NCBI GenBank assembly: GCA_024707225.1
Contig: JANQAE010000004.1
Span: 558,001-622,000, forward strand
DNA from: Dokdonella sp.
Lineage (GTDB): Bacteria > Pseudomonadota > Gammaproteobacteria > Xanthomonadales > Rhodanobacteraceae
DNA length: 64,000 nt
Direction: 5' to 3'
Below are positions 1 through 64,000 of the stretch, one piece after another. The position numbers and the translations under genes were made by a program. Every line of letters starts with the position of its first letter. Position 1 is the stretch's first letter. The notes beneath the pieces are model-generated. The model did not search any database. It saw only the letters and a program-made list of their open reading frames with translations, and had not been told where the DNA came from.

Positions 1-400
1 CCGCGGCGGACTGCGCCGAGGGTGCGGCCGGGGTGGGCGGCACCGGCGAGGGCACCGGCTCGGCCGGCGCCGGCACGATCGGATCGACCGCGATCACGCC
101 GGCCGGCGCTGCCGGCTGCGCGACCGGCCCCGGAACGGGTCCGCTCTCGCGCTGCACCTGCCAGGCGATGCCGGCCGCGAGCACGACGCCGGCGACCGAT
201 CCCAGGCCCAGCAGCCAGCGTTGCCGCGGCCGGCGCCGTGCGTCGGCGCCACGGACCGCGCGGGCCGCCTCGGCCAGGATCGCGCGATCGAGCCGGCGCG
301 CCGGCTCGGCGCGCGGCAGCTTGCGATAGAGCCGGCCGAGCTCGCCGCCGTCCTCGCCGAGGAATGCCTCCAGGTCGCGCTCGCGCCGATCGCCGCTCAC
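1..400 (-). CDS. Anti-sigma-like membrane protein, 3' end cut by the window edge
   Basis: Translating the minus strand from a GTG at 400 gives an open frame to the left edge (about 133 residues visible). The GTG shares four bases (GTGA) with the stop of the ECF sigma gene, so the two are translationally coupled. The first 60 residues are charged and soluble (LYRKLPRAEPARRLDRAIL). One hydrophobic helix follows at about residues 62-81 (RWLLGLGSVAGVVLAAGIAW), then a Pro/Ala-rich stretch that would lie in the periplasm. A short cytoplasmic N-terminus, one membrane helix and a position directly after a sigma gene fit an anti-sigma factor. No zinc-binding anti-sigma motif is visible, so the role is inferred from context. 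Confidence 0.7.
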   Translation of the reverse strand, partial: MSGDRRERDLEAFLGEDGGELGRLYRKLPRAEPARRLDRAILAEAARAVRGADARRRPRQRWLLGLGSVAGVVLAAGIAWQVQRESGPVPGPVAQPAAPAGVIAVDPIVPAPAEPVPSPVPPTPAAPSAQSAA

Positions 401-948
401 GACTGGAACCTCGCCCGGATGCGCGCCAGCGCGTAGCGCAGACGCGATTTGACGGTCTCGCGGCCGGCACCGGTCAGCTCGCCGATCTCCGCAAGCCCGA
501 GGCCGCCCTCGATGCGCAGCAGGAACGCCAGGCGCTGCTCCTCGGGCATCTCCTCGAGCGCGAGCTGCAGCTTGCGGCGCTGCTCGAACTCGCTGAGCAC
601 GCGGTCGGGCCGTTCGGCCTCGGGCGCGTCGAGCCGCCGGAACACCGCGTCGGCCTCCTCCTCGGAAACGGCCGGGCGCTGGCGCCGGAAACGGTCGACG
701 ATCAGGTTGTGCGCGATCTGCAGCAGCCAGGTCGTGAACTTCGCCTCGGGCCGGTAGCGCTCGCGCGCGGCGATCAGCCGGCTCCAGGTCTCCTGGAACA
801 CCTCGTCGGCATCGGCGCGGTTGTGCAGGCCGCGCAGTGCGAAGCGATAGACCGTACCGCGGTGGCGCCGGTAGAGGATTTCGAAGGCGACGGTATCGCC
901 CCCGGCATAAGCCGACATCAGTTCTTCGTCCGTTCGTTCGACCCCCAT
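397..948 (-). CDS. ECF-family RNA polymerase sigma factor
   Basis: A 183-residue sigma-70 family protein with region 2 near the N-terminus (ADEVFQETW, FTTWLLQIAHNLIVDRFRR) and region 4 at the C-terminus (LEEMPEEQRLAFLLR, ETVKSRLRYALARIRARF). These are the two domains of extracytoplasmic-function sigma factors, which recruit RNA polymerase to stress or envelope promoters. The start at 948 gives the N-terminus MGVERTDEELMSAY, close to the family's usual start. An in-frame ATG at 990 is possible and neither has a strong ribosome site. It overlaps the downstream anti-sigma-like gene by four bases, so the pair is probably co-regulated. The target genes cannot be told from this sequence. Confidence 0.9.
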   Translation of the reverse strand: MGVERTDEELMSAYAGGDTVAFEILYRRHRGTVYRFALRGLHNRADADEVFQETWSRLIAARERYRPEAKFTTWLLQIAHNLIVDRFRRQRPAVSEEEADAVFRRLDAPEAERPDRVLSEFEQRRKLQLALEEMPEEQRLAFLLRIEGGLGLAEIGELTGAGRETVKSRLRYALARIRARFQS

Positions 949-1100
949 GCCGACGAGGTTATGACAATCAGCCGGAGACGTCATCGACATGGCCTGCTGC
1001 AACGCGCGCACGCGCGCGGCGGGGTTCGGACGCCCGCGGGCAGACGGCACGCCGCAGCTCGGCGATGATGGCCGCCCCTGTCCATCGGAAACCGATCGCG

Positions 1101-1454
1101 ATGAGTGCACACGGCCAGGACCGGCGCATCGACTACGTCGAGTTCGACGTCACCGACATCGAGCGCGCCAAAGCCTTCTACGGCGCGGCTTTCGGCTGGA
1201 CGTTCACCGACTACGGAGCGGCCTACTGCGAGTTCCGCGACGGCCGTCTCAGCGGCGGCTTCGCGGTCGGCCAGCCGCCGCGTCCGGGCGGCCCGCTGGT
1301 GATCGTCTACGCCGACGATCTGGAAGCCGCGCAGCGGCGGCTCGAACAGGCCGGCGCGCGGATCAGCCGGCCGATCTTCGCGTTCCCGGGCGGGCGGCGG
1401 TTCCACTTCGTCGATCCGGACGGCTACGAACTGGCCGTGTGGTCGGCGGCCTGA
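1101..1454 (+). CDS. VOC-family (glyoxalase-like) protein
   Basis: A 117-residue single vicinal-oxygen-chelate domain protein. The opening IDYVEFDVTDIERAKAFYGAAF and the closing FHFVDPDGYELAVW are the two beta-alpha-beta-beta-beta halves typical of small VOC proteins, which act as lyases, dioxygenases or binding proteins. The substrate is unknown. The start at 1101 gives the family-typical N-terminus MSAHGQDRRIDYVEF; an upstream in-frame ATG at 1065 would add twelve residues with no family resemblance. It lies alone, divergent from the sigma gene and convergent with the regulator at 1574. Confidence 0.8.
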   Translation: MSAHGQDRRIDYVEFDVTDIERAKAFYGAAFGWTFTDYGAAYCEFRDGRLSGGFAVGQPPRPGGPLVIVYADDLEAAQRRLEQAGARISRPIFAFPGGRRFHFVDPDGYELAVWSAA

Positions 1455-1573
1455 GCGGCCTCGTGCGCGAGCTTGCGCGCGCGTGCAGCGGCGGGCCGGA
1501 CACCGAGCCGGCGGCCGGCGGCGGGGCTGCGGCGGCGGGCGTCGCCCACGCGCTGCTCAGACCGGGCAGCGCC

Positions 1574-1876
1574 TCAGCCGCGCGCCCCGATCAAGCGGCC
1601 CATCGCCGCGAGATAGGCCGCGAACGCACGCCGGCCCGCCGCTGTGATGCGGATGCGCGTCAGCGGCTTGCGCTCGACGAAGCTTTTCTCGATCGCCACG
1701 TAGCCGGCTTCCTCCAGCTTCTTCAGGTGCACCGACAGATTGCCCTGGGTGGCGTCGAGCGCGGTCTTCAGCTCGGTGAAGTCGGCGACCTCGGCATCGG
1801 CCAGATAGACCATCACGCCCAGGCGCAGACGGCCGTGGATGATCTCGTCGATACCGCCGAGGTCGGCCAGGCCCAT
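1574..1876 (-). CDS. Small winged-helix transcriptional regulator
   Basis: A 100-residue protein made almost wholly of a winged helix: IIHGRLRLGVMVYLADAEVADFTELK leads into the recognition helix region (LDATQGNLSVHLKKLEEAGYVAIEKSF) and a beta wing (RKPLTRIRITAAGRRAF). This matches the MarR/ArsR-like DNA-binding family of stand-alone winged helices (HTH_27 type). It begins seven bases after the stop of the membrane protein gene at 1884, so both come from one transcript. Such pairs often autoregulate, but no operator was identified. Confidence 0.85.
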   Translation of the reverse strand: MGLADLGGIDEIIHGRLRLGVMVYLADAEVADFTELKTALDATQGNLSVHLKKLEEAGYVAIEKSFVERKPLTRIRITAAGRRAFAAYLAAMGRLIGARG

Positions 1877-1883
1877 CGGTGCC

Positions 1884-2519
1884 TCAGGCCCCGGCCTGCG
1901 CCAGGCGCGCCTCGCGCAGCATGATCCAGCCCGGCAGCGCCATCAGTCCGAACAGCGACACGGTGCAGACCGCGAGGTAGTGCGCCGATCCGTTGGCGAG
2001 GCCGAGCGCGACCGCCGCGACCAGCCAGCCGATCGCCGTCGCCAGCATCCAGGCACGCCGCTGCAGCGCATGCATGACGTACCAGACCGCCCCCTGCAGC
2101 GCGAAGACCACGGCCGGATACAGCAGCCATACTTCGAGACTGCCCAGGCGCAGCGCATTGGCGCCGAACACCACGACCATCGCCAGATTGGCCAGGCCCG
2201 CGCCGGCGAACGTGGCTCCGAGCGCGCGATTGGCCGAGGAGCCGTGCCGGCCGGCGCCACGATCACGGCGGATCGCCGCGATCAGCACGATCAGGAAGAT
2301 CGCCGTGATCGCGACGACGACGCTCAGACCCGCCCAGTCCGGCCAGCGGATCAGCCCGATCGCCTGGCCCCAGTGGAACAGGCACTGCAGGCCGTAGAGC
2401 AGGCCGCCGGCCAGATAGGCGACGCCGCCGGCCATGCGCGTGCGGCCGGCGCCCTCGGCGATCGAGCGCAGGAAGGCCAGATCGTCTTCGGGCGAATGCG
2501 TGCGCGACGGGAGGGACAT
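1884..2519 (-). CDS. Multi-pass membrane protein of unknown function
   Basis: A 211-residue protein with a soluble N-terminus (MSLPSRTHSPEDDLAFLRSIAEGAG) followed by about six hydrophobic helices (for example LSVVVAITAIFLIVLIAAI and LYPAVVFALQGAVWYVMHAL). I do not recognise a defined enzymatic or transport motif. The start at 2519 follows a purine-rich stretch; an ATG two codons earlier is also possible. It is the first gene of a two-gene unit with the winged-helix regulator 1574-1876. This membrane protein plus small regulator arrangement is common in soil gammaproteobacteria, but the substrate or signal is unknown. Confidence 0.75.
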   Translation of the reverse strand: MSLPSRTHSPEDDLAFLRSIAEGAGRTRMAGGVAYLAGGLLYGLQCLFHWGQAIGLIRWPDWAGLSVVVAITAIFLIVLIAAIRRDRGAGRHGSSANRALGATFAGAGLANLAMVVVFGANALRLGSLEVWLLYPAVVFALQGAVWYVMHALQRRAWMLATAIGWLVAAVALGLANGSAHYLAVCTVSLFGLMALPGWIMLREARLAQAGA

Positions 2520-2659
2520 GGGCATTCCTGTTCGATGGCCCGAACGGCCTCTTCGCCGGCGGGGAGTATCTGCGCAGAGACGCAGCGCCGGCACGGATCC
2601 GGATCGGTCGCCGCGGCGACCGTCCAGGCCGTCGGGCACGGCGTCGCGCTGGATGGTAG

Positions 2660-6841
<4,182 letters not shown>

Positions 6842-6979
6842 CGCCGGGTGCGGTGCGCCGATACGGCGCCCGCGCCGCATCGGCCAGGGCGCGAGGCGGC
6901 CGTCATCGGCCTGCCGTCTTGGCGTCATCGCGGCGTTGCGCGGCCTGCCTAGTCTGCGGGCCCGCTTCCCTCGCGAGCC

Positions 6980-7891
6980 ATGCCGATGTCCACGACGATC
7001 CGCCGCTGGCGCGTGCAGGCCGCACGGCCCGAACTCAGCGTCATCGTGTCCACCTACAACCAGCCGCTGTGGCTCGAGAAGGCGCTCGCCGGCTACGCCG
7101 CGCAGAGCATGCGCCGATTCGAGCTGGTGATCGCCGACGACGGCAGCGACGCACGCACGCGCGACGTGCTCGAGCGCATCGCGCCGTCGCTCGGACTGGC
7201 GCTGACGCATGTGTGGCATCCCGATCAGGGCTTTCGCAAGAGCGCGATCCTCAATCGCGCGGTCGAGGTGGCGCAGGCCGACTACCTGGTGTTCTCCGAC
7301 GGCGATTGCATTGCGCGTGCCGATTTCGTCGCGACGCACGCCGCCCTGCGCCAGCCGGGCCGCTTTCTGTCGGGCGGCTACTGCAAGCTGCCGCTGAGCA
7401 CCTCGCAGCGCATCGACGGCGAGGACATCGCGCAGGGCCGCTTCGTCGATCCGGCCTGGCTGCGCGCGCACGGCTGCACCGACGCCGCGATCTCGCGCAA
7501 GCTGCGCGTGCACGGCCACCGCGCCGCGCTGTGGGATCGCCTGAGCACCGCGCGCGCGAGCTGGAACGGCCACAACGCATCGGGCTGGCGCCACGATGTT
7601 CTCGCCATCAACGGCTTCGACGAGCGCATGGGCTACGGCGGCCAGGATCGCGAATTCGGCGAACGCCTGGCCAACCTCGGCGTGCGCGGCCTGCGCATCC
7701 GCCATCGCGCGATCGTCGTGCATCTGGACCACCCGCGCGGCTACGCGACCGCCGAGTCGATCGCGCGCAACCGCGCGATCCGCGTGCAGACGCGGCGCAG
7801 CCGTTCCACCTGGTCGGTGCACGGCCTGCGGCCCGGGCCGGCGCCGCTGCTCGGACCGGCGGTACCGGCATTCGAGCCGGGCCTGGGCTGA
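6980..7891 (+). CDS. Family 2 glycosyltransferase
   Basis: A 303-residue GT-A fold enzyme. The N-terminal nucleotide-binding half begins ELSVIVSTYNQPLWLEKAL, with the metal-binding DxD-like motif in VFSDGDCIARADF (about residues 107-119). The C-terminal half has GFDERMGYGGQDREFGERL, typical of the galactosyltransferase-like C-terminal domain used by cell-surface glycan enzymes. It probably adds a sugar to lipopolysaccharide core or another envelope glycan; donor and acceptor are unknown. No membrane helix is visible. An ATG at 6986 is an alternative start. It follows ligA but 138 bases separate them, so co-transcription is uncertain. Confidence 0.85.
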   Translation: MPMSTTIRRWRVQAARPELSVIVSTYNQPLWLEKALAGYAAQSMRRFELVIADDGSDARTRDVLERIAPSLGLALTHVWHPDQGFRKSAILNRAVEVAQADYLVFSDGDCIARADFVATHAALRQPGRFLSGGYCKLPLSTSQRIDGEDIAQGRFVDPAWLRAHGCTDAAISRKLRVHGHRAALWDRLSTARASWNGHNASGWRHDVLAINGFDERMGYGGQDREFGERLANLGVRGLRIRHRAIVVHLDHPRGYATAESIARNRAIRVQTRRSRSTWSVHGLRPGPAPLLGPAVPAFEPGLG

Positions 7892-8071
7892 GCGCGGCCG
7901 GGCGGATCAGTGCCGGACCGGGCCGGGCCGCACGTCGCTCGGGCGCTGCGCGTATCGGATAGAGCGCAGCGCCGCCGCGTCGGCGATTCGCGGCCGTTCG
8001 CCGGTCAGTCGAAGTCCGAGCGGAACAGACGGTCGCCGGCGTGCACGTAGTCTGCGCCGAGGCAATGCCGG

Positions 8072-8548
8072 TCAATCGCCCGGGCCGCGCGAGGCGGAGT
8101 CAGCTGCGCGCCGCCGTGCCAGCAGGTGCGCAGCGGCGCCGATACCCAGGGCGACCGCGGCGACGACATCGGCGATGACGACCCGGCCGATCGCCGCGTT
8201 GGTGGACTCGGCCGATGCAGCCAGCCACAGGAACGAGACGACGCTGACCGCGGCGGCGAGCAGCGCCGCCGCATGCAGGGACGGTCGCCGGACGGCGATC
8301 AGCAGCCCCACGCCGAGCAGGCCGAACAGCACCGCGCGATGGCGCATCAGGAGGATCAGGTTCGGATCGTCGAGCGCCATGCCGTACAACGCCTCCAGCC
8401 GCTCGGCACCGAGCACGCCCGACAGCGGCAGCAGATGGATCACGGCGACCACGACCAGCATCGCCGACACCATGCGCTGCAGCAGCCGGCTGCGCACCGC
8501 GACGTGCGCCGCGGCAGGGTCCTGCGCCGCGTCGGACGCGTCGCTCAC
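8072..8548 (-). CDS. Small four-helix membrane protein
   Basis: A 158-residue protein starting at a GTG that shares four bases (GTGA) with the stop of the upstream YciI gene. It has four membrane helices: MVSAMLVVVAVIHLLPL, AVLFGLLGVGLLIAV, AAALLAAAVSVVSFLWLAA and VVIADVVAAVALGIGAAAHLL. The conserved block LLPLSGVLGAERLEALYG followed by LMRHRAVLFGLLG marks a family often mislabelled phosphopantetheine adenylyltransferase in databases. No nucleotidyltransferase motif is present, so that name should not be used. Its function is unknown; coupling to the YciI gene suggests they act together. Confidence 0.8.
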   Translation of the reverse strand: MSDASDAAQDPAAAHVAVRSRLLQRMVSAMLVVVAVIHLLPLSGVLGAERLEALYGMALDDPNLILLMRHRAVLFGLLGVGLLIAVRRPSLHAAALLAAAVSVVSFLWLAASAESTNAAIGRVVIADVVAAVALGIGAAAHLLARRRAADSASRGPGD

Positions 8549-9027
8549 GGCTGCTTCTTCGCGGCGATCCTGCCGTGCGTCTCGTTGACCTGCATCAGCG
8601 CGGCCGAGCTGTACAGCGCGTGATACTCGGCGACCATTTCGCCGCGGGCGATGACCGGATCGGTCTCGACGAGGCGCCTGGCCTCGGCGAGATCGGCGGT
8701 CGCCAGGATGAACAGGCCGCGCCAGCCGTCGACGCCGTCGAGCGGACCGGCCACCGCGAGCTTGCCCTCGGCCGCGAGACGGCCGATGTTCGCGAAGTGT
8801 CCCTTGAACATCGCGTCGCGCTCGGGCCCCGCCGGCATCGTATGCGGTCCGGTCTTCAGCACGACCAGCACGTAGTGACGCATGCCGAGCTCGTCCGCGC
8901 CGAGCGCGCGTGCCAGCGCCGCGTCGTGAACCGGTGCGGACGGCGCCGGCGGCGGATCGGCAGCAGCGATGCCGCCGAAAGTGACGAACACGACCGCCAT
9001 CGCGACGCGCTTGCGGTATCTCGACAT
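8545..9027 (-). CDS. Secreted or periplasmic YciI-family protein
   Basis: A 160-residue protein with an N-terminal signal peptide (MSRYRKRVAMAVVFVTFGGIAAA, probable cleavage near ADPPP) followed by one YCII domain: LGMRHYVLVVLKTGPHT, a GHFANIGRLAAEGKLAVAGPL helix-strand with its His, and LFILATADLAEARRLVETDP. YciI-like proteins have a dimeric ferredoxin-like fold; some are dehalogenases or muconolactone-type isomerases. A secreted version is less usual. The start at 9027 is supported by GGAGGG eight or so bases upstream. It is translationally coupled to the membrane protein 8072-8548. Confidence 0.82.
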   Translation of the reverse strand: MSRYRKRVAMAVVFVTFGGIAAADPPPAPSAPVHDAALARALGADELGMRHYVLVVLKTGPHTMPAGPERDAMFKGHFANIGRLAAEGKLAVAGPLDGVDGWRGLFILATADLAEARRLVETDPVIARGEMVAEYHALYSSAALMQVNETHGRIAAKKQP

Positions 9028-9429
9028 CGCACACCCTCCTCGATCGATCGGCGCTGCGTGCACCGCTACGCGCGGCGGGATCGTCCACCGCGTCCCGCGC
9101 GCCATCCTACGCCCGCGCGCCGCGGCTTGCCGCCGCTCGCCGAGCGGCTCGGCCCCGACCGCCGCATCATGCTGCGTGCGCCGCCCGAGACGTCCGGACC
9201 GACCTCTGCGCCGTGCCGGCCGTGCGCCGTCGCGACGAGCCGCCTGCCGCGCCACGGACGTCGCGCTGAGGCAGGCGCCGCCGTGCGTTTCGGCGATCCG
9301 CACGCGGACGACGCGCCGGCTGCACGATGCCGCGACACCGTGCAGCTCGCTGTCATCGGCCGCGTGTCCGTGAAGTGGGCAGCGCTGCAGCGGACGCGAA
9401 CAATGGCTTTCGATCGGGAGTGCGACCTC
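9028..9429. other. Divergent intergenic region
   Basis: Lies between the YciI gene (minus) and a secreted-protein gene (plus). It must hold both promoters, but no convincing -10/-35 pair, repeat or small gene was found. Confidence 0.4.
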
Positions 9430-10161
9430 ATGCATGCAGCTTCGACCTCCGCCCTCGCGGCGGCCCTGATACTGACCTCGGCCGGCGCGGCCAATGCCGC
9501 GAGCTGGTCGCGCGGCGAGAACGGCAGCGGACGCGTCAGCGGCACCGCGATCGCCCTCGGCGCCGCATCGATCTCGCAGCAGACCGACAATACGCCCGGT
9601 ACCGAAGGCGTGGCTTGCGGCAACGAGGACACCGGCGCGACGACCGAGAACGCGTTCTATCGCCGCTTCTATCTGTCCGAGCACGGCGCCGCACCGAGCG
9701 CGACCGTCAGTGCGGTGACGATCGCGCTGCGTGACGGCGATGCCGGCGCCAACGATGCCGTGCCGATCACGGTCAACCTCTACACGATCCCCGCCTCGAC
9801 GCCGGCGGACACGATACCGCTCGCCGCGCTGACGCCGATCGGCAGCGCCACGCTCGAGCTCTCGGTGCCGGCCGGCAACGCACCGACCAGCTTCACGATC
9901 CCGGTCACCGGCACGATCGCCGATACCGCCGCCAGCAACCTCGTCGTCGAGTGGACCAACGGCGCCGGCGCGCAGACGCTGCCCGGCTTCTATCCGGCCA
10001 ACAACACCGCCGCCGAAACGCATCCCTCGTTCATCCGCGCACCCGAATGCGGCGCGGCCACGCCCGCGACGTTCGCGAGCATCGGTTTCGCGTCGGCCTT
10101 GATCATGGTCGTGGAGGGCAGCGGCCTGCCGGTCTCGCTGCAGCAGTTCGAGGTCGACTGA
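9430..10161 (+). CDS. Secreted protein of unknown function
   Basis: A 243-residue protein with a signal peptide (MHAASTSALAAALILTSAGAANA, cleavage before ASWSRG). The mature part is rich in Thr, Ala and beta-type sequence and looks like one extracellular beta-sandwich, with three Cys and a Pro/Thr-rich middle. I do not recognise the family. The ATG at 9430 has GGGAG nine bases upstream; an in-frame ATG at 9403 would put nine charged residues before the signal peptide. A perfect GC hairpin follows the stop by 11 bases, so it appears to be a single-gene unit. Confidence 0.75.
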   Translation: MHAASTSALAAALILTSAGAANAASWSRGENGSGRVSGTAIALGAASISQQTDNTPGTEGVACGNEDTGATTENAFYRRFYLSEHGAAPSATVSAVTIALRDGDAGANDAVPITVNLYTIPASTPADTIPLAALTPIGSATLELSVPAGNAPTSFTIPVTGTIADTAASNLVVEWTNGAGAQTLPGFYPANNTAAETHPSFIRAPECGAATPATFASIGFASALIMVVEGSGLPVSLQQFEVD

Positions 10162-10172
10162 ACGCTTCGACC

Positions 10173-10201
10173 GACGCCGCTCGCCGGTCGCGAGCGGCGT
10201 C
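10173..10201 (+). terminator. GC-rich hairpin after the secreted-protein gene
   Basis: A perfect 12-bp stem (GACGCCGCTCGC with GCGAGCGGCGTC) and 5-base loop begin 11 bases after the stop at 10161. There is no T-run, so termination efficiency is uncertain. Confidence 0.5.
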
Positions 10202-10456
10202 GCCGTCCGGTCAGGTCGCGCGCGAGTCCGCGCTGCGCCGTTGCGGCGGCCAACGCCTCTTGCGTCGAGGACACGGCGCGTGAGGCACAGTCTTCGCCTC
10301 GCCCGCACGCGGGATCGGCGCGAGCATCCGGCCTCGTCGCGATCCGACCGCCGCCGAGCGGCCGGCACCGGCGGACGCGATCGGCGGGGCGCCGCGGGCG
10401 ATTCCTCTGCGAGCGAACCGATCGCTGCAGCGACACTCGTGTCCGCCGCCGCGGAC

Positions 10457-11278
10457 TCAGCGCAGCCGCGCGCCGATCCAGCTCACGATGTCGGCCATCA
10501 CGGCGTCCTTGCCGAGATCGTTGAGCAGGTCGTGGGCATGACCGTCGTAGAGCCGCAGCGTCTTATCGGTCGAGCCCGCCGTCTCGTGGAAGAGGCGGCT
10601 GCCGGCCGGCAGCGTCGCCTTGTCGGCGGTGCCGTGCAGGATCAGCACCGGCAGCGTGATCCGCGCAAACTCGCGGCGCAGCCGCGCGTTCGCGCGCACC
10701 AGGGCGGCCACGGTCGCGGCCGGCTGTGCTTCGCCGCGCGTCAGCGGATCGGCGTCGAGCGCGGCCACCGCGGCCGGATCGCGCGAGAAATCGGCGTTCC
10801 TGAGCTTGAGCACCGGCAGGCGTGGCGCGATGCGCGCCAGCCCCTTGATCACGGCGAGCGCGAACGCCGGTGCGGGCACCTGGAATGCGAAGCTCTCGCA
10901 GATCAGTCCGGACAGCCGGTCCTGATGATCGAGCGCGTACGTGCACGAGACCACGCCGCCGGCGCTGTGGCCGAGCAGGAAGACCGGCAGGCCCGGCTCG
11001 CGCGAGCGCGCCGTTTCGATCAGCGTGCCGAGGTCCTCCGCGTAGTCGGCGATGTCCTCGACGTAATAGCGCGCGCCGTCCGAGCGGCCGCGGCCGCGCA
11101 GGTCCAGCGCGTATACCGCAAAGCCGGCCGCCTCGAAGCGTTCGGCTGCCCAGCGGTACTGACCCCCGTGCGAATTGACGCCGTGGCAGATCACGACCAC
11201 CGCGCGCGGCGCGTCCGGACGCCACGATCGCATGAAGATCCGGACACCACCGCGCCCGGCGAAGCTCTCTTCCTTCAT
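10457..11278 (-). CDS. Alpha/beta hydrolase, lysophospholipase/monoacylglycerol-lipase type
   Basis: A 273-residue serine hydrolase of the Hydrolase_4 family. The oxyanion region is VVVICHGVNSHGGQYRW, the nucleophile elbow is GHSAGG, the acid lies in LPVLILHGTADKAT and the catalytic His in LYDGHAHDLLND. Enzymes of this type cleave acyl esters of lysophospholipids or monoglycerides. No signal peptide is visible, so it is probably cytoplasmic. The ATG at 11278 has GAGG nine bases upstream. It lies 68 bases downstream of the dienelactone-hydrolase-like gene on the same strand and may share its transcript. Confidence 0.88.
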   Translation of the reverse strand: MKEESFAGRGGVRIFMRSWRPDAPRAVVVICHGVNSHGGQYRWAAERFEAAGFAVYALDLRGRGRSDGARYYVEDIADYAEDLGTLIETARSREPGLPVFLLGHSAGGVVSCTYALDHQDRLSGLICESFAFQVPAPAFALAVIKGLARIAPRLPVLKLRNADFSRDPAAVAALDADPLTRGEAQPAATVAALVRANARLRREFARITLPVLILHGTADKATLPAGSRLFHETAGSTDKTLRLYDGHAHDLLNDLGKDAVMADIVSWIGARLR

Positions 11279-11346
11279 CGTGATGCGCCTCGGTCTGTGG
11301 ATCGGCGGTGCGGGAGGGTTCGGTTCGCGGACGGGGGACGTCGGTC

Positions 11347-12069
11347 TCAGCCCAGGTGACGGCGCAGGAAATCCAGCGTGCGGCTGCGCGACAGCCGCGC
11401 CGCTTCGGCGTCGTAATGCATGCCGCCGTGGCGAGAGAACGCGTGCCGGCAGCCCGGATAGCCATGCACCTCGAACCCGGGCCGACCGCGCAACGCATCC
11501 TCGATCCGCCGCTGCGCCTCCTTCGGAATGAACTCGTCCTGGTCGGCCAGATGCATCTGCAGCGGCGCCCGGACGCCGTCCGCCTCGGCCAGGAACTCGT
11601 CGGTGCGCGCGCCGTGGAACGCCACCGCGGCGTCGACCGGCGTGCGCGCCGCGCTCAGGAACGTCAGCAGGCCGCCCAGGCAGAAGCCCATCACGCCGAC
11701 CTTGCCGGTGCTGCCCGGCAGCGTACGCGCCGCCGCGACGGTCGCCGCGACGTCGCGCACGCCGAGGTCGAGATCGAACGCGCGGTAATAGGCCAGGCCC
11801 TGCTCCCAGTCCGTCTTCGAGCGCACCGACAGGTCCACGCCGCGCGCCTGCCGCCAGAACAGCTCCGGACACAGCGCGAGATAGCCGGCCGCGGCCAGTT
11901 CGTCGCAGGTCTCACGCAGGTCCGCATTGACGCCGAACACCTCGTGCAGCACGACCACGGCCGGCCGCGGCGCCGAGTCCGGACGGGCCAGATAGGCATC
12001 GAACTCGCCGTCGGCCATCGCGATGCGCAGGCCGTGCGCCGGGTCGTCCCGCCAGGATGGCGTGGTCAT
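11347..12069 (-). CDS. Dienelactone hydrolase family protein
   Basis: A 240-residue alpha/beta hydrolase with the Cys-type nucleophile elbow of dienelactone hydrolases (GVMGFCLGG), the acid in LADQDEFIPK and the His in GCRHAFSRHG. The fingerprint AVVVLHEVFGVNADLRETCD is also typical. Family members open dienelactones in aromatic degradation or act on other esters. The ATG at 12069 follows AAGGGG. It is divergent from the GlxA-type regulator at 12138, with only 68 bases between the two starts, so that regulator is the likely controller. Confidence 0.9.
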   Translation of the reverse strand: MTTPSWRDDPAHGLRIAMADGEFDAYLARPDSAPRPAVVVLHEVFGVNADLRETCDELAAAGYLALCPELFWRQARGVDLSVRSKTDWEQGLAYYRAFDLDLGVRDVAATVAAARTLPGSTGKVGVMGFCLGGLLTFLSAARTPVDAAVAFHGARTDEFLAEADGVRAPLQMHLADQDEFIPKEAQRRIEDALRGRPGFEVHGYPGCRHAFSRHGGMHYDAEAARLSRSRTLDFLRRHLG

Positions 12070-12137
12070 GTCGCTTCCCCTTTTCCAGAAGTACGCCGCA
12101 AGATAGCGATCGAGTGATCGGCTGGGGAGGGACGCAA

Positions 12138-13157
12138 ATGACAAAGAGCGGGCCGGAACTGACAGAACCCGCGCCGATCGACGTCGCGCTGATCTGCTAT
12201 CCCGGATCGCAGGCCACGTGCATCCACGGCGTCACCGACCTGTTCACCTATGCCGACCATTTCGCACGCCGGCAGTCCTCCGCGTCGAGGACGTTCGTGC
12301 GCATCACGCATTGGCGGCCCGCGGCCGCCGGCGGCCGGCTCGAATGCGTCTTCGACAGCCGGCCCGGACCGTTCGGAACGCCGACCGTCGTCGTCGTGCC
12401 GGCCAGCCAGTTCGCGCCGATCGCGCGCGGGCACTCGCCCGAGAGCACCGCCTGGCTGGCGTCGCGGCATGCCGAAGGGGCAATCGTGGCGGCCGTGTGC
12501 GGCGGCGTGTTCGTCCTCGCCGATTCCGGCCTGCTCGCCGGGCGCCGCGCGACGACGCACTGGATGTTCGCCGACGAGCTGCGGCGCCGCCATCCGGAGC
12601 TGACGATCGAGGCCGATCGCCTGGTCATCGACGACGGCGACATTGTGACCGCCGGCGGCGTGCTGGCCTGGGCCGACATGGGCCTGAGCCTGGTCGAGCG
12701 TCTGCTCGGCACGGCCGTGATGCGGGCGACCGCCCGCTTCATGCTGATCGATCCGCCCGGCCGCGAGCAGCGCTACTACAGCGATTTCACGCCGCATCTG
12801 CGGCACGGCGACAAGGCGGTCCTCGCCGCGCAGCACTGGCTGCAAGCCCACGCGCCGGCGCCGCTCTCGCTCGCCGTCCTGGCCGGACACGCCGGGCTCG
12901 GCACACGCACGCTCCTGCGCCGCTTCGTCAAGGCCACTGGCCTGACGCCGAGCGAGTATCACCAGCGGCTGCGCATCGCGCGCAGCCGCGAACTGCTCGA
13001 ATGCACGCGTGACCCGATCGACCGGGTCGCCGCGGCCGCCGGCTACGAGGACAGCGGTGGCTTCCGCCGCAGCTTCAAGCGCCTGGTCGGCCTGTCGCCG
13101 GGCGAGTACCGGCGGCGCTTCCAGGGCAAGCGGCGGCCGCAAAGCCCGGCCGATTGA
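12138..13157 (+). CDS. GlxA-family transcriptional regulator (DJ-1/PfpI domain plus AraC HTH)
   Basis: A 339-residue regulator. The N-terminal half is a DJ-1/PfpI-like domain (IDVALICYPGSQATCIHGVTDLF) with the Cys elbow IVAAVCGGVFVLADSGLLAGR. The C-terminal half is an AraC double helix-turn-helix (SLAVLAGHAGLGTRTLLRRF, then IDRVAAAAGYEDSGGFRRSF, ending LSPGEYRRRF). The start at 12138 is supported by GGGGAGG seven bases upstream; earlier in-frame starts lack one. It is probably an activator of the divergent hydrolase genes, sensing a small ligand through the DJ-1 domain; the ligand is unknown. Confidence 0.92.
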   Translation: MTKSGPELTEPAPIDVALICYPGSQATCIHGVTDLFTYADHFARRQSSASRTFVRITHWRPAAAGGRLECVFDSRPGPFGTPTVVVVPASQFAPIARGHSPESTAWLASRHAEGAIVAAVCGGVFVLADSGLLAGRRATTHWMFADELRRRHPELTIEADRLVIDDGDIVTAGGVLAWADMGLSLVERLLGTAVMRATARFMLIDPPGREQRYYSDFTPHLRHGDKAVLAAQHWLQAHAPAPLSLAVLAGHAGLGTRTLLRRFVKATGLTPSEYHQRLRIARSRELLECTRDPIDRVAAAAGYEDSGGFRRSFKRLVGLSPGEYRRRFQGKRRPQSPAD

Positions 13158-13284
13158 GCGACCGCAGCATCAGGCCGCGGCGTCTCGCGCGATCGTGCCG
13201 CCGACCGCCGGGACCGTCGCCGCACGCCTCGGCATGCCGTTCTCGACGGTGCCGCGGGCGCGATTGCGCAGGTGATCGACGCGG

Positions 13285-13662
13285 CTACGGCCACGCGTTC
13301 GCATGCCGATCGAAGCCGTCGCGATACGGACTGCCGACACAGAAGCGCTGGCCGCTCGGCGCCTCCATGACGACCCAGTCCGCATGCTCGGCGACGATGC
13401 GGGCGCCGAGCGCCTCCATGCGTGCGACCTCGGCCGCGATCGCGTCGGTCTCGACGTCCAGATGCATGCGCGCCGCATGATCGACGCGCTGGACGATGAC
13501 CTGCACCTCGCCCGGCGGCGTCACCAGCTGAATGAAGCGTCCGCTCGCATCGGTCTCGGACGGCAGCCGATAGCCGAGCGCCGCGCTCCAGAAGCGCGCG
13601 GCCGCCCACAGGTCGTCGGCCGGGCAGTCGATGACGAGGTTTCCGAGCCGGCTCTTGTGCAT
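13285..13662 (-). CDS. VOC-family (glyoxalase-like) protein
   Basis: A 125-residue protein resembling the Glyoxalase_6 type: LGNLVIDCPADDLWAAARFWSAALGY at the N-terminus, RVDHAARMHLDVETDAIAAE in the middle and VVMEAPSGQRFCVGSP near the end. The fold fits metal- or ligand-binding VOC proteins, with no assignable substrate. It is one of three VOC proteins in the first 15 kb and is separated by 130 bases from the next one upstream, so they may or may not be co-transcribed. Confidence 0.8.
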   Translation of the reverse strand: MHKSRLGNLVIDCPADDLWAAARFWSAALGYRLPSETDASGRFIQLVTPPGEVQVIVQRVDHAARMHLDVETDAIAAEVARMEALGARIVAEHADWVVMEAPSGQRFCVGSPYRDGFDRHANAWP

Positions 13663-13792
13663 GCGTCACCCCGTTCGTCGAGTCGCCGCGGCGTCGGCAC
13701 CGCCGGTCGCGGAATCGTGTAAGACCTGATCGGCCGTCCACGAAGCGCAAGCGACCAGATCGCCTGCGAGATTCGCCGTCAGGCGGAGGGCC

Positions 13793-14203
13793 TCACCGCT
13801 GATCGGTCTGGAAGTCCGGCCGCAGGAGCTCACGCACCTGAAACACATTCCCTTCCGGATCGACCGCGTTGCAGACACGAAACCCCGGACCGTTCCACAC
13901 CTCCGCCAGCACTTCACCGCCCAATGCCGCCGCGCGCTCGCGCGCATCGGCGAGGCTCGGCACCGTGAAGAAGAACTTCAGCGCGGTGTCTTCGCGTCGC
14001 TTCGGCGGCGACGTGATCCGGATCGAGGCGGCGATCGCCGGCGGTATCGCATGCACGATCAACTGGATCGACGTGCCGTCGAGCACCGCGAGCTCGGCAT
14101 CGCCATGGACACGCCTCAGTCCGAGCAGCGAAGCGTAGAACGCCGCCAGGCGCTGGGGATCCTTGGCGTAGACGAACACGCCCTCGCGAGCGGGACCTGA
14201 CAT
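13793..14203 (-). CDS. VOC-family protein
   Basis: A 136-residue VOC protein. The opening GVFVYAKDPQRLAAFYASLLGL, the central KFFFTVPSLADARERAAALGG and the closing FRVCNAVDPEGNVFQVREL are the family hallmarks. The start at 14203 places the domain right at the N-terminus, as is usual; the open frame extends upstream into Arg-rich sequence that does not look like protein. The substrate is unknown. It lies 77 bases downstream of the cupin gene on the same strand. Confidence 0.8.
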   Translation of the reverse strand: MSGPAREGVFVYAKDPQRLAAFYASLLGLRRVHGDAELAVLDGTSIQLIVHAIPPAIAASIRITSPPKRREDTALKFFFTVPSLADARERAAALGGEVLAEVWNGPGFRVCNAVDPEGNVFQVRELLRPDFQTDQR

Positions 14204-14280
14204 GCGTGCCTCGGTGCGCGGATTGCCGACCGGCAGTCTAGCGACGGCACCGGACCGGCGCCATCGACTTGGCGGCACGC

Positions 14281-14655
14281 CTACACCCACACATCGTTCG
14301 GTGCCGTGTATGCACCGCCGGCCTCGCCGGTGTTGATGACGCCGCGCGGCTCGACCAGCATGACCGAGCACTCACCGGTGGCGACCGGCCGATGCTCGAC
14401 ACCCCTGCCGACGACGCACAGCTCGCCGGCCTTCAGCGGCACGACGCCGTCGCGGAACTCGATCGCCATCTCGCCGTCGATCACGATGAAGACCTCGTCG
14501 GTGTCGGCATGCGCGTGCCAGACGAACTCGCCCTGGATCTTGACGAGCTTGAACTGGTAGTCGTTCATCTCGGCGATCACGCGCGGCGACCAGTGCTCGC
14601 CGAATCGCGCGAGCTTGTCCTTGAGGTTGATGGCGGCAGGCGGCATGGCGGTCAT
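14281..14655 (-). CDS. Single-domain cupin protein
   Basis: A 124-residue cupin. The metal-site motif is visible as [24 protein letters not shown] (two His and a Glu), and the second motif region as [13 protein letters not shown]. The N-terminus [29 protein letters not shown] is typical of a widespread bacterial family of small cupins, probably dioxygenase-like or sugar-binding; none is assigned with certainty. An in-frame ATG at 14646 is an alternative start. It is the first of three small minus-strand genes running to 13285. Confidence 0.85.
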
Positions 14656-14859
14656 CGTGTCCAGATGGCCGTTCCGGCCGGATCGTCTGATTACACCAGC
14701 CGGACGATGCGGTCGAGTGCCGATCCGCGGACGATACCCCGTCGCCCGCAGGCACGACCGCATGGCTGCGACTGCGCGCCGGTGATGCACCGTCGGCGTT
14801 CGGCCGGCGCGCAAGCGATGCAGGGCCGCTGCGCGCTTCGGCCCGCGGGCACGCGGTTG

Positions 14860-16353
14860 CTAGCCTGACCTGGCGAACACGATCCGGTCGAAGACCAGCG
14901 CCTTGACCTGTCCTTCCGCCACCTCGAACGCAGCGAACTCGCCCGAGTTGGGCACCCATTCGATGCGGACCTGATCGCGCTGCTCGGCGCCGGTCGCGGT
15001 CCCCGCAAGGCGCCCCCAGCGCAGCACCGGCCGTTGCGCAGCGTCCAGCGTGACCGTGATCTCGCCGAGGGCGGCGTGCGCATACGTGCCGACGTAGCGC
15101 TCGCGCGGCAGCGACAGATTGAAGGCACGCGATGCGATGCCGCTGCGCTGCTCGGCCACTTTCGCGCGCAGCGCAGCCGCCTTGCCTTCGAGCTCGGCGA
15201 AGCGGCGTGCCGATGTCGCCTCCAGGTCCGGCTCGTCGAGCAGCACGCCGTAGACGTAGTCGGCGATCAGATTGGTCAGTTGCGCACCGAGCACATCGTC
15301 GTTGTTGAGCACGACCAGCCCGATCCCGGCTTCCGGCATGAACGACAGATGCGCGTGGAAGCCCGCGAAGCCGCCGAAGTGGTGCAGCATCGGCCGACCC
15401 TTGTAGGTACCGGTGTACCAGCCCCAGGCGTAACCGGATCGCTCGAAGTCCAGATACTTCGACGACACGGCAGCCTGCGGCCGATGCGAGCGCGCGATCA
15501 CGGCCGGTGCGATCGGACCGTCGACATCGGCCGCCAGCTGCGCGATCAGGAACCGCGCCAGATCCGGTGCCGTCGACAGCAGACCGCCGGCGGCATGCAT
15601 CGTCGGGTCGGACTTGGTCAGGTACAGCGGCTCGGCGGTCCGAACGCCCGCGAACGAGTACGGCCTGGCCAGCGGCCAGCCGGCCGCCTCGGCCCGGCTG
15701 ACCGACGCGGTCGTATGGCGCATGCCGAGCGGCTCGAAGATCGCCCGCTCGAGCTGGCGCTGCCATGGCGTCGCGTCGCGCTGGTCCATCCAGACGCTGA
15801 GGATGTTGTAGCCGACGTTCGTGTACTTGAACGTGCCGTGCGCCGCCTCCGCGTCCGGCGCCGCCAGCGCGACCAGGGCCCGCCGCGAGCGCGCGTCGTG
15901 CACGCCGCTGAACGCCGTCGCCCAGACCAGCGGCGGATCGTCGATGCCCGAGGTATGCGTCAGCAGATCGCGCGCCGTGACCGCAGCGGCATCGAAACCG
16001 GCGAAGCGAAGGTCCGGAAACAGCTGCTGCAGCGACGTCGACATGTCGAGCGCACCATCCGCCTCCTTCAACAGCGCATTGAGCGCGAAGAACGGCTTGG
16101 TCGCCGACGCGATGTAGAACGACGTATCGCGCGTGACCGGCAGGCGCTTGCCGATGTCGGCATAGCCCAGATACGCCTCGTAGACGACCTGCCCGTCCTT
16201 GACGACGGCAATCGCGGTGCCGAACGGATGTGCGGTCACGTCTTTCGTGTGCCGGACCAAGTCGGTCAGAGGCGTGAGGTCAGACGTGGCGCTATCCGCC
16301 GCGACGGCCAACGAGGCAACGGTGCTCAACATACAGGCAAGAAAAGATTTCAT
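14860..16353 (-). CDS. Secreted serine hydrolase, class C beta-lactamase/penicillin-binding family (S12)
   Basis: A 497-residue exported protein. A signal peptide (MKSFLACMLSTVASLAVAA) leads into the S12 domain: the nucleophile motif SATK in FYIASATKPFF, the YxN motif in FKYTNVGYN, and HFGG in place of the KTG box (LHHFGGFAGF). The last 130 residues form an extra C-terminal domain of the kind found in D-amino-acid esterases and EstB-like enzymes. It may hydrolyse esters, D-peptides or beta-lactams; antibiotic resistance should not be assumed. The ATG at 16353 has AGGAG ten bases upstream. Confidence 0.87.
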   Translation of the reverse strand: MKSFLACMLSTVASLAVAADSATSDLTPLTDLVRHTKDVTAHPFGTAIAVVKDGQVVYEAYLGYADIGKRLPVTRDTSFYIASATKPFFALNALLKEADGALDMSTSLQQLFPDLRFAGFDAAAVTARDLLTHTSGIDDPPLVWATAFSGVHDARSRRALVALAAPDAEAAHGTFKYTNVGYNILSVWMDQRDATPWQRQLERAIFEPLGMRHTTASVSRAEAAGWPLARPYSFAGVRTAEPLYLTKSDPTMHAAGGLLSTAPDLARFLIAQLAADVDGPIAPAVIARSHRPQAAVSSKYLDFERSGYAWGWYTGTYKGRPMLHHFGGFAGFHAHLSFMPEAGIGLVVLNNDDVLGAQLTNLIADYVYGVLLDEPDLEATSARRFAELEGKAAALRAKVAEQRSGIASRAFNLSLPRERYVGTYAHAALGEITVTLDAAQRPVLRWGRLAGTATGAEQRDQVRIEWVPNSGEFAAFEVAEGQVKALVFDRIVFARSG

Positions 16354-16470
16354 CGGCACTCGACTCCTGAACGCCGATAGAGATGCGACCGATGGGCGAC
16401 CGGTTGCAGGCGGCGCTTGCCGCAAACCTGCTCACCCTTGACCGATTGCAGTTGCAGCGCTACGGAGCCT

Positions 16471-16956
16471 TCATAACCGCATCCCCAACCAGATCACGAT
16501 CTCAGTTGAAGTGGATACGATCGGCGTGAGTACACGCAGCCAGAACGAGTCAGACTCCACCGAGCGCTCGGCATGATCCCTGCGCACCGTTTCGTCATCG
16601 ATGATGGCGGTGATAGCCGTCACGGCATCTGTGTCCACGCCGCGCAACGTGATCAGCTGCCGCTCCAGATGACGAAGCACGACGCGCTCGACGGCGGCGG
16701 TTGTTGCGGCAATGGCCTTGGCGCCGAGCAATCCGGTCAAGAGACCCAACACCCAGCCACCGAGAGCACACAGTCCGTAGCTTCGGCAGCGACGGCAACG
16801 CCTGCGCTCGAGTTCTGCAGAGAAGATCGCACGGTGATGCTGCTCGTGTTCACAGAAAAGCCGCAGTTGAGGAACCATGGCCGGCGCGGCCCAGCGCGCC
16901 ATGAAGATCTGTCCGCGGTAGATGCTGACCGCGCCGCTTTCACCGGCGTGGCTCAC
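16471..16956 (-). CDS. Coq7-like di-iron protein (demethoxyubiquinone hydroxylase family), divergent
   Basis: A 161-residue protein starting at a GTG. It keeps the Coq7 hallmarks: HAGESGAVSIYRGQ at the very N-terminus (first Glu ligand), a second helix with CEHEQHH (Glu and His), the family block YGLCALGGWVLGLLTGLLG and AVERVVLRHLERQL (Glu). In the last helix the expected ExxH reads E-T-V-R (DDETVRRDH), so one His ligand seems replaced by Arg. A TGA stands four codons before the GTG, so the N-terminus is unusually short. It may be a divergent or non-catalytic member. It is orphan here, with no other ubiquinone genes nearby. Confidence 0.75.
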   Translation of the reverse strand: MSHAGESGAVSIYRGQIFMARWAAPAMVPQLRLFCEHEQHHRAIFSAELERRRCRRCRSYGLCALGGWVLGLLTGLLGAKAIAATTAAVERVVLRHLERQLITLRGVDTDAVTAITAIIDDETVRRDHAERSVESDSFWLRVLTPIVSTSTEIVIWLGMRL

Positions 16957-17227
16957 CTTAGGGCGTGGCGGTCAGGGCGTGGCTGCCGACCAGCACGACG
17001 AACAGGGAGCTGAGGATCATGGTCGTATCTCGATGGGAAACCGATGCCACGATGCCCGGCGGCACGTCCGTCACGGAACTCCATGCCGACGGGTCTGGAC
17101 CACCGACGACAGTCAGGGGGCGTTCTGCGACCCGCTGCGGATTTCCCTGCACCGCGCTCCGGCGGCGCCGTCGATACGCGGTCGGCGGCTCGACCGGATC
17201 GCGCCACCACGCCCGGAAACGCGTGAC

Positions 17228-17711
17228 TCAGCCAGCCGCTCCCATGCGATTGGCCATACACGAGAAGCAGCCACGCTTGGCATTGTGCAGATGGACGTAG
17301 GCGATCTTCGCATCGGAGAAGGAGTCCTCCAGCCATCCGGCGACCGCCGTGCCTTCGCAGACGGCCGCATCCACCATGCAATGCGACGCGTCGTAGGCCC
17401 GCAGTGACATGAGTCGCTGCGCGACGGTAGGGCGGCACGGCCCCGCCCGGCAGCACACGCCGGTGCGCACCGCGCCGTACGAAGATCGGGCCGGATGCGC
17501 GGTACGGGGATGCTGCCGGCTGGTGCTCGTAGGAGAGCAGCAGCAGTTCTTCACCGAACGCTGCGTCCTGCAGGCTGACCCGGCACGGAAAGCCGAAGTC
17601 GGCATCGGCCGTCACGCGCGCGACACCGAGTCCGCCCAGTTCCTGATCGGACAACTCGAAAAGCGGCTCGAAACGATCGTAAGCGAGCCCGGAAAGCTGA
17701 AAGCGCGACAT
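17228..17711 (-). pseudogene. DUF1203 protein gene, frameshifted
   Basis: Reading from the ATG at 17711 (AAGGAG eight bases upstream) gives the DUF1203 N-terminus (FQLSGLAYDRFEPLFELSDQ, then FGFPCRVSLQDA and ASGPIFVRRGA). The C-terminal half of the same family (RLMSLRAYDASHCMVDAAV, ending YVHLHNAKRGCFSCMANR) lies in another frame and ends at 17228. The switch is near 17425-17435 and is repaired by removing one base, giving 160 residues, the usual family length. Either the gene is recently inactivated or the sequence has an error. Function is unknown; the C-terminal HNAKxGC block is the family signature. Confidence 0.8.
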
Positions 17712-17810
17712 CGGACGCTCCTTGCGCACGGGAGCGCCATGATCGGCGATGTCTGCTGCGCCGGCTCGCCGGATTCGGCTGCGTCAGTGCGACGCTCGAC
17801 GAGTCCGGCA

Positions 17811-17842
17811 AGAAGAACGCGCCCATCGGGGCGCGTTCTTCT
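17811..17842 (-). terminator. Strong intrinsic terminator after ahpF, possibly bidirectional
   Basis: A perfect 14-bp stem (AGAAGAACGCGCCC with its exact complement) and a 4-base loop lie 49 bases past the ahpF stop. Each strand ends in GTTCTTCT, so it may stop transcription both ways. Confidence 0.8.
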
Positions 17843-17890
17843 GAACGACCGGGCGCGAATCGACGCCGGCGCGTGCCGGCGCCTTCCGGA

Positions 17891-19467
17891 TCACGCCGCC
17901 TTGGCCTGATCGGTCGCCGGCGCGCTGCTGCGGATCAGATAGTCGAACGCACTCAGCGCGGCCTTGGATCCTTCACCCATCGCGATGACGATCTGCTTGT
18001 ACGGTACGGTCGTGCAGTCGCCGGCCGCGAAGACGCCGGGGACCGAGGTCTGGCGCGGTCGTCGACGATGATCTCGCCGCGCGGCGACAGCTCGACCACG
18101 CCCTTGAGCCACTCGGTGTTCGGCAGCAGGCCGATCTGCACGAAGATGCCTTCGAGCGGCACCGTGTGCGCATCACCGCTCGGGCGGTCCTTGTAGACCA
18201 GGCCGGTGACCCGCTGGCCGTCGCCGAGCACCTCGGTGGTCTGCGCCGAGACGATCACCTTCACGTTGGGCAGGCTGCGCAGCTTGCGCTGCAGCACCTC
18301 GTCGGCGCGCAGCTGGCTGTCGAACTCGATCAGCGTCACATGCGCGACGATGCCGGCGAGGTCGATCGCAGCCTCGACGCCGGAGTTGCCGCCGCCGATC
18401 ACCGCGACGCGCTTGCCCTTGAACAGCGGGCCGTCGCAGTGCGGGCAGTAGGCCACGCCCTTGTTGCGGTACTCGTTCTCGCCCGGCACGTGCATCTGGC
18501 GCCAGCGCGCGCCGGTCGACAGGATCACCGTGCGCGATTTCAACGAAGCGCCGCTGGCCAGCTTGACCTCGATCAGCTCGCCGGGAATCAGTTGCTCGGC
18601 GCGCTGCAGGTTCATGACGTCGACCTCGTACTGGCGCACATGCTGCTCGAGCTGCGCGGCAAGCTTCGGCCCCTCGGTCTCCTGGACCGAAATGAAGTTC
18701 TCGATGCCCATCGTGTCGAGCACCTGGCCGCCGAAACGCTCGGCCGCGACGCCGGTGACGATGCCCTTGCGCGCGGCGTAGATCGCCGCGGCCGCGCCGG
18801 CCGGACCGCCGCCGACGACGAGCACGTCGAACGCCGGCTTGGCGTCGATCTTGCGCGCCTCGCGCTCGACCGCGCCGGTGTCCAGCCGCGCGAGGATTTC
18901 CTCCACGCCCATGCGGCCCTGCGCGAAGGTCTCGCCGTTGAGGAACACGGTCGGCACCGACATCACCTGGCGGCGGTCGACCTCGTCCTGGAACAGCGCG
19001 CCGTCGATCGCGACGTGCCGGATCTTCGGGTTCAGCACGGCCATCAGGTTCAGCGCCTGGACCACGTCCGGGCAGTTCTGGCAGCTCAGCGAGAAATAGG
19101 TCTCGAAGCGGTAGTCGCCGTCGAGGTGGCGGACCTGCTCGATGACGTCCTGCGCGAGCTTGGACGGATGACCGCCCACCTGCAGCAGGGCCAGCACCAG
19201 CGAGGTGAATTCGTGACCCATCGGGATGCCGGCGAAGCGCAGCGCGATCTCGCCGCCGGGCCGGTTGATCGAGAACGAGGGCGTGCGCTCGTCGCCGCCG
19301 CGATGCTCGATCAGCGTGATCTTGTCCGACAGCGAGACGATGTCCTGCAGCAGCCCCTGCATTTCGCGGGACTTGTCGCTGTCGTCGAGGGAGGCCGTGA
19401 TCTCGATCGGCTGCGTGACCCGCTCGAGGTAGGCCTTCAACTGGGTTTTGAGATCGGCGTCCAACAT
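17891..19467 (-). pseudogene. ahpF: Alkyl hydroperoxide reductase subunit F, interrupted by one frameshift
   Basis: AhpF passes electrons from NADH through FAD and two CxxC pairs to AhpC for peroxide removal. Visible parts: the N-terminal thioredoxin-like domains with [12 protein letters not shown], the FAD motif [17 protein letters not shown], the NAD motif [13 protein letters not shown] and the second redox pair in [11 protein letters not shown]. Near 18055 the frame is lost after GEIIVDDR; the rest ([19 protein letters not shown]) continues in another frame to 17891. Adding one base restores a 525-residue protein of normal length. The start at 19467 has GGAG nine bases upstream. In a gene this conserved, a sequencing error is likely. 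It lies downstream of ahpC on the same strand. Confidence 0.9.
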
Positions 19468-19569
19468 GGCGGTACTCCGGTTGCATGCGCGCTCGCGGCG
19501 CGGTCGGTGACGGTCGACGCGGCGGCGGGGCCGCAGGCGGGATCGCCTCACGTCGTGGGGAATCGGTGG

Positions 19570-19597
19570 CCGCCGCTCCGGCGTGGCGGAGCGGCGG
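19570..19597 (-). other. GC-rich hairpin between ahpC and ahpF
   Basis: A perfect 11-bp inverted repeat (CCGCCGCTCCG with CGGAGCGGCGG) and 6-base loop sit in the 192-base ahpC-ahpF gap. There is no T-run, so it is more likely an mRNA-stabilising or attenuating structure than a full terminator. It could explain higher AhpC than AhpF levels. Confidence 0.6.
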
Positions 19598-19659
19598 CGG
19601 GTCCTGCGAAAAACTCCCCTGGCTGGCGTCGGCTGGCTGTCGGGGGAGAGCGAAACGGT

Positions 19660-20223
19660 TTAGATCTTGCCGACCAGATCCAGCGAGGGCTTCAGCGTCT
19701 GCGCGCCTTCCTGCCACTTGGCCGGGCAGACCTCACCCGGGTGCGAGGCGACATACTGCGCGGCCTTGACCTTGCGCAGCAGCTCGGAGGCGTCGCGGCC
19801 GATGCCGTTGTCGTGGACCTCCAGCACCTTGATGACGCCCTCGGGATTGATCACGAAGGTACCGCGCAGGGCCAGTCCCTCTTCCTCGATCAGCACCTCG
19901 AAGTTGCGCGACAGCGTGGCGGTCGGGTCGCCGACCAGCGGATACTGGACCTTCTTGATCGCCTCGGAGGTGTCGTGCCAGGCCTTGTGCGCGAAATGGG
20001 TGTCGGTCGACACGCCGTAGACCTCCACGCCCAGCTTCTGGAACTCGGCGTAATGATCGGCCAGGTCCTCCAGCTCGGTCGGACAGACGAACGTGAAGTC
20101 GGCCGGGTAGAACACCACGACGGACCACTTGCCCTTCAGGGTGGCATCGCTGACTTCGACGAACTTGCCGTTGTGGTAGGCCTGGGCCTTGAACGGCTTG
20201 ATGACAGTGTTGATCAAGGACAT
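19660..20223 (-). CDS. ahpC: Alkyl hydroperoxide reductase subunit C (2-Cys peroxiredoxin)
   Basis: A 187-residue typical 2-Cys peroxiredoxin that reduces hydrogen peroxide and organic peroxides in the cytoplasm. The peroxidatic Cys is in [19 protein letters not shown] and the resolving Cys in [12 protein letters not shown] near the C-terminus. The arms [12 protein letters not shown] and [14 protein letters not shown] match AhpC rather than other peroxiredoxins. The ATG at 20223 has AAGGA eight bases upstream. It is the first gene of the ahpC-ahpF unit and is divergent from epmA with 136 bases between the starts. Confidence 0.97.
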
Positions 20224-20278
20224 GGTGGATTCCTTCGGTTGGGGTGAAAACGCCGTGCATGTTAGTGCAGTGCAGCGG

Positions 20279-20325
20279 CATAGGAAAATTGATTGATGGG
20301 ATTGCGATGATTGATGGTGCCTATG
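20279..20325. promoter_or_regulatory. Repeat-rich divergent ahpC/epmA control region
   Basis: CATAGG (20279-20284) and CCTATG (20320-20325) form an inverted repeat around two exact copies of GATTGATGG (20291-20299 and 20309-20317, 18 bp apart). The region is AT-rich relative to its surroundings. It does not match the OxyR four-box spacing. Confidence 0.45.
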
Positions 20326-20359
20326 ACAAGGCCGCGACGCGGCCCGGCGGAAGACCGCG

Positions 20360-21322
20360 ATGAGCGGCCCGACGCTGCGCGAGGCGCTGGTCCTGCGCGC
20401 CGCGCTGTATCGGCTGATCCGCGACTTCTTCGCCGGGCGCGGCGTGCTCGAGGTCGAGACGCCGATGCTCTCGGAGGCCGGCAACACCGAGCCCAACATC
20501 GAGAGCTTCAAGACCGCTTTCAATGGCCCGGCGGCCGCGCGGTCGGGACCGCGCTGGCTGCGCACCTCGCCGGAATATCCGCTCAAGCGCCTGCTCGCCG
20601 CCGGCGTCGGCGACTGCTATGAGCTCGGCCGGGTGTTCCGCAACGGCGAGGCCGGCCGCCGCCACAATCCCGAGTTCACGATGCTGGAGTGGTACCGCAT
20701 CGGCTGGGATCACCTCGGCCTGATCGAGGAGACCGTGGCCCTGGTGCAGGCTGCCCTGGCGATGGTCGGGCGGACCGCGACGCTGCGCTCGCTGACCTAC
20801 CGCGAGCTGTTCGTCCAGGCGCTGGCGCTGGACCCGTTCGAGGCGCCGGTCGAGGACCTTGGCGTGCCGCTGGCCGGCTTCGGCATCCGCGGCGAGGGCC
20901 TGACGCGCGAGGACTGGCTGGACCTGCTGATCACGCACCGGATCGAGCCGGCCTTCACGCCCGACCAGATCACCGTGGTGCGCGACTGGCCGGCCAGCCA
21001 GTGCGCGCTGGCGCGGATCCGCCCCGGCACGCCGCCGGTCGCCGAGCGCTTCGAGCTGTACCTGGGCAGCTACGAACTGGCCAACGGCTATCACGAGCTG
21101 ACCGACGCGGCCGAGCAGCGCGCGCGCTTCGAGCACGACCTGGCGCGCCGCCGCCAGCGCGGCCAGGCCGAGCCGCCGATCGACGAGCGCCTGCTGGCCG
21201 CGCTCGGCGAAGGCCTGCCGGCCTGCGCCGGCGTCGCGCTCGGCATCGAGCGCCTGCTGATGCAGCTGGCCGGCACCGACGACATCCGCCGCGTGCTGGC
21301 GTTCGCGTTCGCCGAGGCATGA
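20360..21322 (+). CDS. epmA: Elongation factor P--(R)-beta-lysine ligase
   Basis: A 320-residue class II lysyl-tRNA-synthetase-like enzyme without an anticodon-binding domain; it attaches (R)-beta-lysine to EF-P, which helps ribosomes pass polyproline stretches. Class II motif 1 is around [20 protein letters not shown], motif 2 is [21 protein letters not shown]-like, and motif 3 is [15 protein letters not shown]. The length and lack of an N-terminal OB domain separate it from LysS. efp and epmB are not in the window. It overlaps nothing and converges on the MFS gene with an 8-base gap. Confidence 0.93.
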
Positions 21323-21329
21323 ACGGGCG

Positions 21330-22505
21330 CTACACGCCGACGCGCCCCGGCCGCAGCCACACCGCGGCGATCGCGACGGCGACCAGCGCGACGCCGCCGG
21401 CCAGCGCGAATGCGGTCTCGCCGCCGGACAGGCGCCAGATCTGGCCGGCCGCGAGCGCGCCGAGCACGCCGCCGACGCCGGACGAGAAGCCGTAGAAAAC
21501 GCCCTGACCGTGGCCGTTCATCGCGCCCGGGAAGAACGCGGCGAGGAAATGCATCGCGGCCGCGAAGAAGCCGGCGAAGCTCAGCGCATGCAGCGCCTGT
21601 GCGCAGGCCATCAGTACCGCACTCTCGGGCCACAGCGCCGTGGCGGTCCAGCGCAGCGCCGAGGCGATCAGCGAGGCCATCAGCAGACTGGCCGCCGACC
21701 AGCGCGCGAAGATCCGCGCCGACGCGAAGAACACCGCGATCTCGAGCAGCACGCCGATCATCCAGAACAGGCCCAGTGCCGACGGCCGGTAGCCGTGCGC
21801 GTCCAGATAGATCGAATAGAACGTGTTGTACGGACCGAACGAGAGCTGCACCAGCAGCGCGACGACGAAGAACGCGATCACCTGCGGCCGGCGCAGCCGG
21901 CGCCAGAAGCCGTCCTCGTCGGTGCCGCCCGCCCGCTCGACATGCGCGCGGCCGTAGTCGTTGACGCAGGCGGCGGCGAGCAGGCCGGCGAACAGTGGCA
22001 GCATCAGCCACGGCAGCCAGTCGACCGCGACGTGATCGAACACGACGCCGAGCAGGCCGACGACCACGATGAAGCCGATCGAACCCCAGACGCGGATGCG
22101 CCCGTAGCGCTCGGCGCGCCCCTCCAGATGCGACAGCGTCAGCGCCTCGAACTGCGGCATCACCGCGTTGTAGGCGAAGCAGAACACGACCATCGTCGCG
22201 AACAGCGCCGCGAAGCCGAGCGGCAGCACGAACGCGGCGAAGCTCGCCAGCGTCAGCGCGCAGCCCAGGCGCAGCCAGTGCACCGGCCGGCGTGCGCGCG
22301 CCGCGAGCAGGCTCCAGGCGGTCGGCGCGACCATGCGCGTGGCATACCACAGGCTCATCAGCACGCTGATCGCGGCCACGTCCATGCCGCGCGCCTTGAG
22401 GAACAGGCCCCAGTACGGATTGAACGCGCCGAGCGCGGCGTAGTAGGCGAAGTAGAAGCTCGACAGGCGGAGCGCCGGGATCGGCGCGGCGGGAACGGAC
22501 GACAT
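21330..22505 (-). CDS. MFS transporter of the MFS_1-like/HcaT type
   Basis: A 391-residue inner-membrane protein with twelve predicted helices in two halves. The N-terminus LRLSSFYFAYYAALGAFNPYWGLFLKARG and the central SFGPYNTFYSIYLDAHGY are characteristic of the small MFS subfamily that includes 3-phenylpropionate and nucleoside-type symporters. The substrate cannot be assigned. The start at 22505 gives MSSVPAAPIPALRLSS, matching the family's usual start. It converges with epmA and is divergent from the P1 permease, with 330 bases between starts that contain the P1 control elements. Confidence 0.88.
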   Translation of the reverse strand: MSSVPAAPIPALRLSSFYFAYYAALGAFNPYWGLFLKARGMDVAAISVLMSLWYATRMVAPTAWSLLAARARRPVHWLRLGCALTLASFAAFVLPLGFAALFATMVVFCFAYNAVMPQFEALTLSHLEGRAERYGRIRVWGSIGFIVVVGLLGVVFDHVAVDWLPWLMLPLFAGLLAAACVNDYGRAHVERAGGTDEDGFWRRLRRPQVIAFFVVALLVQLSFGPYNTFYSIYLDAHGYRPSALGLFWMIGVLLEIAVFFASARIFARWSAASLLMASLIASALRWTATALWPESAVLMACAQALHALSFAGFFAAAMHFLAAFFPGAMNGHGQGVFYGFSSGVGGVLGALAAGQIWRLSGGETAFALAGGVALVAVAIAAVWLRPGRVGV

Positions 22506-22671
22506 GCGCGCAGTGTAGGCGCTCCGTGCACGCGGCGGACCGCTGCGCGGCGTCGTGCCGCCGTTGCCGGTACACGCGCCCGGCACGCGCCCGCTGCCGG
22601 TCCGCGCGCCGCCCGTCGGCGCCCGCGATCGCCCGCCGCTGCGGACGCCGCCTGCGCGCACCACGCTCACG

Positions 22672-22710
22672 GCGTCCACGGACGGACGCGGCCTGTTCGC
22701 GCGCGGACGC
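22672..22710. promoter_or_regulatory. Tandem dyads upstream of P1, candidate response-regulator sites
   Basis: GCGTCC-N6-GGACGC (22672-22689) is a perfect dyad. A second copy, CTGTTC-N6-GGACGC (22693-22710), follows 21 bp later, about two helical turns. A further GGAC half-site lies at 22719-22722. The same pattern occurs upstream of P3, P4 and P5. Confidence 0.5.
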
Positions 22711-22759
22711 TTACGCGCGGACAGGCAACGCAAGTCGTTGATCGGTCGTGCCGGCCGTT

Positions 22760-22774
22760 TGGCACGGCATTTGG
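22760..22774 (+). promoter_or_regulatory. Sigma-54-like -24/-12 element upstream of P1
   Basis: TGGCACG-GCAT-TTGG lies 61 bases before the P1 start. The -24 box is perfect, but the usually fixed GC of the -12 box reads GG, so this is the weakest of the four elements. It begins exactly 70 bases after the proximal edge of the first dyad. Confidence 0.4.
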
Positions 22775-22835
22775 AGCGGCCTTGACGAAGCCGTGTGTCC
22801 GCCGCACGCGGCGATCCGTATCCTCCGGAGCCGCC

Positions 22836-25250
22836 ATGAGTGTTTCGATCCTGCTGACCGAACTGCGCCGCAGCGCCCGTGCCGCCGCGCACCGCCCCGG
22901 CTTCGTCGGCCTGGCCACGCTGACGCTGGCGCTCGGCATCGGCGCCTGCGCGGCGGTGTTCGCGCTGATCGACGCGATCGTGCTGAAGGCCCCGCCGTAT
23001 CCGCAGCCGGACCGGCTCGCGGTGCTCAGCCAGAGCTACGGCGCGGGCAACTGGTCGGCGCTGTCGCCGCAGCAGTACCGCCTGCTCGCGGACCTGCCCG
23101 GCGTCGAGCGGCTCGGCAGCGCGTTCGCGCCGAAGGACGTCAACGTCGCCGGCGACGGCGAGCCGGCGCTGGTCACCGCCTGGCCGGTCGACGCCGGCCT
23201 GCTGCCGACGCTCGGCGTCGGCCTGGTCCAGGGCCGCAACTTCAGCGCCGAGGAAGACCGGCCCGGCGGCGCGCCGGCGGCGATCCTCGGCCACGCGTTC
23301 TGGCAGCGCCATTTCAACGGCGATCCGGCGGTGATCGGCCGCACGCTCCTCGTCGACGGCGTCGCGACGCCGGTGGTCGGCGTGCTGCCGGCCTCGTTCC
23401 GGCTCGACGCCACGCCGGACCTGCTGGTGCCACTGGCGATGCCGGCGACGACGCGCGACAACGGCACCAATCTGCGCGTGATCGCGCGGCTGGCGCCCGG
23501 CACGACGATCGCCGCAGCAGCCGGCGCGCTCGACGCGCGCCTGGCCGCGCACGGCGCCGAGCTCGGTTTCGGCGAGGCGCGCCGCACGCATTTCACGGCG
23601 ACCTCGCTGGCCGATAACTTCGGTGCCGCGGCCTGGCCGGTACTGTCGCTGTTCTTCGCCTGCGCACTGTGCGTGCTGGTGCTGGTCGCCGTGAATCTGT
23701 CGAACCTGATGCTGCTGCGTGCGGTCGCGCGCAGCCACGACGGCGCGGTGCGCGCCGCACTCGGCGCCAGCGGACGCCAGGCCAGCCTGCCGGCGCTCGC
23801 CGAGGGCCTGCTGATCGGGCTGGCCGGCAGCGGTCTCGGTCTCGCGCTGGCCGGCGCGGCGCTCGCGCTCGGCCGCGCCTGGCTGCCGCCGGACTGGCTG
23901 CCGGCCGATGCGGCGCTGTTCGGTCCGCGCGTGTGGCTGCTCGCGTTCGGCGCCGGCATCGGCGTCGCCGCCTTGTCGGCCGCGTTCGGGGCCGCGCGCG
24001 CGCGCGGCGACACCGCGGTGCGCGAGCTGGTCGCCGGCGCGCGTAGCGGGCTCAGCCGCGGATCGGGCCGGCTCGGCCGCTCGCTGGTCGTCGCCCAGGC
24101 CGCGCTGGCGACCGTGCTGCTGGCCTCCGCGACGCTGCTCGCCCATTCGCTGCTGCGGCTCAACCGCGTCGACCTCGGCTTCGACGCCGGCGGCGTGCTG
24201 GTGTTCCGGCTCAATCCTTCGCCGGGCCTCTATCCGGACGCCGCGGCGATCGAGGACTTCTCGCGCCGTCTGATCGACCGGCTGCGCGCCGAGCCCGGCG
24301 TGCGCGACGCCGCCTTGACGACGAACCTGCCGATCGCCTCGCAGCTCAACCTGCCGGTCAGCATCGGTGCCGATACCGAGGTCTCGGCGATGCAGTTCCG
24401 CGCGGTCAGCCCCGGTTCGTTCGCGACTTTCGGCGTGCCGTTGCTGGCCGGACGCGATTTCGCCGACTCCGACCGCACCGGCGCCGAACCGGTCGCGATC
24501 GTCAACGCCGCGTTCGCGCGGCAGTACTTCGGCGACGACGCGCTCGGCAAGACGCTGCGTCTCGCGCTCGAGTCCGATGCGCCGCCGCTTCGCGTGGTCG
24601 GCGTCGTCGGCGACGTGCGCCAGTTCGGACCGCAGGAGGACGCGCCGCCGATCGTCCACGTCGCGCTCGCGCAGCTGCCCGATCCGGCACTCGCACTGCT
24701 GCGCCAGTTCATTCCGCTCAACGCCGCGATCCGCGTCGACGGCGACGCGGCCCTGTTCGCCGACCGCGCGCGCGCGGCACTGCGCGAGGTCGCGCCGCAG
24801 CAGGGCCTGGCCGCGCTGCGCCTGCTCGAGCGCGACGTCGCCGACGCGACCGCCGGTCAGCGCATGAACGCCGTGCTGATCGGCCTGTTCGCCGGTCTGG
24901 CGCTGCTGCTGGCCGGCGTGGGCCTGTACTCGGTGACCGCCGTCGCGGTCGCGACGCGCCGCCGCGAATACGGCGTGCGTGCCGCGCTCGGTGCCGCGCC
25001 GGCGCGCCTGATGCGCGGCGTCGTCGATGGCGCGCTGCGCGACGTCGCGATCGGCCTGGGTATCGGCCTGCTCGTCGCGCTCGGCGCGAGTCGCCTGCTC
25101 GAGCGCTTCCTGTTCGAGATCGGACCGGCCGATCCGGCCTCGCTCGCGATCACGGTCGCCGCGCTGCTGCTGGCCGGCCTGCTCGCGACCGCGCTGCCGG
25201 CGCTGCGCGCCGCACGCGAGTCGCCGCTGCAGGCGCTGCGCGGGGATTGA
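22836..25250 (+). CDS. P1: ADOP-type ABC transporter permease
   Basis: An 804-residue inner-membrane permease with a duplicated MacB/FtsX layout: helix 1 at about 20-45 (GLATLTLALGIGACAAVFAL), a periplasmic core domain, an FtsX block of three helices from about 268 (AVNLSNLMLLRAVARSHDG), helix 5 at about 415 (LVVAQAALATVLLASATLL), a second periplasmic domain and a second FtsX block from about 680 (GLYSVTAVAVATRRREYGVR). It ends ALRAARESPLQALRGD, the family's typical tail. It has no ATPase domain and no ATPase beside it, so it must borrow one, perhaps that at 35273. GGAG lies six bases before the ATG. The exported substrate, if any, is unknown. It is the only permease here on the plus strand. 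Confidence 0.9.
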   Translation: MSVSILLTELRRSARAAAHRPGFVGLATLTLALGIGACAAVFALIDAIVLKAPPYPQPDRLAVLSQSYGAGNWSALSPQQYRLLADLPGVERLGSAFAPKDVNVAGDGEPALVTAWPVDAGLLPTLGVGLVQGRNFSAEEDRPGGAPAAILGHAFWQRHFNGDPAVIGRTLLVDGVATPVVGVLPASFRLDATPDLLVPLAMPATTRDNGTNLRVIARLAPGTTIAAAAGALDARLAAHGAELGFGEARRTHFTATSLADNFGAAAWPVLSLFFACALCVLVLVAVNLSNLMLLRAVARSHDGAVRAALGASGRQASLPALAEGLLIGLAGSGLGLALAGAALALGRAWLPPDWLPADAALFGPRVWLLAFGAGIGVAALSAAFGAARARGDTAVRELVAGARSGLSRGSGRLGRSLVVAQAALATVLLASATLLAHSLLRLNRVDLGFDAGGVLVFRLNPSPGLYPDAAAIEDFSRRLIDRLRAEPGVRDAALTTNLPIASQLNLPVSIGADTEVSAMQFRAVSPGSFATFGVPLLAGRDFADSDRTGAEPVAIVNAAFARQYFGDDALGKTLRLALESDAPPLRVVGVVGDVRQFGPQEDAPPIVHVALAQLPDPALALLRQFIPLNAAIRVDGDAALFADRARAALREVAPQQGLAALRLLERDVADATAGQRMNAVLIGLFAGLALLLAGVGLYSVTAVAVATRRREYGVRAALGAAPARLMRGVVDGALRDVAIGLGIGLLVALGASRLLERFLFEIGPADPASLAITVAALLLAGLLATALPALRAARESPLQALRGD

Positions 25251-25435
25251 GGTCAGGCGGCGCACGGCCCGAATCGCTTTCACTTGCCACCGCCGATGCA
25301 AAGCCATCAGGACTGCAGCACGCGCCACTGGCGCTTGTTAGCAGCTGTCATGCGGCGTATACCTGGGGATCACCACTGACGGTCTGTGTTACCTTCGGCT
25401 CCCCAAGGGAGACGCGAGCCAGGGGGCATACTGTG

Positions 25436-26940
25436 ATGGGACGTCAGCGTGCTTTTCTCGCCATCTCTTTTGCGCTGTCTTTATCTTCCGCCGCCAGCGC
25501 GGAACCGGTGAATCTGTTCAGTCGTATCGTCTGGAACGCCGTACCGTTCTCCCCACCGCTGCCAGATGCGATCGACACATTCTGGTCAACGCTCGACATC
25601 CAGGGATTGGCTACAAAGCCAGAACAGATCGCAGTCAGCATTCCACGTGTCAGGGGCGATCCGGTGAATGTCGTCGTGACTCTCGAGTCGATGGACAGAC
25701 GCAACGGATTCGTACAGCGTGACGGTTGGGCTTGCGATCATGGCGACCCGACGGGCTGCGAGATCATTCCCGTTCCCAACCTCCTGACGATCAGTTTTCC
25801 TTTACGTGGGTGGGGCAAGGCCAGGGCTATGACCTGCGCTTGACGGTACACGCAGGGCACGCAGTCGGCATCCTGGTCGGAGCAGCCGGCCGATTCGCAA
25901 TCTCCCGAAGCATGGTCAAGGAATTGAATCGCGATTTCTTCCGGCTCGACGATGTTCCGGCCGTTCCGAATGACCCTGATCGTCTCGATCGACCCGCACC
26001 GCAGCAAACGCCGTCTCATGCGATGTCGGCGGCCGAAGCCGAAAGCCGGATTATCCAGCGCATCGAACCCAAGCAACCTGATATTTCCGAGGAACTCGCC
26101 AGCGCTGCGTCATCGATGCATGTCGACATGCTGGTGTTGTTCACCGAAGAGGCACGGCGACAGGCCGGTGGCAATCCCGCCACATGCAGCGATACGGCGG
26201 GCGTCATGGCCTATATCCAGCAAGGCATCAACGACGTCAATACCGCGTTTCGGCGCAGCGAGATCGATGCCCGACTGGGCGTCGTGACCGTCGCCAAACT
26301 GAGCGGTTACACGTTGATCCCCGATGATGGCACCTTCATGCCGTCACTCGACAACCGGAACGTGCTGAATGCGAACGCCAACATCAAGGCATTCCGTAAC
26401 GCTGTAGGTGCCGATGTCGTGCAGGTACTGTTTGATACCAGCACCAATCTCGGCCCCTGTGGCGTGACCTATGTGCAGCGTACGGACTGCTTCGGGCAAG
26501 GTGATTCGACATTGCCGAGCCCTTGCATCGGCACCGCATTGGCTCAACATTCCACATACTTGAATACTGTCCAGTGTTCGTCAAGCGCCGACGTCTTCAC
26601 CCACGAACTTGGACACCTGCTGGGTGCTGAGCACGATCCGACATGGGGCGCTCCGCCGAGCTACGCATCATTCCCCTATGCGTATGGATACTTCGTCAGC
26701 GGCGCGTTTCAAACAGTGATGTCGCAGCAATTCGGCGCGTCTGCGCCCACGCGCATCCTACAATTCTCGAATCCATCGGTGAATTACGCTGGACGGCCGA
26801 CCGGCGATGCGATTACAGCTAACAATGCCCTCGCGATCGGCAATCTGATTACCGGGGTGGCCACGTTCCGCACTCGGCCCCAGATTGTCTTCGCCAACGG
26901 CTTCGAGGCCACAGCTGCCTGTCCCTCGTTGAGTTTCTGA
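25436..26940 (+). pseudogene. Secreted reprolysin-like zinc metallopeptidase, one frameshift
   Basis: The N-terminal part (signal peptide MGRQRAFLAISFALSLSSAASA, then a prodomain) and the catalytic part lie in two frames that switch near 25795 in a T-run (AGTTTTCC). Adding one base gives a 501-residue protein. The zinc site is THELGHLLGAEHD (HExxHxxGxxHD), as in M12B-type and peptidyl-Asp-type metalloendopeptidases, preceded by MLVLFTEEARRQAGG. The protein ends with FANGFEATAACPSLSF, a short tail like the xDGFE ends common on exported proteins of Lysobacterales. The codon use and GC are lower than in its neighbours, which hints at transfer. The start at 25436 has AGGGGG upstream. Confidence 0.85.
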
Positions 26941-26971
26941 CAGAACCAGGTCGAGGCGTGTGAGGGACGAC

Positions 26972-27613
26972 ATGAGATCCATTTTGATGCTGTGCCTCGC
27001 CATGATGGTGATGCGAGCAGAGGCGGTAGCCGGCACGCCATCGGTACAGGCTGATCTTGAGCTCAGCGTGTCAGTCACGCCGTCGGCGTTCAGTCCCGGA
27101 AACCGCGGCACTGTTGCGCTGACATTGCTCAACCACGGTCCTGACGCGGCCGGAACTGGCGCGTTCGACACTCTGGTCTATCAGCGCGGATTTCGACTGG
27201 AGGTCCCGTCCGATCGTCCTCCGTACGAGATTCGCGAGCCAGTGACAGGCTGCTTCATCGCGAGCGAGCTCGTCGGTCCGTTCCCCGACTTCAGTTTCGG
27301 CCTGGTCTGGGCGTACTACTTCGGCATCATTCCAGCCGGGGAGTCGCGTACCTGTACGTTCGCAATCGAGTTCTATCCTCGACCTTTCGAGAGTTTCGAT
27401 ACGTTCTGGCGAGCGTCCCTGTACACGGAAGACCCCAACCCCTCCAACGACCGCGCGGACTATCGCTTCGTCGCCGACACGCCTTACGTCGCACCAGTAC
27501 CGGTCCCCGCGACAAATTGGTTGGGCATGATGGGACTACTGAGCGGCTTGAGCTGGCTCGCCTTGTGGCGTCAGCGACGATGGTCGCTGCGGTCTGCAAG
27601 CCGCCCCAACTAG
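26972..27613 (+). CDS. Exported DUF11-like protein with a C-terminal sorting-type tail
   Basis: A 213-residue protein with a signal peptide (MRSILMLCLAMMVMRAEAVAG) followed by a beta-sandwich resembling DUF11/CARDB repeats (ADLELSVSVTPSAFSPGNRG, LLNHGPDAAGTG). The C-terminus has three parts typical of processed surface-protein tails: a short Pro motif (VPVPATNW), a hydrophobic helix (LGMMGLLSGLSWLALW) and a basic end (RQRRWSLRS). The family is not recognised. The ATG at 26972 follows GAGGGA; a GTG at 26960 is possible. Its stop overlaps that of the convergent gene at CTAG (27610-27613). It lies in the same low-GC patch as the metallopeptidase. Confidence 0.75.
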   Translation: MRSILMLCLAMMVMRAEAVAGTPSVQADLELSVSVTPSAFSPGNRGTVALTLLNHGPDAAGTGAFDTLVYQRGFRLEVPSDRPPYEIREPVTGCFIASELVGPFPDFSFGLVWAYYFGIIPAGESRTCTFAIEFYPRPFESFDTFWRASLYTEDPNPSNDRADYRFVADTPYVAPVPVPATNWLGMMGLLSGLSWLALWRQRRWSLRSASRPN

Positions 27614-28275
27614 CTCAGGCGCGGGCGATCGCGGCTGTGTATCCGCCACAGCCATACCGGCAGCGCGATCAGCGTGCCGAGCACGGCCAGCGCCATGTCC
27701 TTCTGCGCGTCCCAGACGTCGCCCTGCGTGCCGAGATAGGCCTCGCCGAGCTCGCCGCCGAAGGCGCTGGCGGCGCCCCATTCGATCAGTTCGTAGATCA
27801 GGGCGTGCGAGAACATGAAGGTCGCCGGCAGCACGATGCGCCAGGCGCCGCGTAGCGGCACGCGCTCGACCAGCACCTCGGCCGCGACCGGCGTGATCAG
27901 CAGGCCGTACAGGAAATGCACGAGCCGGTCGTACTGGTTGCGCTCGAAGCCGAGCAGCGCATCGAGCGAGCGCCCGCCGCTCAGCGCGCCGAACCAGGCC
28001 TCGTACGGCACCTCCGAATAGGTGTAGTGCGCGCCGAGCTCGTGGAACAGGCCGAACGCGAACAGCAGCGTATACGCCGCGTTCGACAGCGGCCGGCCGC
28101 GACGCACATCCCAGATCAGCCAGGCCAGCGCGGCGACGACCAGTGCGTTCTCGAGCAGCCAGTCCTCACGCGAGACCGGCGCGATGGCGAGTGCGACGAA
28201 CGCCGCCGCGAACAGCGCGAGCAGGATCAGCCGATAACGTGTACCGGTCGCGTGCGCGGGATCATGGTCGGCCAT
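27610..28275 (-). CDS. DUF2238 (YjdF-type) membrane protein
   Basis: A 221-residue inner-membrane protein with about six helices. The block FGLFHELGAHYTYSEVPYE and the later YDRLVHFLYGLLITPVAAEV and FMFSHALIYELIEWGAA are the conserved His/Glu-rich features of the DUF2238 family, whose biochemical role is unknown. Conserved charged residues sit within helices, which may mean metal binding or proton movement (inference). The ATG at 28275 has GGGGAG five bases upstream; an adjacent GTG at 28278 is an alternative. It converges on the exported-protein gene, with overlapping stop codons. Confidence 0.88.
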   Translation of the reverse strand: MADHDPAHATGTRYRLILLALFAAAFVALAIAPVSREDWLLENALVVAALAWLIWDVRRGRPLSNAAYTLLFAFGLFHELGAHYTYSEVPYEAWFGALSGGRSLDALLGFERNQYDRLVHFLYGLLITPVAAEVLVERVPLRGAWRIVLPATFMFSHALIYELIEWGAASAFGGELGEAYLGTQGDVWDAQKDMALAVLGTLIALPVWLWRIHSRDRPRLS

Positions 28276-28727
28276 CACTGCTCCCCCTGCCGGTCCGACG
28301 TCACTGCGACGCCTGCCGCGATGATGCCTCAGGCGCGACGCGACCGGCGGGCTCGATCAGCGATTGGAGCCGACGGCCCGGCGGCGCGTGACCTGGCCGC
28401 GTCCGCTCGTTCGGTTCGGAACCGCTTCCGGCGATGCGGGCGATCGAGACTCGCGTCGTCCAACGACGGCACCGACGAGGACTGAACGATCGGACGGCCG
28501 AACAATCATCCGGCCCGATCCAGGCTCGAGTCGCATCGCATCGCATCGCGCCGCGGCAGCGGGATGAGCGGGAGCGCGACTGACGGGGTCCCGTACGACT
28601 CGGTGCCGACTCATCCGACGGCCGGTGGCATTCAGGCCCGCCTCGCATGCTCGGCGACGTCGACATCGGCGAGCCGCACGCGCTGATCGGCTCGCACGAC
28701 GTCGCGGAGCTGCGTGACCGCCCGCGC
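28276..28727. other. Intergenic region, nothing assigned
   Basis: No supported gene. A short TCGCA run (three copies near 28530) is the only repeat seen and is probably chance in this composition. It lies upstream of the DUF2238 gene and downstream of the toroid-protein gene. Confidence 0.4.
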
Positions 28728-29972
28728 TCAGCGCTCGCGCAGCGTGAACGGATTGAAGCGGTACGCGCCGAGCACGAGCCACGCGGTCGCACCCAGATGC
28801 GGCCGGCGGTAGTAGCGGAAGTCGTCGGTCGTGCTGTCCGGACCGATCGCCAGGCCGGTCGTGATCGACGGGCGGTCGGTCGCATCGAGATAGCCCGAGG
28901 CGCTGCGTACCGACGGCAGCTCGGCGTAGGCGGCACGCGCCTCGCTGCTGCGGCCGGCGCGCCGGTAGATCAGGATCGCCTGTGCGGTGCCCTCGCTCCA
29001 GATGCCGTCGCGATCGGCGTTGAAGTCGAAGCCGCCGCGCACGCCATGCAGGCGCTCGGCCCAGGCCAGCGCGCGCCACCACTCGGCCGGCGCGTCGGGC
29101 AGCAGCAGCGGCCACAGCTGGGCGTCGAGGCCGGACGTGCTCTCGTTCGGCGTGACACCGTCGCTCTGCGTGCCGACGCGGAACCGGCCCTGCGCGGCGT
29201 CCCATTGCGCGGCGACGAAACTGCGCGCCTGCGCGGCATGGATGCGCCAGCGTTCGGCGTCGGCACCGCGCGCGAGCAGGCCGAACACGGCGGCGAGATC
29301 GGCGTTGTGCTCGGTCGACTTCCAGCGCAGCCGCTGCGGCGCGGCATCGAAACCGTGCAGGCCGCCGTCGAAGCCGCCGTCGCCGCGCGTGTCGGCGCTG
29401 TGCGCGAGCGTCCACTCGGCCAGCCGCACGGCCGCCGCACGCCAGGCCGGATCGTCGTCGCGCGCCGCGATCGCGAGCATCGCCAGCGCGGTCCAGGCGA
29501 CGTTGCCGGTCGCGGTGCCCATCTGGTACGCGTCCTCGACCCAGCGCCCCTCGGCGGCATCCCACCAGCCGTTCGGCAGCGGCAGGCCGGTCTCGCCGAG
29601 CGGTCCGGCGCGATACGCATTGCGCAGACGCGCCTCGCCCAGCGCGGCCGCGCGCAGTGCCAGTGCGACGCGGCGCGCCTGTGCGGGCCGGTCGCAGGCG
29701 GTCAGCGCGATCACCGCCAATGCGTTGTCGTAACTGAAGGCCGCGGTCGCGAGCGCGGCCTCGTCGGCGGACGGATCGCCGGCGGCCGGCGCGTCGTAGC
29801 TGCGCAGCAGCAGCGGTCCGTCGCCGGGCACGGCATCGACCTGGGCGGCGATCGCGCGACACGCGGCGCGACCGCCGGCTTGCAACGCGGCCGAGCGCGG
29901 CGCGGCCGCGACGCCGGCAGCGAGCAGACAGCCAGCCAGGATCAATCCGACGCGTCGCGATTCACGCCGCAT
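28728..29972 (-). CDS. Exported alpha/alpha-toroid (six-hairpin glycosidase-like) protein
   Basis: A 414-residue protein with a signal peptide (RRVGLILAGCLLAAGVAA) and a mature part rich in paired helices and Trp/Asp/Gly loops (TAAFSYDNALAVIALT, NGWWDAAEGRWVEDAYQMG, TGNVAWTALAMLAIAARDDD, GGFDFNADRDGIWSEGTAQ). This pattern fits an (alpha/alpha)6 barrel such as cellulase- or polysaccharide-active enzymes, but I do not recognise a specific family. The ATG at 29972 overlaps the end of the kinase gene by 11 bases, so translation is coupled. It is the last gene of the P3 operon. Its link with the permeases is unknown; it might act on an envelope glycan. Confidence 0.75.
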   Translation of the reverse strand: MRRESRRVGLILAGCLLAAGVAAAPRSAALQAGGRAACRAIAAQVDAVPGDGPLLLRSYDAPAAGDPSADEAALATAAFSYDNALAVIALTACDRPAQARRVALALRAAALGEARLRNAYRAGPLGETGLPLPNGWWDAAEGRWVEDAYQMGTATGNVAWTALAMLAIAARDDDPAWRAAAVRLAEWTLAHSADTRGDGGFDGGLHGFDAAPQRLRWKSTEHNADLAAVFGLLARGADAERWRIHAAQARSFVAAQWDAAQGRFRVGTQSDGVTPNESTSGLDAQLWPLLLPDAPAEWWRALAWAERLHGVRGGFDFNADRDGIWSEGTAQAILIYRRAGRSSEARAAYAELPSVRSASGYLDATDRPSITTGLAIGPDSTTDDFRYYRRPHLGATAWLVLGAYRFNPFTLRER

Positions 29973-31353
29973 GGCCGGCACGCTCCAGCGGCAGGCGCAG
30001 CCGCGCGACGCAGCCGCGCGCGTCGCTGCGGTTCTCGAGGCTCAGCGTGCCGCCGTGCGCCTCGACGATCTGACGGGCCAGCACCAGGCCGATGCCCGAG
30101 CCGCCCGGCTTGGTCGTGAAAAACGGTACGAACAGGTTGCGGCTCGGCGGCAGGCCGGGACCCTCGTCGCGGATCTCCACGACCGCATGATCGCCCTCGA
30201 CGCGCCAGCGCAGCGCGACCGCGCGGCCGATGCCGAGCGTCGCGTCGACGGCGTTCTGGACCAGGTTGATCAGCGCCTGCTCGATCTGGTCCGGGTCGAT
30301 CGTCAGCCGCAGCGCGGGACCCGGGTCGACGTCGACCGCAATGCGCTGCTCGAGCCGCGCCACGCGCTGCAGCAGCTCGTCGAACGCGACCGGCCGCGGA
30401 CTCGGCGGCGGCAGCCGCGCCAACGCGGTGTAGCGGCCGATGAAGCGCGACAGCGACTCGGCGCGGTCGCTGACGATCGCCAGGCCGCTGGCGGCGTCCT
30501 CGCGCCAGTCTTCGGGCAGCGGGTCGTGCGCGAGGATCTTGGCCAGCGTCGCGGTCATCGAGCGGATCGGCGTCAGCGAATTGTTGAGTTCGTGGCCGAG
30601 TACGCGCAGCAGGCGCTGCCAGGCCAGGCGCTCCTCCTCGCGCAGCGCGCGGCTCAGATCGCTGATGACGATCAGGTCGTGCGGGCGGCCGTCGTCGCGG
30701 AAGCGCGCATGGCGCACCTCCCAGCGGCCGCTGGCGCCCGGAAAGCTGCGCTCGACCAGGCTCACGGTCGGCATGTCGAAGTACTCGGCGAGGCCGAGCG
30801 AGCTGGCCGGGCGGCCGTCGAGCCGGCTGAACTCGGCACCGAGCAGGCGCTCGCCGGCCGCATTGGCGAGCTTGAGGAAGCCCTCGCCGTCGAACGCGAA
30901 CACGGCGACGTCCAGCGTCTCGATGACCTTGCCGAGCAGGGCGCTCTTCTCCTCGACCGCCAGCCGCTGGCTGCGCAGCGTGTCGGCCAGCGCATTGATC
31001 TCCCAGACCACCTCGCCGACCGCGTCGCCGCCGCGCGCGCGCGCGCCGCGCAGGCTGTAGTCGCCCTCGCGCAGCGCCTCGAGCAGGTTCGACAGCGTCT
31101 GCAGCGGATAGATCGCACGGCGCCGCACCTCGATCGCCAGCACCAGCGTCAGCAGCGCGACGCCGCCCCAGGCCAGTGCGGCGATCCACGGCGACAGCAG
31201 ATAGCCGAGCGCGACCGCCAGCGCGACCGACGCCGGCAGCGTCGCCAGCAGCGTCGCGGCCAGCGTGCGCGTCTCGTAGCGCCAGCGCGACGGGGCCGTT
31301 GCGGGTTTCACGCGGCGCGCCCACGGGCGGCGGCGCTCGGATGAGCGCCGCAC
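29962..31353 (-). CDS. NtrY-like sensor histidine kinase with two adjacent membrane helices
   Basis: A 463-residue sensor kinase. Two helices (about 31-52 and 56-74) are joined by only a few residues (LLSPWIA), so almost nothing faces the periplasm. A HAMP-like linker (IYPLQTLSNLLEALREGDYSLRG) and a PAS-like domain (VFAFDGEGFLKLANAAGERLL) follow. The phospho-acceptor His is at about 254 in VLGHELNNSLTPIRSM, and the ATPase core has NLVQNAVDA, RDEGPGLP and GSGIGLVLARQIVEAHGG. The layout is that of intramembrane-sensing kinases, which read the state of a partner membrane protein. Its cognate regulator is the gene just upstream. A GTG start at 31353 was chosen; a GTG at 31311 is possible. Confidence 0.88.
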   Translation of the reverse strand: MRRSSERRRPWARRVKPATAPSRWRYETRTLAATLLATLPASVALAVALGYLLSPWIAALAWGGVALLTLVLAIEVRRRAIYPLQTLSNLLEALREGDYSLRGARARGGDAVGEVVWEINALADTLRSQRLAVEEKSALLGKVIETLDVAVFAFDGEGFLKLANAAGERLLGAEFSRLDGRPASSLGLAEYFDMPTVSLVERSFPGASGRWEVRHARFRDDGRPHDLIVISDLSRALREEERLAWQRLLRVLGHELNNSLTPIRSMTATLAKILAHDPLPEDWREDAASGLAIVSDRAESLSRFIGRYTALARLPPPSPRPVAFDELLQRVARLEQRIAVDVDPGPALRLTIDPDQIEQALINLVQNAVDATLGIGRAVALRWRVEGDHAVVEIRDEGPGLPPSRNLFVPFFTTKPGGSGIGLVLARQIVEAHGGTLSLENRSDARGCVARLRLPLERAGHAA

Positions 31354-31381
31354 CGGTGCCGCCTGCGGAACGGCGCCGGTT

Positions 31382-32778
<1,397 letters not shown>

Positions 32779-32884
32779 GGCGAGGCTCCAGAATCGGTGG
32801 CGCGCAGACGCACCGGAAAGCGCGCGATGCGCGAGGATCACCCGCCGCCGCGCGGGCGGCAAGCCCGCGCGGCGGCGGCGGCAT

Positions 32885-35276
32885 TCATTCGCTGCGCAAG
32901 GCCAGCATCGGATCGGATGCGGCGGCGCGACGAGCCGGCGACAGCGTCGCCAGCGTGACCGCGACCAGCAGAGCGGCGACGACGCCGGCCACGACCGGCC
33001 AACGCCACGGCGTCGCGCCGTACAGGCTGGCGTCGACCAGGCCGGCCACGGCCCAGGCCGCGGCGAGTCCGGTCAGCGCGCCGGCCAGGCCGATGCAGGC
33101 GCCCTCGCCGACGACGCCGCGGGCCAGACGCGCCGGCGCGGCGCCGATCGCGCTGCGCACGGCGTATTCACGGCGGCGCACCGCCAGCAGGAACGACAGC
33201 ACGACCACGGTGCCCATCAGCGCCAGCACGATCGCCAGCGCCGCGAACACGCGGAACGCGGCCTCGGCCAGCCGGAGGCCGGCCAGCGATGCCTGCGCGC
33301 GATCGGCCAGGCGCACGGTATCGAACAGCGGCACACGCGGATCGACGCCGGCGGCGGCGCGCGCGAGCACGTCGGCGGCCGGCACGCCGCCGCTGCCGCG
33401 TGCGAGCACGACCAGAGTCGACGGCAGCGCCGCGTCCTGCGCATGCGGAATCAGGACCAGGCGCTCCGGCTCGGCCAGCGCGCCGCCGTAGCGGACGTCG
33501 TCGAGCACGCCGACCACGCGGCGCGGCGCGGCCTCGCCGTCGCTGCCCAGGTTCAGCGTGCGGCCGAGCACGTCCTCGCTGCCCCAGACCTGCAGCGCCA
33601 GCGCGCGGCTGACCACCGCGACCGGCGGCTGGTCGGCGGCATCGCGCGCGTCGTCGAGATAGCGACCGTGCAGCAGACTCAGGCCGAGAACGTCGGGCAC
33701 CGGTCCGAGGCTGCTGCTCAGCGCGACGCTGATCTCGAACGGACCGCCGGGACGGTCCGCGCGCAGCGCGGTCTGGCGGCGGTAGCGCTGGAACGGCGCG
33801 GCATCGACGAACGCGACCTCGGCCACGCCGGGCTCGCTGCGCAAGGTCTCGCGCAGCCGCTCGGCGAACACGCGGCGCGCGGCGGGATCCGGATAGGCCG
33901 CCTGCGGCAGCGTCAGGCGCGTCGAGGCGACATCGTCGACGCGCAGGCCGAGTGCGCGCGCGCGGGTGTCGGCGGTGCCGGCGCCGACGCACACGGCGAG
34001 CGCGCCGACCACGGTGGCGCGGCGATCTGCAGCGCGGCCAGGCCGCGAATCGCGCGCAGCGCGCCGCCGCTCGCGCCGGTGCGCGCGCTGCTGCGCGTGG
34101 CCGCCTGCGCGTCGACGCGGCGCAGGCGCGGCCATTGCGACAGCGTCATCAGCACCGCGCAGCCGAACACGATCAGCGGCATCCAGCGCAGCGAGGCGCC
34201 GGCGTAGACGAAGCGGCCCTCGAGCTCGCGCGGAATCCAGTCGGCCGAGATCATGCCGACGACGCGGTCGAACACGCTGCCGCCAAGCAGCCAGCCGAGG
34301 CCGACGCCGAGCGCGGCCAGAAACAGATTCGTCGCGAACGCCTCGACGTGCAGGCGGCGCGCGGTGGCGCCGAGCGCGAGCCGCACCGCGAGCTGCGGCT
34401 CGGCCGCGACCTGGCGGATGTTGATCAGCGTCGCGACGTTGGCGAGCACGACCAGCAGCATCAGCAGCGAGGCGACGAACAGCAGGCCGACCGCCGGCCG
34501 CATCGGCCCCATGACCGAATCGATCACGCGCTCGCCGGCGATCGTCCAGCCCGGCAGATAGCGCGAGGCCGGCGCCGCGGCGACCAGGCGCTGGGCGATC
34601 GTCGCCAGCGCGCCGCGCAGGTCGGCCAGATCGGTGCCGGACTTGAAGCGCACGTTGAGCACGTAGGGCCGCGCCTCGTCGAGGTCGGTGTCGAGATTGC
34701 GCGCATGCGCCGACCACAGGTCGCCGCCCATGAAATGGAAGCGGTCCGGCATCACGCCGACCACCGTGTAGAGCGTGTCCTCGACGCGCAGCGCGCGGCC
34801 GAGCACGTCGGCGGCGCCGCCGAAATGCGATTGCCACAGCGCGTGCGAGATCACCACCGTGGTCGCGCCGGCGGTGTCCGCGGCGGACAGGAAGCGGCCG
34901 AGCGCCGGCGCGACGCCGGTCACCTCGCGCGCCGAGGGCTGGGTCTGCACCAGCAGCATGCGGGTCGGGTAACCGTCCGGTCCCTCGAGCGCGACCGGCC
35001 GGCGCGGCTGGCGACCATCCGGTCGAACAGGTCGCTGTCGCGCAGCGTGCGGTATTCCTCGGCGCTGAAGCCGTACAGGCTGCGCGTATCGGCCGACGCG
35101 CGATGCGTCAGCACGCCGAGCCGCGTCGTGTCGTAGGTCCACGGCGAGACGAAGAAGTTGTGCGCGACGGCGATCGCCGCCAGCAGCACGGCCACCGTCG
35201 CGGCCAGCGTCGCGACGGTGACCGCGTTGGCCGCGCGGTGCTTCCAGGCGCTGCGCAGCACCCGCGCCGGACTCAT
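32885..35276 (-). pseudogene. P2: MacB/FtsX-type permease encoded beside the ATPase, two frameshifts
   Basis: The gene starts with ATG at 35276, overlapping the ATPase stop (ATGA). The first 90 residues ([19 protein letters not shown], helix TVATLAATVAVLLAAIAVA) are followed by a frame switch near 35005 and another near 34020. Adding one base at each restores about 797 residues, the length of the other permeases, with FtsX blocks around LLVVLANVATLINIRQVAAEP and VVLSFLLAVRRREYAVRSAI and the tail PARRAAASDPMLALRSE. It is the permease most likely to pair directly with the adjacent ATPase. If the frameshifts are real, the module has lost it. Confidence 0.85.
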
Positions 35277-35959
35277 GCGGCCTTGCCCTCGGCCGCGGCG
35301 CCGTCGATCCAGCCGTCGCGCAGGCGCACGATGCGCTGGGCCTCCTTGGCATAGTCCTCGTTGTGGGTCACCTGGATGATCGTGTGGCCCTGGCGGTGCA
35401 GCTCGTGCAGCAGGTCCATGATCATGCGCGCCTGGCTCGAATGCAGCGCGCCGGTCGGCTCGTCGGCGAGCAGCAGCTTGGGCTTGGTGATGACCGCGCG
35501 CGCGACCGCGACCAGCTGCTGCTGGCCGCCGGAGAGCTGGCTCGGATACAGGTCCTTCTTGCCGACGATCTGGAAGCGGTCGAGCAGATCGGCCACCTGC
35601 GCGGCGCGCTCCTTGGCCGGGACGTCGCGATACTGCAGCGGCAGGTCGAGGTTCTCCCAGACCTTGAGGTCGTCGATCAGGTGGTAGTGCTGGAAGATGA
35701 AGCCGATCTTCTCGCGCTGCAGCGCCTGGCGCTGCTTGGGATTGAGCGTCTCGACGGCGACGCCGTCGAGCGTGTAGCCGCCCTGCCAGTCGTGGTCCAT
35801 CAGGCCGAGCACGTTCAGCAGCGAGCTCTTGCCGGCGCCGGACGGGCCCATCACGCTGACGAACTCGCCCGGTGCGATGTCCAGGCGGATGTTGCGCAGC
35901 ACCCAGCTGCGGCCGCCGGCGAGCGGGAAGGATTTTTCGACGTTGTCGAGATGGATCAT
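35273..35959 (-). CDS. ABC transporter ATP-binding protein of the MacB/LolD type
   Basis: A 228-residue stand-alone ATPase. Walker A is [10 protein letters not shown]-loop GFIFQHYHL, signature [14 protein letters not shown], Walker B KLLLADEP and switch His QVTHNE. The D-loop reads TGALHS, where the family normally has TGALDS or TGNLDS. It powers type VII (MacB/LolCDE-like) permeases, which move substrates by mechanotransmission rather than through a channel. It is the only ATPase in the window against twelve permeases, so it may serve several. It follows P3 by 37 bases and overlaps P2 by four. Confidence 0.93.
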
Positions 35960-35996
35960 GGTCGGTTACCGGGTCGGAAAGGGAAGGAGTGTCGGA

Positions 35997-38414
35997 TCAT
36001 TCCTGCCGCAGCGCGACGACAGGATCGGTGCCGGCCGCGCGGCGCGCCGGCCATAGACAGGCGAGCAGGCCGATCGTGCCGAGCACCAGCGCGACCGCGG
36101 CCAGCGTCGGCAGGTCGAACGTGCCGACCCGGTACAGCCGCGCCGACAGCAGCCGCGCGAACAGCCACGACAACGGCAGGCCGAGCAGCAGGCCGGCGCC
36201 GACCAGCAGCAGGCCCTGCGCGAGCACCTGGCGCAGCACGTGGCCGGCGCGCGCGCCGAGCGCCAGGCGCACGCCGAACTCCGGCACGCGCTGGCGCACC
36301 GTGTAGGCGAGCACCGCGTAGAGGCCGACCGCGGCCAGCAGCAGCGCGGTCGCGCCGAGCAGGCCGAGCAGTGCATTCAGGCGCGTGCGGTCCTTGAGCG
36401 TGTCGGCGACGCGCTCGCCGAGCGTGACGATCGGCCCGAGCGCATCCTTCGGCGCGACCTCCTCGCCGAGCGTCTTCAGCGGCGCGGCCAGCGCGGCCGG
36501 ATCGACCGTCGTGCGCACCGCCAGCGCCGCATACGGCGGCGCCGCGAACGGCTGGTAGACCGCGACGCGATCGGCCACCTCGTCGAGCGAGCGCTGCTTG
36601 AGCGTCGGCGCGACGCCGACGATCGTGACCTCGCGATCGGGACTGTCCGCGCCGGTGCCGATCTTGAAGCGCTGCCCGATCGGATCGGCGTCGCCGAAAT
36701 GGCGCTTCACGAACTGCTCGTCGACCACGGCGACCGGCGCGCCCGTGCGCACGTCCTCGTCGCTGAAGCCGCGGCCGCGCAGGATCGGCATGCCGAGCGC
36801 GGCGAAGTAGCCCGCGTCCACTTTCTGATCGTAGGCGATCGGCTGATCCTTGGCGTCTTCGTTGCCGGGCGCGGTGTAGCTGGTCGTGGCGATGCTGTGG
36901 CCGAACGGAATCATGCTGCCGAGTCCGGCCGCGGCGACACCGGGCAAGGCGCGCACGCGCTCGACCAGCTCGGTCAGGCGCGCGGCGCGCATCTCCGGCG
37001 TCGCGCCGGCCGGCACCAGATCGAACAGGCCGACGTAGAGCAGATGGTCGCGCCGGAAGCCGACGTCCTCGGCCAGCAGGTTCTGCGTACTGCGCAGCAG
37101 CACGCCGATGCCGAACAGCAGCGCGACGGTCAGCGCGACCTGCGCGACGACCAGCGACTTGCGCGCGGTCTGCGCCGCGCCGCTGGCGGTCTGGCGCGAG
37201 CCGCCGCGGCGGATCATGTCGTTGAGATTGCCGCGCTGCACCGCCAGGCCGGCCAGCGCCAGCACGACGCACAGCGCGACCGCGAGCGCGGCCAGCAGCA
37301 GCAAGGTCGGCGCATCGATGCCGATCGCCTGCGGCGTGCCGGTCGGCAGCAGGTCGTAGTGGTGCAGCAGCGCCAGACCGGCCGGCAGCAGCGCGCAGCC
37401 GAGTGCGACGCCGCCGGCGCAGAGGAGCGCCGCCTCGATCAGCGCCGAGCGCGCACGCTGCCACGGCGTCGCGCCGAGCGCGGCGGTGACCGCCGATTCC
37501 TGGCGGCGTCCGAGCGCACGTGCCAGGAACAGGTTGACGACGTTGGCGCCGGTGACCAGCCAGACCATCGACACCGCCAGCAGCATCAGCAGCAGCGCCT
37601 CGCGCCGCTCGCCGGTCCACAGCGCGCGGATCGGCTTGGCCGCCAGCTTGAGGCTGTCGCCGAACGCGCCGTCGAGTTCGGGCAGCGCCTTGGCGATGCC
37701 GTTGAGCTCCTCGCCGACCGGCCCGGGCTCTTCGCCGACGCGCATCCGCGCCAGCGCGCGGGTGCCGTCGAAACTGCCGATGCGCGAGCGCGCGCGGTCC
37801 TCGGCACTGAACGCGAGCGGCATCCAGACGCGGATGTCGCTGGTCGGAAACACGAAGCCCTTCGGCAGCACGCCGATCACGCGGTAGTCCTGGTCCTCCA
37901 GCCGCAATACGCGGCCGACCGCGTCCTCGGCACCGGCGTAGCGCGTCTGCCACTCGTCCCAGGACAGCACGACGCTGCGCGCGGCGCCTTCGGCGACGTC
38001 CTCGCCGGCGAACAGGCGGCCGAGCGCCGGCTGCACGCCGAGCAGGCCGAACACCTGCGGCTCGACCACGGCCGCGTCGAGCGAACCGGTGCGGCGGCCG
38101 GTCTCGTCGCGCAGCACCACGTTCTTCTCGCGCCAGGCGGCGATGCCCTCGAGTCCGCGCGCGGCCTGGCCGATCTCCTCGCGCAGCGGCGTCGACAGCC
38201 CGACGTCGAACGGAATGCCGAGGATGCGCGATTCCACGACCACCAGGCGGTCCGCCTGCGGATACGGCAGCGGCTTGTAGAGCAGGCCGTAGACGACGCT
38301 GAACACGCACGCCAGCGCGCCGAACGCCAGCCCGAGCAGCAGGATCGACACGGCGCTGAAGCCCGGTGCGCGCCACAGGCGGCGGAAGGTCTGGCGAAGA
38401 TCGGACGGGGTCAT
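35997..38414 (-). CDS. P3: ADOP-type ABC transporter permease
   Basis: An 805-residue permease with the duplicated layout: helix 1 FSAVSILLLGLAFGALACVF, first periplasmic domain (LLGVQPALGRLFAGEDVAEG, DEWQTRYAGAEDAVGRVLR), first FtsX block (AVSMVWLVTGANVVNLFLARA, followed by SAVTAALGATPWQRA), helix 5 LVVAQVALTVALLFGIGVLLR, second periplasmic domain and the last FtsX block (AVGLYAVLAYTVRQRVPEFG), ending PARRAAGTDPVVALRQE. It is the first gene of the operon with the ATPase, P2, the regulator and the kinase. A sigma-54-like element and two dyads lie upstream, so it is probably autoregulated by that regulator. Start at 38414. Confidence 0.9.
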   Translation of the reverse strand: MTPSDLRQTFRRLWRAPGFSAVSILLLGLAFGALACVFSVVYGLLYKPLPYPQADRLVVVESRILGIPFDVGLSTPLREEIGQAARGLEGIAAWREKNVVLRDETGRRTGSLDAAVVEPQVFGLLGVQPALGRLFAGEDVAEGAARSVVLSWDEWQTRYAGAEDAVGRVLRLEDQDYRVIGVLPKGFVFPTSDIRVWMPLAFSAEDRARSRIGSFDGTRALARMRVGEEPGPVGEELNGIAKALPELDGAFGDSLKLAAKPIRALWTGERREALLLMLLAVSMVWLVTGANVVNLFLARALGRRQESAVTAALGATPWQRARSALIEAALLCAGGVALGCALLPAGLALLHHYDLLPTGTPQAIGIDAPTLLLLAALAVALCVVLALAGLAVQRGNLNDMIRRGGSRQTASGAAQTARKSLVVAQVALTVALLFGIGVLLRSTQNLLAEDVGFRRDHLLYVGLFDLVPAGATPEMRAARLTELVERVRALPGVAAAGLGSMIPFGHSIATTSYTAPGNEDAKDQPIAYDQKVDAGYFAALGMPILRGRGFSDEDVRTGAPVAVVDEQFVKRHFGDADPIGQRFKIGTGADSPDREVTIVGVAPTLKQRSLDEVADRVAVYQPFAAPPYAALAVRTTVDPAALAAPLKTLGEEVAPKDALGPIVTLGERVADTLKDRTRLNALLGLLGATALLLAAVGLYAVLAYTVRQRVPEFGVRLALGARAGHVLRQVLAQGLLLVGAGLLLGLPLSWLFARLLSARLYRVGTFDLPTLAAVALVLGTIGLLACLWPARRAAGTDPVVALRQE

Positions 38415-38632
38415 GGCGTATCCGGACGGGAAAGGGAGAGCGAAGCGAGCGGCGCAGCGGGCGGCGCACCGGGTATGGCGTCCTCCGCGCCGCGACCGGC
38501 CCTGCGCATCGCCGCCCGCATGGCGACGATGGACACCGCGGGCGGCAGTAGCCGGAGCCGGCAGAGCCGGTGCGGGGCGGCGGAACGGAGCATCGGGACG
38601 GCGCGCAGACGGAGGAAGACCCTTCATGTCTG

Positions 38633-38647
38633 GCACGGAGCATGCCA
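38633..38647 (-). promoter_or_regulatory. Sigma-54-like -24/-12 element upstream of P3
   Basis: On the minus strand TGGCATG-CTCC-GTGC, with the GG and GC pairs ten bases apart as required. The expected transcript start leaves a leader of about 200 bases. The sequence is also part of an inverted repeat (TGGCA-N7-TGCCA). Confidence 0.5.
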
Positions 38648-38708
38648 GCCGCGCCGGTCCTCCATCCACTTGTTCTGTATGGGCTTTCCAAGCGCGTGCC
38701 GGATCGGC

Positions 38709-38748
38709 CTGTCCGCTTCCGGTCAGATCGCGGCCCGGATGCGGACAC
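38709..38748. promoter_or_regulatory. Tandem dyads upstream of P3
   Basis: CTGTCC-N6-GGTCAG (38709-38726) and CGGCCC-N6-GGACAC (38731-38748) each differ by one base from GTCC-N6-GGAC and are 22 bp apart. GGATGCGGACA in the second is nearly identical to AGATGCGGACA upstream of P4. Confidence 0.45.
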
Positions 38749-39172
38749 CGCGCAGATTCCGCTCCGTCTCGAACGTCGGGGTCGCGGCCCGGTCGGGTGT
38801 CACCGGTTCGCAGACCGCGGCCGGCGTGCGCGCGGCGCGCGGCCGCGACCACAGAACGGCCGCGCCCCGCGGCGGGACGGATGCGGCGGCCGCCTGTCGC
38901 ACCGAGCCCGGCGCGCGGATGGCGCGCTCATGCCCGGCGCAGCACGGCCACCGGACCGGATCCGTACGGCGTGCCGGCGGACCGCAGGCCGCGACGCCGG
39001 CGACCGCGAGCGGCACGCGACGCGGCCAGCGTGGTCGGATCGAGGCCGACCCCATCTGGTTGCTGGTCCGGAGCGCGTGCAGTCATCCCTGCCGCCGGCA
39101 AACCGATCCGCACCCCGATCAGCGCAAGGCCCCCGGCGTCATGCCGGTGCTTGCGGGCGACGCGGGCGACGC
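38749..39172. other. Intergenic region between P4 and the P3 control sites
   Basis: Only Arg/Pro-rich open frames without domains are present; no gene, repeat or terminator is supported. Confidence 0.4.
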
Positions 39173-41575
39173 TCAGTCATGCCGCAATGCCTCGACCGGC
39201 GCGGTGCCGGCCGCGCGGCGCGCCGGCAGGTAGCAGGCCCAGGCCGCGATCACGGCGACCAGCAGCACGGCCGCGGCCCAAGTCGTCGGATCGGTGAACG
39301 CCAGGCCGTGCAGACGATCGGCGATCAGCCGCGCCAGCGGCAGGCCGGCCAGCACGCCGAGCAGCGTGCCGAGCACGATCAGCCGGGCGCCCTGCCCCAG
39401 CACCAGACGGCCGACCCGCGACGGCGAGGCGCCCAGCGCCATCCGCACGCCGAGTTCGGCGGTGCGCCGGCGCACCGCGAAGCTCAGCACCGCGGCGAGG
39501 CCGAGCGCGGCCAGCAACAGCGTCAGCAGCGCGAACGTGCCGAGCGCCGCGAGCAGCGAGCGCTGCGCGGCCAGCGTCTCGCCGACCAGGGCGGCCAGCG
39601 GCCGGTTGACGCCGATGTCGGCGTCCGGCGCGAGCGCGCGCACGCGCTGGCGCACGATCTCGGCCAGCGCGCCGACGTCGCCGTCGGTGCGCGTGACCAG
39701 CCAGAAGATCGGCAGCGGCGCGTCGGCGATCTGGTAGACCGTGGGCAGATTGTCTTCTTCGTCGAGGCGCTCGTGCTTGACCGTGCGTGCGACGCCGACG
39801 ATACGCGCCGGTCGCGTCGCACCCTGCGCGTCGATCGGCACGTCGACCATCGCGCCGAGCGGATCGACGCCGCGCAGGTAGCGATCGACCCAGGCCTGGT
39901 CGACGACGACCGGACTGGCCGCGCCCAGATCGGACGCCTCGAAGCCGCGGCCGGCGACCAGGCCGATGCCGAGCGTCTCGAAGTAGCCCGGTCCGACCTG
40001 GCGCGCGCGCGCCTGCACCGGATCGGGCTGGCCGCGCGTGCGGAAGCCCGAGACGGTCTCCCACTGGCTGAACGGCGGCGCCGTCGCGATCGCGACGCGG
40101 CGCACGCCCGGCAGACTCGCGACCTCGCTGCGCAGCGTCTCGACCAGCGGCCTGTAGCGCGCCTCGTCGGTGGCCGGGTCATAGCGGCGGCCGCTGATGC
40201 TGACACCGGCCGGATCGACCACGGTCAGCAGCACGCCTGCGGCGTCGAAGCCGCGGTCCACCTGCATCAGATTGACCGCGCTGCGCAGCAATAGACCGGC
40301 GCCGCCGAGCAGGATCGTCGTCAGCATGACCTGGGCGACGATCATCGCCGGCCGCACGCGGCCCAGACCACTGACGGCCGCGCGCGTCGACAGGCCGCTC
40401 GCGCGGCGCGAGACCGCGGCCGCGACCAGGCCGCTGCCGAGTGCGGCCGCCGCAACGATGCCGCCGGCGACCAGCGCCGCCCAGCCGAAACCCACGCCCT
40501 GCGGCAGCGCATCGGGCAGCATCTCGTAATGGCGCGCCAGCGCCAGACCGGCCGGCGTCAGCGCGAGACCGGCGAGCAGGCCGAGCAGCACCGGCGGCGC
40601 CAGGTCGGCGACGATGCCGCCGACGATCGCGCGCTCGCCGGCGCCGATCGCGCGGCGGATCTCGAACTCGCGCGCGCGGCCGAGCAGCCGGTCCAGATTG
40701 AGGTTGACCAGGTTGGCGACGACCACCGCCATCAGCAGCAGCGCGGCCAGCTGCAGCAGCGCCAGCGCACGCCAGTGTCCGGCCGCGTAGCGCTCGCGCC
40801 AGGCGCGCGCATCGGCGCGCAGGCCCGCGTTCTGCAGCAGGCCGGCCACGCTCGGGTCGGCCGCGAAGATCGCCTGCAGCCGCTCGGCGGCCTGGGCGAC
40901 GCCGATGCCCGGCGCGAGCCGCGCGACGACGTCCAGATCGCCGACGTTGCCGCCGTCGGACTGCGCGCGCTCCTCGGCGCTCATCAGGTACGGCCGCCAG
41001 GCGTCGACCGAGGCATCCGGAAACACGAAGCCGGCCGGCATCACGCCGATCACGGTGTAGGCGCGATCCTCGAAACGGACTTCGCGGCCGATCACGGCCC
41101 GATCGGCGCCGAACCGGGCGCGCCAGGCCGCGTCGGACAGCACCAGCACCGCATCGGCGCCGGACGCGAGATCCGCATCCGCGTAGAGACGCCCCAGCGC
41201 CGGCTGGACGCCGAGCACGCCGGACAGATCCGACGTGGTCCGCGCGACGCGCCAGCGCTGGCCGCCCTCGTCGGCGCGCAGCTGCTGCGCGACGCGATAG
41301 CCGAGCGCGCCGGCGAAATGCGCGCTGTCCTCGGCCAGATGCGCGCGCAGGCGCTCGGTCAGGCCGACCTCGAAGCCGAACTTGACCAGGTCCGCGCGCA
41401 GCTCGACCAGCGCCTCGCCGTCGGCGTACGGCAATGCCTTCCAGCGCAGCGCGTGGATCGCGGTGAACGCGGTCGCGTTGACGGCGACGACGATCGCGAC
41501 CAACACGGCGACCATCAGCGCGAAGCCCGGCGAACGGAACGCACGGCGCAGCGGCAGCGGGAATCGGAGGCTCAT
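39173..41575 (-). CDS. P4: ADOP-type ABC transporter permease
   Basis: An 800-residue permease of the same design: helix 1 FALMVAVLVAIVVAVNATAF, first periplasmic domain (GVLGVQPALGRLYADADLAS), first FtsX block (AVVVANLVNLNLDRLLGRAR, EFEIRRAIGAGERAIV), helix 5 MIVAQVMLTTILLGGAGLLLR, second periplasmic domain and last FtsX block (GLAAVLSFAVRRRTAELGVR), ending PARRAAGTAPVEALRHD. The ATG at 41575 leaves a leader of about 30 bases from the predicted sigma-54 start; a GTG three codons earlier is possible. It seems to be a single-gene unit under its own promoter and dyads. No ATPase is next to it. Confidence 0.9.
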   Translation of the reverse strand: MSLRFPLPLRRAFRSPGFALMVAVLVAIVVAVNATAFTAIHALRWKALPYADGEALVELRADLVKFGFEVGLTERLRAHLAEDSAHFAGALGYRVAQQLRADEGGQRWRVARTTSDLSGVLGVQPALGRLYADADLASGADAVLVLSDAAWRARFGADRAVIGREVRFEDRAYTVIGVMPAGFVFPDASVDAWRPYLMSAEERAQSDGGNVGDLDVVARLAPGIGVAQAAERLQAIFAADPSVAGLLQNAGLRADARAWRERYAAGHWRALALLQLAALLLMAVVVANLVNLNLDRLLGRAREFEIRRAIGAGERAIVGGIVADLAPPVLLGLLAGLALTPAGLALARHYEMLPDALPQGVGFGWAALVAGGIVAAAALGSGLVAAAVSRRASGLSTRAAVSGLGRVRPAMIVAQVMLTTILLGGAGLLLRSAVNLMQVDRGFDAAGVLLTVVDPAGVSISGRRYDPATDEARYRPLVETLRSEVASLPGVRRVAIATAPPFSQWETVSGFRTRGQPDPVQARARQVGPGYFETLGIGLVAGRGFEASDLGAASPVVVDQAWVDRYLRGVDPLGAMVDVPIDAQGATRPARIVGVARTVKHERLDEEDNLPTVYQIADAPLPIFWLVTRTDGDVGALAEIVRQRVRALAPDADIGVNRPLAALVGETLAAQRSLLAALGTFALLTLLLAALGLAAVLSFAVRRRTAELGVRMALGASPSRVGRLVLGQGARLIVLGTLLGVLAGLPLARLIADRLHGLAFTDPTTWAAAVLLVAVIAAWACYLPARRAAGTAPVEALRHD

Positions 41576-41615
41576 CGTCGGCACCGGAGTTCGAGACAGG
41601 GACGATCTAATGGCA

Positions 41616-41630
41616 GCAGGGAACGTGCCA
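41616..41630 (-). promoter_or_regulatory. Sigma-54-type -24/-12 promoter of P4
   Basis: On the minus strand CTGGCACG-TTCC-CTGCT: the -24 box is perfect and the -12 box differs from TTGC by one base, with the correct ten-base GG-GC spacing. The predicted start is about 30 bases before the P4 ATG. Confidence 0.65.
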
Positions 41631-41700
41631 GCACCCGCGGCCGGCTACCGCGTTGTGCGGAAACGGTTTTCCGGCCTCGTTTGCGGCACTGCGTGCCGAT

Positions 41701-41738
41701 GCGTCCAGATGCGGACAGCGCCGCCGCGAATGCGTACA
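41701..41738. promoter_or_regulatory. Tandem dyads upstream of P4
   Basis: GCGTCC-AGATGC-GGACAG (41701-41718) has a perfect GTCC-N6-GGAC core. A second half-site, AATGCGTACA, lies 21 bp further on (41729-41738). The core unit ends exactly 70 bases from the -24 box, the same distance as at P1. Confidence 0.5.
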
Positions 41739-41981
41739 CCGGCAGCGCGCGCGGCCCGCGCCGATCGCGGTCGGCACGGCCGGTGAGCGAAGTCGGGGCG
41801 CCAGCCGAACGCCGCCGCAACCCATGTCCGACATCCGCACGCATTCACGTATCGGAGCTCAGATGCCCGGTCCCGCGAGACGCTCGCATGTCCGCTCCGC
41901 CCTGACTCACGATCCCTGCCGCACCGACGGCAGCGGTGCCCGGCCGTTGGATCGCGGCCGCCGGCCGGCGGCGACGATCCG
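41739..41981. other. Intergenic region upstream of the P4 control sites
   Basis: Between the GumN-like gene stop and the P4 dyads. No gene, hairpin with T-run or repeat was found. Confidence 0.4.
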
Positions 41982-43051
41982 CTACGGCGCCTCGACCTCG
42001 TAGCCGCGCGCCGCGAGCTTGGCGAGCAGACCGTCGGGCTTGAGCACGTCACCGATCGACAGCGTGCCGAAGCTGGTCTCGTGCTCGCGCAACGCCTGCT
42101 CGGCGGCCTCGAGCCAGGCCGCCTCGACGCGTGCCGGCAGGTCGTCGATGCCGCGATCGCGCGCGAAGCGCGTCTGCGCGACCGCGTCGAAGCAGGTGCG
42201 CACCGGCGTGTCCTGCGGCATCGCGCGCAGCGTCTCGATGTCGCCGACGGCCCAGGCGTTGGCGCGCGCGGCCATCGTGCCGAGGTCGGCCTCGAGCCGG
42301 TCGAGCACCTGGCGCAGGCATTCGACGTCGTCCAGCTCCTCGGCCTTGAACGCCTTGATCGCCGCGCGCGGCTCCTGGATCTTGACCTTGACGTGGGTGT
42401 CGATCCTGGCGATGCCGTGCCGCTTGATCGACTTGGACACCACCTTGCCGATCTGGCCCGAGTCGCTGAGCTTGCGCTTGTCGAGCGCCTCGCGGTACAG
42501 CTCGCCGGCCGCGAACAGCGGGCGCCACTTCTCGACCTTGCCGCTGCGGCCGATGTACTTGGCCTTGAGCACCGACCAGCGCGCGTAGAGCTCCGGCGGC
42601 AGGATCTCCTCGAGCGTGCGGCCGTCGGGGTTGTTGCGGATCTTGGCCAGCGACGGCAGCAGCGCCAGCTTGCCGAAGAAGCCGACGTCGGCGTCCAGAT
42701 CGACGCCCGGCGAGGACAGCACGACCTGCGAGCCGGCGATCGTCCGGTCGACGTCGTCGGCCAGCCAGGTCATGTCGCGCGGCAGCGGCGAGAGCGTGCC
42801 GAGGATCCACAGCACGTGACTGCCGCGCGAGACGCGCCACAGACCCGGGCCCGGCTGCACGCCGGTGACGACGATCGTGTCGAGACTGGCGATGTCGGAA
42901 GCGACCGGCTCGGCGGCCGGTGCCGGCTCGGATGCGGGCGCTGCGGTCGCCGGCGGGTCGGCCGGTTGCGCCGATGCGCAGGCCGCCGCGCAAGCAGACC
43001 GATCAGCAGGACACGCACGGCGATCGGGAGACGAACCAGGATACGGCGCAT
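41982..43051 (-). pseudogene. TraB/GumN-family protein, frameshift in the signal peptide region
   Basis: The start (MRRILVRLPIAVRVLLIGLLA) at 43051 is a signal peptide, but the frame changes near 42990. Adding one base gives AAACASAQPAD and joins it to the rest, a 356-residue protein. The mature part carries the GumN/TraB family opening (GLWRVSRGSHVLWILGTLSPLP), the central KYIGRSGKVEKWRPLFAA region, and ends SIGDVLKPDGLLAKLAARGYEV. GumN proteins are periplasmic, protease-like or folding-related in proposals, but unproven. It lies 131 bases downstream of P5 and has no clear promoter of its own. Confidence 0.8.
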
Positions 43052-43182
43052 GCGGCTTTCCGGCGGCTTGAGAGGGGCGGGTCGCACTGCGACCGGCACC
43101 TATCGTAAACGGCCGGCGTGACCTGCGGCAGTCGTTTCCGCCGGACCGGGGCGGCCGGCGGCGCGCACCGCCCGCCAGCGCC

Positions 43183-45624
43183 TCATTCGTCGCGCAGCGC
43201 GACCAGCGGATCGACGCGCAATGCGCGCCGCGTCGGCAGCACGGCGGCCAGCACCAGGACCAGCGCGAGCACGAGGACGACCGCGACGTAGACGCCCGGA
43301 TCGGTCTGCGCGCCCGGCATCATCACGCCGCCGAGCAGTTGCGCGAACGCCAGCGCCAGCGGCACGCCGATCAGCAGGCCGACCAGCACCTGGCGGCCGC
43401 CGCGGCGCAGCGTCATCGCGACGATCGTGCCGGCCGGCGCGCCGAGCGCGCGGCGCACGCCGATCTCGCGCGTGCGCTGCGTGGTCTCGAACGCCAGCAC
43501 CGCATAGACGCCGGCCGCGGTCAGCAGCAGCGCGAACAGCGCGAACGCGCCGAACAGGTTGGCGAGGATGTCCGGCCCCCACATCAGGCTGGCTCGCCAC
43601 GCCTCCATCGGGCGCAGCCAGTACACCGGCAGATTGGCATCCACCGAGGTCACCGCCGCGCGCACGGCCTCGGTCAGCGCCTGCGGGTCGCCGTCGGTGC
43701 GCAGCGCGAAGCTGACGATGTTGCTCGGCGCCTGCGCCAGCGGCCGGAACAGATTGCCGTCGCTGCGGCTGCCGGCCGGCGTCACGCTGGTCTCGATGTA
43801 GTCGGCCTGCACGCTGTCGGCAACCACTCCGACGACCGTCAGCCACGGCGATTCTGGGTTCTTCGGATCGACACGCAGGCGCTCGCCGATCGCGCTGCGG
43901 CCCGGGAACGCGGTCGCCGCCAGGCTGGCGCTGACGATCGCCACGTCCGGCGCGTCGGCACCGTCGCGCGCGTCGAACAGGCGGCCCTCGCGCAGGGCGA
44001 TGCCGAACGCGTCGAAGTAGCCGGCGGTCACGCTGGATGCCCAGATCTGCGGGCGCTGGTTGTCCTCGGCGTACGCATCGCCGGGGCGCTCGTAGCGCTC
44101 GCGGCCGTAGCCCATCAGCGGCAGCGACGTGCCGAAGCCGACCGCATCGACGCCCGGCAGCTCGGCCAGGCGCGGCTGCAAGGCATCGGTCATGCGCAGT
44201 CGCGCGGCCTCGTCCGGATAGTCCGCGTCGAACATCGCGATGCGGCCGGTCAGCACGCCGTCGGTCTGGATGCCGAGCGGCGTGCGCTGCGCGTCGAGCG
44301 CGCTGCGGATCGACACGCCGGCGCAGACCAGCAGGATCACGCACAGCGCGACCTCGCCGGCGACCAGCCAGCGGCCGAGCCGGCCGCGGCCGCCGATGCT
44401 GCCGGCACCGCCCTGGCGCAGGCAGGTCTGCACGTCGACACGGCCGGCCCGCAGCGCCGGCGCCAGGCCGGCCAGCACGGTCGCCAGCAATGCAATGCCG
44501 GCCGTGAAGATCAGATCGCGCGGGTCGACGCGGTAGTCGATCCAGTACGGCAGCTGCGTGCCGCTCGGCGAGGCGTCCATCATGTCGCGCATGAACCAGC
44601 TCGCGAAATCCGCGCCGGCATAGCCGAGTGCGGTCGCGGCCAGCGCGATCGCGAACGTCTCGGTCAGCACCTGCACGATCAGCCGGCCGCGGCTGGCACC
44701 GAGCGCCGCGCGCACGGCCAGCTCGCGCGTACGCGCGGCGAAGCGCGCGATCACCAGGCTGGCGACGTTCGCGCAGGCGATCAGCAGCACCAGCAGCACC
44801 GCGATGAACATCGTCTTGGTCGCCTCGACGATCTGCCCGGGTACGAACTGCTCGGAGAACGACCGCATCCGCGCCTTGTCGCCGCGCAGTGGCTCGCCGC
44901 GCTCGGCCGCCAGCGCGGTCATCGCGGTATCGAAATCGGCGCGCGCCTGCGCCGCCGAGACACCCTCGGCCAGACGGCCGAAGGTCTGCAGTCGCGCGTA
45001 CGAGGCCGCCGCGGCGGCGCGGTCGGTCACGATCGGCATCCAGATCCGCTCGGCCGACGGAAACGCGAAGTCGCGCGGCATCACGCCGACGATCCGCGTC
45101 GGCACGCCGTTGACGCGCAGGCTGCGGCCGATCACGGCGGGATCGGAATTGAACTGCAGCTCCCAGGTGCGATACGCGATCAGCGCGACCGGCTCGGCGC
45201 CGGCCGCCGCGTCGGCCGCCGCGAAGTCGCGTCCCATGACCGGCCGCACGCCGAGCGTGCCGAGCGCATCGACGCTGAGCCAGGCACCGGACAACCGCTC
45301 GGCCGGACCGGCCAGACCGCCGATGTTGGCGGTGCCGACCCAGTAGGCTTCCAGCGAGGCCAGCGTCTTCTGACGCTCGCGCAGATCGAGCCAGTCCACG
45401 GTCGGCAGCGCCAGATTGCGCTGCGTGTTGCGGCTGTCGGTGTAGCTGAACGCGACCAGCCGGTCGGCCTGCGCGAACGGCAAGGGTTTCAACACCATCG
45501 CATTGAGGCTGCCGAACATGAAGATCGACAGCCCGATGCCGACCGCCAGCATCAGCACGGCGACCACGGTGAAGGCCGGACTGCGCAGCAGCGCGCGCAG
45601 GGCGAAACGGATGTCACGGATCAT
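43183..45624 (-). CDS. P5: ADOP-type ABC transporter permease
   Basis: An 813-residue permease: helix 1 FTVVAVLMLAVGIGLSIFMF, first periplasmic domain (TLGVRPVMGRDFAAADAAAG), first FtsX block (LLIACANVASLVIARFAART, RELAVRAALGASRGRL), helix 5 LVAGEVALCVILLVCAGVS, second periplasmic domain and last FtsX block (AAGVYAVLAFETTQRTREIG), ending PTRRALRVDPLVALRDE. GGGGAG lies seven bases before the ATG. It has the best -12 match of the sigma-54 elements upstream. No ATPase is adjacent; the next gene downstream on the strand is the GumN-like one. Confidence 0.9.
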   Translation of the reverse strand: MIRDIRFALRALLRSPAFTVVAVLMLAVGIGLSIFMFGSLNAMVLKPLPFAQADRLVAFSYTDSRNTQRNLALPTVDWLDLRERQKTLASLEAYWVGTANIGGLAGPAERLSGAWLSVDALGTLGVRPVMGRDFAAADAAAGAEPVALIAYRTWELQFNSDPAVIGRSLRVNGVPTRIVGVMPRDFAFPSAERIWMPIVTDRAAAAASYARLQTFGRLAEGVSAAQARADFDTAMTALAAERGEPLRGDKARMRSFSEQFVPGQIVEATKTMFIAVLLVLLIACANVASLVIARFAARTRELAVRAALGASRGRLIVQVLTETFAIALAATALGYAGADFASWFMRDMMDASPSGTQLPYWIDYRVDPRDLIFTAGIALLATVLAGLAPALRAGRVDVQTCLRQGGAGSIGGRGRLGRWLVAGEVALCVILLVCAGVSIRSALDAQRTPLGIQTDGVLTGRIAMFDADYPDEAARLRMTDALQPRLAELPGVDAVGFGTSLPLMGYGRERYERPGDAYAEDNQRPQIWASSVTAGYFDAFGIALREGRLFDARDGADAPDVAIVSASLAATAFPGRSAIGERLRVDPKNPESPWLTVVGVVADSVQADYIETSVTPAGSRSDGNLFRPLAQAPSNIVSFALRTDGDPQALTEAVRAAVTSVDANLPVYWLRPMEAWRASLMWGPDILANLFGAFALFALLLTAAGVYAVLAFETTQRTREIGVRRALGAPAGTIVAMTLRRGGRQVLVGLLIGVPLALAFAQLLGGVMMPGAQTDPGVYVAVVLVLALVLVLAAVLPTRRALRVDPLVALRDE

Positions 45625-45688
45625 GCAGGGCTCCCCTCTCGCGTGGCGCGGCGCCAGCGGCCGGTCGTCGGTACGTGACCTGCGTGAC

Positions 45689-45703
45689 GCAAGTTCCGCG
45701 CCA
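45689..45703 (-). promoter_or_regulatory. Sigma-54-type -24/-12 promoter of P5
   Basis: On the minus strand TTGGCGCG-GAAC-TTGCG: one mismatch in the -24 box, a perfect TTGC and correct ten-base spacing. The predicted start is about 50 bases before the P5 ATG. Confidence 0.6.
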
Positions 45704-45743
45704 AGGCGTGAGAGGCGCGAGCGCGCGCGCGCGTGGGGTTCGG

Positions 45744-45783
45744 GCGTTCGGAAGCGGACGGCAGTGTCCGGTTACGGTGCCAA
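45744..45783. promoter_or_regulatory. Tandem dyads upstream of P5
   Basis: GCGTTC-GGAAGC-GGACGG (45744-45761) differs from GTCC-N6-GGAC by one base. A weaker second copy, GTCC-GGTTAC-GGTG (45766-45779), follows 20 bp later. The gap to the -24 box is 40 bases. Confidence 0.4.
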
Positions 45784-46053
45784 GCCGCTGGTGAAACCCG
45801 CCTCGGACCTCGCATCGGAAGCGACCACACGGGCAAGCGCATCGACCGCGCGCTGCGCGGGAAGCTGGGAACGGCCGACACCCACTGCTCTACCGACGCG
45901 AGCCGCCTAGAGTCGCGCACGCGGGCGTCCGGAAGCATCAAACGCCGGCCCGCGAATGCGGTGACGGGTCTCGAACGTCACTATGTGGACCCGGCCGCGT
46001 TCTTGCCGTCTGCCGAGAGCCGCCACGCGCGCACCCCGAGCACGGGCGGCAAC
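45784..46053. other. Intergenic region between P5 control sites and the CDTC genes
   Basis: No gene or repeat is supported; it lies downstream of the CDTC gene 46054-46869. Confidence 0.4.
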
Positions 46054-46869
46054 TCAGTCAGGCAGCCAGGTGACGGTGCACTCCACGAGCTTGCCGTTGA
46101 CGAACGTGCAGGACAGATAGAGGAAACCGTCGGACGCGTAGCCGATCGGGCCGTAGCGCGTGTTGGTCGGCGTGACGGGAACCGTGTGGTATCTGCCGCC
46201 GGTGCCGCCGCTGGTCCCGATCGGTACGTTGTCCTTGTCCCGGGCGGTGCCGTCGACGTACTCGGCCTCGGCATCTTCCTTATCCGGAAGATAGAAGCAG
46301 GCCAGGTCGCCATTCTGAAAGATCAGGCAGACCTGAAACTTCAATACGCCAAATGCCGCCTGAAACAGCTTGGCGATGACGGTCTGCGGAATGTTCGACT
46401 GCGGTCGATGGTAGAGGTGTCCCCATCGGCTCCATAAGTAGTCCGACAGCAAGGAGTGGTCACGGCCTGCGAACGAACCGAAGCCCCCTTGCTTGATCGG
46501 CAAGACCGTGGGACGTCCGCGATCCTCCACTTCGACGTTGATCAGCGTGATCAACTCGCCGAAGTGCTCCTCGGTTTCAGCTGTCTCACGGTAGCTCGAC
46601 ACGATGCTCGTGACCAGCGCGACACCGCCGCCGGATGCGGGTACTTCGTTGTCGAGGTGGGTATAGGTCTGCACTCGATAGAGCTTGAACGAGGTCGTGT
46701 TGCCGACCCAGAATTCCTGATAGCCCGCAGAGTCGGACGCCTCGGCGACGGCAGCGGCGTCGAAGTCCGCTGCGACAACACAGGTGTCGCAGAACACCCA
46801 TTCTTCAGCCTGCGCAGCACCCGAGATCATCAGACATCCGGCCAGCAGTGCCGCAATCAGCTTGATCAT
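46054..46869 (-). CDS. Exported CDTC-motif protein A, unknown function
   Basis: A 271-residue protein with a signal peptide (MIKLIAALLAGCLMISGAAQA) and a mature N-terminus EEWVFCDTCVVAADFDAAAV followed by QEFWVGNTTSFKLYRVQTYT. This segment aligns with the neighbouring smaller protein 46899-47234, so the two are paralogs. The remaining 180 residues are unique, with a Gly/Thr loop (GTSGGTGGRYHTVP) and a C-terminal beta stretch containing two Cys (LSCTFVNGKLVECTVTWLPD). The CxxC could be a disulfide or redox pair. I do not recognise the family. AGGGAGG lies just before the ATG. GC is lower than in flanking genes. Confidence 0.72.
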   Translation of the reverse strand: MIKLIAALLAGCLMISGAAQAEEWVFCDTCVVAADFDAAAVAEASDSAGYQEFWVGNTTSFKLYRVQTYTHLDNEVPASGGGVALVTSIVSSYRETAETEEHFGELITLINVEVEDRGRPTVLPIKQGGFGSFAGRDHSLLSDYLWSRWGHLYHRPQSNIPQTVIAKLFQAAFGVLKFQVCLIFQNGDLACFYLPDKEDAEAEYVDGTARDKDNVPIGTSGGTGGRYHTVPVTPTNTRYGPIGYASDGFLYLSCTFVNGKLVECTVTWLPD

Positions 46870-46898
46870 GCCGCCTCCCTTGGCTTGAAAAGGACGGA

Positions 46899-47234
46899 TT
46901 AGCCCGTCTCGCGTCCTGCCTGGATCAAGTCGCGGAAATGCGCTTCGGTGGCTTCGTCCTGACGTTCGATCAAGTCGAAGCGAATCGGCTCATCACCAGA
47001 GGCGGCCTTCCCTTTCAGGGTGTAGTGGATCAGATACAGGACGCTGGTCTTGGTATTTCCGATGAACACGGAGAACCGCCCCACCTCGCCCGGTACCTGC
47101 TCCATCAGCGAACGCTTGAACTGATCCTCGGAGGTGCAGGTATCGCACAGGTAGAAAGCCGATACGTCATCGGCCGACGTCCGCGCGTTGGTCAGCGGCG
47201 ACAGCAGCGACAGCAAGAGCGGCAGCCATTTCAT
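46899..47234 (-). CDS. Exported CDTC-motif protein B, unknown function
   Basis: A 111-residue protein with a signal peptide (MKWLPLLLSLLSPLTNA) and a mature part VSAFYLCDTCTSEDQFKRSL followed by RFSVFIGNTKTSVLYLIHYT. The CDTC motif, its spacing to the GNT motif and the following hydrophobic strand match the N-terminal part of the larger protein 46054-46869. It appears to be a minimal version of that family. GGAG lies seven bases before the ATG at 47234. It is upstream of its paralog on the same strand with a 29-base gap, so they form an operon. An 18-bp palindrome lies about 130 bases upstream of its start. Confidence 0.72.
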   Translation of the reverse strand: MKWLPLLLSLLSPLTNARTSADDVSAFYLCDTCTSEDQFKRSLMEQVPGEVGRFSVFIGNTKTSVLYLIHYTLKGKAASGDEPIRFDLIERQDEATEAHFRDLIQAGRETG

Positions 47235-47361
47235 TGAACGTCTCCACGGCACAGGGCCATTTTCGTCGTCGCCAGCGGCGTCCTTCAACCGCCGAACTGG
47301 ATGCAGCAGCATCATGCCAGAGGGCATTCTGCTCAGGCGCTACGAAACCGCGATGACTTCG

Positions 47362-47379
47362 TGTAAGAAATTTCTTACA
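47362..47379. repeat. Perfect 18-bp palindrome upstream of the CDTC genes
   Basis: TGTAAGAAATTTCTTACA is fully self-complementary, with no loop, and is AT-rich in a GC-rich setting. It lies 128 bases upstream of the CDTC pair start and looks like an operator for a dimeric regulator. No T-run follows, so it is not a terminator. Confidence 0.6.
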
Positions 47380-47712
47380 GCCCTTCCTCAGCACACCGCT
47401 CCGCGCCGGCAGCTTGAAGGGTGTGCCCACTGCCGTCGCTTCGCGCGGGGTCGCGAATCAGGTCGATCTTCCGCTTGACCCGCTCGCGCTCGAGCAGGTC
47501 GAACAAGCTCATCGCCAAGGCGTTATCGCGACGGGATCCGCACCGGCTGGCCCGCCGTGCTATCGCCCGCTCCCTGCGTCCTATCCGTCTGCATTTCCGC
47601 ACTCGGCGATCTGCCGCCCAACGGCTGGGCCAGGAAAGCGAAGCTGTCCGCCTGGAATCCCCCTCTGAGGCCCGTCCGCACGGGGCGGGCTCACTGCGAG
47701 ACGCTCCGCTCC
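47380..47712. other. Intergenic region after P6
   Basis: No supported gene. A short GC inverted repeat near 47670-47695 (GCCCG/CGGGC) follows the P6 stop on the minus strand and could be a weak terminator of the long permease operon. Confidence 0.35.
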
Positions 47713-50205
47713 TCAATCATGCCGCAACGCCACCACCGGATCGGTGTGCGCGGCGCGGCGCGCCGGCAGCCAGGCGGCGAGCGCGACGACGATCGCGAGC
47801 ACGAGGGCTGCGCAGGCCAGCACGGTGGGGTCGTGCGCGGACAGGCCGTACAGGTTGGCTGCGGCGAGGCGGCCGCCGGCGAGTGCGGCGATGAGGCCGA
47901 GCGCACCGCCGACCAGCGCCATGCGGCCGACCTGGCCGGCGATGAGGCCGCGCAGGCGGCCGGGGGTCGCGCCGAGCGCGAGGCGCAGACCGATCTCGCG
48001 GCGGCGCTCGGCGACGAGGTACGACAGCACGCCGTAGAGACCGCCGGCGGCGAGCAGCGTCGCCAGCAGCGCGAGCGCGGTCGCGAGTAGGCCGACCGTG
48101 CGATCGGCGGCGGTGTTGACGCGGGCCTGTTCGCGCAGCGTCGACAGGCTGCGCAGCGGCAGGTTGGGGTCGATCGCGGCGACCGCGGCGGCGATCGCGG
48201 CCTGCTGCTGGGCGGGATCGATCGCGCTGCGCACGTAGAAGCTCATCGTGCCGCTGGCCTCGCTCTGCGCGTCGGGCAGGTAGATCTGCGGCGGCGGTGC
48301 GTCCTTGACGTTGGCGTAGGCGGCGTCGGCGACCAGGCCGACGATCTCCCTGCGCTGGCCGTTGAGGCTCAGCATGCTGCCGACCGTGGTCGCCGGGTCG
48401 AGGCCGAACGCGTCGACGAAGCGGCGGTTGACGACCGCGACCGGCGGCGCGTCGGCGCTGTCGCTCGGCGCGAAGCCGCGACCGGCGAGCTGGGCGATGC
48501 CGAGCGTCTGGAAGTAGCCGGGGCCGACCTGGTTGTAGGTCGAGAAGCCGCCACCCTCGCGTCCCTCGATCGACGCGCCGCCACCGCTGTAGCCGCGTGC
48601 GAGCAGACGGTTCTGCGCGCGCGCGACGCCGGTCACCCCCGGCAGCGCGGCCAGGGCTTCGTCGATGCGGTCGTACAGCGCGGCATTGCGCGCGAGGTCG
48701 TAGCCGTTGAGTTCCGGCTCGACCGTGAAGCCGACCAGCGCATCGAGGTTCATGCCCAGATCCGCGCGCGCGATGTTCGACAGGCTCTGCGCGAACAGGC
48801 CGGCCAGCACCAGCAGCGCCATCGAGAAACCGATCTGCACGGTGACCAGCACCGCACGCAGACGGCCGGTGCCGCGCCGGCCGACGCCGCCGGCGTGGCC
48901 GGCCAGCGCGCGGGCCGGCGCAGCGTCGGCGAGGCGCCGGGCCGGAATCAGCGCGAAGCCGAGCAAGGCGACCAGCGCGATCGCGAGCGCGATGGCCGCG
49001 CTGGCGAGATCGATGCCGCTGCCGGCCAGCGTCGAGGCGCGCTCGGACAGCAGCAGCCGGCCGAGCAGATGGCGACCGGCCAGGCCGATCGGCAGGGCGG
49101 CGGCGGCGCCGGCCAGCGCGATCAGCAGCGGCTCGTCCAGTGCCTCGCCGAGCAGCTGACGCCGGCTCGCACCGAGCGCCGAGCGCACGCCCATCTCGCC
49201 GACGCGGCCGCTGCCGCGCGCGAGCTGCAGGTTGGCGAGGTTGACGCAGGCGATCAGCAGCACCAGCAAGGCCGCGCCCTGCGCCAGCAGAAGCGCGTTG
49301 CGCGAGTGATCGGGCTGCAGGCTCTGGCCGCGTGCACCCGACGTCAGTGCGAGATGGCGCCTGACCGGCTGGCCGGTCAGCGCCGAGACCGGCTCGAACG
49401 CCTCGATCGCGGCGCGATAGGCGCCGTCGAGCCGCGACTCGGCCTGGGCCATCGTCACGCCGGGCGCCAGCCGCGCGAACGCATGTACCCAATGCAGCTC
49501 GCGGCTGACGTGGTCGGGGATCGACACGCTGCCGTCGGGACCGCGCAGCGAGATCGGCAGAAAGACCTGCGGGGCGAGGCCGATCGTGGTGCCGTCGAAC
49601 CCGGGCGGCGCGATGCCGACGATCTCGAGCACCTGGCCGTTCGCGACCAGGCTGCGGCCGATCACGGCGGGGTCCGCGCCGAGCCGGTCGCGCCAGTACG
49701 CATGGCCGAGCACGGCAGCCTGGGCCTGCCCGTCGACCGCATCGTCGCCGGCGCCGAGCAGGCGGCCGAGCGCGGGCTTGAGGCCGAGTGCGTCGAAGTA
49801 GCGGCCCGATACCAGCAGTGCCTGCACGCGCTCGGTATGGCCGGCGTAGGCGAGGTTGACCGGCTGCGGCCGGTGCGCGACCAGCGTCGCGGCGCCGTCC
49901 TGCGCGCGCTCCAGGTCGCGGAACATCGGATAGCTGAAGAGCGCGGTCTCGTCGCCGGCCAGGCTCGAGCTCATGCGGATGTCGGTCTGGCCCGGCACGA
50001 CGAGGTTGACCAGGCGATCGGGCTCGGCGACCGGCAGCGGCGCCAGCAGCAGGCGCTCGACCAGCGAGAACACGGCTAGATTGGCGCCGATGCCCAGCGC
50101 CAGCGTCGCGATCGCGACGAACGCGAACAACGGACGCGCCGCGAGCCCGCGCACGGCATGGCGCAGGCGGCCCGGAACGATGCGGAGAGAGTCGGACAGG
50201 CGCAT
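47713..50205 (-). CDS. P6: ADOP-type ABC transporter permease, last of the long operon
   Basis: An 830-residue permease. Helix 1 is FAFVAIATLALGIGANLAVF; the first periplasmic domain has SYPMFRDLERAQDGAATLVA and LLVSGRYFDALGLKPALGRL; the first FtsX block contains VNLANLQLARGSGRVGEMGV; helix 5 is VTVQIGFSMALLVLAGLFAQ; the last FtsX block has GLYGVLSYLVAERRREIGLR, ending PARRAAHTDPVVALRHD. It is closest to P11, sharing the SYPMFRDLE block and the LLVSGxYFxxLGxxPALGRLL block. Its start is 50 bases after the P7 stop. It is the promoter-distal gene of a run of at least seven permeases. Confidence 0.9.
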   Translation of the reverse strand: MRLSDSLRIVPGRLRHAVRGLAARPLFAFVAIATLALGIGANLAVFSLVERLLLAPLPVAEPDRLVNLVVPGQTDIRMSSSLAGDETALFSYPMFRDLERAQDGAATLVAHRPQPVNLAYAGHTERVQALLVSGRYFDALGLKPALGRLLGAGDDAVDGQAQAAVLGHAYWRDRLGADPAVIGRSLVANGQVLEIVGIAPPGFDGTTIGLAPQVFLPISLRGPDGSVSIPDHVSRELHWVHAFARLAPGVTMAQAESRLDGAYRAAIEAFEPVSALTGQPVRRHLALTSGARGQSLQPDHSRNALLLAQGAALLVLLIACVNLANLQLARGSGRVGEMGVRSALGASRRQLLGEALDEPLLIALAGAAAALPIGLAGRHLLGRLLLSERASTLAGSGIDLASAAIALAIALVALLGFALIPARRLADAAPARALAGHAGGVGRRGTGRLRAVLVTVQIGFSMALLVLAGLFAQSLSNIARADLGMNLDALVGFTVEPELNGYDLARNAALYDRIDEALAALPGVTGVARAQNRLLARGYSGGGASIEGREGGGFSTYNQVGPGYFQTLGIAQLAGRGFAPSDSADAPPVAVVNRRFVDAFGLDPATTVGSMLSLNGQRREIVGLVADAAYANVKDAPPPQIYLPDAQSEASGTMSFYVRSAIDPAQQQAAIAAAVAAIDPNLPLRSLSTLREQARVNTAADRTVGLLATALALLATLLAAGGLYGVLSYLVAERRREIGLRLALGATPGRLRGLIAGQVGRMALVGGALGLIAALAGGRLAAANLYGLSAHDPTVLACAALVLAIVVALAAWLPARRAAHTDPVVALRHD

Positions 50206-50255
50206 GGATCGGCTCCGTGACGGAAAGAGGAAAGCGCGGCCCGCGCCGCGCCGGT

Positions 50256-52643
50256 TCATTGACTGCGCAAGGCTTCCATCGGCGGCACGCGCGCGGCGCG
50301 CCAGGCCGGCAGCCCGAGCGCGCCGAGCGCGGCCAGTGCCATCGTGACGACGCCGATGGCGAGCAGCAGCGGCGGCGTGCCGGTGACGCCGACCGCCGAC
50401 AGGTCGAGCAGGCGCAGTCCGGCCAGCGCCAGCGCGAGGCCGGCGCTCACGCCGATCGCGCTCAGCGCGAGGCCGTCGCGCAGCACGTCGCCCGCCACGT
50501 CGCGCGGCCGCGCGCCGATCGCCAGGCGCAGGCCGAACTCGCCGACGCGGCGACGCTGGCGCAGCGCGGCCACCGCATAGGTACCGAGCACGGCCAGCAG
50601 CAGCGCAGCGCCGGCGAACGCGCCGACCGTGCGCGCGAAGAAGCGCGCGGGCGCCAGTTCCTCCTCGATCGGATCGGCCAGGGCGTAGCGGCGCGTGATC
50701 GCCTGGCGCGGATCGAGCGCGGCCAGCGCGTCGGCCATCGCGGCGTCGGTGCCGGCGACGCGCGAGCGCACCAGGAACGCCATCGCATTGGTCGGCTGCT
50801 GCGCGAACGGCACCAGGATCTCCGGCGCCGGCATGCTGCGCAGGCCGTCGTTGCGGATGTCCTCGACGACGCCGACCACGCGCGCCTCGACGCGGTTGCC
50901 GCGGATCGGCACGCCGACGACCTGACCGACCGCCTCGGCGTCGCCGAACAGGCGGCGCGCGGCGGTGCGGTTGAGCAGCGCGACCGGCTCGGTTCCGCGG
51001 CGGTCGCCGCCGTCGAGGTCACGGCCGGCGATCAGCGGTATCCCGAGCAGGCTGCGATAGCCCGGCGAAACGCGGCGCAAGGCGGCCTGCACGGCCGCGG
51101 CATCGGGACGCGCGGCGAGGTCGAGCGCGACGCTGGCGCTACCGATACCCGAGCGCGGCGGCGCGCTGGTCAATGCGGCGGCCTCGACGCCGGGCAGCCC
51201 CTCGAGCCGCTCGAGCAGGCGCTCGGTGAACGGCACGAAGGCCTCCGCGCCGACCCGAAAGAACTGCATGACGCGTACATCGGAGGCATCGAATCCGGGA
51301 TCGACGCGCTGCAGGCGCCAGAGGCCGGCGGCCAGCGTCAGCGCAGCGATCAGGCTGGCGGTCGACAGCGCCATCGCCAGCACCGGCAGCGCGCGGCGTC
51401 CGCCGCCGCCGCCGAGCACGCCTCTGGCGCCGCCGCGGATCGCCTCGGCCGGCGCCGCGCCGATCCGCAAGGCACCGGCCAGCGCCGCCAGCAGCGGCAC
51501 CAGCACGCCGAGCAGCACGGCGAACGCGGCGACGCCGCCGTCGATGACGATGCCGTCGACGCGCGGCAGGCTGTCGGCGGCGAGACTGCGCAGCAGTCCG
51601 ATCGTGCCGGCGGCGATCGCCAGGCCGAGCACGACACCGGTGCCGGCGAGCACGGCCAGCTCGAGCAGCAGCGCGGCAGCGAGCGTCCTGCGCGAGGCGC
51701 CGAGCGCCTGGCGCACCGCCAGCTCGCGGCGGCGCGCGGCCTGGCGCGCATCGAGCAGGATCGCGACGTTGACCGCGGCGATCAGCAACACCAGCACGGC
51801 CAGCGCGAACGCGCCCCACAGCGCGCCGCGTGCATCGCCGATCAGCTCGTCGAGCAGGCGCCGCGTGACGCCCTGCCAGGCCTCGGCGGGATCGGAGGTC
51901 CTCGCCTGCGGATCGGCCAGCCGCGCGGTCAGCGCGGCGTCGACCTGGGCGAGCGAGACGCCCGGCGCGAGACGTCCGATCGCCAGCAGCATGCGCTGCG
52001 CCCGTTGCGGGCCTTCGGTCGGGAAATGAACCGGGCTCAACGGCCGCCACATGCCGGTATCGCCGGCGAACAGCGCCAACGCGGGCGGCATCACGCCGAT
52101 GACTTCGAGCGGCTCCTCGTCGACCAGTTCCAGACGGCGGCCGATCACGCCCGGATCGCCACCGAAACCGTGCTGCCACTCCTCGTAGGAAAGCACCGCG
52201 ACGCGACGGTCCTCGCGGATATCGGCGGCGTCGAGACGCCGGCCGAGCAACGCCTCGACGCCGAGCGCGGCGAAATAGCCGTCTCCGACCACATGGGTGG
52301 TGATCTCGCGCGCGCGCTCGCCGTCGAACAGCGTCACGCCGCTCCACCAGTAGTAGCCGAGCGCCGCGAAACCCGGCGTGCCGGCGGCGATGCGCTCGGC
52401 CTCGTCGAGGCTGAGCTGCGCGCCCTCGACGTGCTGCGCCGGCTGCCGCGCCGAGATCGTGACCACACGTTCGCCGTCCGGGAACGGCAGGCCGCGCAGC
52501 AGCACGCCCTGCACGGTCGAGTACATCGCCACGCTCAGGCCGATGCCGAGCGCGAGCATCGCCAGCGAGGCCAGCGTGAAACCCGGTGCTGCGGCCAGCT
52601 GGCGCAGCGTGCGGGTCATCGGTTCGGTCCAGCGCATCGTCAT
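50256..52643 (-). CDS. P7: ADOP-type ABC transporter permease
   Basis: A 795-residue permease, the shortest of the long operon. Helix 1 is FTLASLAMLALGIGLSVAMY; the first periplasmic domain has YYWWSGVTLFDGERAREI and GDGYFAALGVEALLGRRLDA; the first FtsX block has LIAAVNVAILLDARQAARRR; helix 5 is LPVLAMALSTASLIAALTLA; the last FtsX block has GTYAVAALRQRRRVGEFGLR, ending PAWRAARVPPMEALRSQ. Start 52643 has GGGAG close upstream; an ATG two codons later is possible. It lies 28 bases after P8. It is more divergent than its neighbours in both periplasmic domains, which may mean a different substrate or partner. Confidence 0.9.
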   Translation of the reverse strand: MTMRWTEPMTRTLRQLAAAPGFTLASLAMLALGIGLSVAMYSTVQGVLLRGLPFPDGERVVTISARQPAQHVEGAQLSLDEAERIAAGTPGFAALGYYWWSGVTLFDGERAREITTHVVGDGYFAALGVEALLGRRLDAADIREDRRVAVLSYEEWQHGFGGDPGVIGRRLELVDEEPLEVIGVMPPALALFAGDTGMWRPLSPVHFPTEGPQRAQRMLLAIGRLAPGVSLAQVDAALTARLADPQARTSDPAEAWQGVTRRLLDELIGDARGALWGAFALAVLVLLIAAVNVAILLDARQAARRRELAVRQALGASRRTLAAALLLELAVLAGTGVVLGLAIAAGTIGLLRSLAADSLPRVDGIVIDGGVAAFAVLLGVLVPLLAALAGALRIGAAPAEAIRGGARGVLGGGGGRRALPVLAMALSTASLIAALTLAAGLWRLQRVDPGFDASDVRVMQFFRVGAEAFVPFTERLLERLEGLPGVEAAALTSAPPRSGIGSASVALDLAARPDAAAVQAALRRVSPGYRSLLGIPLIAGRDLDGGDRRGTEPVALLNRTAARRLFGDAEAVGQVVGVPIRGNRVEARVVGVVEDIRNDGLRSMPAPEILVPFAQQPTNAMAFLVRSRVAGTDAAMADALAALDPRQAITRRYALADPIEEELAPARFFARTVGAFAGAALLLAVLGTYAVAALRQRRRVGEFGLRLAIGARPRDVAGDVLRDGLALSAIGVSAGLALALAGLRLLDLSAVGVTGTPPLLLAIGVVTMALAALGALGLPAWRAARVPPMEALRSQ

Positions 52644-52671
52644 CCTCTCCCGGGCCGCAGCGGCCCCTCGT

Positions 52672-55101
52672 TCAACCGTCGCGCAACGCTTCCATCGGCG
52701 GCACGCGCGCGGCGCGGCGCATCGGGATCGCGCAGGCGGCCAGCGCGACCACGACCAGGACGACCGCGACCGCGCCGAGCACGCGCGGATCGGCCGCGCC
52801 GACGCCGTAGAGCTGGGTCCGGATCAGCCGACCGATCGCGAACGCACCGATCAGGCCGAGCACCAGGCCCGGCACGATCATGCGCAGCCCGTCGGCGAGC
52901 ACGAGGCGATGGATGTCGAGCACACGCGCGCCGACCGCCTGGCGCAGGCCGATCTCGCGGCGGCGCTGTCCGACCGTGTAGGCGATCACGCCGTACAGGC
53001 CGATCGCCGCGAGTGCCAGCGCCAGCGCGGCGAACACGCTCATCAGCGTCATGTTGAAGCGGCGCATCGCCAGCGTCGCGCCGGTCACCTGGTCCATCGT
53101 GCGGATCGCGTAGACAGGCATGTCCGGTGCGATCTCGCGCAAAGCGCGGCGCAGCGGCTCGGCGAATGCGGCCGCATCGCCGGCGACCTTGATCGCGACG
53201 GCCAGGTCGCCGACCGCCGCCTTGCTGACCGGGAAGTACACCTCGGTGTTGGCCGGCTGGTCCAGGCCGGCCTGGCGCACGTCGGCGACGACGCCGACGA
53301 TGCGCTTGGGCTGATCGCCGAAGATCACCAGGCTCTCGTTCAGCGGATCGGCGTCGCCGAGATAGCGCTTGACGAACGCGCGGTTGACCAGCACCTCGGT
53401 CGGCAGCAGCGCGCGCGTGCCGTCGCTGGCGTCGAACGCGCGGCCGGCCTCGACCGGAATGCCGAACGTCGTGAAATATTCCGGGCTGACGAAGCGGTAC
53501 TCGGCCAGTGCCTGGTCGTCGAGCGTGCGGCCCGGGATCGAGAAGCGACTGTTCCAGCCCCAGTCGCCGGACGCCGGCAGCCGGTTGGTGATCGCGACCG
53601 ATTCCACGCCTGGCAGCTCGCGCAGGCGCGCCTCGATCAAGTCCAGACGCGTCTTGAGCTGGCCGATCGCACGCGCGGCCCAGGCATCGTTCTCGTCGCC
53701 GGGCTGACGGATCGGCAGCGTGATCGAGATCGACGCGGTCAGCACCTGCGGCGAGGCGACGCCCGAATCGACCGCGGCGAGCTGGCGCAGACTGCCGATC
53801 AGCAGGCCGGCACCGGCCAGCACGGCCATCGCCAGCGCGATCTCCGCCGAGACCAGCATCCTGCGCCCGCGCGACTGCGCGCGCGTGCCGGTCTGGCTGC
53901 GCGTCGCACCGGCCAGCGCCTGCAGCGGATCGGCGGCCGCTGCGCGCCAGGCCGGCGCCAGGCCGAACAGCAGCAGCGTGGCCAGCGCCACGGCGGCGAT
54001 GCCGGCGATCACCCGCAGGTCGATCGTCGGCGCGTTGTACGGCGGCAGCAGGTCCGGGGCGAGCGCGGTCAGGGCCGCGATCGCCGGGCCGGCCAGCAGC
54101 AGACCGGCGGCGGTGCCGAGGGCGCCGATCAGCAGCGATTCGGCCAGCACCTGCCGGACCAGGCGGATGCGATCGGCGCCGAGCGCGCTGCGCAGCGCCA
54201 GCTCCTGTGCGCGCGCCTGGCCGCGCGCCAGCATCAGATTGGCCAGATTGGCGCAGGCCACCAGCAGCACCAGCGCAGCGGCGACCAGCAGCATGCCGAG
54301 CGGCTGGCGCACGCCGCCGCTGACGAAGGCCTTCAGCTCGGTGACGCCGGCGCTCATGTGGGCGTGGTGGTCCGGGTAGGTCCGGGCCTGCCAGTCGGTG
54401 ATCGGATTCATCACCTCGCGCGCCTGCGCCGCCGAGACGCCCGGACGCAGACGCGCCACCGTGCGCAGGAAGTTCATGCCGCGATGGAACGTGGTGTCGC
54501 CGGGCAGGAAGGTCGGAATCCAGACCTGCGCATCGGACGGATAGCGGAACGCCGCGGCGGTCACGCCGATCACGCGGAACGATTCGCCGTTGAGCTCGAC
54601 GTCGCGGCCGATCACAGCCGGATCGGCGCCGAACTGGTTGCGCCAGAGCAGATCGCTGAGCACGACCACGCGCTCGTTGCGGTTCTCCTCCTCGTCGCCG
54701 AAGGCGCGGCCGAGCGCGAGCGGCTGTCCGAACACGTCCCAGAAGCCGGGCGTGACCCGGTAGACGTCCAGGCGCTGCGCCTGGCCGTCGTGCGTCAGAT
54801 TGCGGGTATCGTCGCTGAACGCGCCGATCGCCTCGAACGCCGCGCCGCTGCGGTCGCGCCATTCCTGGAACGCCTGCAGCGAGATCGTGCTGCGCTGCGC
54901 CGGCGGCTGCTCGCGGGTGACGCGCACGAGGCGTTCGGCGTCGGCGAACGGCAGCGGCTTGAGCAGCACCGCGTCGTAGACCGTGAAGATCGCGCCGAGC
55001 GCGCCGATGCCGAGCGTCAGCGTCAGCACCGCAGTCGCGAAGAAGCCCGGGCGGGCGCACAGGCCGCGCCAGGCGTGGCGCAGATCAGCGGACAGATTCA
55101 T
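52672..55101 (-). CDS. P8: ADOP-type ABC transporter permease
   Basis: An 809-residue permease. Helix 1 is FFATAVLTLTLGIGALGAIF; the first periplasmic domain has VTPGFWDVFGQPLALGRAFG; the first FtsX block has LLVACANLANLMLARGQARA and QELALRSALGADRIRLVRQV; helix 5 is LVSAEIALAMAVLAGAGLLI; the last FtsX block has GLYGVIAYTVGQRRREIGLR, ending PMRRAARVPPMEALRDG. It is a close paralog of P9: same length, same block order and the shared ALAGATRSQTGTR linker. It lies 39 bases after P9, so this looks like a tandem duplication within the operon. Confidence 0.9.
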   Translation of the reverse strand: MNLSADLRHAWRGLCARPGFFATAVLTLTLGIGALGAIFTVYDAVLLKPLPFADAERLVRVTREQPPAQRSTISLQAFQEWRDRSGAAFEAIGAFSDDTRNLTHDGQAQRLDVYRVTPGFWDVFGQPLALGRAFGDEEENRNERVVVLSDLLWRNQFGADPAVIGRDVELNGESFRVIGVTAAAFRYPSDAQVWIPTFLPGDTTFHRGMNFLRTVARLRPGVSAAQAREVMNPITDWQARTYPDHHAHMSAGVTELKAFVSGGVRQPLGMLLVAAALVLLVACANLANLMLARGQARAQELALRSALGADRIRLVRQVLAESLLIGALGTAAGLLLAGPAIAALTALAPDLLPPYNAPTIDLRVIAGIAAVALATLLLFGLAPAWRAAAADPLQALAGATRSQTGTRAQSRGRRMLVSAEIALAMAVLAGAGLLIGSLRQLAAVDSGVASPQVLTASISITLPIRQPGDENDAWAARAIGQLKTRLDLIEARLRELPGVESVAITNRLPASGDWGWNSRFSIPGRTLDDQALAEYRFVSPEYFTTFGIPVEAGRAFDASDGTRALLPTEVLVNRAFVKRYLGDADPLNESLVIFGDQPKRIVGVVADVRQAGLDQPANTEVYFPVSKAAVGDLAVAIKVAGDAAAFAEPLRRALREIAPDMPVYAIRTMDQVTGATLAMRRFNMTLMSVFAALALALAAIGLYGVIAYTVGQRRREIGLRQAVGARVLDIHRLVLADGLRMIVPGLVLGLIGAFAIGRLIRTQLYGVGAADPRVLGAVAVVLVVVALAACAIPMRRAARVPPMEALRDG

Positions 55102-55140
55102 GACGGAAGCCTCGACGGCACGCGGGCGGGAGCGGATCGA

Positions 55141-57570
55141 TCACTCATCGCGCAGCGCTTCCATCGGCGAGACGCGCGCGGCGCGCAGCGACGGCACCGC
55201 GCAGGCGGCCAGGCCGACCAGCGCGAGCAGGGCCAGCGTCGCCGCCAGCACCGCCGGATCGGCCGCGCCGATGCCGTAGAGCTGCGCCGACAGCACGCGG
55301 CCGAGCGCGAGCGCGCCGATCAGGCCGAGCATCAGGCCGGGCACGATCATGCGCAGTCCGGCGCCCAGCGTCAGCCGGTGGATGTCCAGCGGCGTCGCAC
55401 CAAGCGACTGGCGCACGCCGATCTCGCGGCGGCGCTGGCCGACGGTGTAGGCGATCACGCCGTACAGGCCGATCGAGGCGAGCAGCACGGCCAGGCCGGC
55501 GAACGTGCTCATCAGGCTCATGTTGAAGCGGCGCAGCCGCGTCGTCTCGCGCGTGACCTCGTCCATCGTGCGCAACGCGAACAGCGGCGCCTCCGGTGCG
55601 GCCTCGCGCAGCGCACTGCGCAGCGCCGGCGCCAGCGCCAGCACGTCGCCGCTGCCCTTGATCGCGACCGTGAGGTCGCCGACCGGGATCGTCGAGATCG
55701 GGAAGTAGATCTCGGCGTCGGCCGCCTCGTCGGGGCCGCCCTGGCGCACGTCGGCGACGACGCCGACGATGGTCTTCTCGCTGCCGTCGAACGTCGAGAC
55801 CGTCAGGCCCAGCGCGTCGCCGCCGCCGAGATAGCGGTCCACGAAGGTCTGGTTGACGATCGCCTCGATCGGGAACGCGGCGCGCGTGCCGTCGGCCGCG
55901 TCGAACACGCGCCCGGCACGCAGCGGAATGCCGAAGGTCTCGAAGTAGTCGGTGCTGACGAAGCGGAACTGGACCAGTCGGTTCTCGGGCAGCTCGCGGC
56001 CGGCGATCTCGAAGCCGCCGTTCCAGCCGATCTCGCCGGAGACCGGCAGCACGTTGGTCAGCGCGACCGACTGCACGCCCGGCAGCGCGCGCAGCCGTTC
56101 GTCGATCGCGGTCAGGCGCGAGGACACCGCGGCCTTGGCCTTCGGATACCAGGTCGTGAAGTCCTCGCCCGGCTGCATCGAGGGCACCGGCAGCGACAGG
56201 CCGGCGCCGAGGATCTGCGCGGCGTCGGCGATGCCGGTATCGACCGCGTCGAGCCGGCGCAGCGAATCGATCAGCAGGCCGGCGCCGGCCAGCAGCGTCG
56301 TCGCCAGCGCGATCTCGGCCGCGACCAGGGCCGCGCGCGCGCGCGTCTGGCGGCGCGTACCGGTCTGGCTGCGCGTCGCGCCGGCCAGCGCGCCGACCGG
56401 ATCGGGCGCGGCCGAGCGCCAGGCCGGCACCAGGCCGAACAGCAGCAGCGTCGACAGCGCGATCAATGCGGTGACCGCGACCACGCGCAGATCGACCGAC
56501 GGCGCGTGATAGGCCGGCACGACGCCGGGCGCGAGCGCGAGCAGCGCGCGCACGGCCGGCGGCGCGACCAGCAGCGCCGCGGTGGCGCCGGCGGCCGCGA
56601 TCAGCAGCGACTCGGCCAGCACCTGGCGCAGCAGACGGCCGCGGCCGGCGCCCAGCGCGCTGCGCAGCGCGAGCTCCTGCGCGCGGGCCTGACCGCGCGC
56701 CAGCATCAGGCTGGCCAGGTTCGCGCAGGCGATCAGCAGGACCAGGCCGGCCGCCGCCAGCAGCACCGCCAGCGGCGTGCGCAGTCGCGAGCCGATCAGC
56801 TCGCGCAGCGGCATCACCTGCGCGACCAGGCCGGCGCTCGACTCGGGAAACGTCTCGGACTGCCAGGACGTGATGCCGTCCATGACCTTGCGCGCCTGGT
56901 CGAGGCTGACGCCGTCGGCGAGCCGCGCGACCGGTGCATACGAATTGCTGCCGCGCCCGGCCTGATCGGCCGGCAGGAACGCCGGCAGCCACAGCTGCGC
57001 GTCGGCCGGATAGCGGAAGCCCGGCTTGGCGACGCCGATCACGCGCCAGCGCTCGCCGTTGAGGTCGACGTCGCGGCCGACCACGTCCGGCGACGCGCCG
57101 AAGCGGTCGCGCCAGAGCGTGTCGCCGATCACCACGACGCGCTCGTTGGCGGTGTCCTCGGCCGCGCCGAACGCACGGCCGAGTGCGATCGGCTGACCGA
57201 ACACGTCCCAGTAGCCGGGCGTGATGCGGTAGCCGGACAGGCGCTCGGCATCACCGTCGCCGGTCAGGTTCAGCGTCTGCGGCACATAGGCGCCGATCGC
57301 CGAGAACGCCGGTCCGCTGCGCTCGATCCAGTCGCGCAGCGTCGGCGCCGAGACCGGGCTGTAGGCCACCGGCGGCTGCGAGCGCATCACACGCACGATG
57401 CGCTCGGGGTCGTTGAACGGCAGCGGCTTGAGCAGCACCGCGTCGTAGACCGTGAAGATCGCGGTCACCGCGCCGATGCCGAGCATCAGCGTCAGCACGG
57501 CCGCAGCGAAGAAGGTCGGCTGCGCGCGCAGTGCGCGCCAGGCGATGCGCAGGTCGTCGGTCAGGTTCAT
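55141..57570 (-). CDS. P9: ADOP-type ABC transporter permease
   Basis: An 809-residue permease. Helix 1 is FFAAAVLTLMLGIGAVTAIF; the first periplasmic domain has ITPGYWDVFGQPIALGRAFG; the first FtsX block has LLIACANLASLMLARGQARA and QELALRSALGAGRGRLLRQV; helix 5 is LVAAEIALATTLLAGAGLLI; the last FtsX block has GLYGVIAYTVGQRRREIGVR, ending PSLRAARVSPMEALRDE. The ATG at 57570 has GGAGGAG nine bases upstream and matches the N-terminus of P8 (MNLTDDLRIAWRALRAQP against MNLSADLRHAWRGLCARP). It lies 40 bases after the P10 stop. Confidence 0.92.
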   Translation of the reverse strand: MNLTDDLRIAWRALRAQPTFFAAAVLTLMLGIGAVTAIFTVYDAVLLKPLPFNDPERIVRVMRSQPPVAYSPVSAPTLRDWIERSGPAFSAIGAYVPQTLNLTGDGDAERLSGYRITPGYWDVFGQPIALGRAFGAAEDTANERVVVIGDTLWRDRFGASPDVVGRDVDLNGERWRVIGVAKPGFRYPADAQLWLPAFLPADQAGRGSNSYAPVARLADGVSLDQARKVMDGITSWQSETFPESSAGLVAQVMPLRELIGSRLRTPLAVLLAAAGLVLLIACANLASLMLARGQARAQELALRSALGAGRGRLLRQVLAESLLIAAAGATAALLVAPPAVRALLALAPGVVPAYHAPSVDLRVVAVTALIALSTLLLFGLVPAWRSAAPDPVGALAGATRSQTGTRRQTRARAALVAAEIALATTLLAGAGLLIDSLRRLDAVDTGIADAAQILGAGLSLPVPSMQPGEDFTTWYPKAKAAVSSRLTAIDERLRALPGVQSVALTNVLPVSGEIGWNGGFEIAGRELPENRLVQFRFVSTDYFETFGIPLRAGRVFDAADGTRAAFPIEAIVNQTFVDRYLGGGDALGLTVSTFDGSEKTIVGVVADVRQGGPDEAADAEIYFPISTIPVGDLTVAIKGSGDVLALAPALRSALREAAPEAPLFALRTMDEVTRETTRLRRFNMSLMSTFAGLAVLLASIGLYGVIAYTVGQRRREIGVRQSLGATPLDIHRLTLGAGLRMIVPGLMLGLIGALALGRVLSAQLYGIGAADPAVLAATLALLALVGLAACAVPSLRAARVSPMEALRDE

Positions 57571-57610
57571 CGGGACAGGCTCCTCCAACGCGAAAAGACG
57601 GAATGTGCGC

Positions 57611-60010
57611 TCATGCCAGCGCCTCGCGCGGCAGCACGCGGCAGGCGCGGCGCGCCGGGATCAGGCCGGCCAGCAGCAGCACCGCGAGCAGGCCGGCGCC
57701 GACCGCGGCCAGCGTGACCGGATCGGTCGCCGGCACGCCGTAGACCAGGCTGGCGACGAGGCGCGAGCCGGCCACCGCGGCGGCGATGCCGATCGCGATG
57801 CCGAGCACGGCGACCAGGAAGCCGCTGCGCAGCACCAGCCGCAGGATGCCGCCGCTGGACGCGCCGAGCGCCTGGCGCAGCGCGAACTCCGGTCGCCGCT
57901 GCGCGACCGCGAACGCCATGAGCCCGTACAGGCCGCTGCCGGCGAGCAGCAGCGCGACCACACCGAAGCTGCCGAGCAGGACCAGGTTGAAGCGCCGCTG
58001 CGCCATCGCCTGCACGCGCAGCTCGGCCAGCGGCTGCAGGCTGTGCGGCAGGTCCGGCGCGAGGCGGTCGACGGTGTCGCGCAGCGTCGGCACGATCGCG
58101 GCCAGCGGCAGCGTCGTGCGCACGATCAGGTTGAACTCGGTCGCCACCATCGGCCGCTGCGCGACGTCGACGTAGACGGCGCCCATCGGCGCGCGCTCCA
58201 GACGCTGTTCGTGCACGTCGCCGACCACGCCGATCACGGTGACCGGGGTCAGGTCGCCGTCCATGTTGCCGACCTGGATGCGCTGGCCGAGCGGATCGCG
58301 GCCGGGCCAGGTCTCCCTGGCGACCGTCGCGCTGATGACCGCGACGTGCGCGCCGTCGGCGCGGTCGCTGGCGTCGAACGTGCGACCGGCCAGGACCGGA
58401 ATGCCGGCGGCCTCGAAGTAGCCGGTACTCGCGGCACGGAATTCGGCATAGCCCAGCTGCGGCGGAACCGCTCCGGAGAAGTCGGTCATCGTGCCGTCCC
58501 AGAACGCGCCGTTGGCGCCACCGCCGGTCAGAGGCAGTGCGTTGACGCCGCCGACGCGGGCCACGCCCGGCAGCGCGGCCAGCGCATCGGTGATCGCCGC
58601 GTAGCGCTGCGCCATCGTGCGCAGCGCATCCGGATCGCGGCTCGCCGGATACGACAGGCGCACCGACACCGCGCCTTCGGTCGAGAAGCCCGGATCGATC
58701 GCGAGCAGCGCGAGGAAGCTGCGTCCGAGCAGGCCGGCGCCGACCAGCAGCACGGTCGTCAGCGCGGTCTGCGCGACCAGCAGCGAGGTGCGCGCACGCA
58801 GATGGCCGCGGCCGCCGGTCGTACCGCGGCCGGCCTCGCGCAGCGCGGTCAGCGGCGCGCGTTCGCCGCCGATCGACTGTGCGGCGGTCAGCGCCAGCGC
58901 GATCAGCAGCGCGCCGAGCGCGGCGAACCCGATCGTCGACGGCGCGATGCCGATCTCGGCGGCGCGCGGCAGCGTGCGGCCGGCCAGATGCACCAGCACG
59001 TCGATCGCGAACGCCGCGAGGACCAGGCCGGCCAGCGCGGCGATGGCGGCGATCAGCAGGGCCTCGATGAAATGCTGGCGTGCCAGCCGCCAGCGGCTGG
59101 CGCCGAGTGCACGGCGCACCGCGAACTCGCGCGCGCGCGCCGCGCCGAGCGCGAGCAGCAGGTTGACCGCGTTGCTGACCGCGATCAGCAGCAGGAACGC
59201 GGTGCCGCCGGCCAGCACCAGCAGCGCGCTGCGCACCGGCGCGGCGATCGCCTCGCCGAGCGGCATCAGCGAGAACGCACGCAGGTTGACCTCGTCGCGA
59301 TACTGGTCGTGCAGACGCGTCGCCAGCGCGTCGGCCGACAGCCTCGCCTCGGCCAGCGCGCCGGCCGAGGTCAGCAGGCCGATGCCGCGCCAGTTGTGCG
59401 CGGTCCGCGAGGTGCCGAAGTCGGTCTCGGTCGTCGGCAGCCAGAGCGCGGTGTCGGCCGGAAACGCGAAGCCCTCGGGCATCACGCCGACCACGGTATA
59501 GCGCGAGCCGTCGACCTCGACGACGCTGCCGAGCACGTCGGCACGCGCGTCGAGCCGGCTGCGCCAGAACGCCTCGCCGATCACCGCGACCGGCGCGCGC
59601 TCGTCGGCGCCGAACGTGCGGCCGGCCAGCGGCGCGCTGCCGAAGATCGAGAAGAAGTCGCCGCCGGCGATGACGACCGGCGCGCGCACGGCCTCGCGGT
59701 CGATGCCGATCGTCGCCGGGAACGCCTGATAGAACGAGGTCTGCGGCATCGCCGGCACGCTTGCGGCGAGGTCGTCGTAGTTGGGCTTGGCCAGATTCAT
59801 CGAACGGCCGTCCTCGGCGCGTTCGTTGATCTGGACGATGCGATCGGCGTTCGGATACGGCAGCGCGCGCAGCAGCACCGCGTCGACCACGGCGAGGATC
59901 GCCAGCGCCGCGGCCAGGCCGCAGGCCAGCGTGACCGTCGCGAATGCCATCGTGCCCGGATGCGCGCGCAGGCCGTGCAGCGCGTGGCGGAAGTCGTCGA
60001 TCAGGGTCAC
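57611..60010 (-). CDS. P10: ADOP-type ABC transporter permease, GTG start
   Basis: A 799-residue permease. The start was set at the GTG at 60010, which has GGAG eight bases upstream and gives VTLIDDFRHALHGLRAHP, aligning with the starts of P8 and P9. Upstream ATGs lack a ribosome site. Helix 1 is MAFATVTLACGLAAALAILA; the first periplasmic domain has SIFGSAPLAGRTFGADERAP; the first FtsX block has VSNAVNLLLALGAARAREFA; helix 5 is LVAQTALTTVLLVGAGLLGR; the last FtsX block has GLYGLMAFAVAQRRPEFALR. It ends PARRACRVLPREALA, without the usual acidic tail. Confidence 0.88.
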   Translation of the reverse strand: MTLIDDFRHALHGLRAHPGTMAFATVTLACGLAAALAILAVVDAVLLRALPYPNADRIVQINERAEDGRSMNLAKPNYDDLAASVPAMPQTSFYQAFPATIGIDREAVRAPVVIAGGDFFSIFGSAPLAGRTFGADERAPVAVIGEAFWRSRLDARADVLGSVVEVDGSRYTVVGVMPEGFAFPADTALWLPTTETDFGTSRTAHNWRGIGLLTSAGALAEARLSADALATRLHDQYRDEVNLRAFSLMPLGEAIAAPVRSALLVLAGGTAFLLLIAVSNAVNLLLALGAARAREFAVRRALGASRWRLARQHFIEALLIAAIAALAGLVLAAFAIDVLVHLAGRTLPRAAEIGIAPSTIGFAALGALLIALALTAAQSIGGERAPLTALREAGRGTTGGRGHLRARTSLLVAQTALTTVLLVGAGLLGRSFLALLAIDPGFSTEGAVSVRLSYPASRDPDALRTMAQRYAAITDALAALPGVARVGGVNALPLTGGGANGAFWDGTMTDFSGAVPPQLGYAEFRAASTGYFEAAGIPVLAGRTFDASDRADGAHVAVISATVARETWPGRDPLGQRIQVGNMDGDLTPVTVIGVVGDVHEQRLERAPMGAVYVDVAQRPMVATEFNLIVRTTLPLAAIVPTLRDTVDRLAPDLPHSLQPLAELRVQAMAQRRFNLVLLGSFGVVALLLAGSGLYGLMAFAVAQRRPEFALRQALGASSGGILRLVLRSGFLVAVLGIAIGIAAAVAGSRLVASLVYGVPATDPVTLAAVGAGLLAVLLLAGLIPARRACRVLPREALA

Positions 60011-60107
60011 GGCAGGTCTCCGGAAAAAAAGGACGTCATGCATCGGATGCACGAAGGCGCCGCTGCGTTGTGCACGCCGGCACGGCGTCGCGCACTTCGG
60101 CATCGCG

Positions 60108-62612
60108 TCAGTCATGGCGCAGCGCCTCCATCGGCGCGACGCGCGAGGCGCGCCAGGCCGGCACGCCGGCGGCCGCCAGCACGACCACGGCCATCAGCGC
60201 GATCGCCGCCAGATAGACGCCCGGATCGTTCGCGCTCATGCCGAACAGCAGCGACTGCGCGGCATGGCCGGCGGCGAGCGCGACGGCCAGACCCATCGCG
60301 CCGCCGAGCAGACCCATGCGCGCGACCTGGCCGAGCACCATCGCGCGCAGCCGCTGCGGTGCCGCGCCGAGCGCCTGGCGCAGGCCGAGCTCGCGCGTGC
60401 GCTGCGCGATCGTGTAGGCGAGCAGGCCGTACAGACCGGTCGCGGCGAGCACGGTCGCCAGCAGCGCGAACGCCGCCGACAGATGGCCGAGCAGGCGATC
60501 CTCAGCGATGCTCTCGATCCGCTGCGCCTGCAGCGTCTGCATGGCCTCGACCGGCAGGTTCGCATCGATCCGCGCGACCGCCTGCTCGACCGTGCGCATC
60601 ATCGATTCGGGCGCCAGCGAGGTGCGTACGTAGAAATGGCTGGCGCGCGCGACCGGACGCTGCGCGACCGGCATGAACAGCTGCGGCGTCGCCTCGTCCT
60701 TGACGCCGGCGTAGGCGGCGGTTTCGACCAGGCCGACGATCATGACGTCCCGCGCGCGCGCGCCGAGCGCGACGCGCTTGCCGACCGGCGCCTCGCCGAG
60801 CCCGAACCGCTCGACGAAGCGCCGGTTGACGACCGCCACCTTGGCGGCGGCCGCGTCGTCGCCGGCCGTGAAATCACGGCCGGCCAGCAAGGGGATGCCG
60901 AGCGTCGCGAAGAAGCCCGGCGAGACCTCGTTGCGCAGCACATGGGTGTCGACGCCCGGTGCGGCCTCGAAGCCTTCGAAGCTGACGTTGCCGCCGAGCT
61001 CGTCGTCGGACAGCAGGCGCACGCGCGACTGGGCGGCCGAGGTCACGCCCGGCGTAGCGGCGAGCGCCTCCTCGATGCGTGCCAGTACCTGGCGCGAGCG
61101 CTCCGCTTCGTAGCCGTTGCGTGGCGGCGCGACCGTGAAGACCAGCACGCCGTCGGTGCGCAGGCCGAGGTCGACATCGGCGAGATTCGAGAGGCTGCGG
61201 CTGAACAGACCGGCCAGCACCAGCAGCGCCATCGACAACGCGATCTGCGCGACCGCGAGCCGGCCGCGCAGCCGTGTCGAGGCGCGCCCGGCGCCGGTCG
61301 GCCCGTGGCCGCGGATCGCCGCGATCGGCGCGGTACGCGCCAGCTCCAGCGCCGGATACAGACCGAACAGCAGCGCGGTCGCCGCAGCCGCCGCGAATGC
61401 GAAGGCCACCGCGTTCGGTGCGAGGCCGGCCGTGTCGACCGCACCGAAGCGTTCGGCGAACAGCGCGCCGAGCAGATGCAGCACCGCCATCGCGACCGGC
61501 AGCGCGGCCAGTGCGCCGGCCAGTGCGATCAGGCCGGATTCGGCCAGCAGCTGGCGCAGCAGGCGGACGCGGCTGGCGCCGATCGCCGCGCGCACGGCCA
61601 TCTCGGCGCCGCGCGCCGCGCCGCGTGCGAGCATCAGGTTGGCGAGGTTGACGCAGGCGATCAGCAGCACCAGCGCGGTCACGCCGAACAGCAGGCCGAG
61701 CCCGAGCCGCGCCTGCTCCGGCGCCAGGCTCTGTCCGCGCGCGCCGGGCGCGAGCGTCAGGCGCGAAGCGCGGAACTGCGCGAGCTCGGCTCCGCTCAGC
61801 GACTGCAGCGGCGCCTCGACCTCCTCGACGAGCGCGTGGAACGGCCCGTTGATGCGCTCCTGCGCCTGCTCGATCGACAGGCCCGGTGCCATCCGCGCGA
61901 ACAGATAGACCCAGTAAGCCTTGCGGCTCTCGTGTTCGGGCAGCGTGTCCGGATCGCGCGACCAGCTCAGCGTGATCGGCACGAACACCTCCGGCCGCGC
62001 GCCGAGCGTGGTGCCGGTGAAGCCGGGCGGCGCCACGCCGACGACCGTCAGCGGTACGCCGTTGACGCGCAGCGTCCGGCCGATCACGTCGGCCTTGCCG
62101 CCGAGACGGTTCTGCCAGTAGCCGTAGCCGAGCACGGCCGACTCGGCGACGCCGGGCGTCGCGTCGTCGCGCTCGTTAAGCAGGCGGCCGAGCGCCGGCT
62201 GCACGCCGAGCACGCCGAAGTAGCTGCCCGAGACCAGCAGGCCGCTGGCGCTGGCGGTGTCACCGTCGAGCGCGAGGTTGACGTCGATCGAGCGGTGCGC
62301 GGCGATGCGGCCGAAGCCGTCCTGGCGCTGCTCGAGGTCGCGGAACATCGGATAGCTGAAGACCGCGTCGCCGGAGCCGGCGTTGTTGCTGCTGGTCCAG
62401 CCGTTGCGCTCCCGCGCCCACGACAAGTTGACCAGCTGCTGCGGCGCCGTCACCGGCAACGGCTCGAGCAGCCACTGCTGCGCGAGCGAGTAGATCGCGG
62501 TATTGGCGCCGATGCCGAGCGCGAGCGTCGCGACGGCGACCAGTGCGAACAGCGGCCGGCTCAGCAGGCTGCGCAGCGCCTGGCGAAGATCCCGCATCAC
62601 GCCCTCGAGCAT
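60108..62612 (-). CDS. P11: ADOP-type ABC transporter permease
   Basis: An 834-residue permease. Helix 1 is FALVAVATLALGIGANTAIY; the first periplasmic domain has SYPMFRDLEQRQDGFGRIAA and LLVSGSYFGVLGVQPALGRL; the first FtsX block has LIACVNLANLMLARGAARGA and EMAVRAAIGASRVRLLRQLL; helix 5 is VAQIALSMALLVLAGLFSRS; the last FtsX block has GLYGLLAYTIAQRTRELGLR, ending PAWRASRVAPMEALRHD. GGGAG lies eight bases before the ATG at 62612. It is the closest paralog of P6 at the other end of the operon. It starts 43 bases after the P12 stop and has the largest gap (97 bases) to the next gene, P10. Confidence 0.9.
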   Translation of the reverse strand: MLEGVMRDLRQALRSLLSRPLFALVAVATLALGIGANTAIYSLAQQWLLEPLPVTAPQQLVNLSWARERNGWTSSNNAGSGDAVFSYPMFRDLEQRQDGFGRIAAHRSIDVNLALDGDTASASGLLVSGSYFGVLGVQPALGRLLNERDDATPGVAESAVLGYGYWQNRLGGKADVIGRTLRVNGVPLTVVGVAPPGFTGTTLGARPEVFVPITLSWSRDPDTLPEHESRKAYWVYLFARMAPGLSIEQAQERINGPFHALVEEVEAPLQSLSGAELAQFRASRLTLAPGARGQSLAPEQARLGLGLLFGVTALVLLIACVNLANLMLARGAARGAEMAVRAAIGASRVRLLRQLLAESGLIALAGALAALPVAMAVLHLLGALFAERFGAVDTAGLAPNAVAFAFAAAAATALLFGLYPALELARTAPIAAIRGHGPTGAGRASTRLRGRLAVAQIALSMALLVLAGLFSRSLSNLADVDLGLRTDGVLVFTVAPPRNGYEAERSRQVLARIEEALAATPGVTSAAQSRVRLLSDDELGGNVSFEGFEAAPGVDTHVLRNEVSPGFFATLGIPLLAGRDFTAGDDAAAAKVAVVNRRFVERFGLGEAPVGKRVALGARARDVMIVGLVETAAYAGVKDEATPQLFMPVAQRPVARASHFYVRTSLAPESMMRTVEQAVARIDANLPVEAMQTLQAQRIESIAEDRLLGHLSAAFALLATVLAATGLYGLLAYTIAQRTRELGLRQALGAAPQRLRAMVLGQVARMGLLGGAMGLAVALAAGHAAQSLLFGMSANDPGVYLAAIALMAVVVLAAAGVPAWRASRVAPMEALRHD

Positions 62613-62655
62613 CGGACGCTCCCGCTGGCCTCGTGTGGAAACAGCGCCGCGCCGC

Positions 62656-64000
62656 TCATCGCAGCGCCGAGCCGGGGTGGGTGGCGGCCGCGCGCAGCGC
62701 CGGCAGCAGCGCGGCCAGCACGGCGACACCGAGCACGATCGCCGCATTGGTCACGAAGACCAGCGGATCGAACGCGCTGACGCCGAACAGCAGACTCTGC
62801 AGCAGGCGCGCGCCGGCCAGCGCCGCGATCAGGCCGATCGCGGCGCCGAGCAGCGCGATGCGCAGGCCTTCGCCGACGATCAGGCCGACCACGCCGCGCG
62901 GACGGCTGCCGACCGCCAGACGCACCGCGATCTCGCGCGAGCGCTGGCCGACCGAGTAGGCGATCACGCCGTAGACGCCGAGGCCGGCCAGCAGCAGTGC
63001 CAGCGACGAGAAGCCGCCGAGCATCGAACTGGTCAACCGGCGCGGCGCGGCCGCATGGCCGACGACCGCCTCGAGCGTCGTGTAGTCGCCGCTGGCGAGC
63101 GTCGGATCGAACTCGCGCAGTGCCGCGCGCACCGCCGGCACCAGTGCGTCGGCCGCGCCGCTGCTGCGCACCAGCAGCTCGACCGAACCGTAGTCGGCGT
63201 TCTGGCGCAGATCGAAGTACATCTCCGGCGTCGGCGCCTCCTCGATCGCGCGCGGCACGTCGCCGACGACGCCGATCACGGTGCCGTAACTGCTGCCGTC
63301 GCGCGCGCCCATCAGGCGCTGGCCGAGCGGATCGCGGTCCGGCCAGAGCTGGCGCGCCATCGTCTCGCTGATGATGACCGACTTGGCCGCATCGGCGCCG
63401 TCTCGCGCATCGAAGTAGCGGCCGGCGCGCAGCGGCACGCCGAGCGTCTCCAGATAGCGGCGGTCGACCAGGCGTGGCGAGGCGGTCGGATAGCGGCCGC
63501 GCTCGTAGGTCACGCCCTCGGCGCCGGCGCCCCAGCTGCGGTTGCGGCCGAGCGGCAGCGTGTCGGACAGGCCGGCGGCGGCGACGCCCGGCACCGCCAG
63601 CACGCGCTCGACCAGACGCTCGTAGTAGGCGGCGCGCTCGGCGTCGGTCTCGAAGCTGCGCACCGCGTCGACGCGCCAGGCGATCGCGTGCTGCGGCCGG
63701 AAGCCGAGCTCGACGTTCATGACCGCGACGAAGCTGCGGATCAGCAGGCTCGCACCGGTCAACAGCAGACAGGCCAGCGCGACCTGCGCCACGACCAGGC
63801 CGCGCCGCGTGCGCGCGGCGGCCGGGCCGAGGTCGCCGGAGCCGCCGCCGGCGCGCAGCGCCGTCTGCGTATCGCCGCGCCACAGCGCCAGGGCCGGCCA
63901 GGCACCGCACAGCACGCCGGCGAAGCAGGCCGCCGCGAACGCGAAGCCGAGCGCCGGCAGGTCGATGCGCGCGGTATCGAGCAGCGGGATCGAGAACGTG
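62656..64000 (-). CDS. P12: ADOP-type ABC transporter permease, 5' part beyond the window
   Basis: The C-terminal 447 residues of a permease whose frame is open to the right edge. Visible: end of the first FtsX block (IDLPALGFAFAAACFAGVLC), helix 5 LVVAQVALACLLLTGASLLI, the second periplasmic domain (YLETLGVPLRAGRYFDARDG, GVVGDVPRAIEEAPTPEMYF) and the last FtsX block (GLGVYGVIAYSVGQRSREIA), ending PALRAAATHPGSALR. The start and the operon promoter lie outside the window, so more permeases may follow. It precedes P11 by 43 bases. Confidence 0.88.
   Translation of the reverse strand, partial: TFSIPLLDTARIDLPALGFAFAAACFAGVLCGAWPALALWRGDTQTALRAGGGSGDLGPAAARTRRGLVVAQVALACLLLTGASLLIRSFVAVMNVELGFRPQHAIAWRVDAVRSFETDAERAAYYERLVERVLAVPGVAAAGLSDTLPLGRNRSWGAGAEGVTYERGRYPTASPRLVDRRYLETLGVPLRAGRYFDARDGADAAKSVIISETMARQLWPDRDPLGQRLMGARDGSSYGTVIGVVGDVPRAIEEAPTPEMYFDLRQNADYGSVELLVRSSGAADALVPAVRAALREFDPTLASGDYTTLEAVVGHAAAPRRLTSSMLGGFSSLALLLAGLGVYGVIAYSVGQRSREIAVRLAVGSRPRGVVGLIVGEGLRIALLGAAIGLIAALAGARLLQSLLFGVSAFDPLVFVTNAAIVLGVAVLAALLPALRAAATHPGSALR

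What the first reader, a model, noticed from the sequence alone, without database searches (positions are those of the whole stretch)
22672..45783. Shared sigma-54 promoter plus tandem GTCC-N6-GGAC dyads upstream of four permease genes
P1 (22760), P3 (38633-38647), P4 (41616-41630) and P5 (45689-45703) each have a -24/-12 element with correct GG-N10-GC-type spacing, although P1 has a GG in the -12 box. Upstream of each is a dyad near GTCC-N6-GGAC, repeated 20-22 bp further along. Cores: GTCCACGGACGGAC (P1), GTCCAGATGCGGAC (P4), GTTCGGAAGCGGAC (P5), GTCCGCTTCCGGTC (P3). A sigma-54 activator is encoded in the P3 operon. Together this suggests a regulon with a definable binding motif.
Basis: partly seen in the sequence, partly recalled or inferred. 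Interest (0 to 1): 0.88.

Follow-up and report, generated by a model that had tools for sequence, protein, structure and literature searches.

The report
Sigma-54 enhancer code for orphan permeases
Scattered transporter-permease genes in this bacterium and its relatives share one kind of on-switch, a sigma-54 promoter with a conserved palindromic enhancer placed on one face of the DNA helix, which probably lets a single sensor-regulator pair switch them on together with the ATPase and adaptor that most of them lack.

Summary
Sigma-54 matches alone are no more frequent than chance in the window, but the four with dyads are exactly those before ADOP-family (TIGR03434) permease genes. Independent data support a regulon. 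In the same genome 7 of 8 ADOP units have the promoter-dyad pair. Leaving out window, this genome and its sibling, sigma-54 sites before ADOP or adaptor genes have the dyad in 20 of 24 cases, other sites in 3 of 54, and GTCC-N6-GGAC ranks first of 3,328 palindromes (11 seen, 0.14 expected). Unselected columns extend it to YGTCCG-N4-CGGACR; copies keep helical phase; about half have a second copy 20-22 bp away; a third have an IHF-like site. Best reading: an NtrC-type enhancer regulon, probably driven by the HK/RR pair of the P3 operon, co-expressing ATPase-less permeases with shared ATPases and an adaptor. The binder is inferred; the RR ORF is frame-broken here before its HTH. One strong pairing in the genome precedes a non-permease gene. 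Sigma-54 enrichment at this permease class was reported in 2025; ten searches found no paper on the enhancer or regulator.

The parts
22760..22775 (+). P1 -24/-12 element TGGCACG-N4-TTGGA (GG instead of GC at -12)
   Evidence: 13.8 bits; the TTGGA -12 box is the same in sibling G005 (L143)
22674..22687 (+). P1 dyad GTCC-ACGGAC-GGAC, start at -86
   Evidence: exact; the same 14 bases and near flanks in G005, there at -107
22695..22708 (+). P1 second dyad GTTC-GCGCGC-GGAC, 21 bp on, start at -65
   Evidence: 1 mismatch
22731..22743 (-). IHF-like site GATCAACGACTTG between dyads and P1
   Evidence: 1 mismatch to WATCAANNNNTTR; GTTGATCGG conserved in G005
22836..25250 (+). P1 gene, ADOP duplicated permease, 804 aa
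   Evidence: TIGR03434 631.6 bits, over cut-off 622.3; MacB_PCD + FtsX
38632..38647 (-). P3 -24/-12 element TGGCATGCTCCGTGCC (weakest; near-palindromic, also scores on +)
   Evidence: 11.0 bits; counterpart TGGCATGCTCTGTGCC in G005
38711..38724 (-). P3 dyad GACC-GGAAGC-GGAC, start at -77
   Evidence: 1 mismatch; counterpart in G005
38733..38746 (-). P3 second dyad GTCC-GCATCC-GGGC, start at -99
   Evidence: 1 mismatch
35997..38414 (-). P3 gene, ADOP permease
   Evidence: TIGR03434 654.9 bits
35273..35959 (-). ABC ATPase (DarD/MacB-like), second gene of the P3 operon
   Evidence: ABC_tran 1.4e-31; best NCBIfam DarD 239.6 bits, under its cut-off of 375
32885..35270 (-). further ADOP permease, split over two reading frames in this assembly (5' limit approximate)
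   Evidence: TIGR03434 pieces at C2:590888-592117 and 592021-592977; 222.5 bits for the C-terminal piece
31429..32862 (-). sigma-54 response regulator (REC + AAA+); ORF leaves frame before the HTH
31388..31534 (-). Fis-type HTH_8 of that regulator, in another frame
   Evidence: PF02954 3e-16
29962..31353 (-). sensor histidine kinase; by eye two TM segments with almost no periplasmic loop
   Evidence: HATPase_c 1.1e-20, HisKA below and PAS_4 just above their cut-offs; sequence
41615..41630 (-). P4 -24/-12 element TGGCACGTTCCCTGCT
   Evidence: 16.3 bits, best in window; 16 of 16 bases identical in G005
41703..41716 (-). P4 dyad GTCC-GCATCT-GGAC, start at -86 (no convincing second copy)
   Evidence: exact; one of 74 exact sites in the genome
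39173..41575 (-). P4 gene, ADOP-like permease (under the family cut-off)
   Evidence: TIGR03434 515.2 bits against cut-off 622.3
45688..45703 (-). P5 -24/-12 element TGGCGCGGAACTTGCG
   Evidence: 12.4 bits
45746..45759 (-). P5 dyad GTCC-GCTTCC-GAAC, start at -56
   Evidence: 1 mismatch; exact (GTCCGTTTCTGGAC) at the same -56 place in G005
45766..45779 (-). P5 second dyad CACC-GTAACC-GGAC, start at -76
   Evidence: 2 mismatches
43183..45624 (-). P5 gene, ADOP permease
   Evidence: TIGR03434 748.2 bits
47713..64000 (-). run of 7 ADOP genes, the last cut by the window end; its promoter lies outside the window at G000:C2 near 625213, before an HlyD adaptor and a second ABC ATPase
   Evidence: L136 promoter TGGCACGGGTCCTGCT with exact dyad at -77; HlyD_3 and ABC_tran

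Best explanation
P1, P3, P4 and P5 are sigma-54 promoters of one enhancer regulon for ADOP-family efflux-type permeases. A phosphorylated NtrC-type response regulator, most likely the one encoded in the P3 operon and controlled by the adjacent histidine kinase, binds palindromes YGTCCG-N4-CGGACR placed about 56 to 110 bp upstream of the -24 box on one face of the helix, often as pairs 20-22 bp apart. IHF, where its site is present, bends the DNA so that the AAA+ hexamer reaches RNA polymerase-sigma-54. Most ADOP units have no ATPase or adaptor of their own, so the regulon would co-express scattered permeases with the ATPase of the P3 operon and the adaptor and ATPase of the large ADOP operon. 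SHOWN by sequence statistics: promoter-dyad association, conservation, phasing, IHF-like sites, gene targets. INFERRED: binding by this RR, autoregulation, shared ATPase, and the signal (perhaps envelope damage or a peptide sensed in the membrane, from the kinase's two TM segments with almost no periplasmic loop).
For: Own genome: 7 of 8 ADOP units (grouped by eye) have a sigma-54 site with dyad: P1, P3, P4, P5, C2:625k, C2:216k, C1:1762k; rpoN present. Lysobacterales loci without G000/G005: GTCC-N6-GGAC ranks first of 256 half-sites x 13 spacers upstream of 48 sites of 13 bits or more, 11 seen against 0.14 expected; also first at 11 bits. Sites of 12.3 bits or more before an ADOP or adaptor gene have a dyad at 1 mismatch or less in 31 of 35 cases, the rest in 3 of 57; without window, G000 and G005, 20 of 24 against 3 of 54 (which mends). 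Columns not used for selection, 41 dyads outside the window: Y 40, G 34, C 34, R 41. Helical phasing: vector length 0.63 for 23 exact dyads (p 0.0014), 0.59 for 45 (0 of 5000 random sets). Second copy at 20-22 bp in 16 of 31 non-window promoters; 12 control distances 0-5. IHF-like site in 11 of 34 dyad promoters against 0.23 by shuffling; 1 of 58 other sites. ADOP genes over the cut-off in 10 of 20 relatives that I chose, 9 of which hold a close RR homologue (62% identity or more), against 0 of the 10 others. Of 11 RR loci with 16 kb or more upstream, 8 have a dyad promoter on the RR strand and a ninth a GTTC-N6-GAAC variant.
Against: The RR ORF here loses frame before the HTH, and a permease of the same operon is split, so the activator may be dead in this strain (or these are assembly indels). 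The close RR homologues read have GAFTDA or GAYTDA, not GAFTGA. A paralogous RR with a similar recognition helix has promoters with the same half-site in another arrangement, so the binder is not unique on sequence grounds. One ADOP unit (C1:1131706) has no such promoter. Of the 4 strong exact pairings in the own genome found by pattern, 1 (C4:477k) precedes a small non-permease gene. Dyad alone and sigma-54 sites alone are at chance, and even the loose combined pattern is near its control (12 places against 9). P3 is a weak sigma-54 match. Lead permeases L184 (G006) and L185 (G036) have sigma-54 sites but no good dyad at the usual distance, and for 3 of 13 blind stretches (L188, L190, L191) no sigma-54 site was reported. 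Among RR loci with less upstream DNA only 6 of 33 show a dyad promoter. Related loci are not independent, so p-values overstate.
Confidence: 0.77

Rival explanations
1. The promoters are genuine sigma-54 enhancer promoters, but the dyads are bound mainly by another NtrC-type activator, such as the paralogous RR at G000:C4:83372, with the P3-operon RR minor or inactive.
For: The paralogue has a similar recognition helix (LGLSRQALYRRMDKLGV against LGLSRPALYRRMEKYGI), and the promoters of its own operon in 8 genomes carry GTCC half-sites. The window RR is frame-broken.
Against: The paralogue's sites have a different syntax (direct repeats 10-11 bp apart plus GGACACTGTCC in 6 of 8 loci). The 10 of 20 relatives without an ADOP over the cut-off have RR matches of 45-48% at best, and one of them, G009, shows the paralogue's operon and promoter, so the ADOP set follows the close RR homologue, not the paralogue.
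Confidence: 0.15
2. A decaying regulon: the promoters are relics, because this strain has lost a working regulator and parts of the pump.
For: Frame breaks in the RR and the second ADOP of the P3 operon, and perhaps at the start of the adaptor.
Against: A flavoprotein gene at 17.9-19.6 kb also shows a frame change against the sibling, which fits scattered assembly indels; dyads are conserved, and the 14 full-length ADOP matches have open frames of about 800 aa or more, one with a TGA reported in the matched stretch.
Confidence: 0.1
3. Chance: degenerate palindromes and -24/-12 look-alikes in a 72% GC genome.
For: Neither element alone is enriched, and the loose combined pattern hardly exceeds its control.
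Against: The tests of the scored combination, above all those without the window.
Confidence: 0.02

Closest known systems
sigma-54 enrichment at COG0577 / FtsX-like ABC permeases (PMC12316311, 2025; passages read)
   Same: Reports predicted sigma-54 promoters enriched before this permease class in Gammaproteobacteria, Opitutia and Bacteroidia, and calls it the first evidence of the link.
   Different: The passages I read name no enhancer motif, no cognate activator, no ADOP regulon and no shared-ATPase logic.
DVU2894 sites of Desulfovibrio vulgaris (PMC4641369; passages read)
   Same: Same geometry: palindrome yGTCA-N6-TGACr upstream of DVU2894 orthologues, a sigma-54-type regulator.
   Different: Half-site GTCA instead of GTCC; flagellar one-component regulator.
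NtrC/AtoC/ZraR-type two-component activators
   Same: REC + AAA+ + Fis HTH architecture in the relatives; tandem upstream sites, IHF-like site and -24/-12 promoter.
   Different: Of the 25 NCBIfam models shown none reaches its cut-off (AtoC 357 of 714, ZraR 327 of 760); loop motif GAFTDA; targets are ADOP permeases.
Bce-type sensor/permease modules (recalled)
   Same: Large FtsX-fold permeases next to a kinase with a minimal periplasmic loop.
   Different: Sigma-54 instead of OmpR-type control, scattered targets, one RR; no flux-sensing evidence here.
GlrR of enterobacteria, TGTC-N10-GACA (recalled)
   Same: TGTC/GACA outer half-site letters and sigma-54 control.
   Different: Spacing differs; here TGTC-N8-GACA with CG/CG inside.

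Membership tests
sigma-54-dependent promoter | -24/-12 element GG-N10-GC | tested here: met
   P3, P4, P5 yes; P1 has GG at -12, as has its sibling
sigma-54-dependent promoter | rpoN in the genome | tested here: met
   TIGR02395, 474.7 bits against cut-off 277.35
sigma-54-dependent promoter | transcription lost without rpoN | not testable with these tools
   needs RNA data
NtrC-type enhancer (UAS) | palindromic sites upstream, phased with the promoter | tested here: met
NtrC-type enhancer (UAS) | IHF site between enhancer and promoter (common, not universal) | tested here: inconclusive
   11 of 34 promoters at 1 mismatch or less; of P1, P4 and P5 only P1; P3 was below that call's threshold
NtrC-type enhancer (UAS) | binding by the named activator | not testable with these tools
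   needs footprinting
NtrC-family response regulator (P3 operon) | REC + sigma-54 AAA+ + Fis-type HTH in one protein | tested here: inconclusive
   REC and AAA+ in the ORF; HTH_8 only in another frame in this assembly; the G005 homologue runs on in one frame through the HTH
NtrC-family response regulator (P3 operon) | GAFTGA loop | tested here: not met
   GAFTDA here. Of 94 related ORFs, some of them the same locus twice, 79 have GAFTDA, 14 GAYTDA, and 1, the distant paralogue L140, neither. PMC4641369 counts GAFTDA and GAYTDA among variants that would keep activity (passage)
ADOP family TIGR03434 | score over the curated cut-off 622.3 | tested here: met
   P1 631.6, P3 654.9, P5 748.2 are over; P4 with 515.2 is not

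The most novel reading that the evidence does not exclude
One old HK/RR-sigma-54 circuit, whose close RR homologues reach from Lysobacterales to Verrucomicrobia and Acidobacteria and whose enhancer half-site drifts (GTCC-N6-GGAC in Lysobacterales, TCCC-N6-GGGA in Verrucomicrobia), runs a modular pump: many scattered ATPase-less ADOP permeases expressed together with one or two shared ATPases and one adaptor, so that permeases are exchangeable specificity subunits. A sister two-component system reads the same half-site in a different syntax.
Probability: 0.35. Interest if true: 0.72.

Novelty: new member of a known kind. Interest (0 to 1): 0.58.

Why it matters
Permeases of this kind can be numerous and poorly understood (102 'acidobacterial orphan permeases' in one acidobacterial MAG; PMC10564751, passage read). 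A defined enhancer code and a likely cognate activator make their co-expression, shared ATPase and signal directly testable, give a regulon-finding rule for other genomes, and offer a natural pair of paralogous activators that seem to share a half-site but not its arrangement.

Tried and rejected
Single-dyad enrichment: not found in the whole genome nor in the first spacing spectrum of the 80 loci; only the combination with sigma-54 sites is informative.

Combined genome pattern: the first try had a wrong GG-N11-GC spacing (7 and 4 places, controls 7 and 9) and is kept as an accidental control. With the right spacing there were 12 places against 9 control places, so the loose pattern is not itself enriched. 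Only after scoring do 4 distinct pairings of 12 bits or more stand out: P4, two ADOP-unit promoters (C1:1762k, C2:625k) and C4:477k before a small exported repeat protein. C3:190k, found by the wrong-spacing search, has 11.2 bits.

Small exported protein as part of this regulon: undecided. 9 of 40 genomes have it, among them G009, which has no close RR homologue; 5 of its 9 promoters have no N6 dyad at 1 mismatch or less even with Y/R allowed.

The adaptor query was a wrong-frame 100-aa translation, so its adjacency test (21 of 23 against 13 of 69) was in effect an ADOP test; redone with the 418-aa HlyD ORF (10 of those 13 'non-adjacent' dyad sites then proved to be adaptor promoters). One control half-site (CCGT/ACGG) reached 9 of 23.

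P3 read on the + strand: 12.1 bits, because the element is nearly palindromic; I saw no fitting + strand gene.

Literature: ten full-text searches listed no paper that I could see to describe this enhancer or regulon; I saw listings, and passages of four papers. Most subscription papers are not covered. AlphaFold and fold searches were not used.

The sigma-54 matrix was written from recalled consensus knowledge, not fitted to data. The IHF consensus and the GlrR and Bce comparisons are also recalled.

Full report
WHAT IS THERE. The window (72% GC; G000:C2:558001-622000, genome of 4.37 Mb; Lysobacterales, judging by the organisms with the closest RR homologues) holds a large set of ADOP-family duplicated permeases (TIGR03434). 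The genome has 25 matches, of which 14 are full-length and 12 of these over the cut-off. All four reported -24/-12 elements and their dyads exist at the stated places. The P4 second copy does not: nothing within two mismatches lies 20-22 bp from the P4 dyad.

CHANCE IN THE WINDOW. Sigma-54-like sites alone are not enriched: 9 of 10.9 bits or more, 9.15 expected. The dyad alone is not enriched in the genome: 74 against 80 for the reversed control. What is special is the pairing: of the 9 sites exactly P1, P3, P4 and P5 have a dyad at 1 mismatch or less at -120 to -40; the other 5 have none. In an even 400-kb sample of the genome, 0 of 32 sites of 12 bits or more has a perfect GTYC-N6-GRAC dyad, and 2 of 32 have GTCC-N6-GGAC at 1 mismatch or less.

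TEST IN THE SAME GENOME. Grouped by eye, the full-length ADOPs form eight transcription units: the four above, the seven-gene run led by an HlyD adaptor and an ATPase, and three units elsewhere. Strong sigma-54 sites with dyads lead the seven-gene unit (L136, 16.3 bits, exact dyad at -77), C1:1762k (L139, 17.8 bits, exact dyad at -57) and C2:216k (L137, 16.8 bits, one-mismatch dyads at -87 and -65); C1:1131k has none (best 1.6 bits). So 7 of 8 units. Twenty further stretches of 2.5 kb, around exact dyads that I chose from the 50 sites listed (74 exist; I took mostly the more symmetrical ones), have no site of 9 bits or more 45-180 bp downstream: 0 of 20. Among places found by pattern, one strong pairing (C4:477k, 14.8 bits, two exact dyads at -135 and -111) precedes a small exported protein, not a permease.

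TEST IN RELATIVES. Homologues of the P3-operon response regulator were fetched (80 loci; 40 genomes searched). Upstream of sigma-54 sites of 13 bits or more in Lysobacterales loci without this genome or its sibling (48 sites, 30 loci), I counted all palindromes with a 4-base half-site and a spacer of 0-12: GTCC-N6-GGAC came first, 11 seen against 0.14 expected; its inner frame TCCG-N4-CGGA second. At 11 bits it also came first. Among 92 sites of 12.3 bits or more (window, G000, G005 and relatives; P3 is below this threshold), those before an ADOP or adaptor gene have the dyad in 31 of 35 cases, the rest in 3 of 57 (Fisher 8.6e-17); without window, G000 and G005 the counts are 20 of 24 and 3 of 54 (7.7e-12). 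For the ADOP-adjacent sites, altered spacers or half-sites give 0-9 of 23, against 21 of 23. In G005, the closest sibling, the P1, P3, P4 and P5 counterparts keep their elements while flanks diverge. Lead or orphan ADOPs of relatives were fetched without knowing their promoters (13 stretches): 10 had a sigma-54 site of 10 bits or more. Dyads, with Y/R allowed: perfect at L179, L180, L182, L187, L189; one mismatch at L181, L183, L186, and at L184 only at -136; none at L185. L188, L190 and L191 had no site reported.

SHAPE OF THE SITE. From 41 dyads outside the window, columns that were not part of the selection are nearly fixed: Y before the dyad 40, inner G 34, inner C 34, R after it 41 of 41, giving YGTCCG-N4-CGGACR. 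Start positions cluster near -57, -66, -77, -88, -100 and -109: vector length 0.63 for 23 exact dyads (p 0.0014) and 0.59 for 45 dyads (0 of 5000 random sets), best of periods 10-11 bp (window included). A second copy 20-22 bp away occurs in 16 of 31 promoters outside the window, against 0-5 for 12 other distances and 4 at 29-31 bp. An IHF-like site at -28 to -41 occurs in 11 of 34 dyad promoters, against 0.23 expected from simple shuffling, and in 1 of 58 other sites. This is the textbook anatomy (recalled) of an NtrC-type, IHF-assisted sigma-54 promoter.

THE REGULATOR. The P3 operon reads ADOP, ABC ATPase, ADOP, response regulator, histidine kinase. Such RRs tend to lie downstream of dyad promoters: among 11 Lysobacterales RR loci with 16 kb or more upstream (G005 included), 8 have one on the RR strand and L147 a GTTC-N6-GAAC variant; L152 has one only on the other strand, L153 none. 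Of 33 RR loci with less upstream DNA, 6 show one; several are shorter copies of the same loci, and in this genus the adaptor promoter lies about 13-15 kb upstream. Full ADOPs and a close RR homologue go together: of 20 relatives chosen from 39, 10 have an ADOP over the cut-off, and 9 of these have the RR at 62% identity or more; of the other 10 none has (the exception, G006, is 85% complete). In this assembly the RR ORF leaves frame between about 31546 and 31534, and the Fis-type HTH (HTH_8, 3e-16) lies in another frame; in the sibling the homologue runs on through it. A flavoprotein gene also shows a break against the sibling, so assembly indels are likely but unproven. The close homologues read have GAFTDA or GAYTDA in place of GAFTGA (93 of 94 ORFs, the other being a distant paralogue). 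PMC4641369 lists both among variants expected to work (passage); PMC10714721 leaves the question open for VfmH (passage).

BEYOND LYSOBACTERALES. In the loci of other phyla (37 sites of 13 bits or more, 26 loci) the top palindrome is TCCC-N6-GGGA, 10 seen against 0.17 expected, with GGGA-N8-TCCC close behind. At 12.5 bits, 10 exact sites lie at -110 to -114, all in Verrucomicrobia loci, with a second half-site 22 bp on by eye; two nearly identical Acidobacteria loci (L106, L128) have one at -148. So for Acidobacteria the enhancer is open. The recognition helix there is mostly SRSA[FL]YRR, against SRPALYRR or TRQSLYRR and others in Lysobacterales. A paralogous RR system (47% identical here) has an element of its own: GTCC half-sites 10-11 bp apart followed by GGACACTGTCC in 6 relatives (L193-L198), looser in G005 (L192) and in this genome (L140).

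MECHANISM AND STATUS. Shown: the promoter-enhancer code and its gene targets, as statistics. Inferred: the binder, autoregulation, the shared ATPase (in this genome's searched stretches two ATPases of this type were found, in the P3 operon and the large operon, and none in the 10-kb stretches around the three outlying ADOPs), and the signal. Known before: sigma-54 enrichment at COG0577 permeases (PMC12316311, passages). I found no paper with the enhancer, the regulator or the ADOP regulon.

CAVEATS. The loci are related, and only identical promoter stretches were merged; p-values therefore overstate. Thresholds and the sigma-54 matrix are mine; sites of 11 to 13 bits include chance matches. 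Nothing here measures expression or binding.

Noticed in passing
window 31388-31546: The sigma-54 response regulator changes frame just before its HTH; HTH_8 lies intact in another frame. Assembly indel or real loss not decided.
   Followed up: partly
window 32885-35270: Second ADOP of the P3 operon is split over two overlapping frames.
   Followed up: partly
window 17894-19551: Flavoprotein (Pyr_redox plus thioredoxin-like) whose C-terminus is in another frame compared with the sibling genome.
   Followed up: no
L193-L198; looser in L192, L140 (paralogous RR operons): Conserved enhancer of another syntax: TGTCC repeated 10-11 bp apart, then GGACACTGTCC, before sigma-54 sites of up to 18.2 bits.
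   Followed up: partly
G000:C4:477144-477723 (L178, L199): 139-aa exported-looking protein with LPTVTVVA-like repeats behind a sigma-54 site with two exact GTCC-N6-GGAC dyads; matched only in this genus (9 of 40 genomes), sigma-54 site present in 9 of 9, no Pfam match.
   Followed up: partly
L089, L091, L092, L095, L101, L102, L108 (Verrucomicrobia): TCCC-N6-GGGA enhancer at -110 to -114 with a second half-site 22 bp on, upstream of sigma-54 sites in RR loci.
   Followed up: partly
RR homologues in L056-L155: GAFTDA or GAYTDA replaces GAFTGA in the close homologues read.
   Followed up: partly
window 28728-29981: 417-aa gene after the kinase, 84% identical in the sibling, no Pfam family at 0.001; has a signal-peptide-like start.
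   Followed up: no
G000:C1:1525592-1525635: Two exact GTCCG-N4-CGGAC dyads 30 bp apart without a sigma-54 site downstream; some other use of the palindrome?
   Followed up: partly
L147 and L146, minus strand, offsets 16246 and 18350 from the locus end: Strong sigma-54 sites (16.7 bits) with a CRP-like TGTGA-N6-TCACA palindrome upstream, perfect in L147, imperfect in L146.
   Followed up: no
G000:C2:425-438 and C2:855544-855557: The same palindrome GTCCTAATAAGGAC near both ends of contig C2; perhaps a repeated contig end.
   Followed up: no
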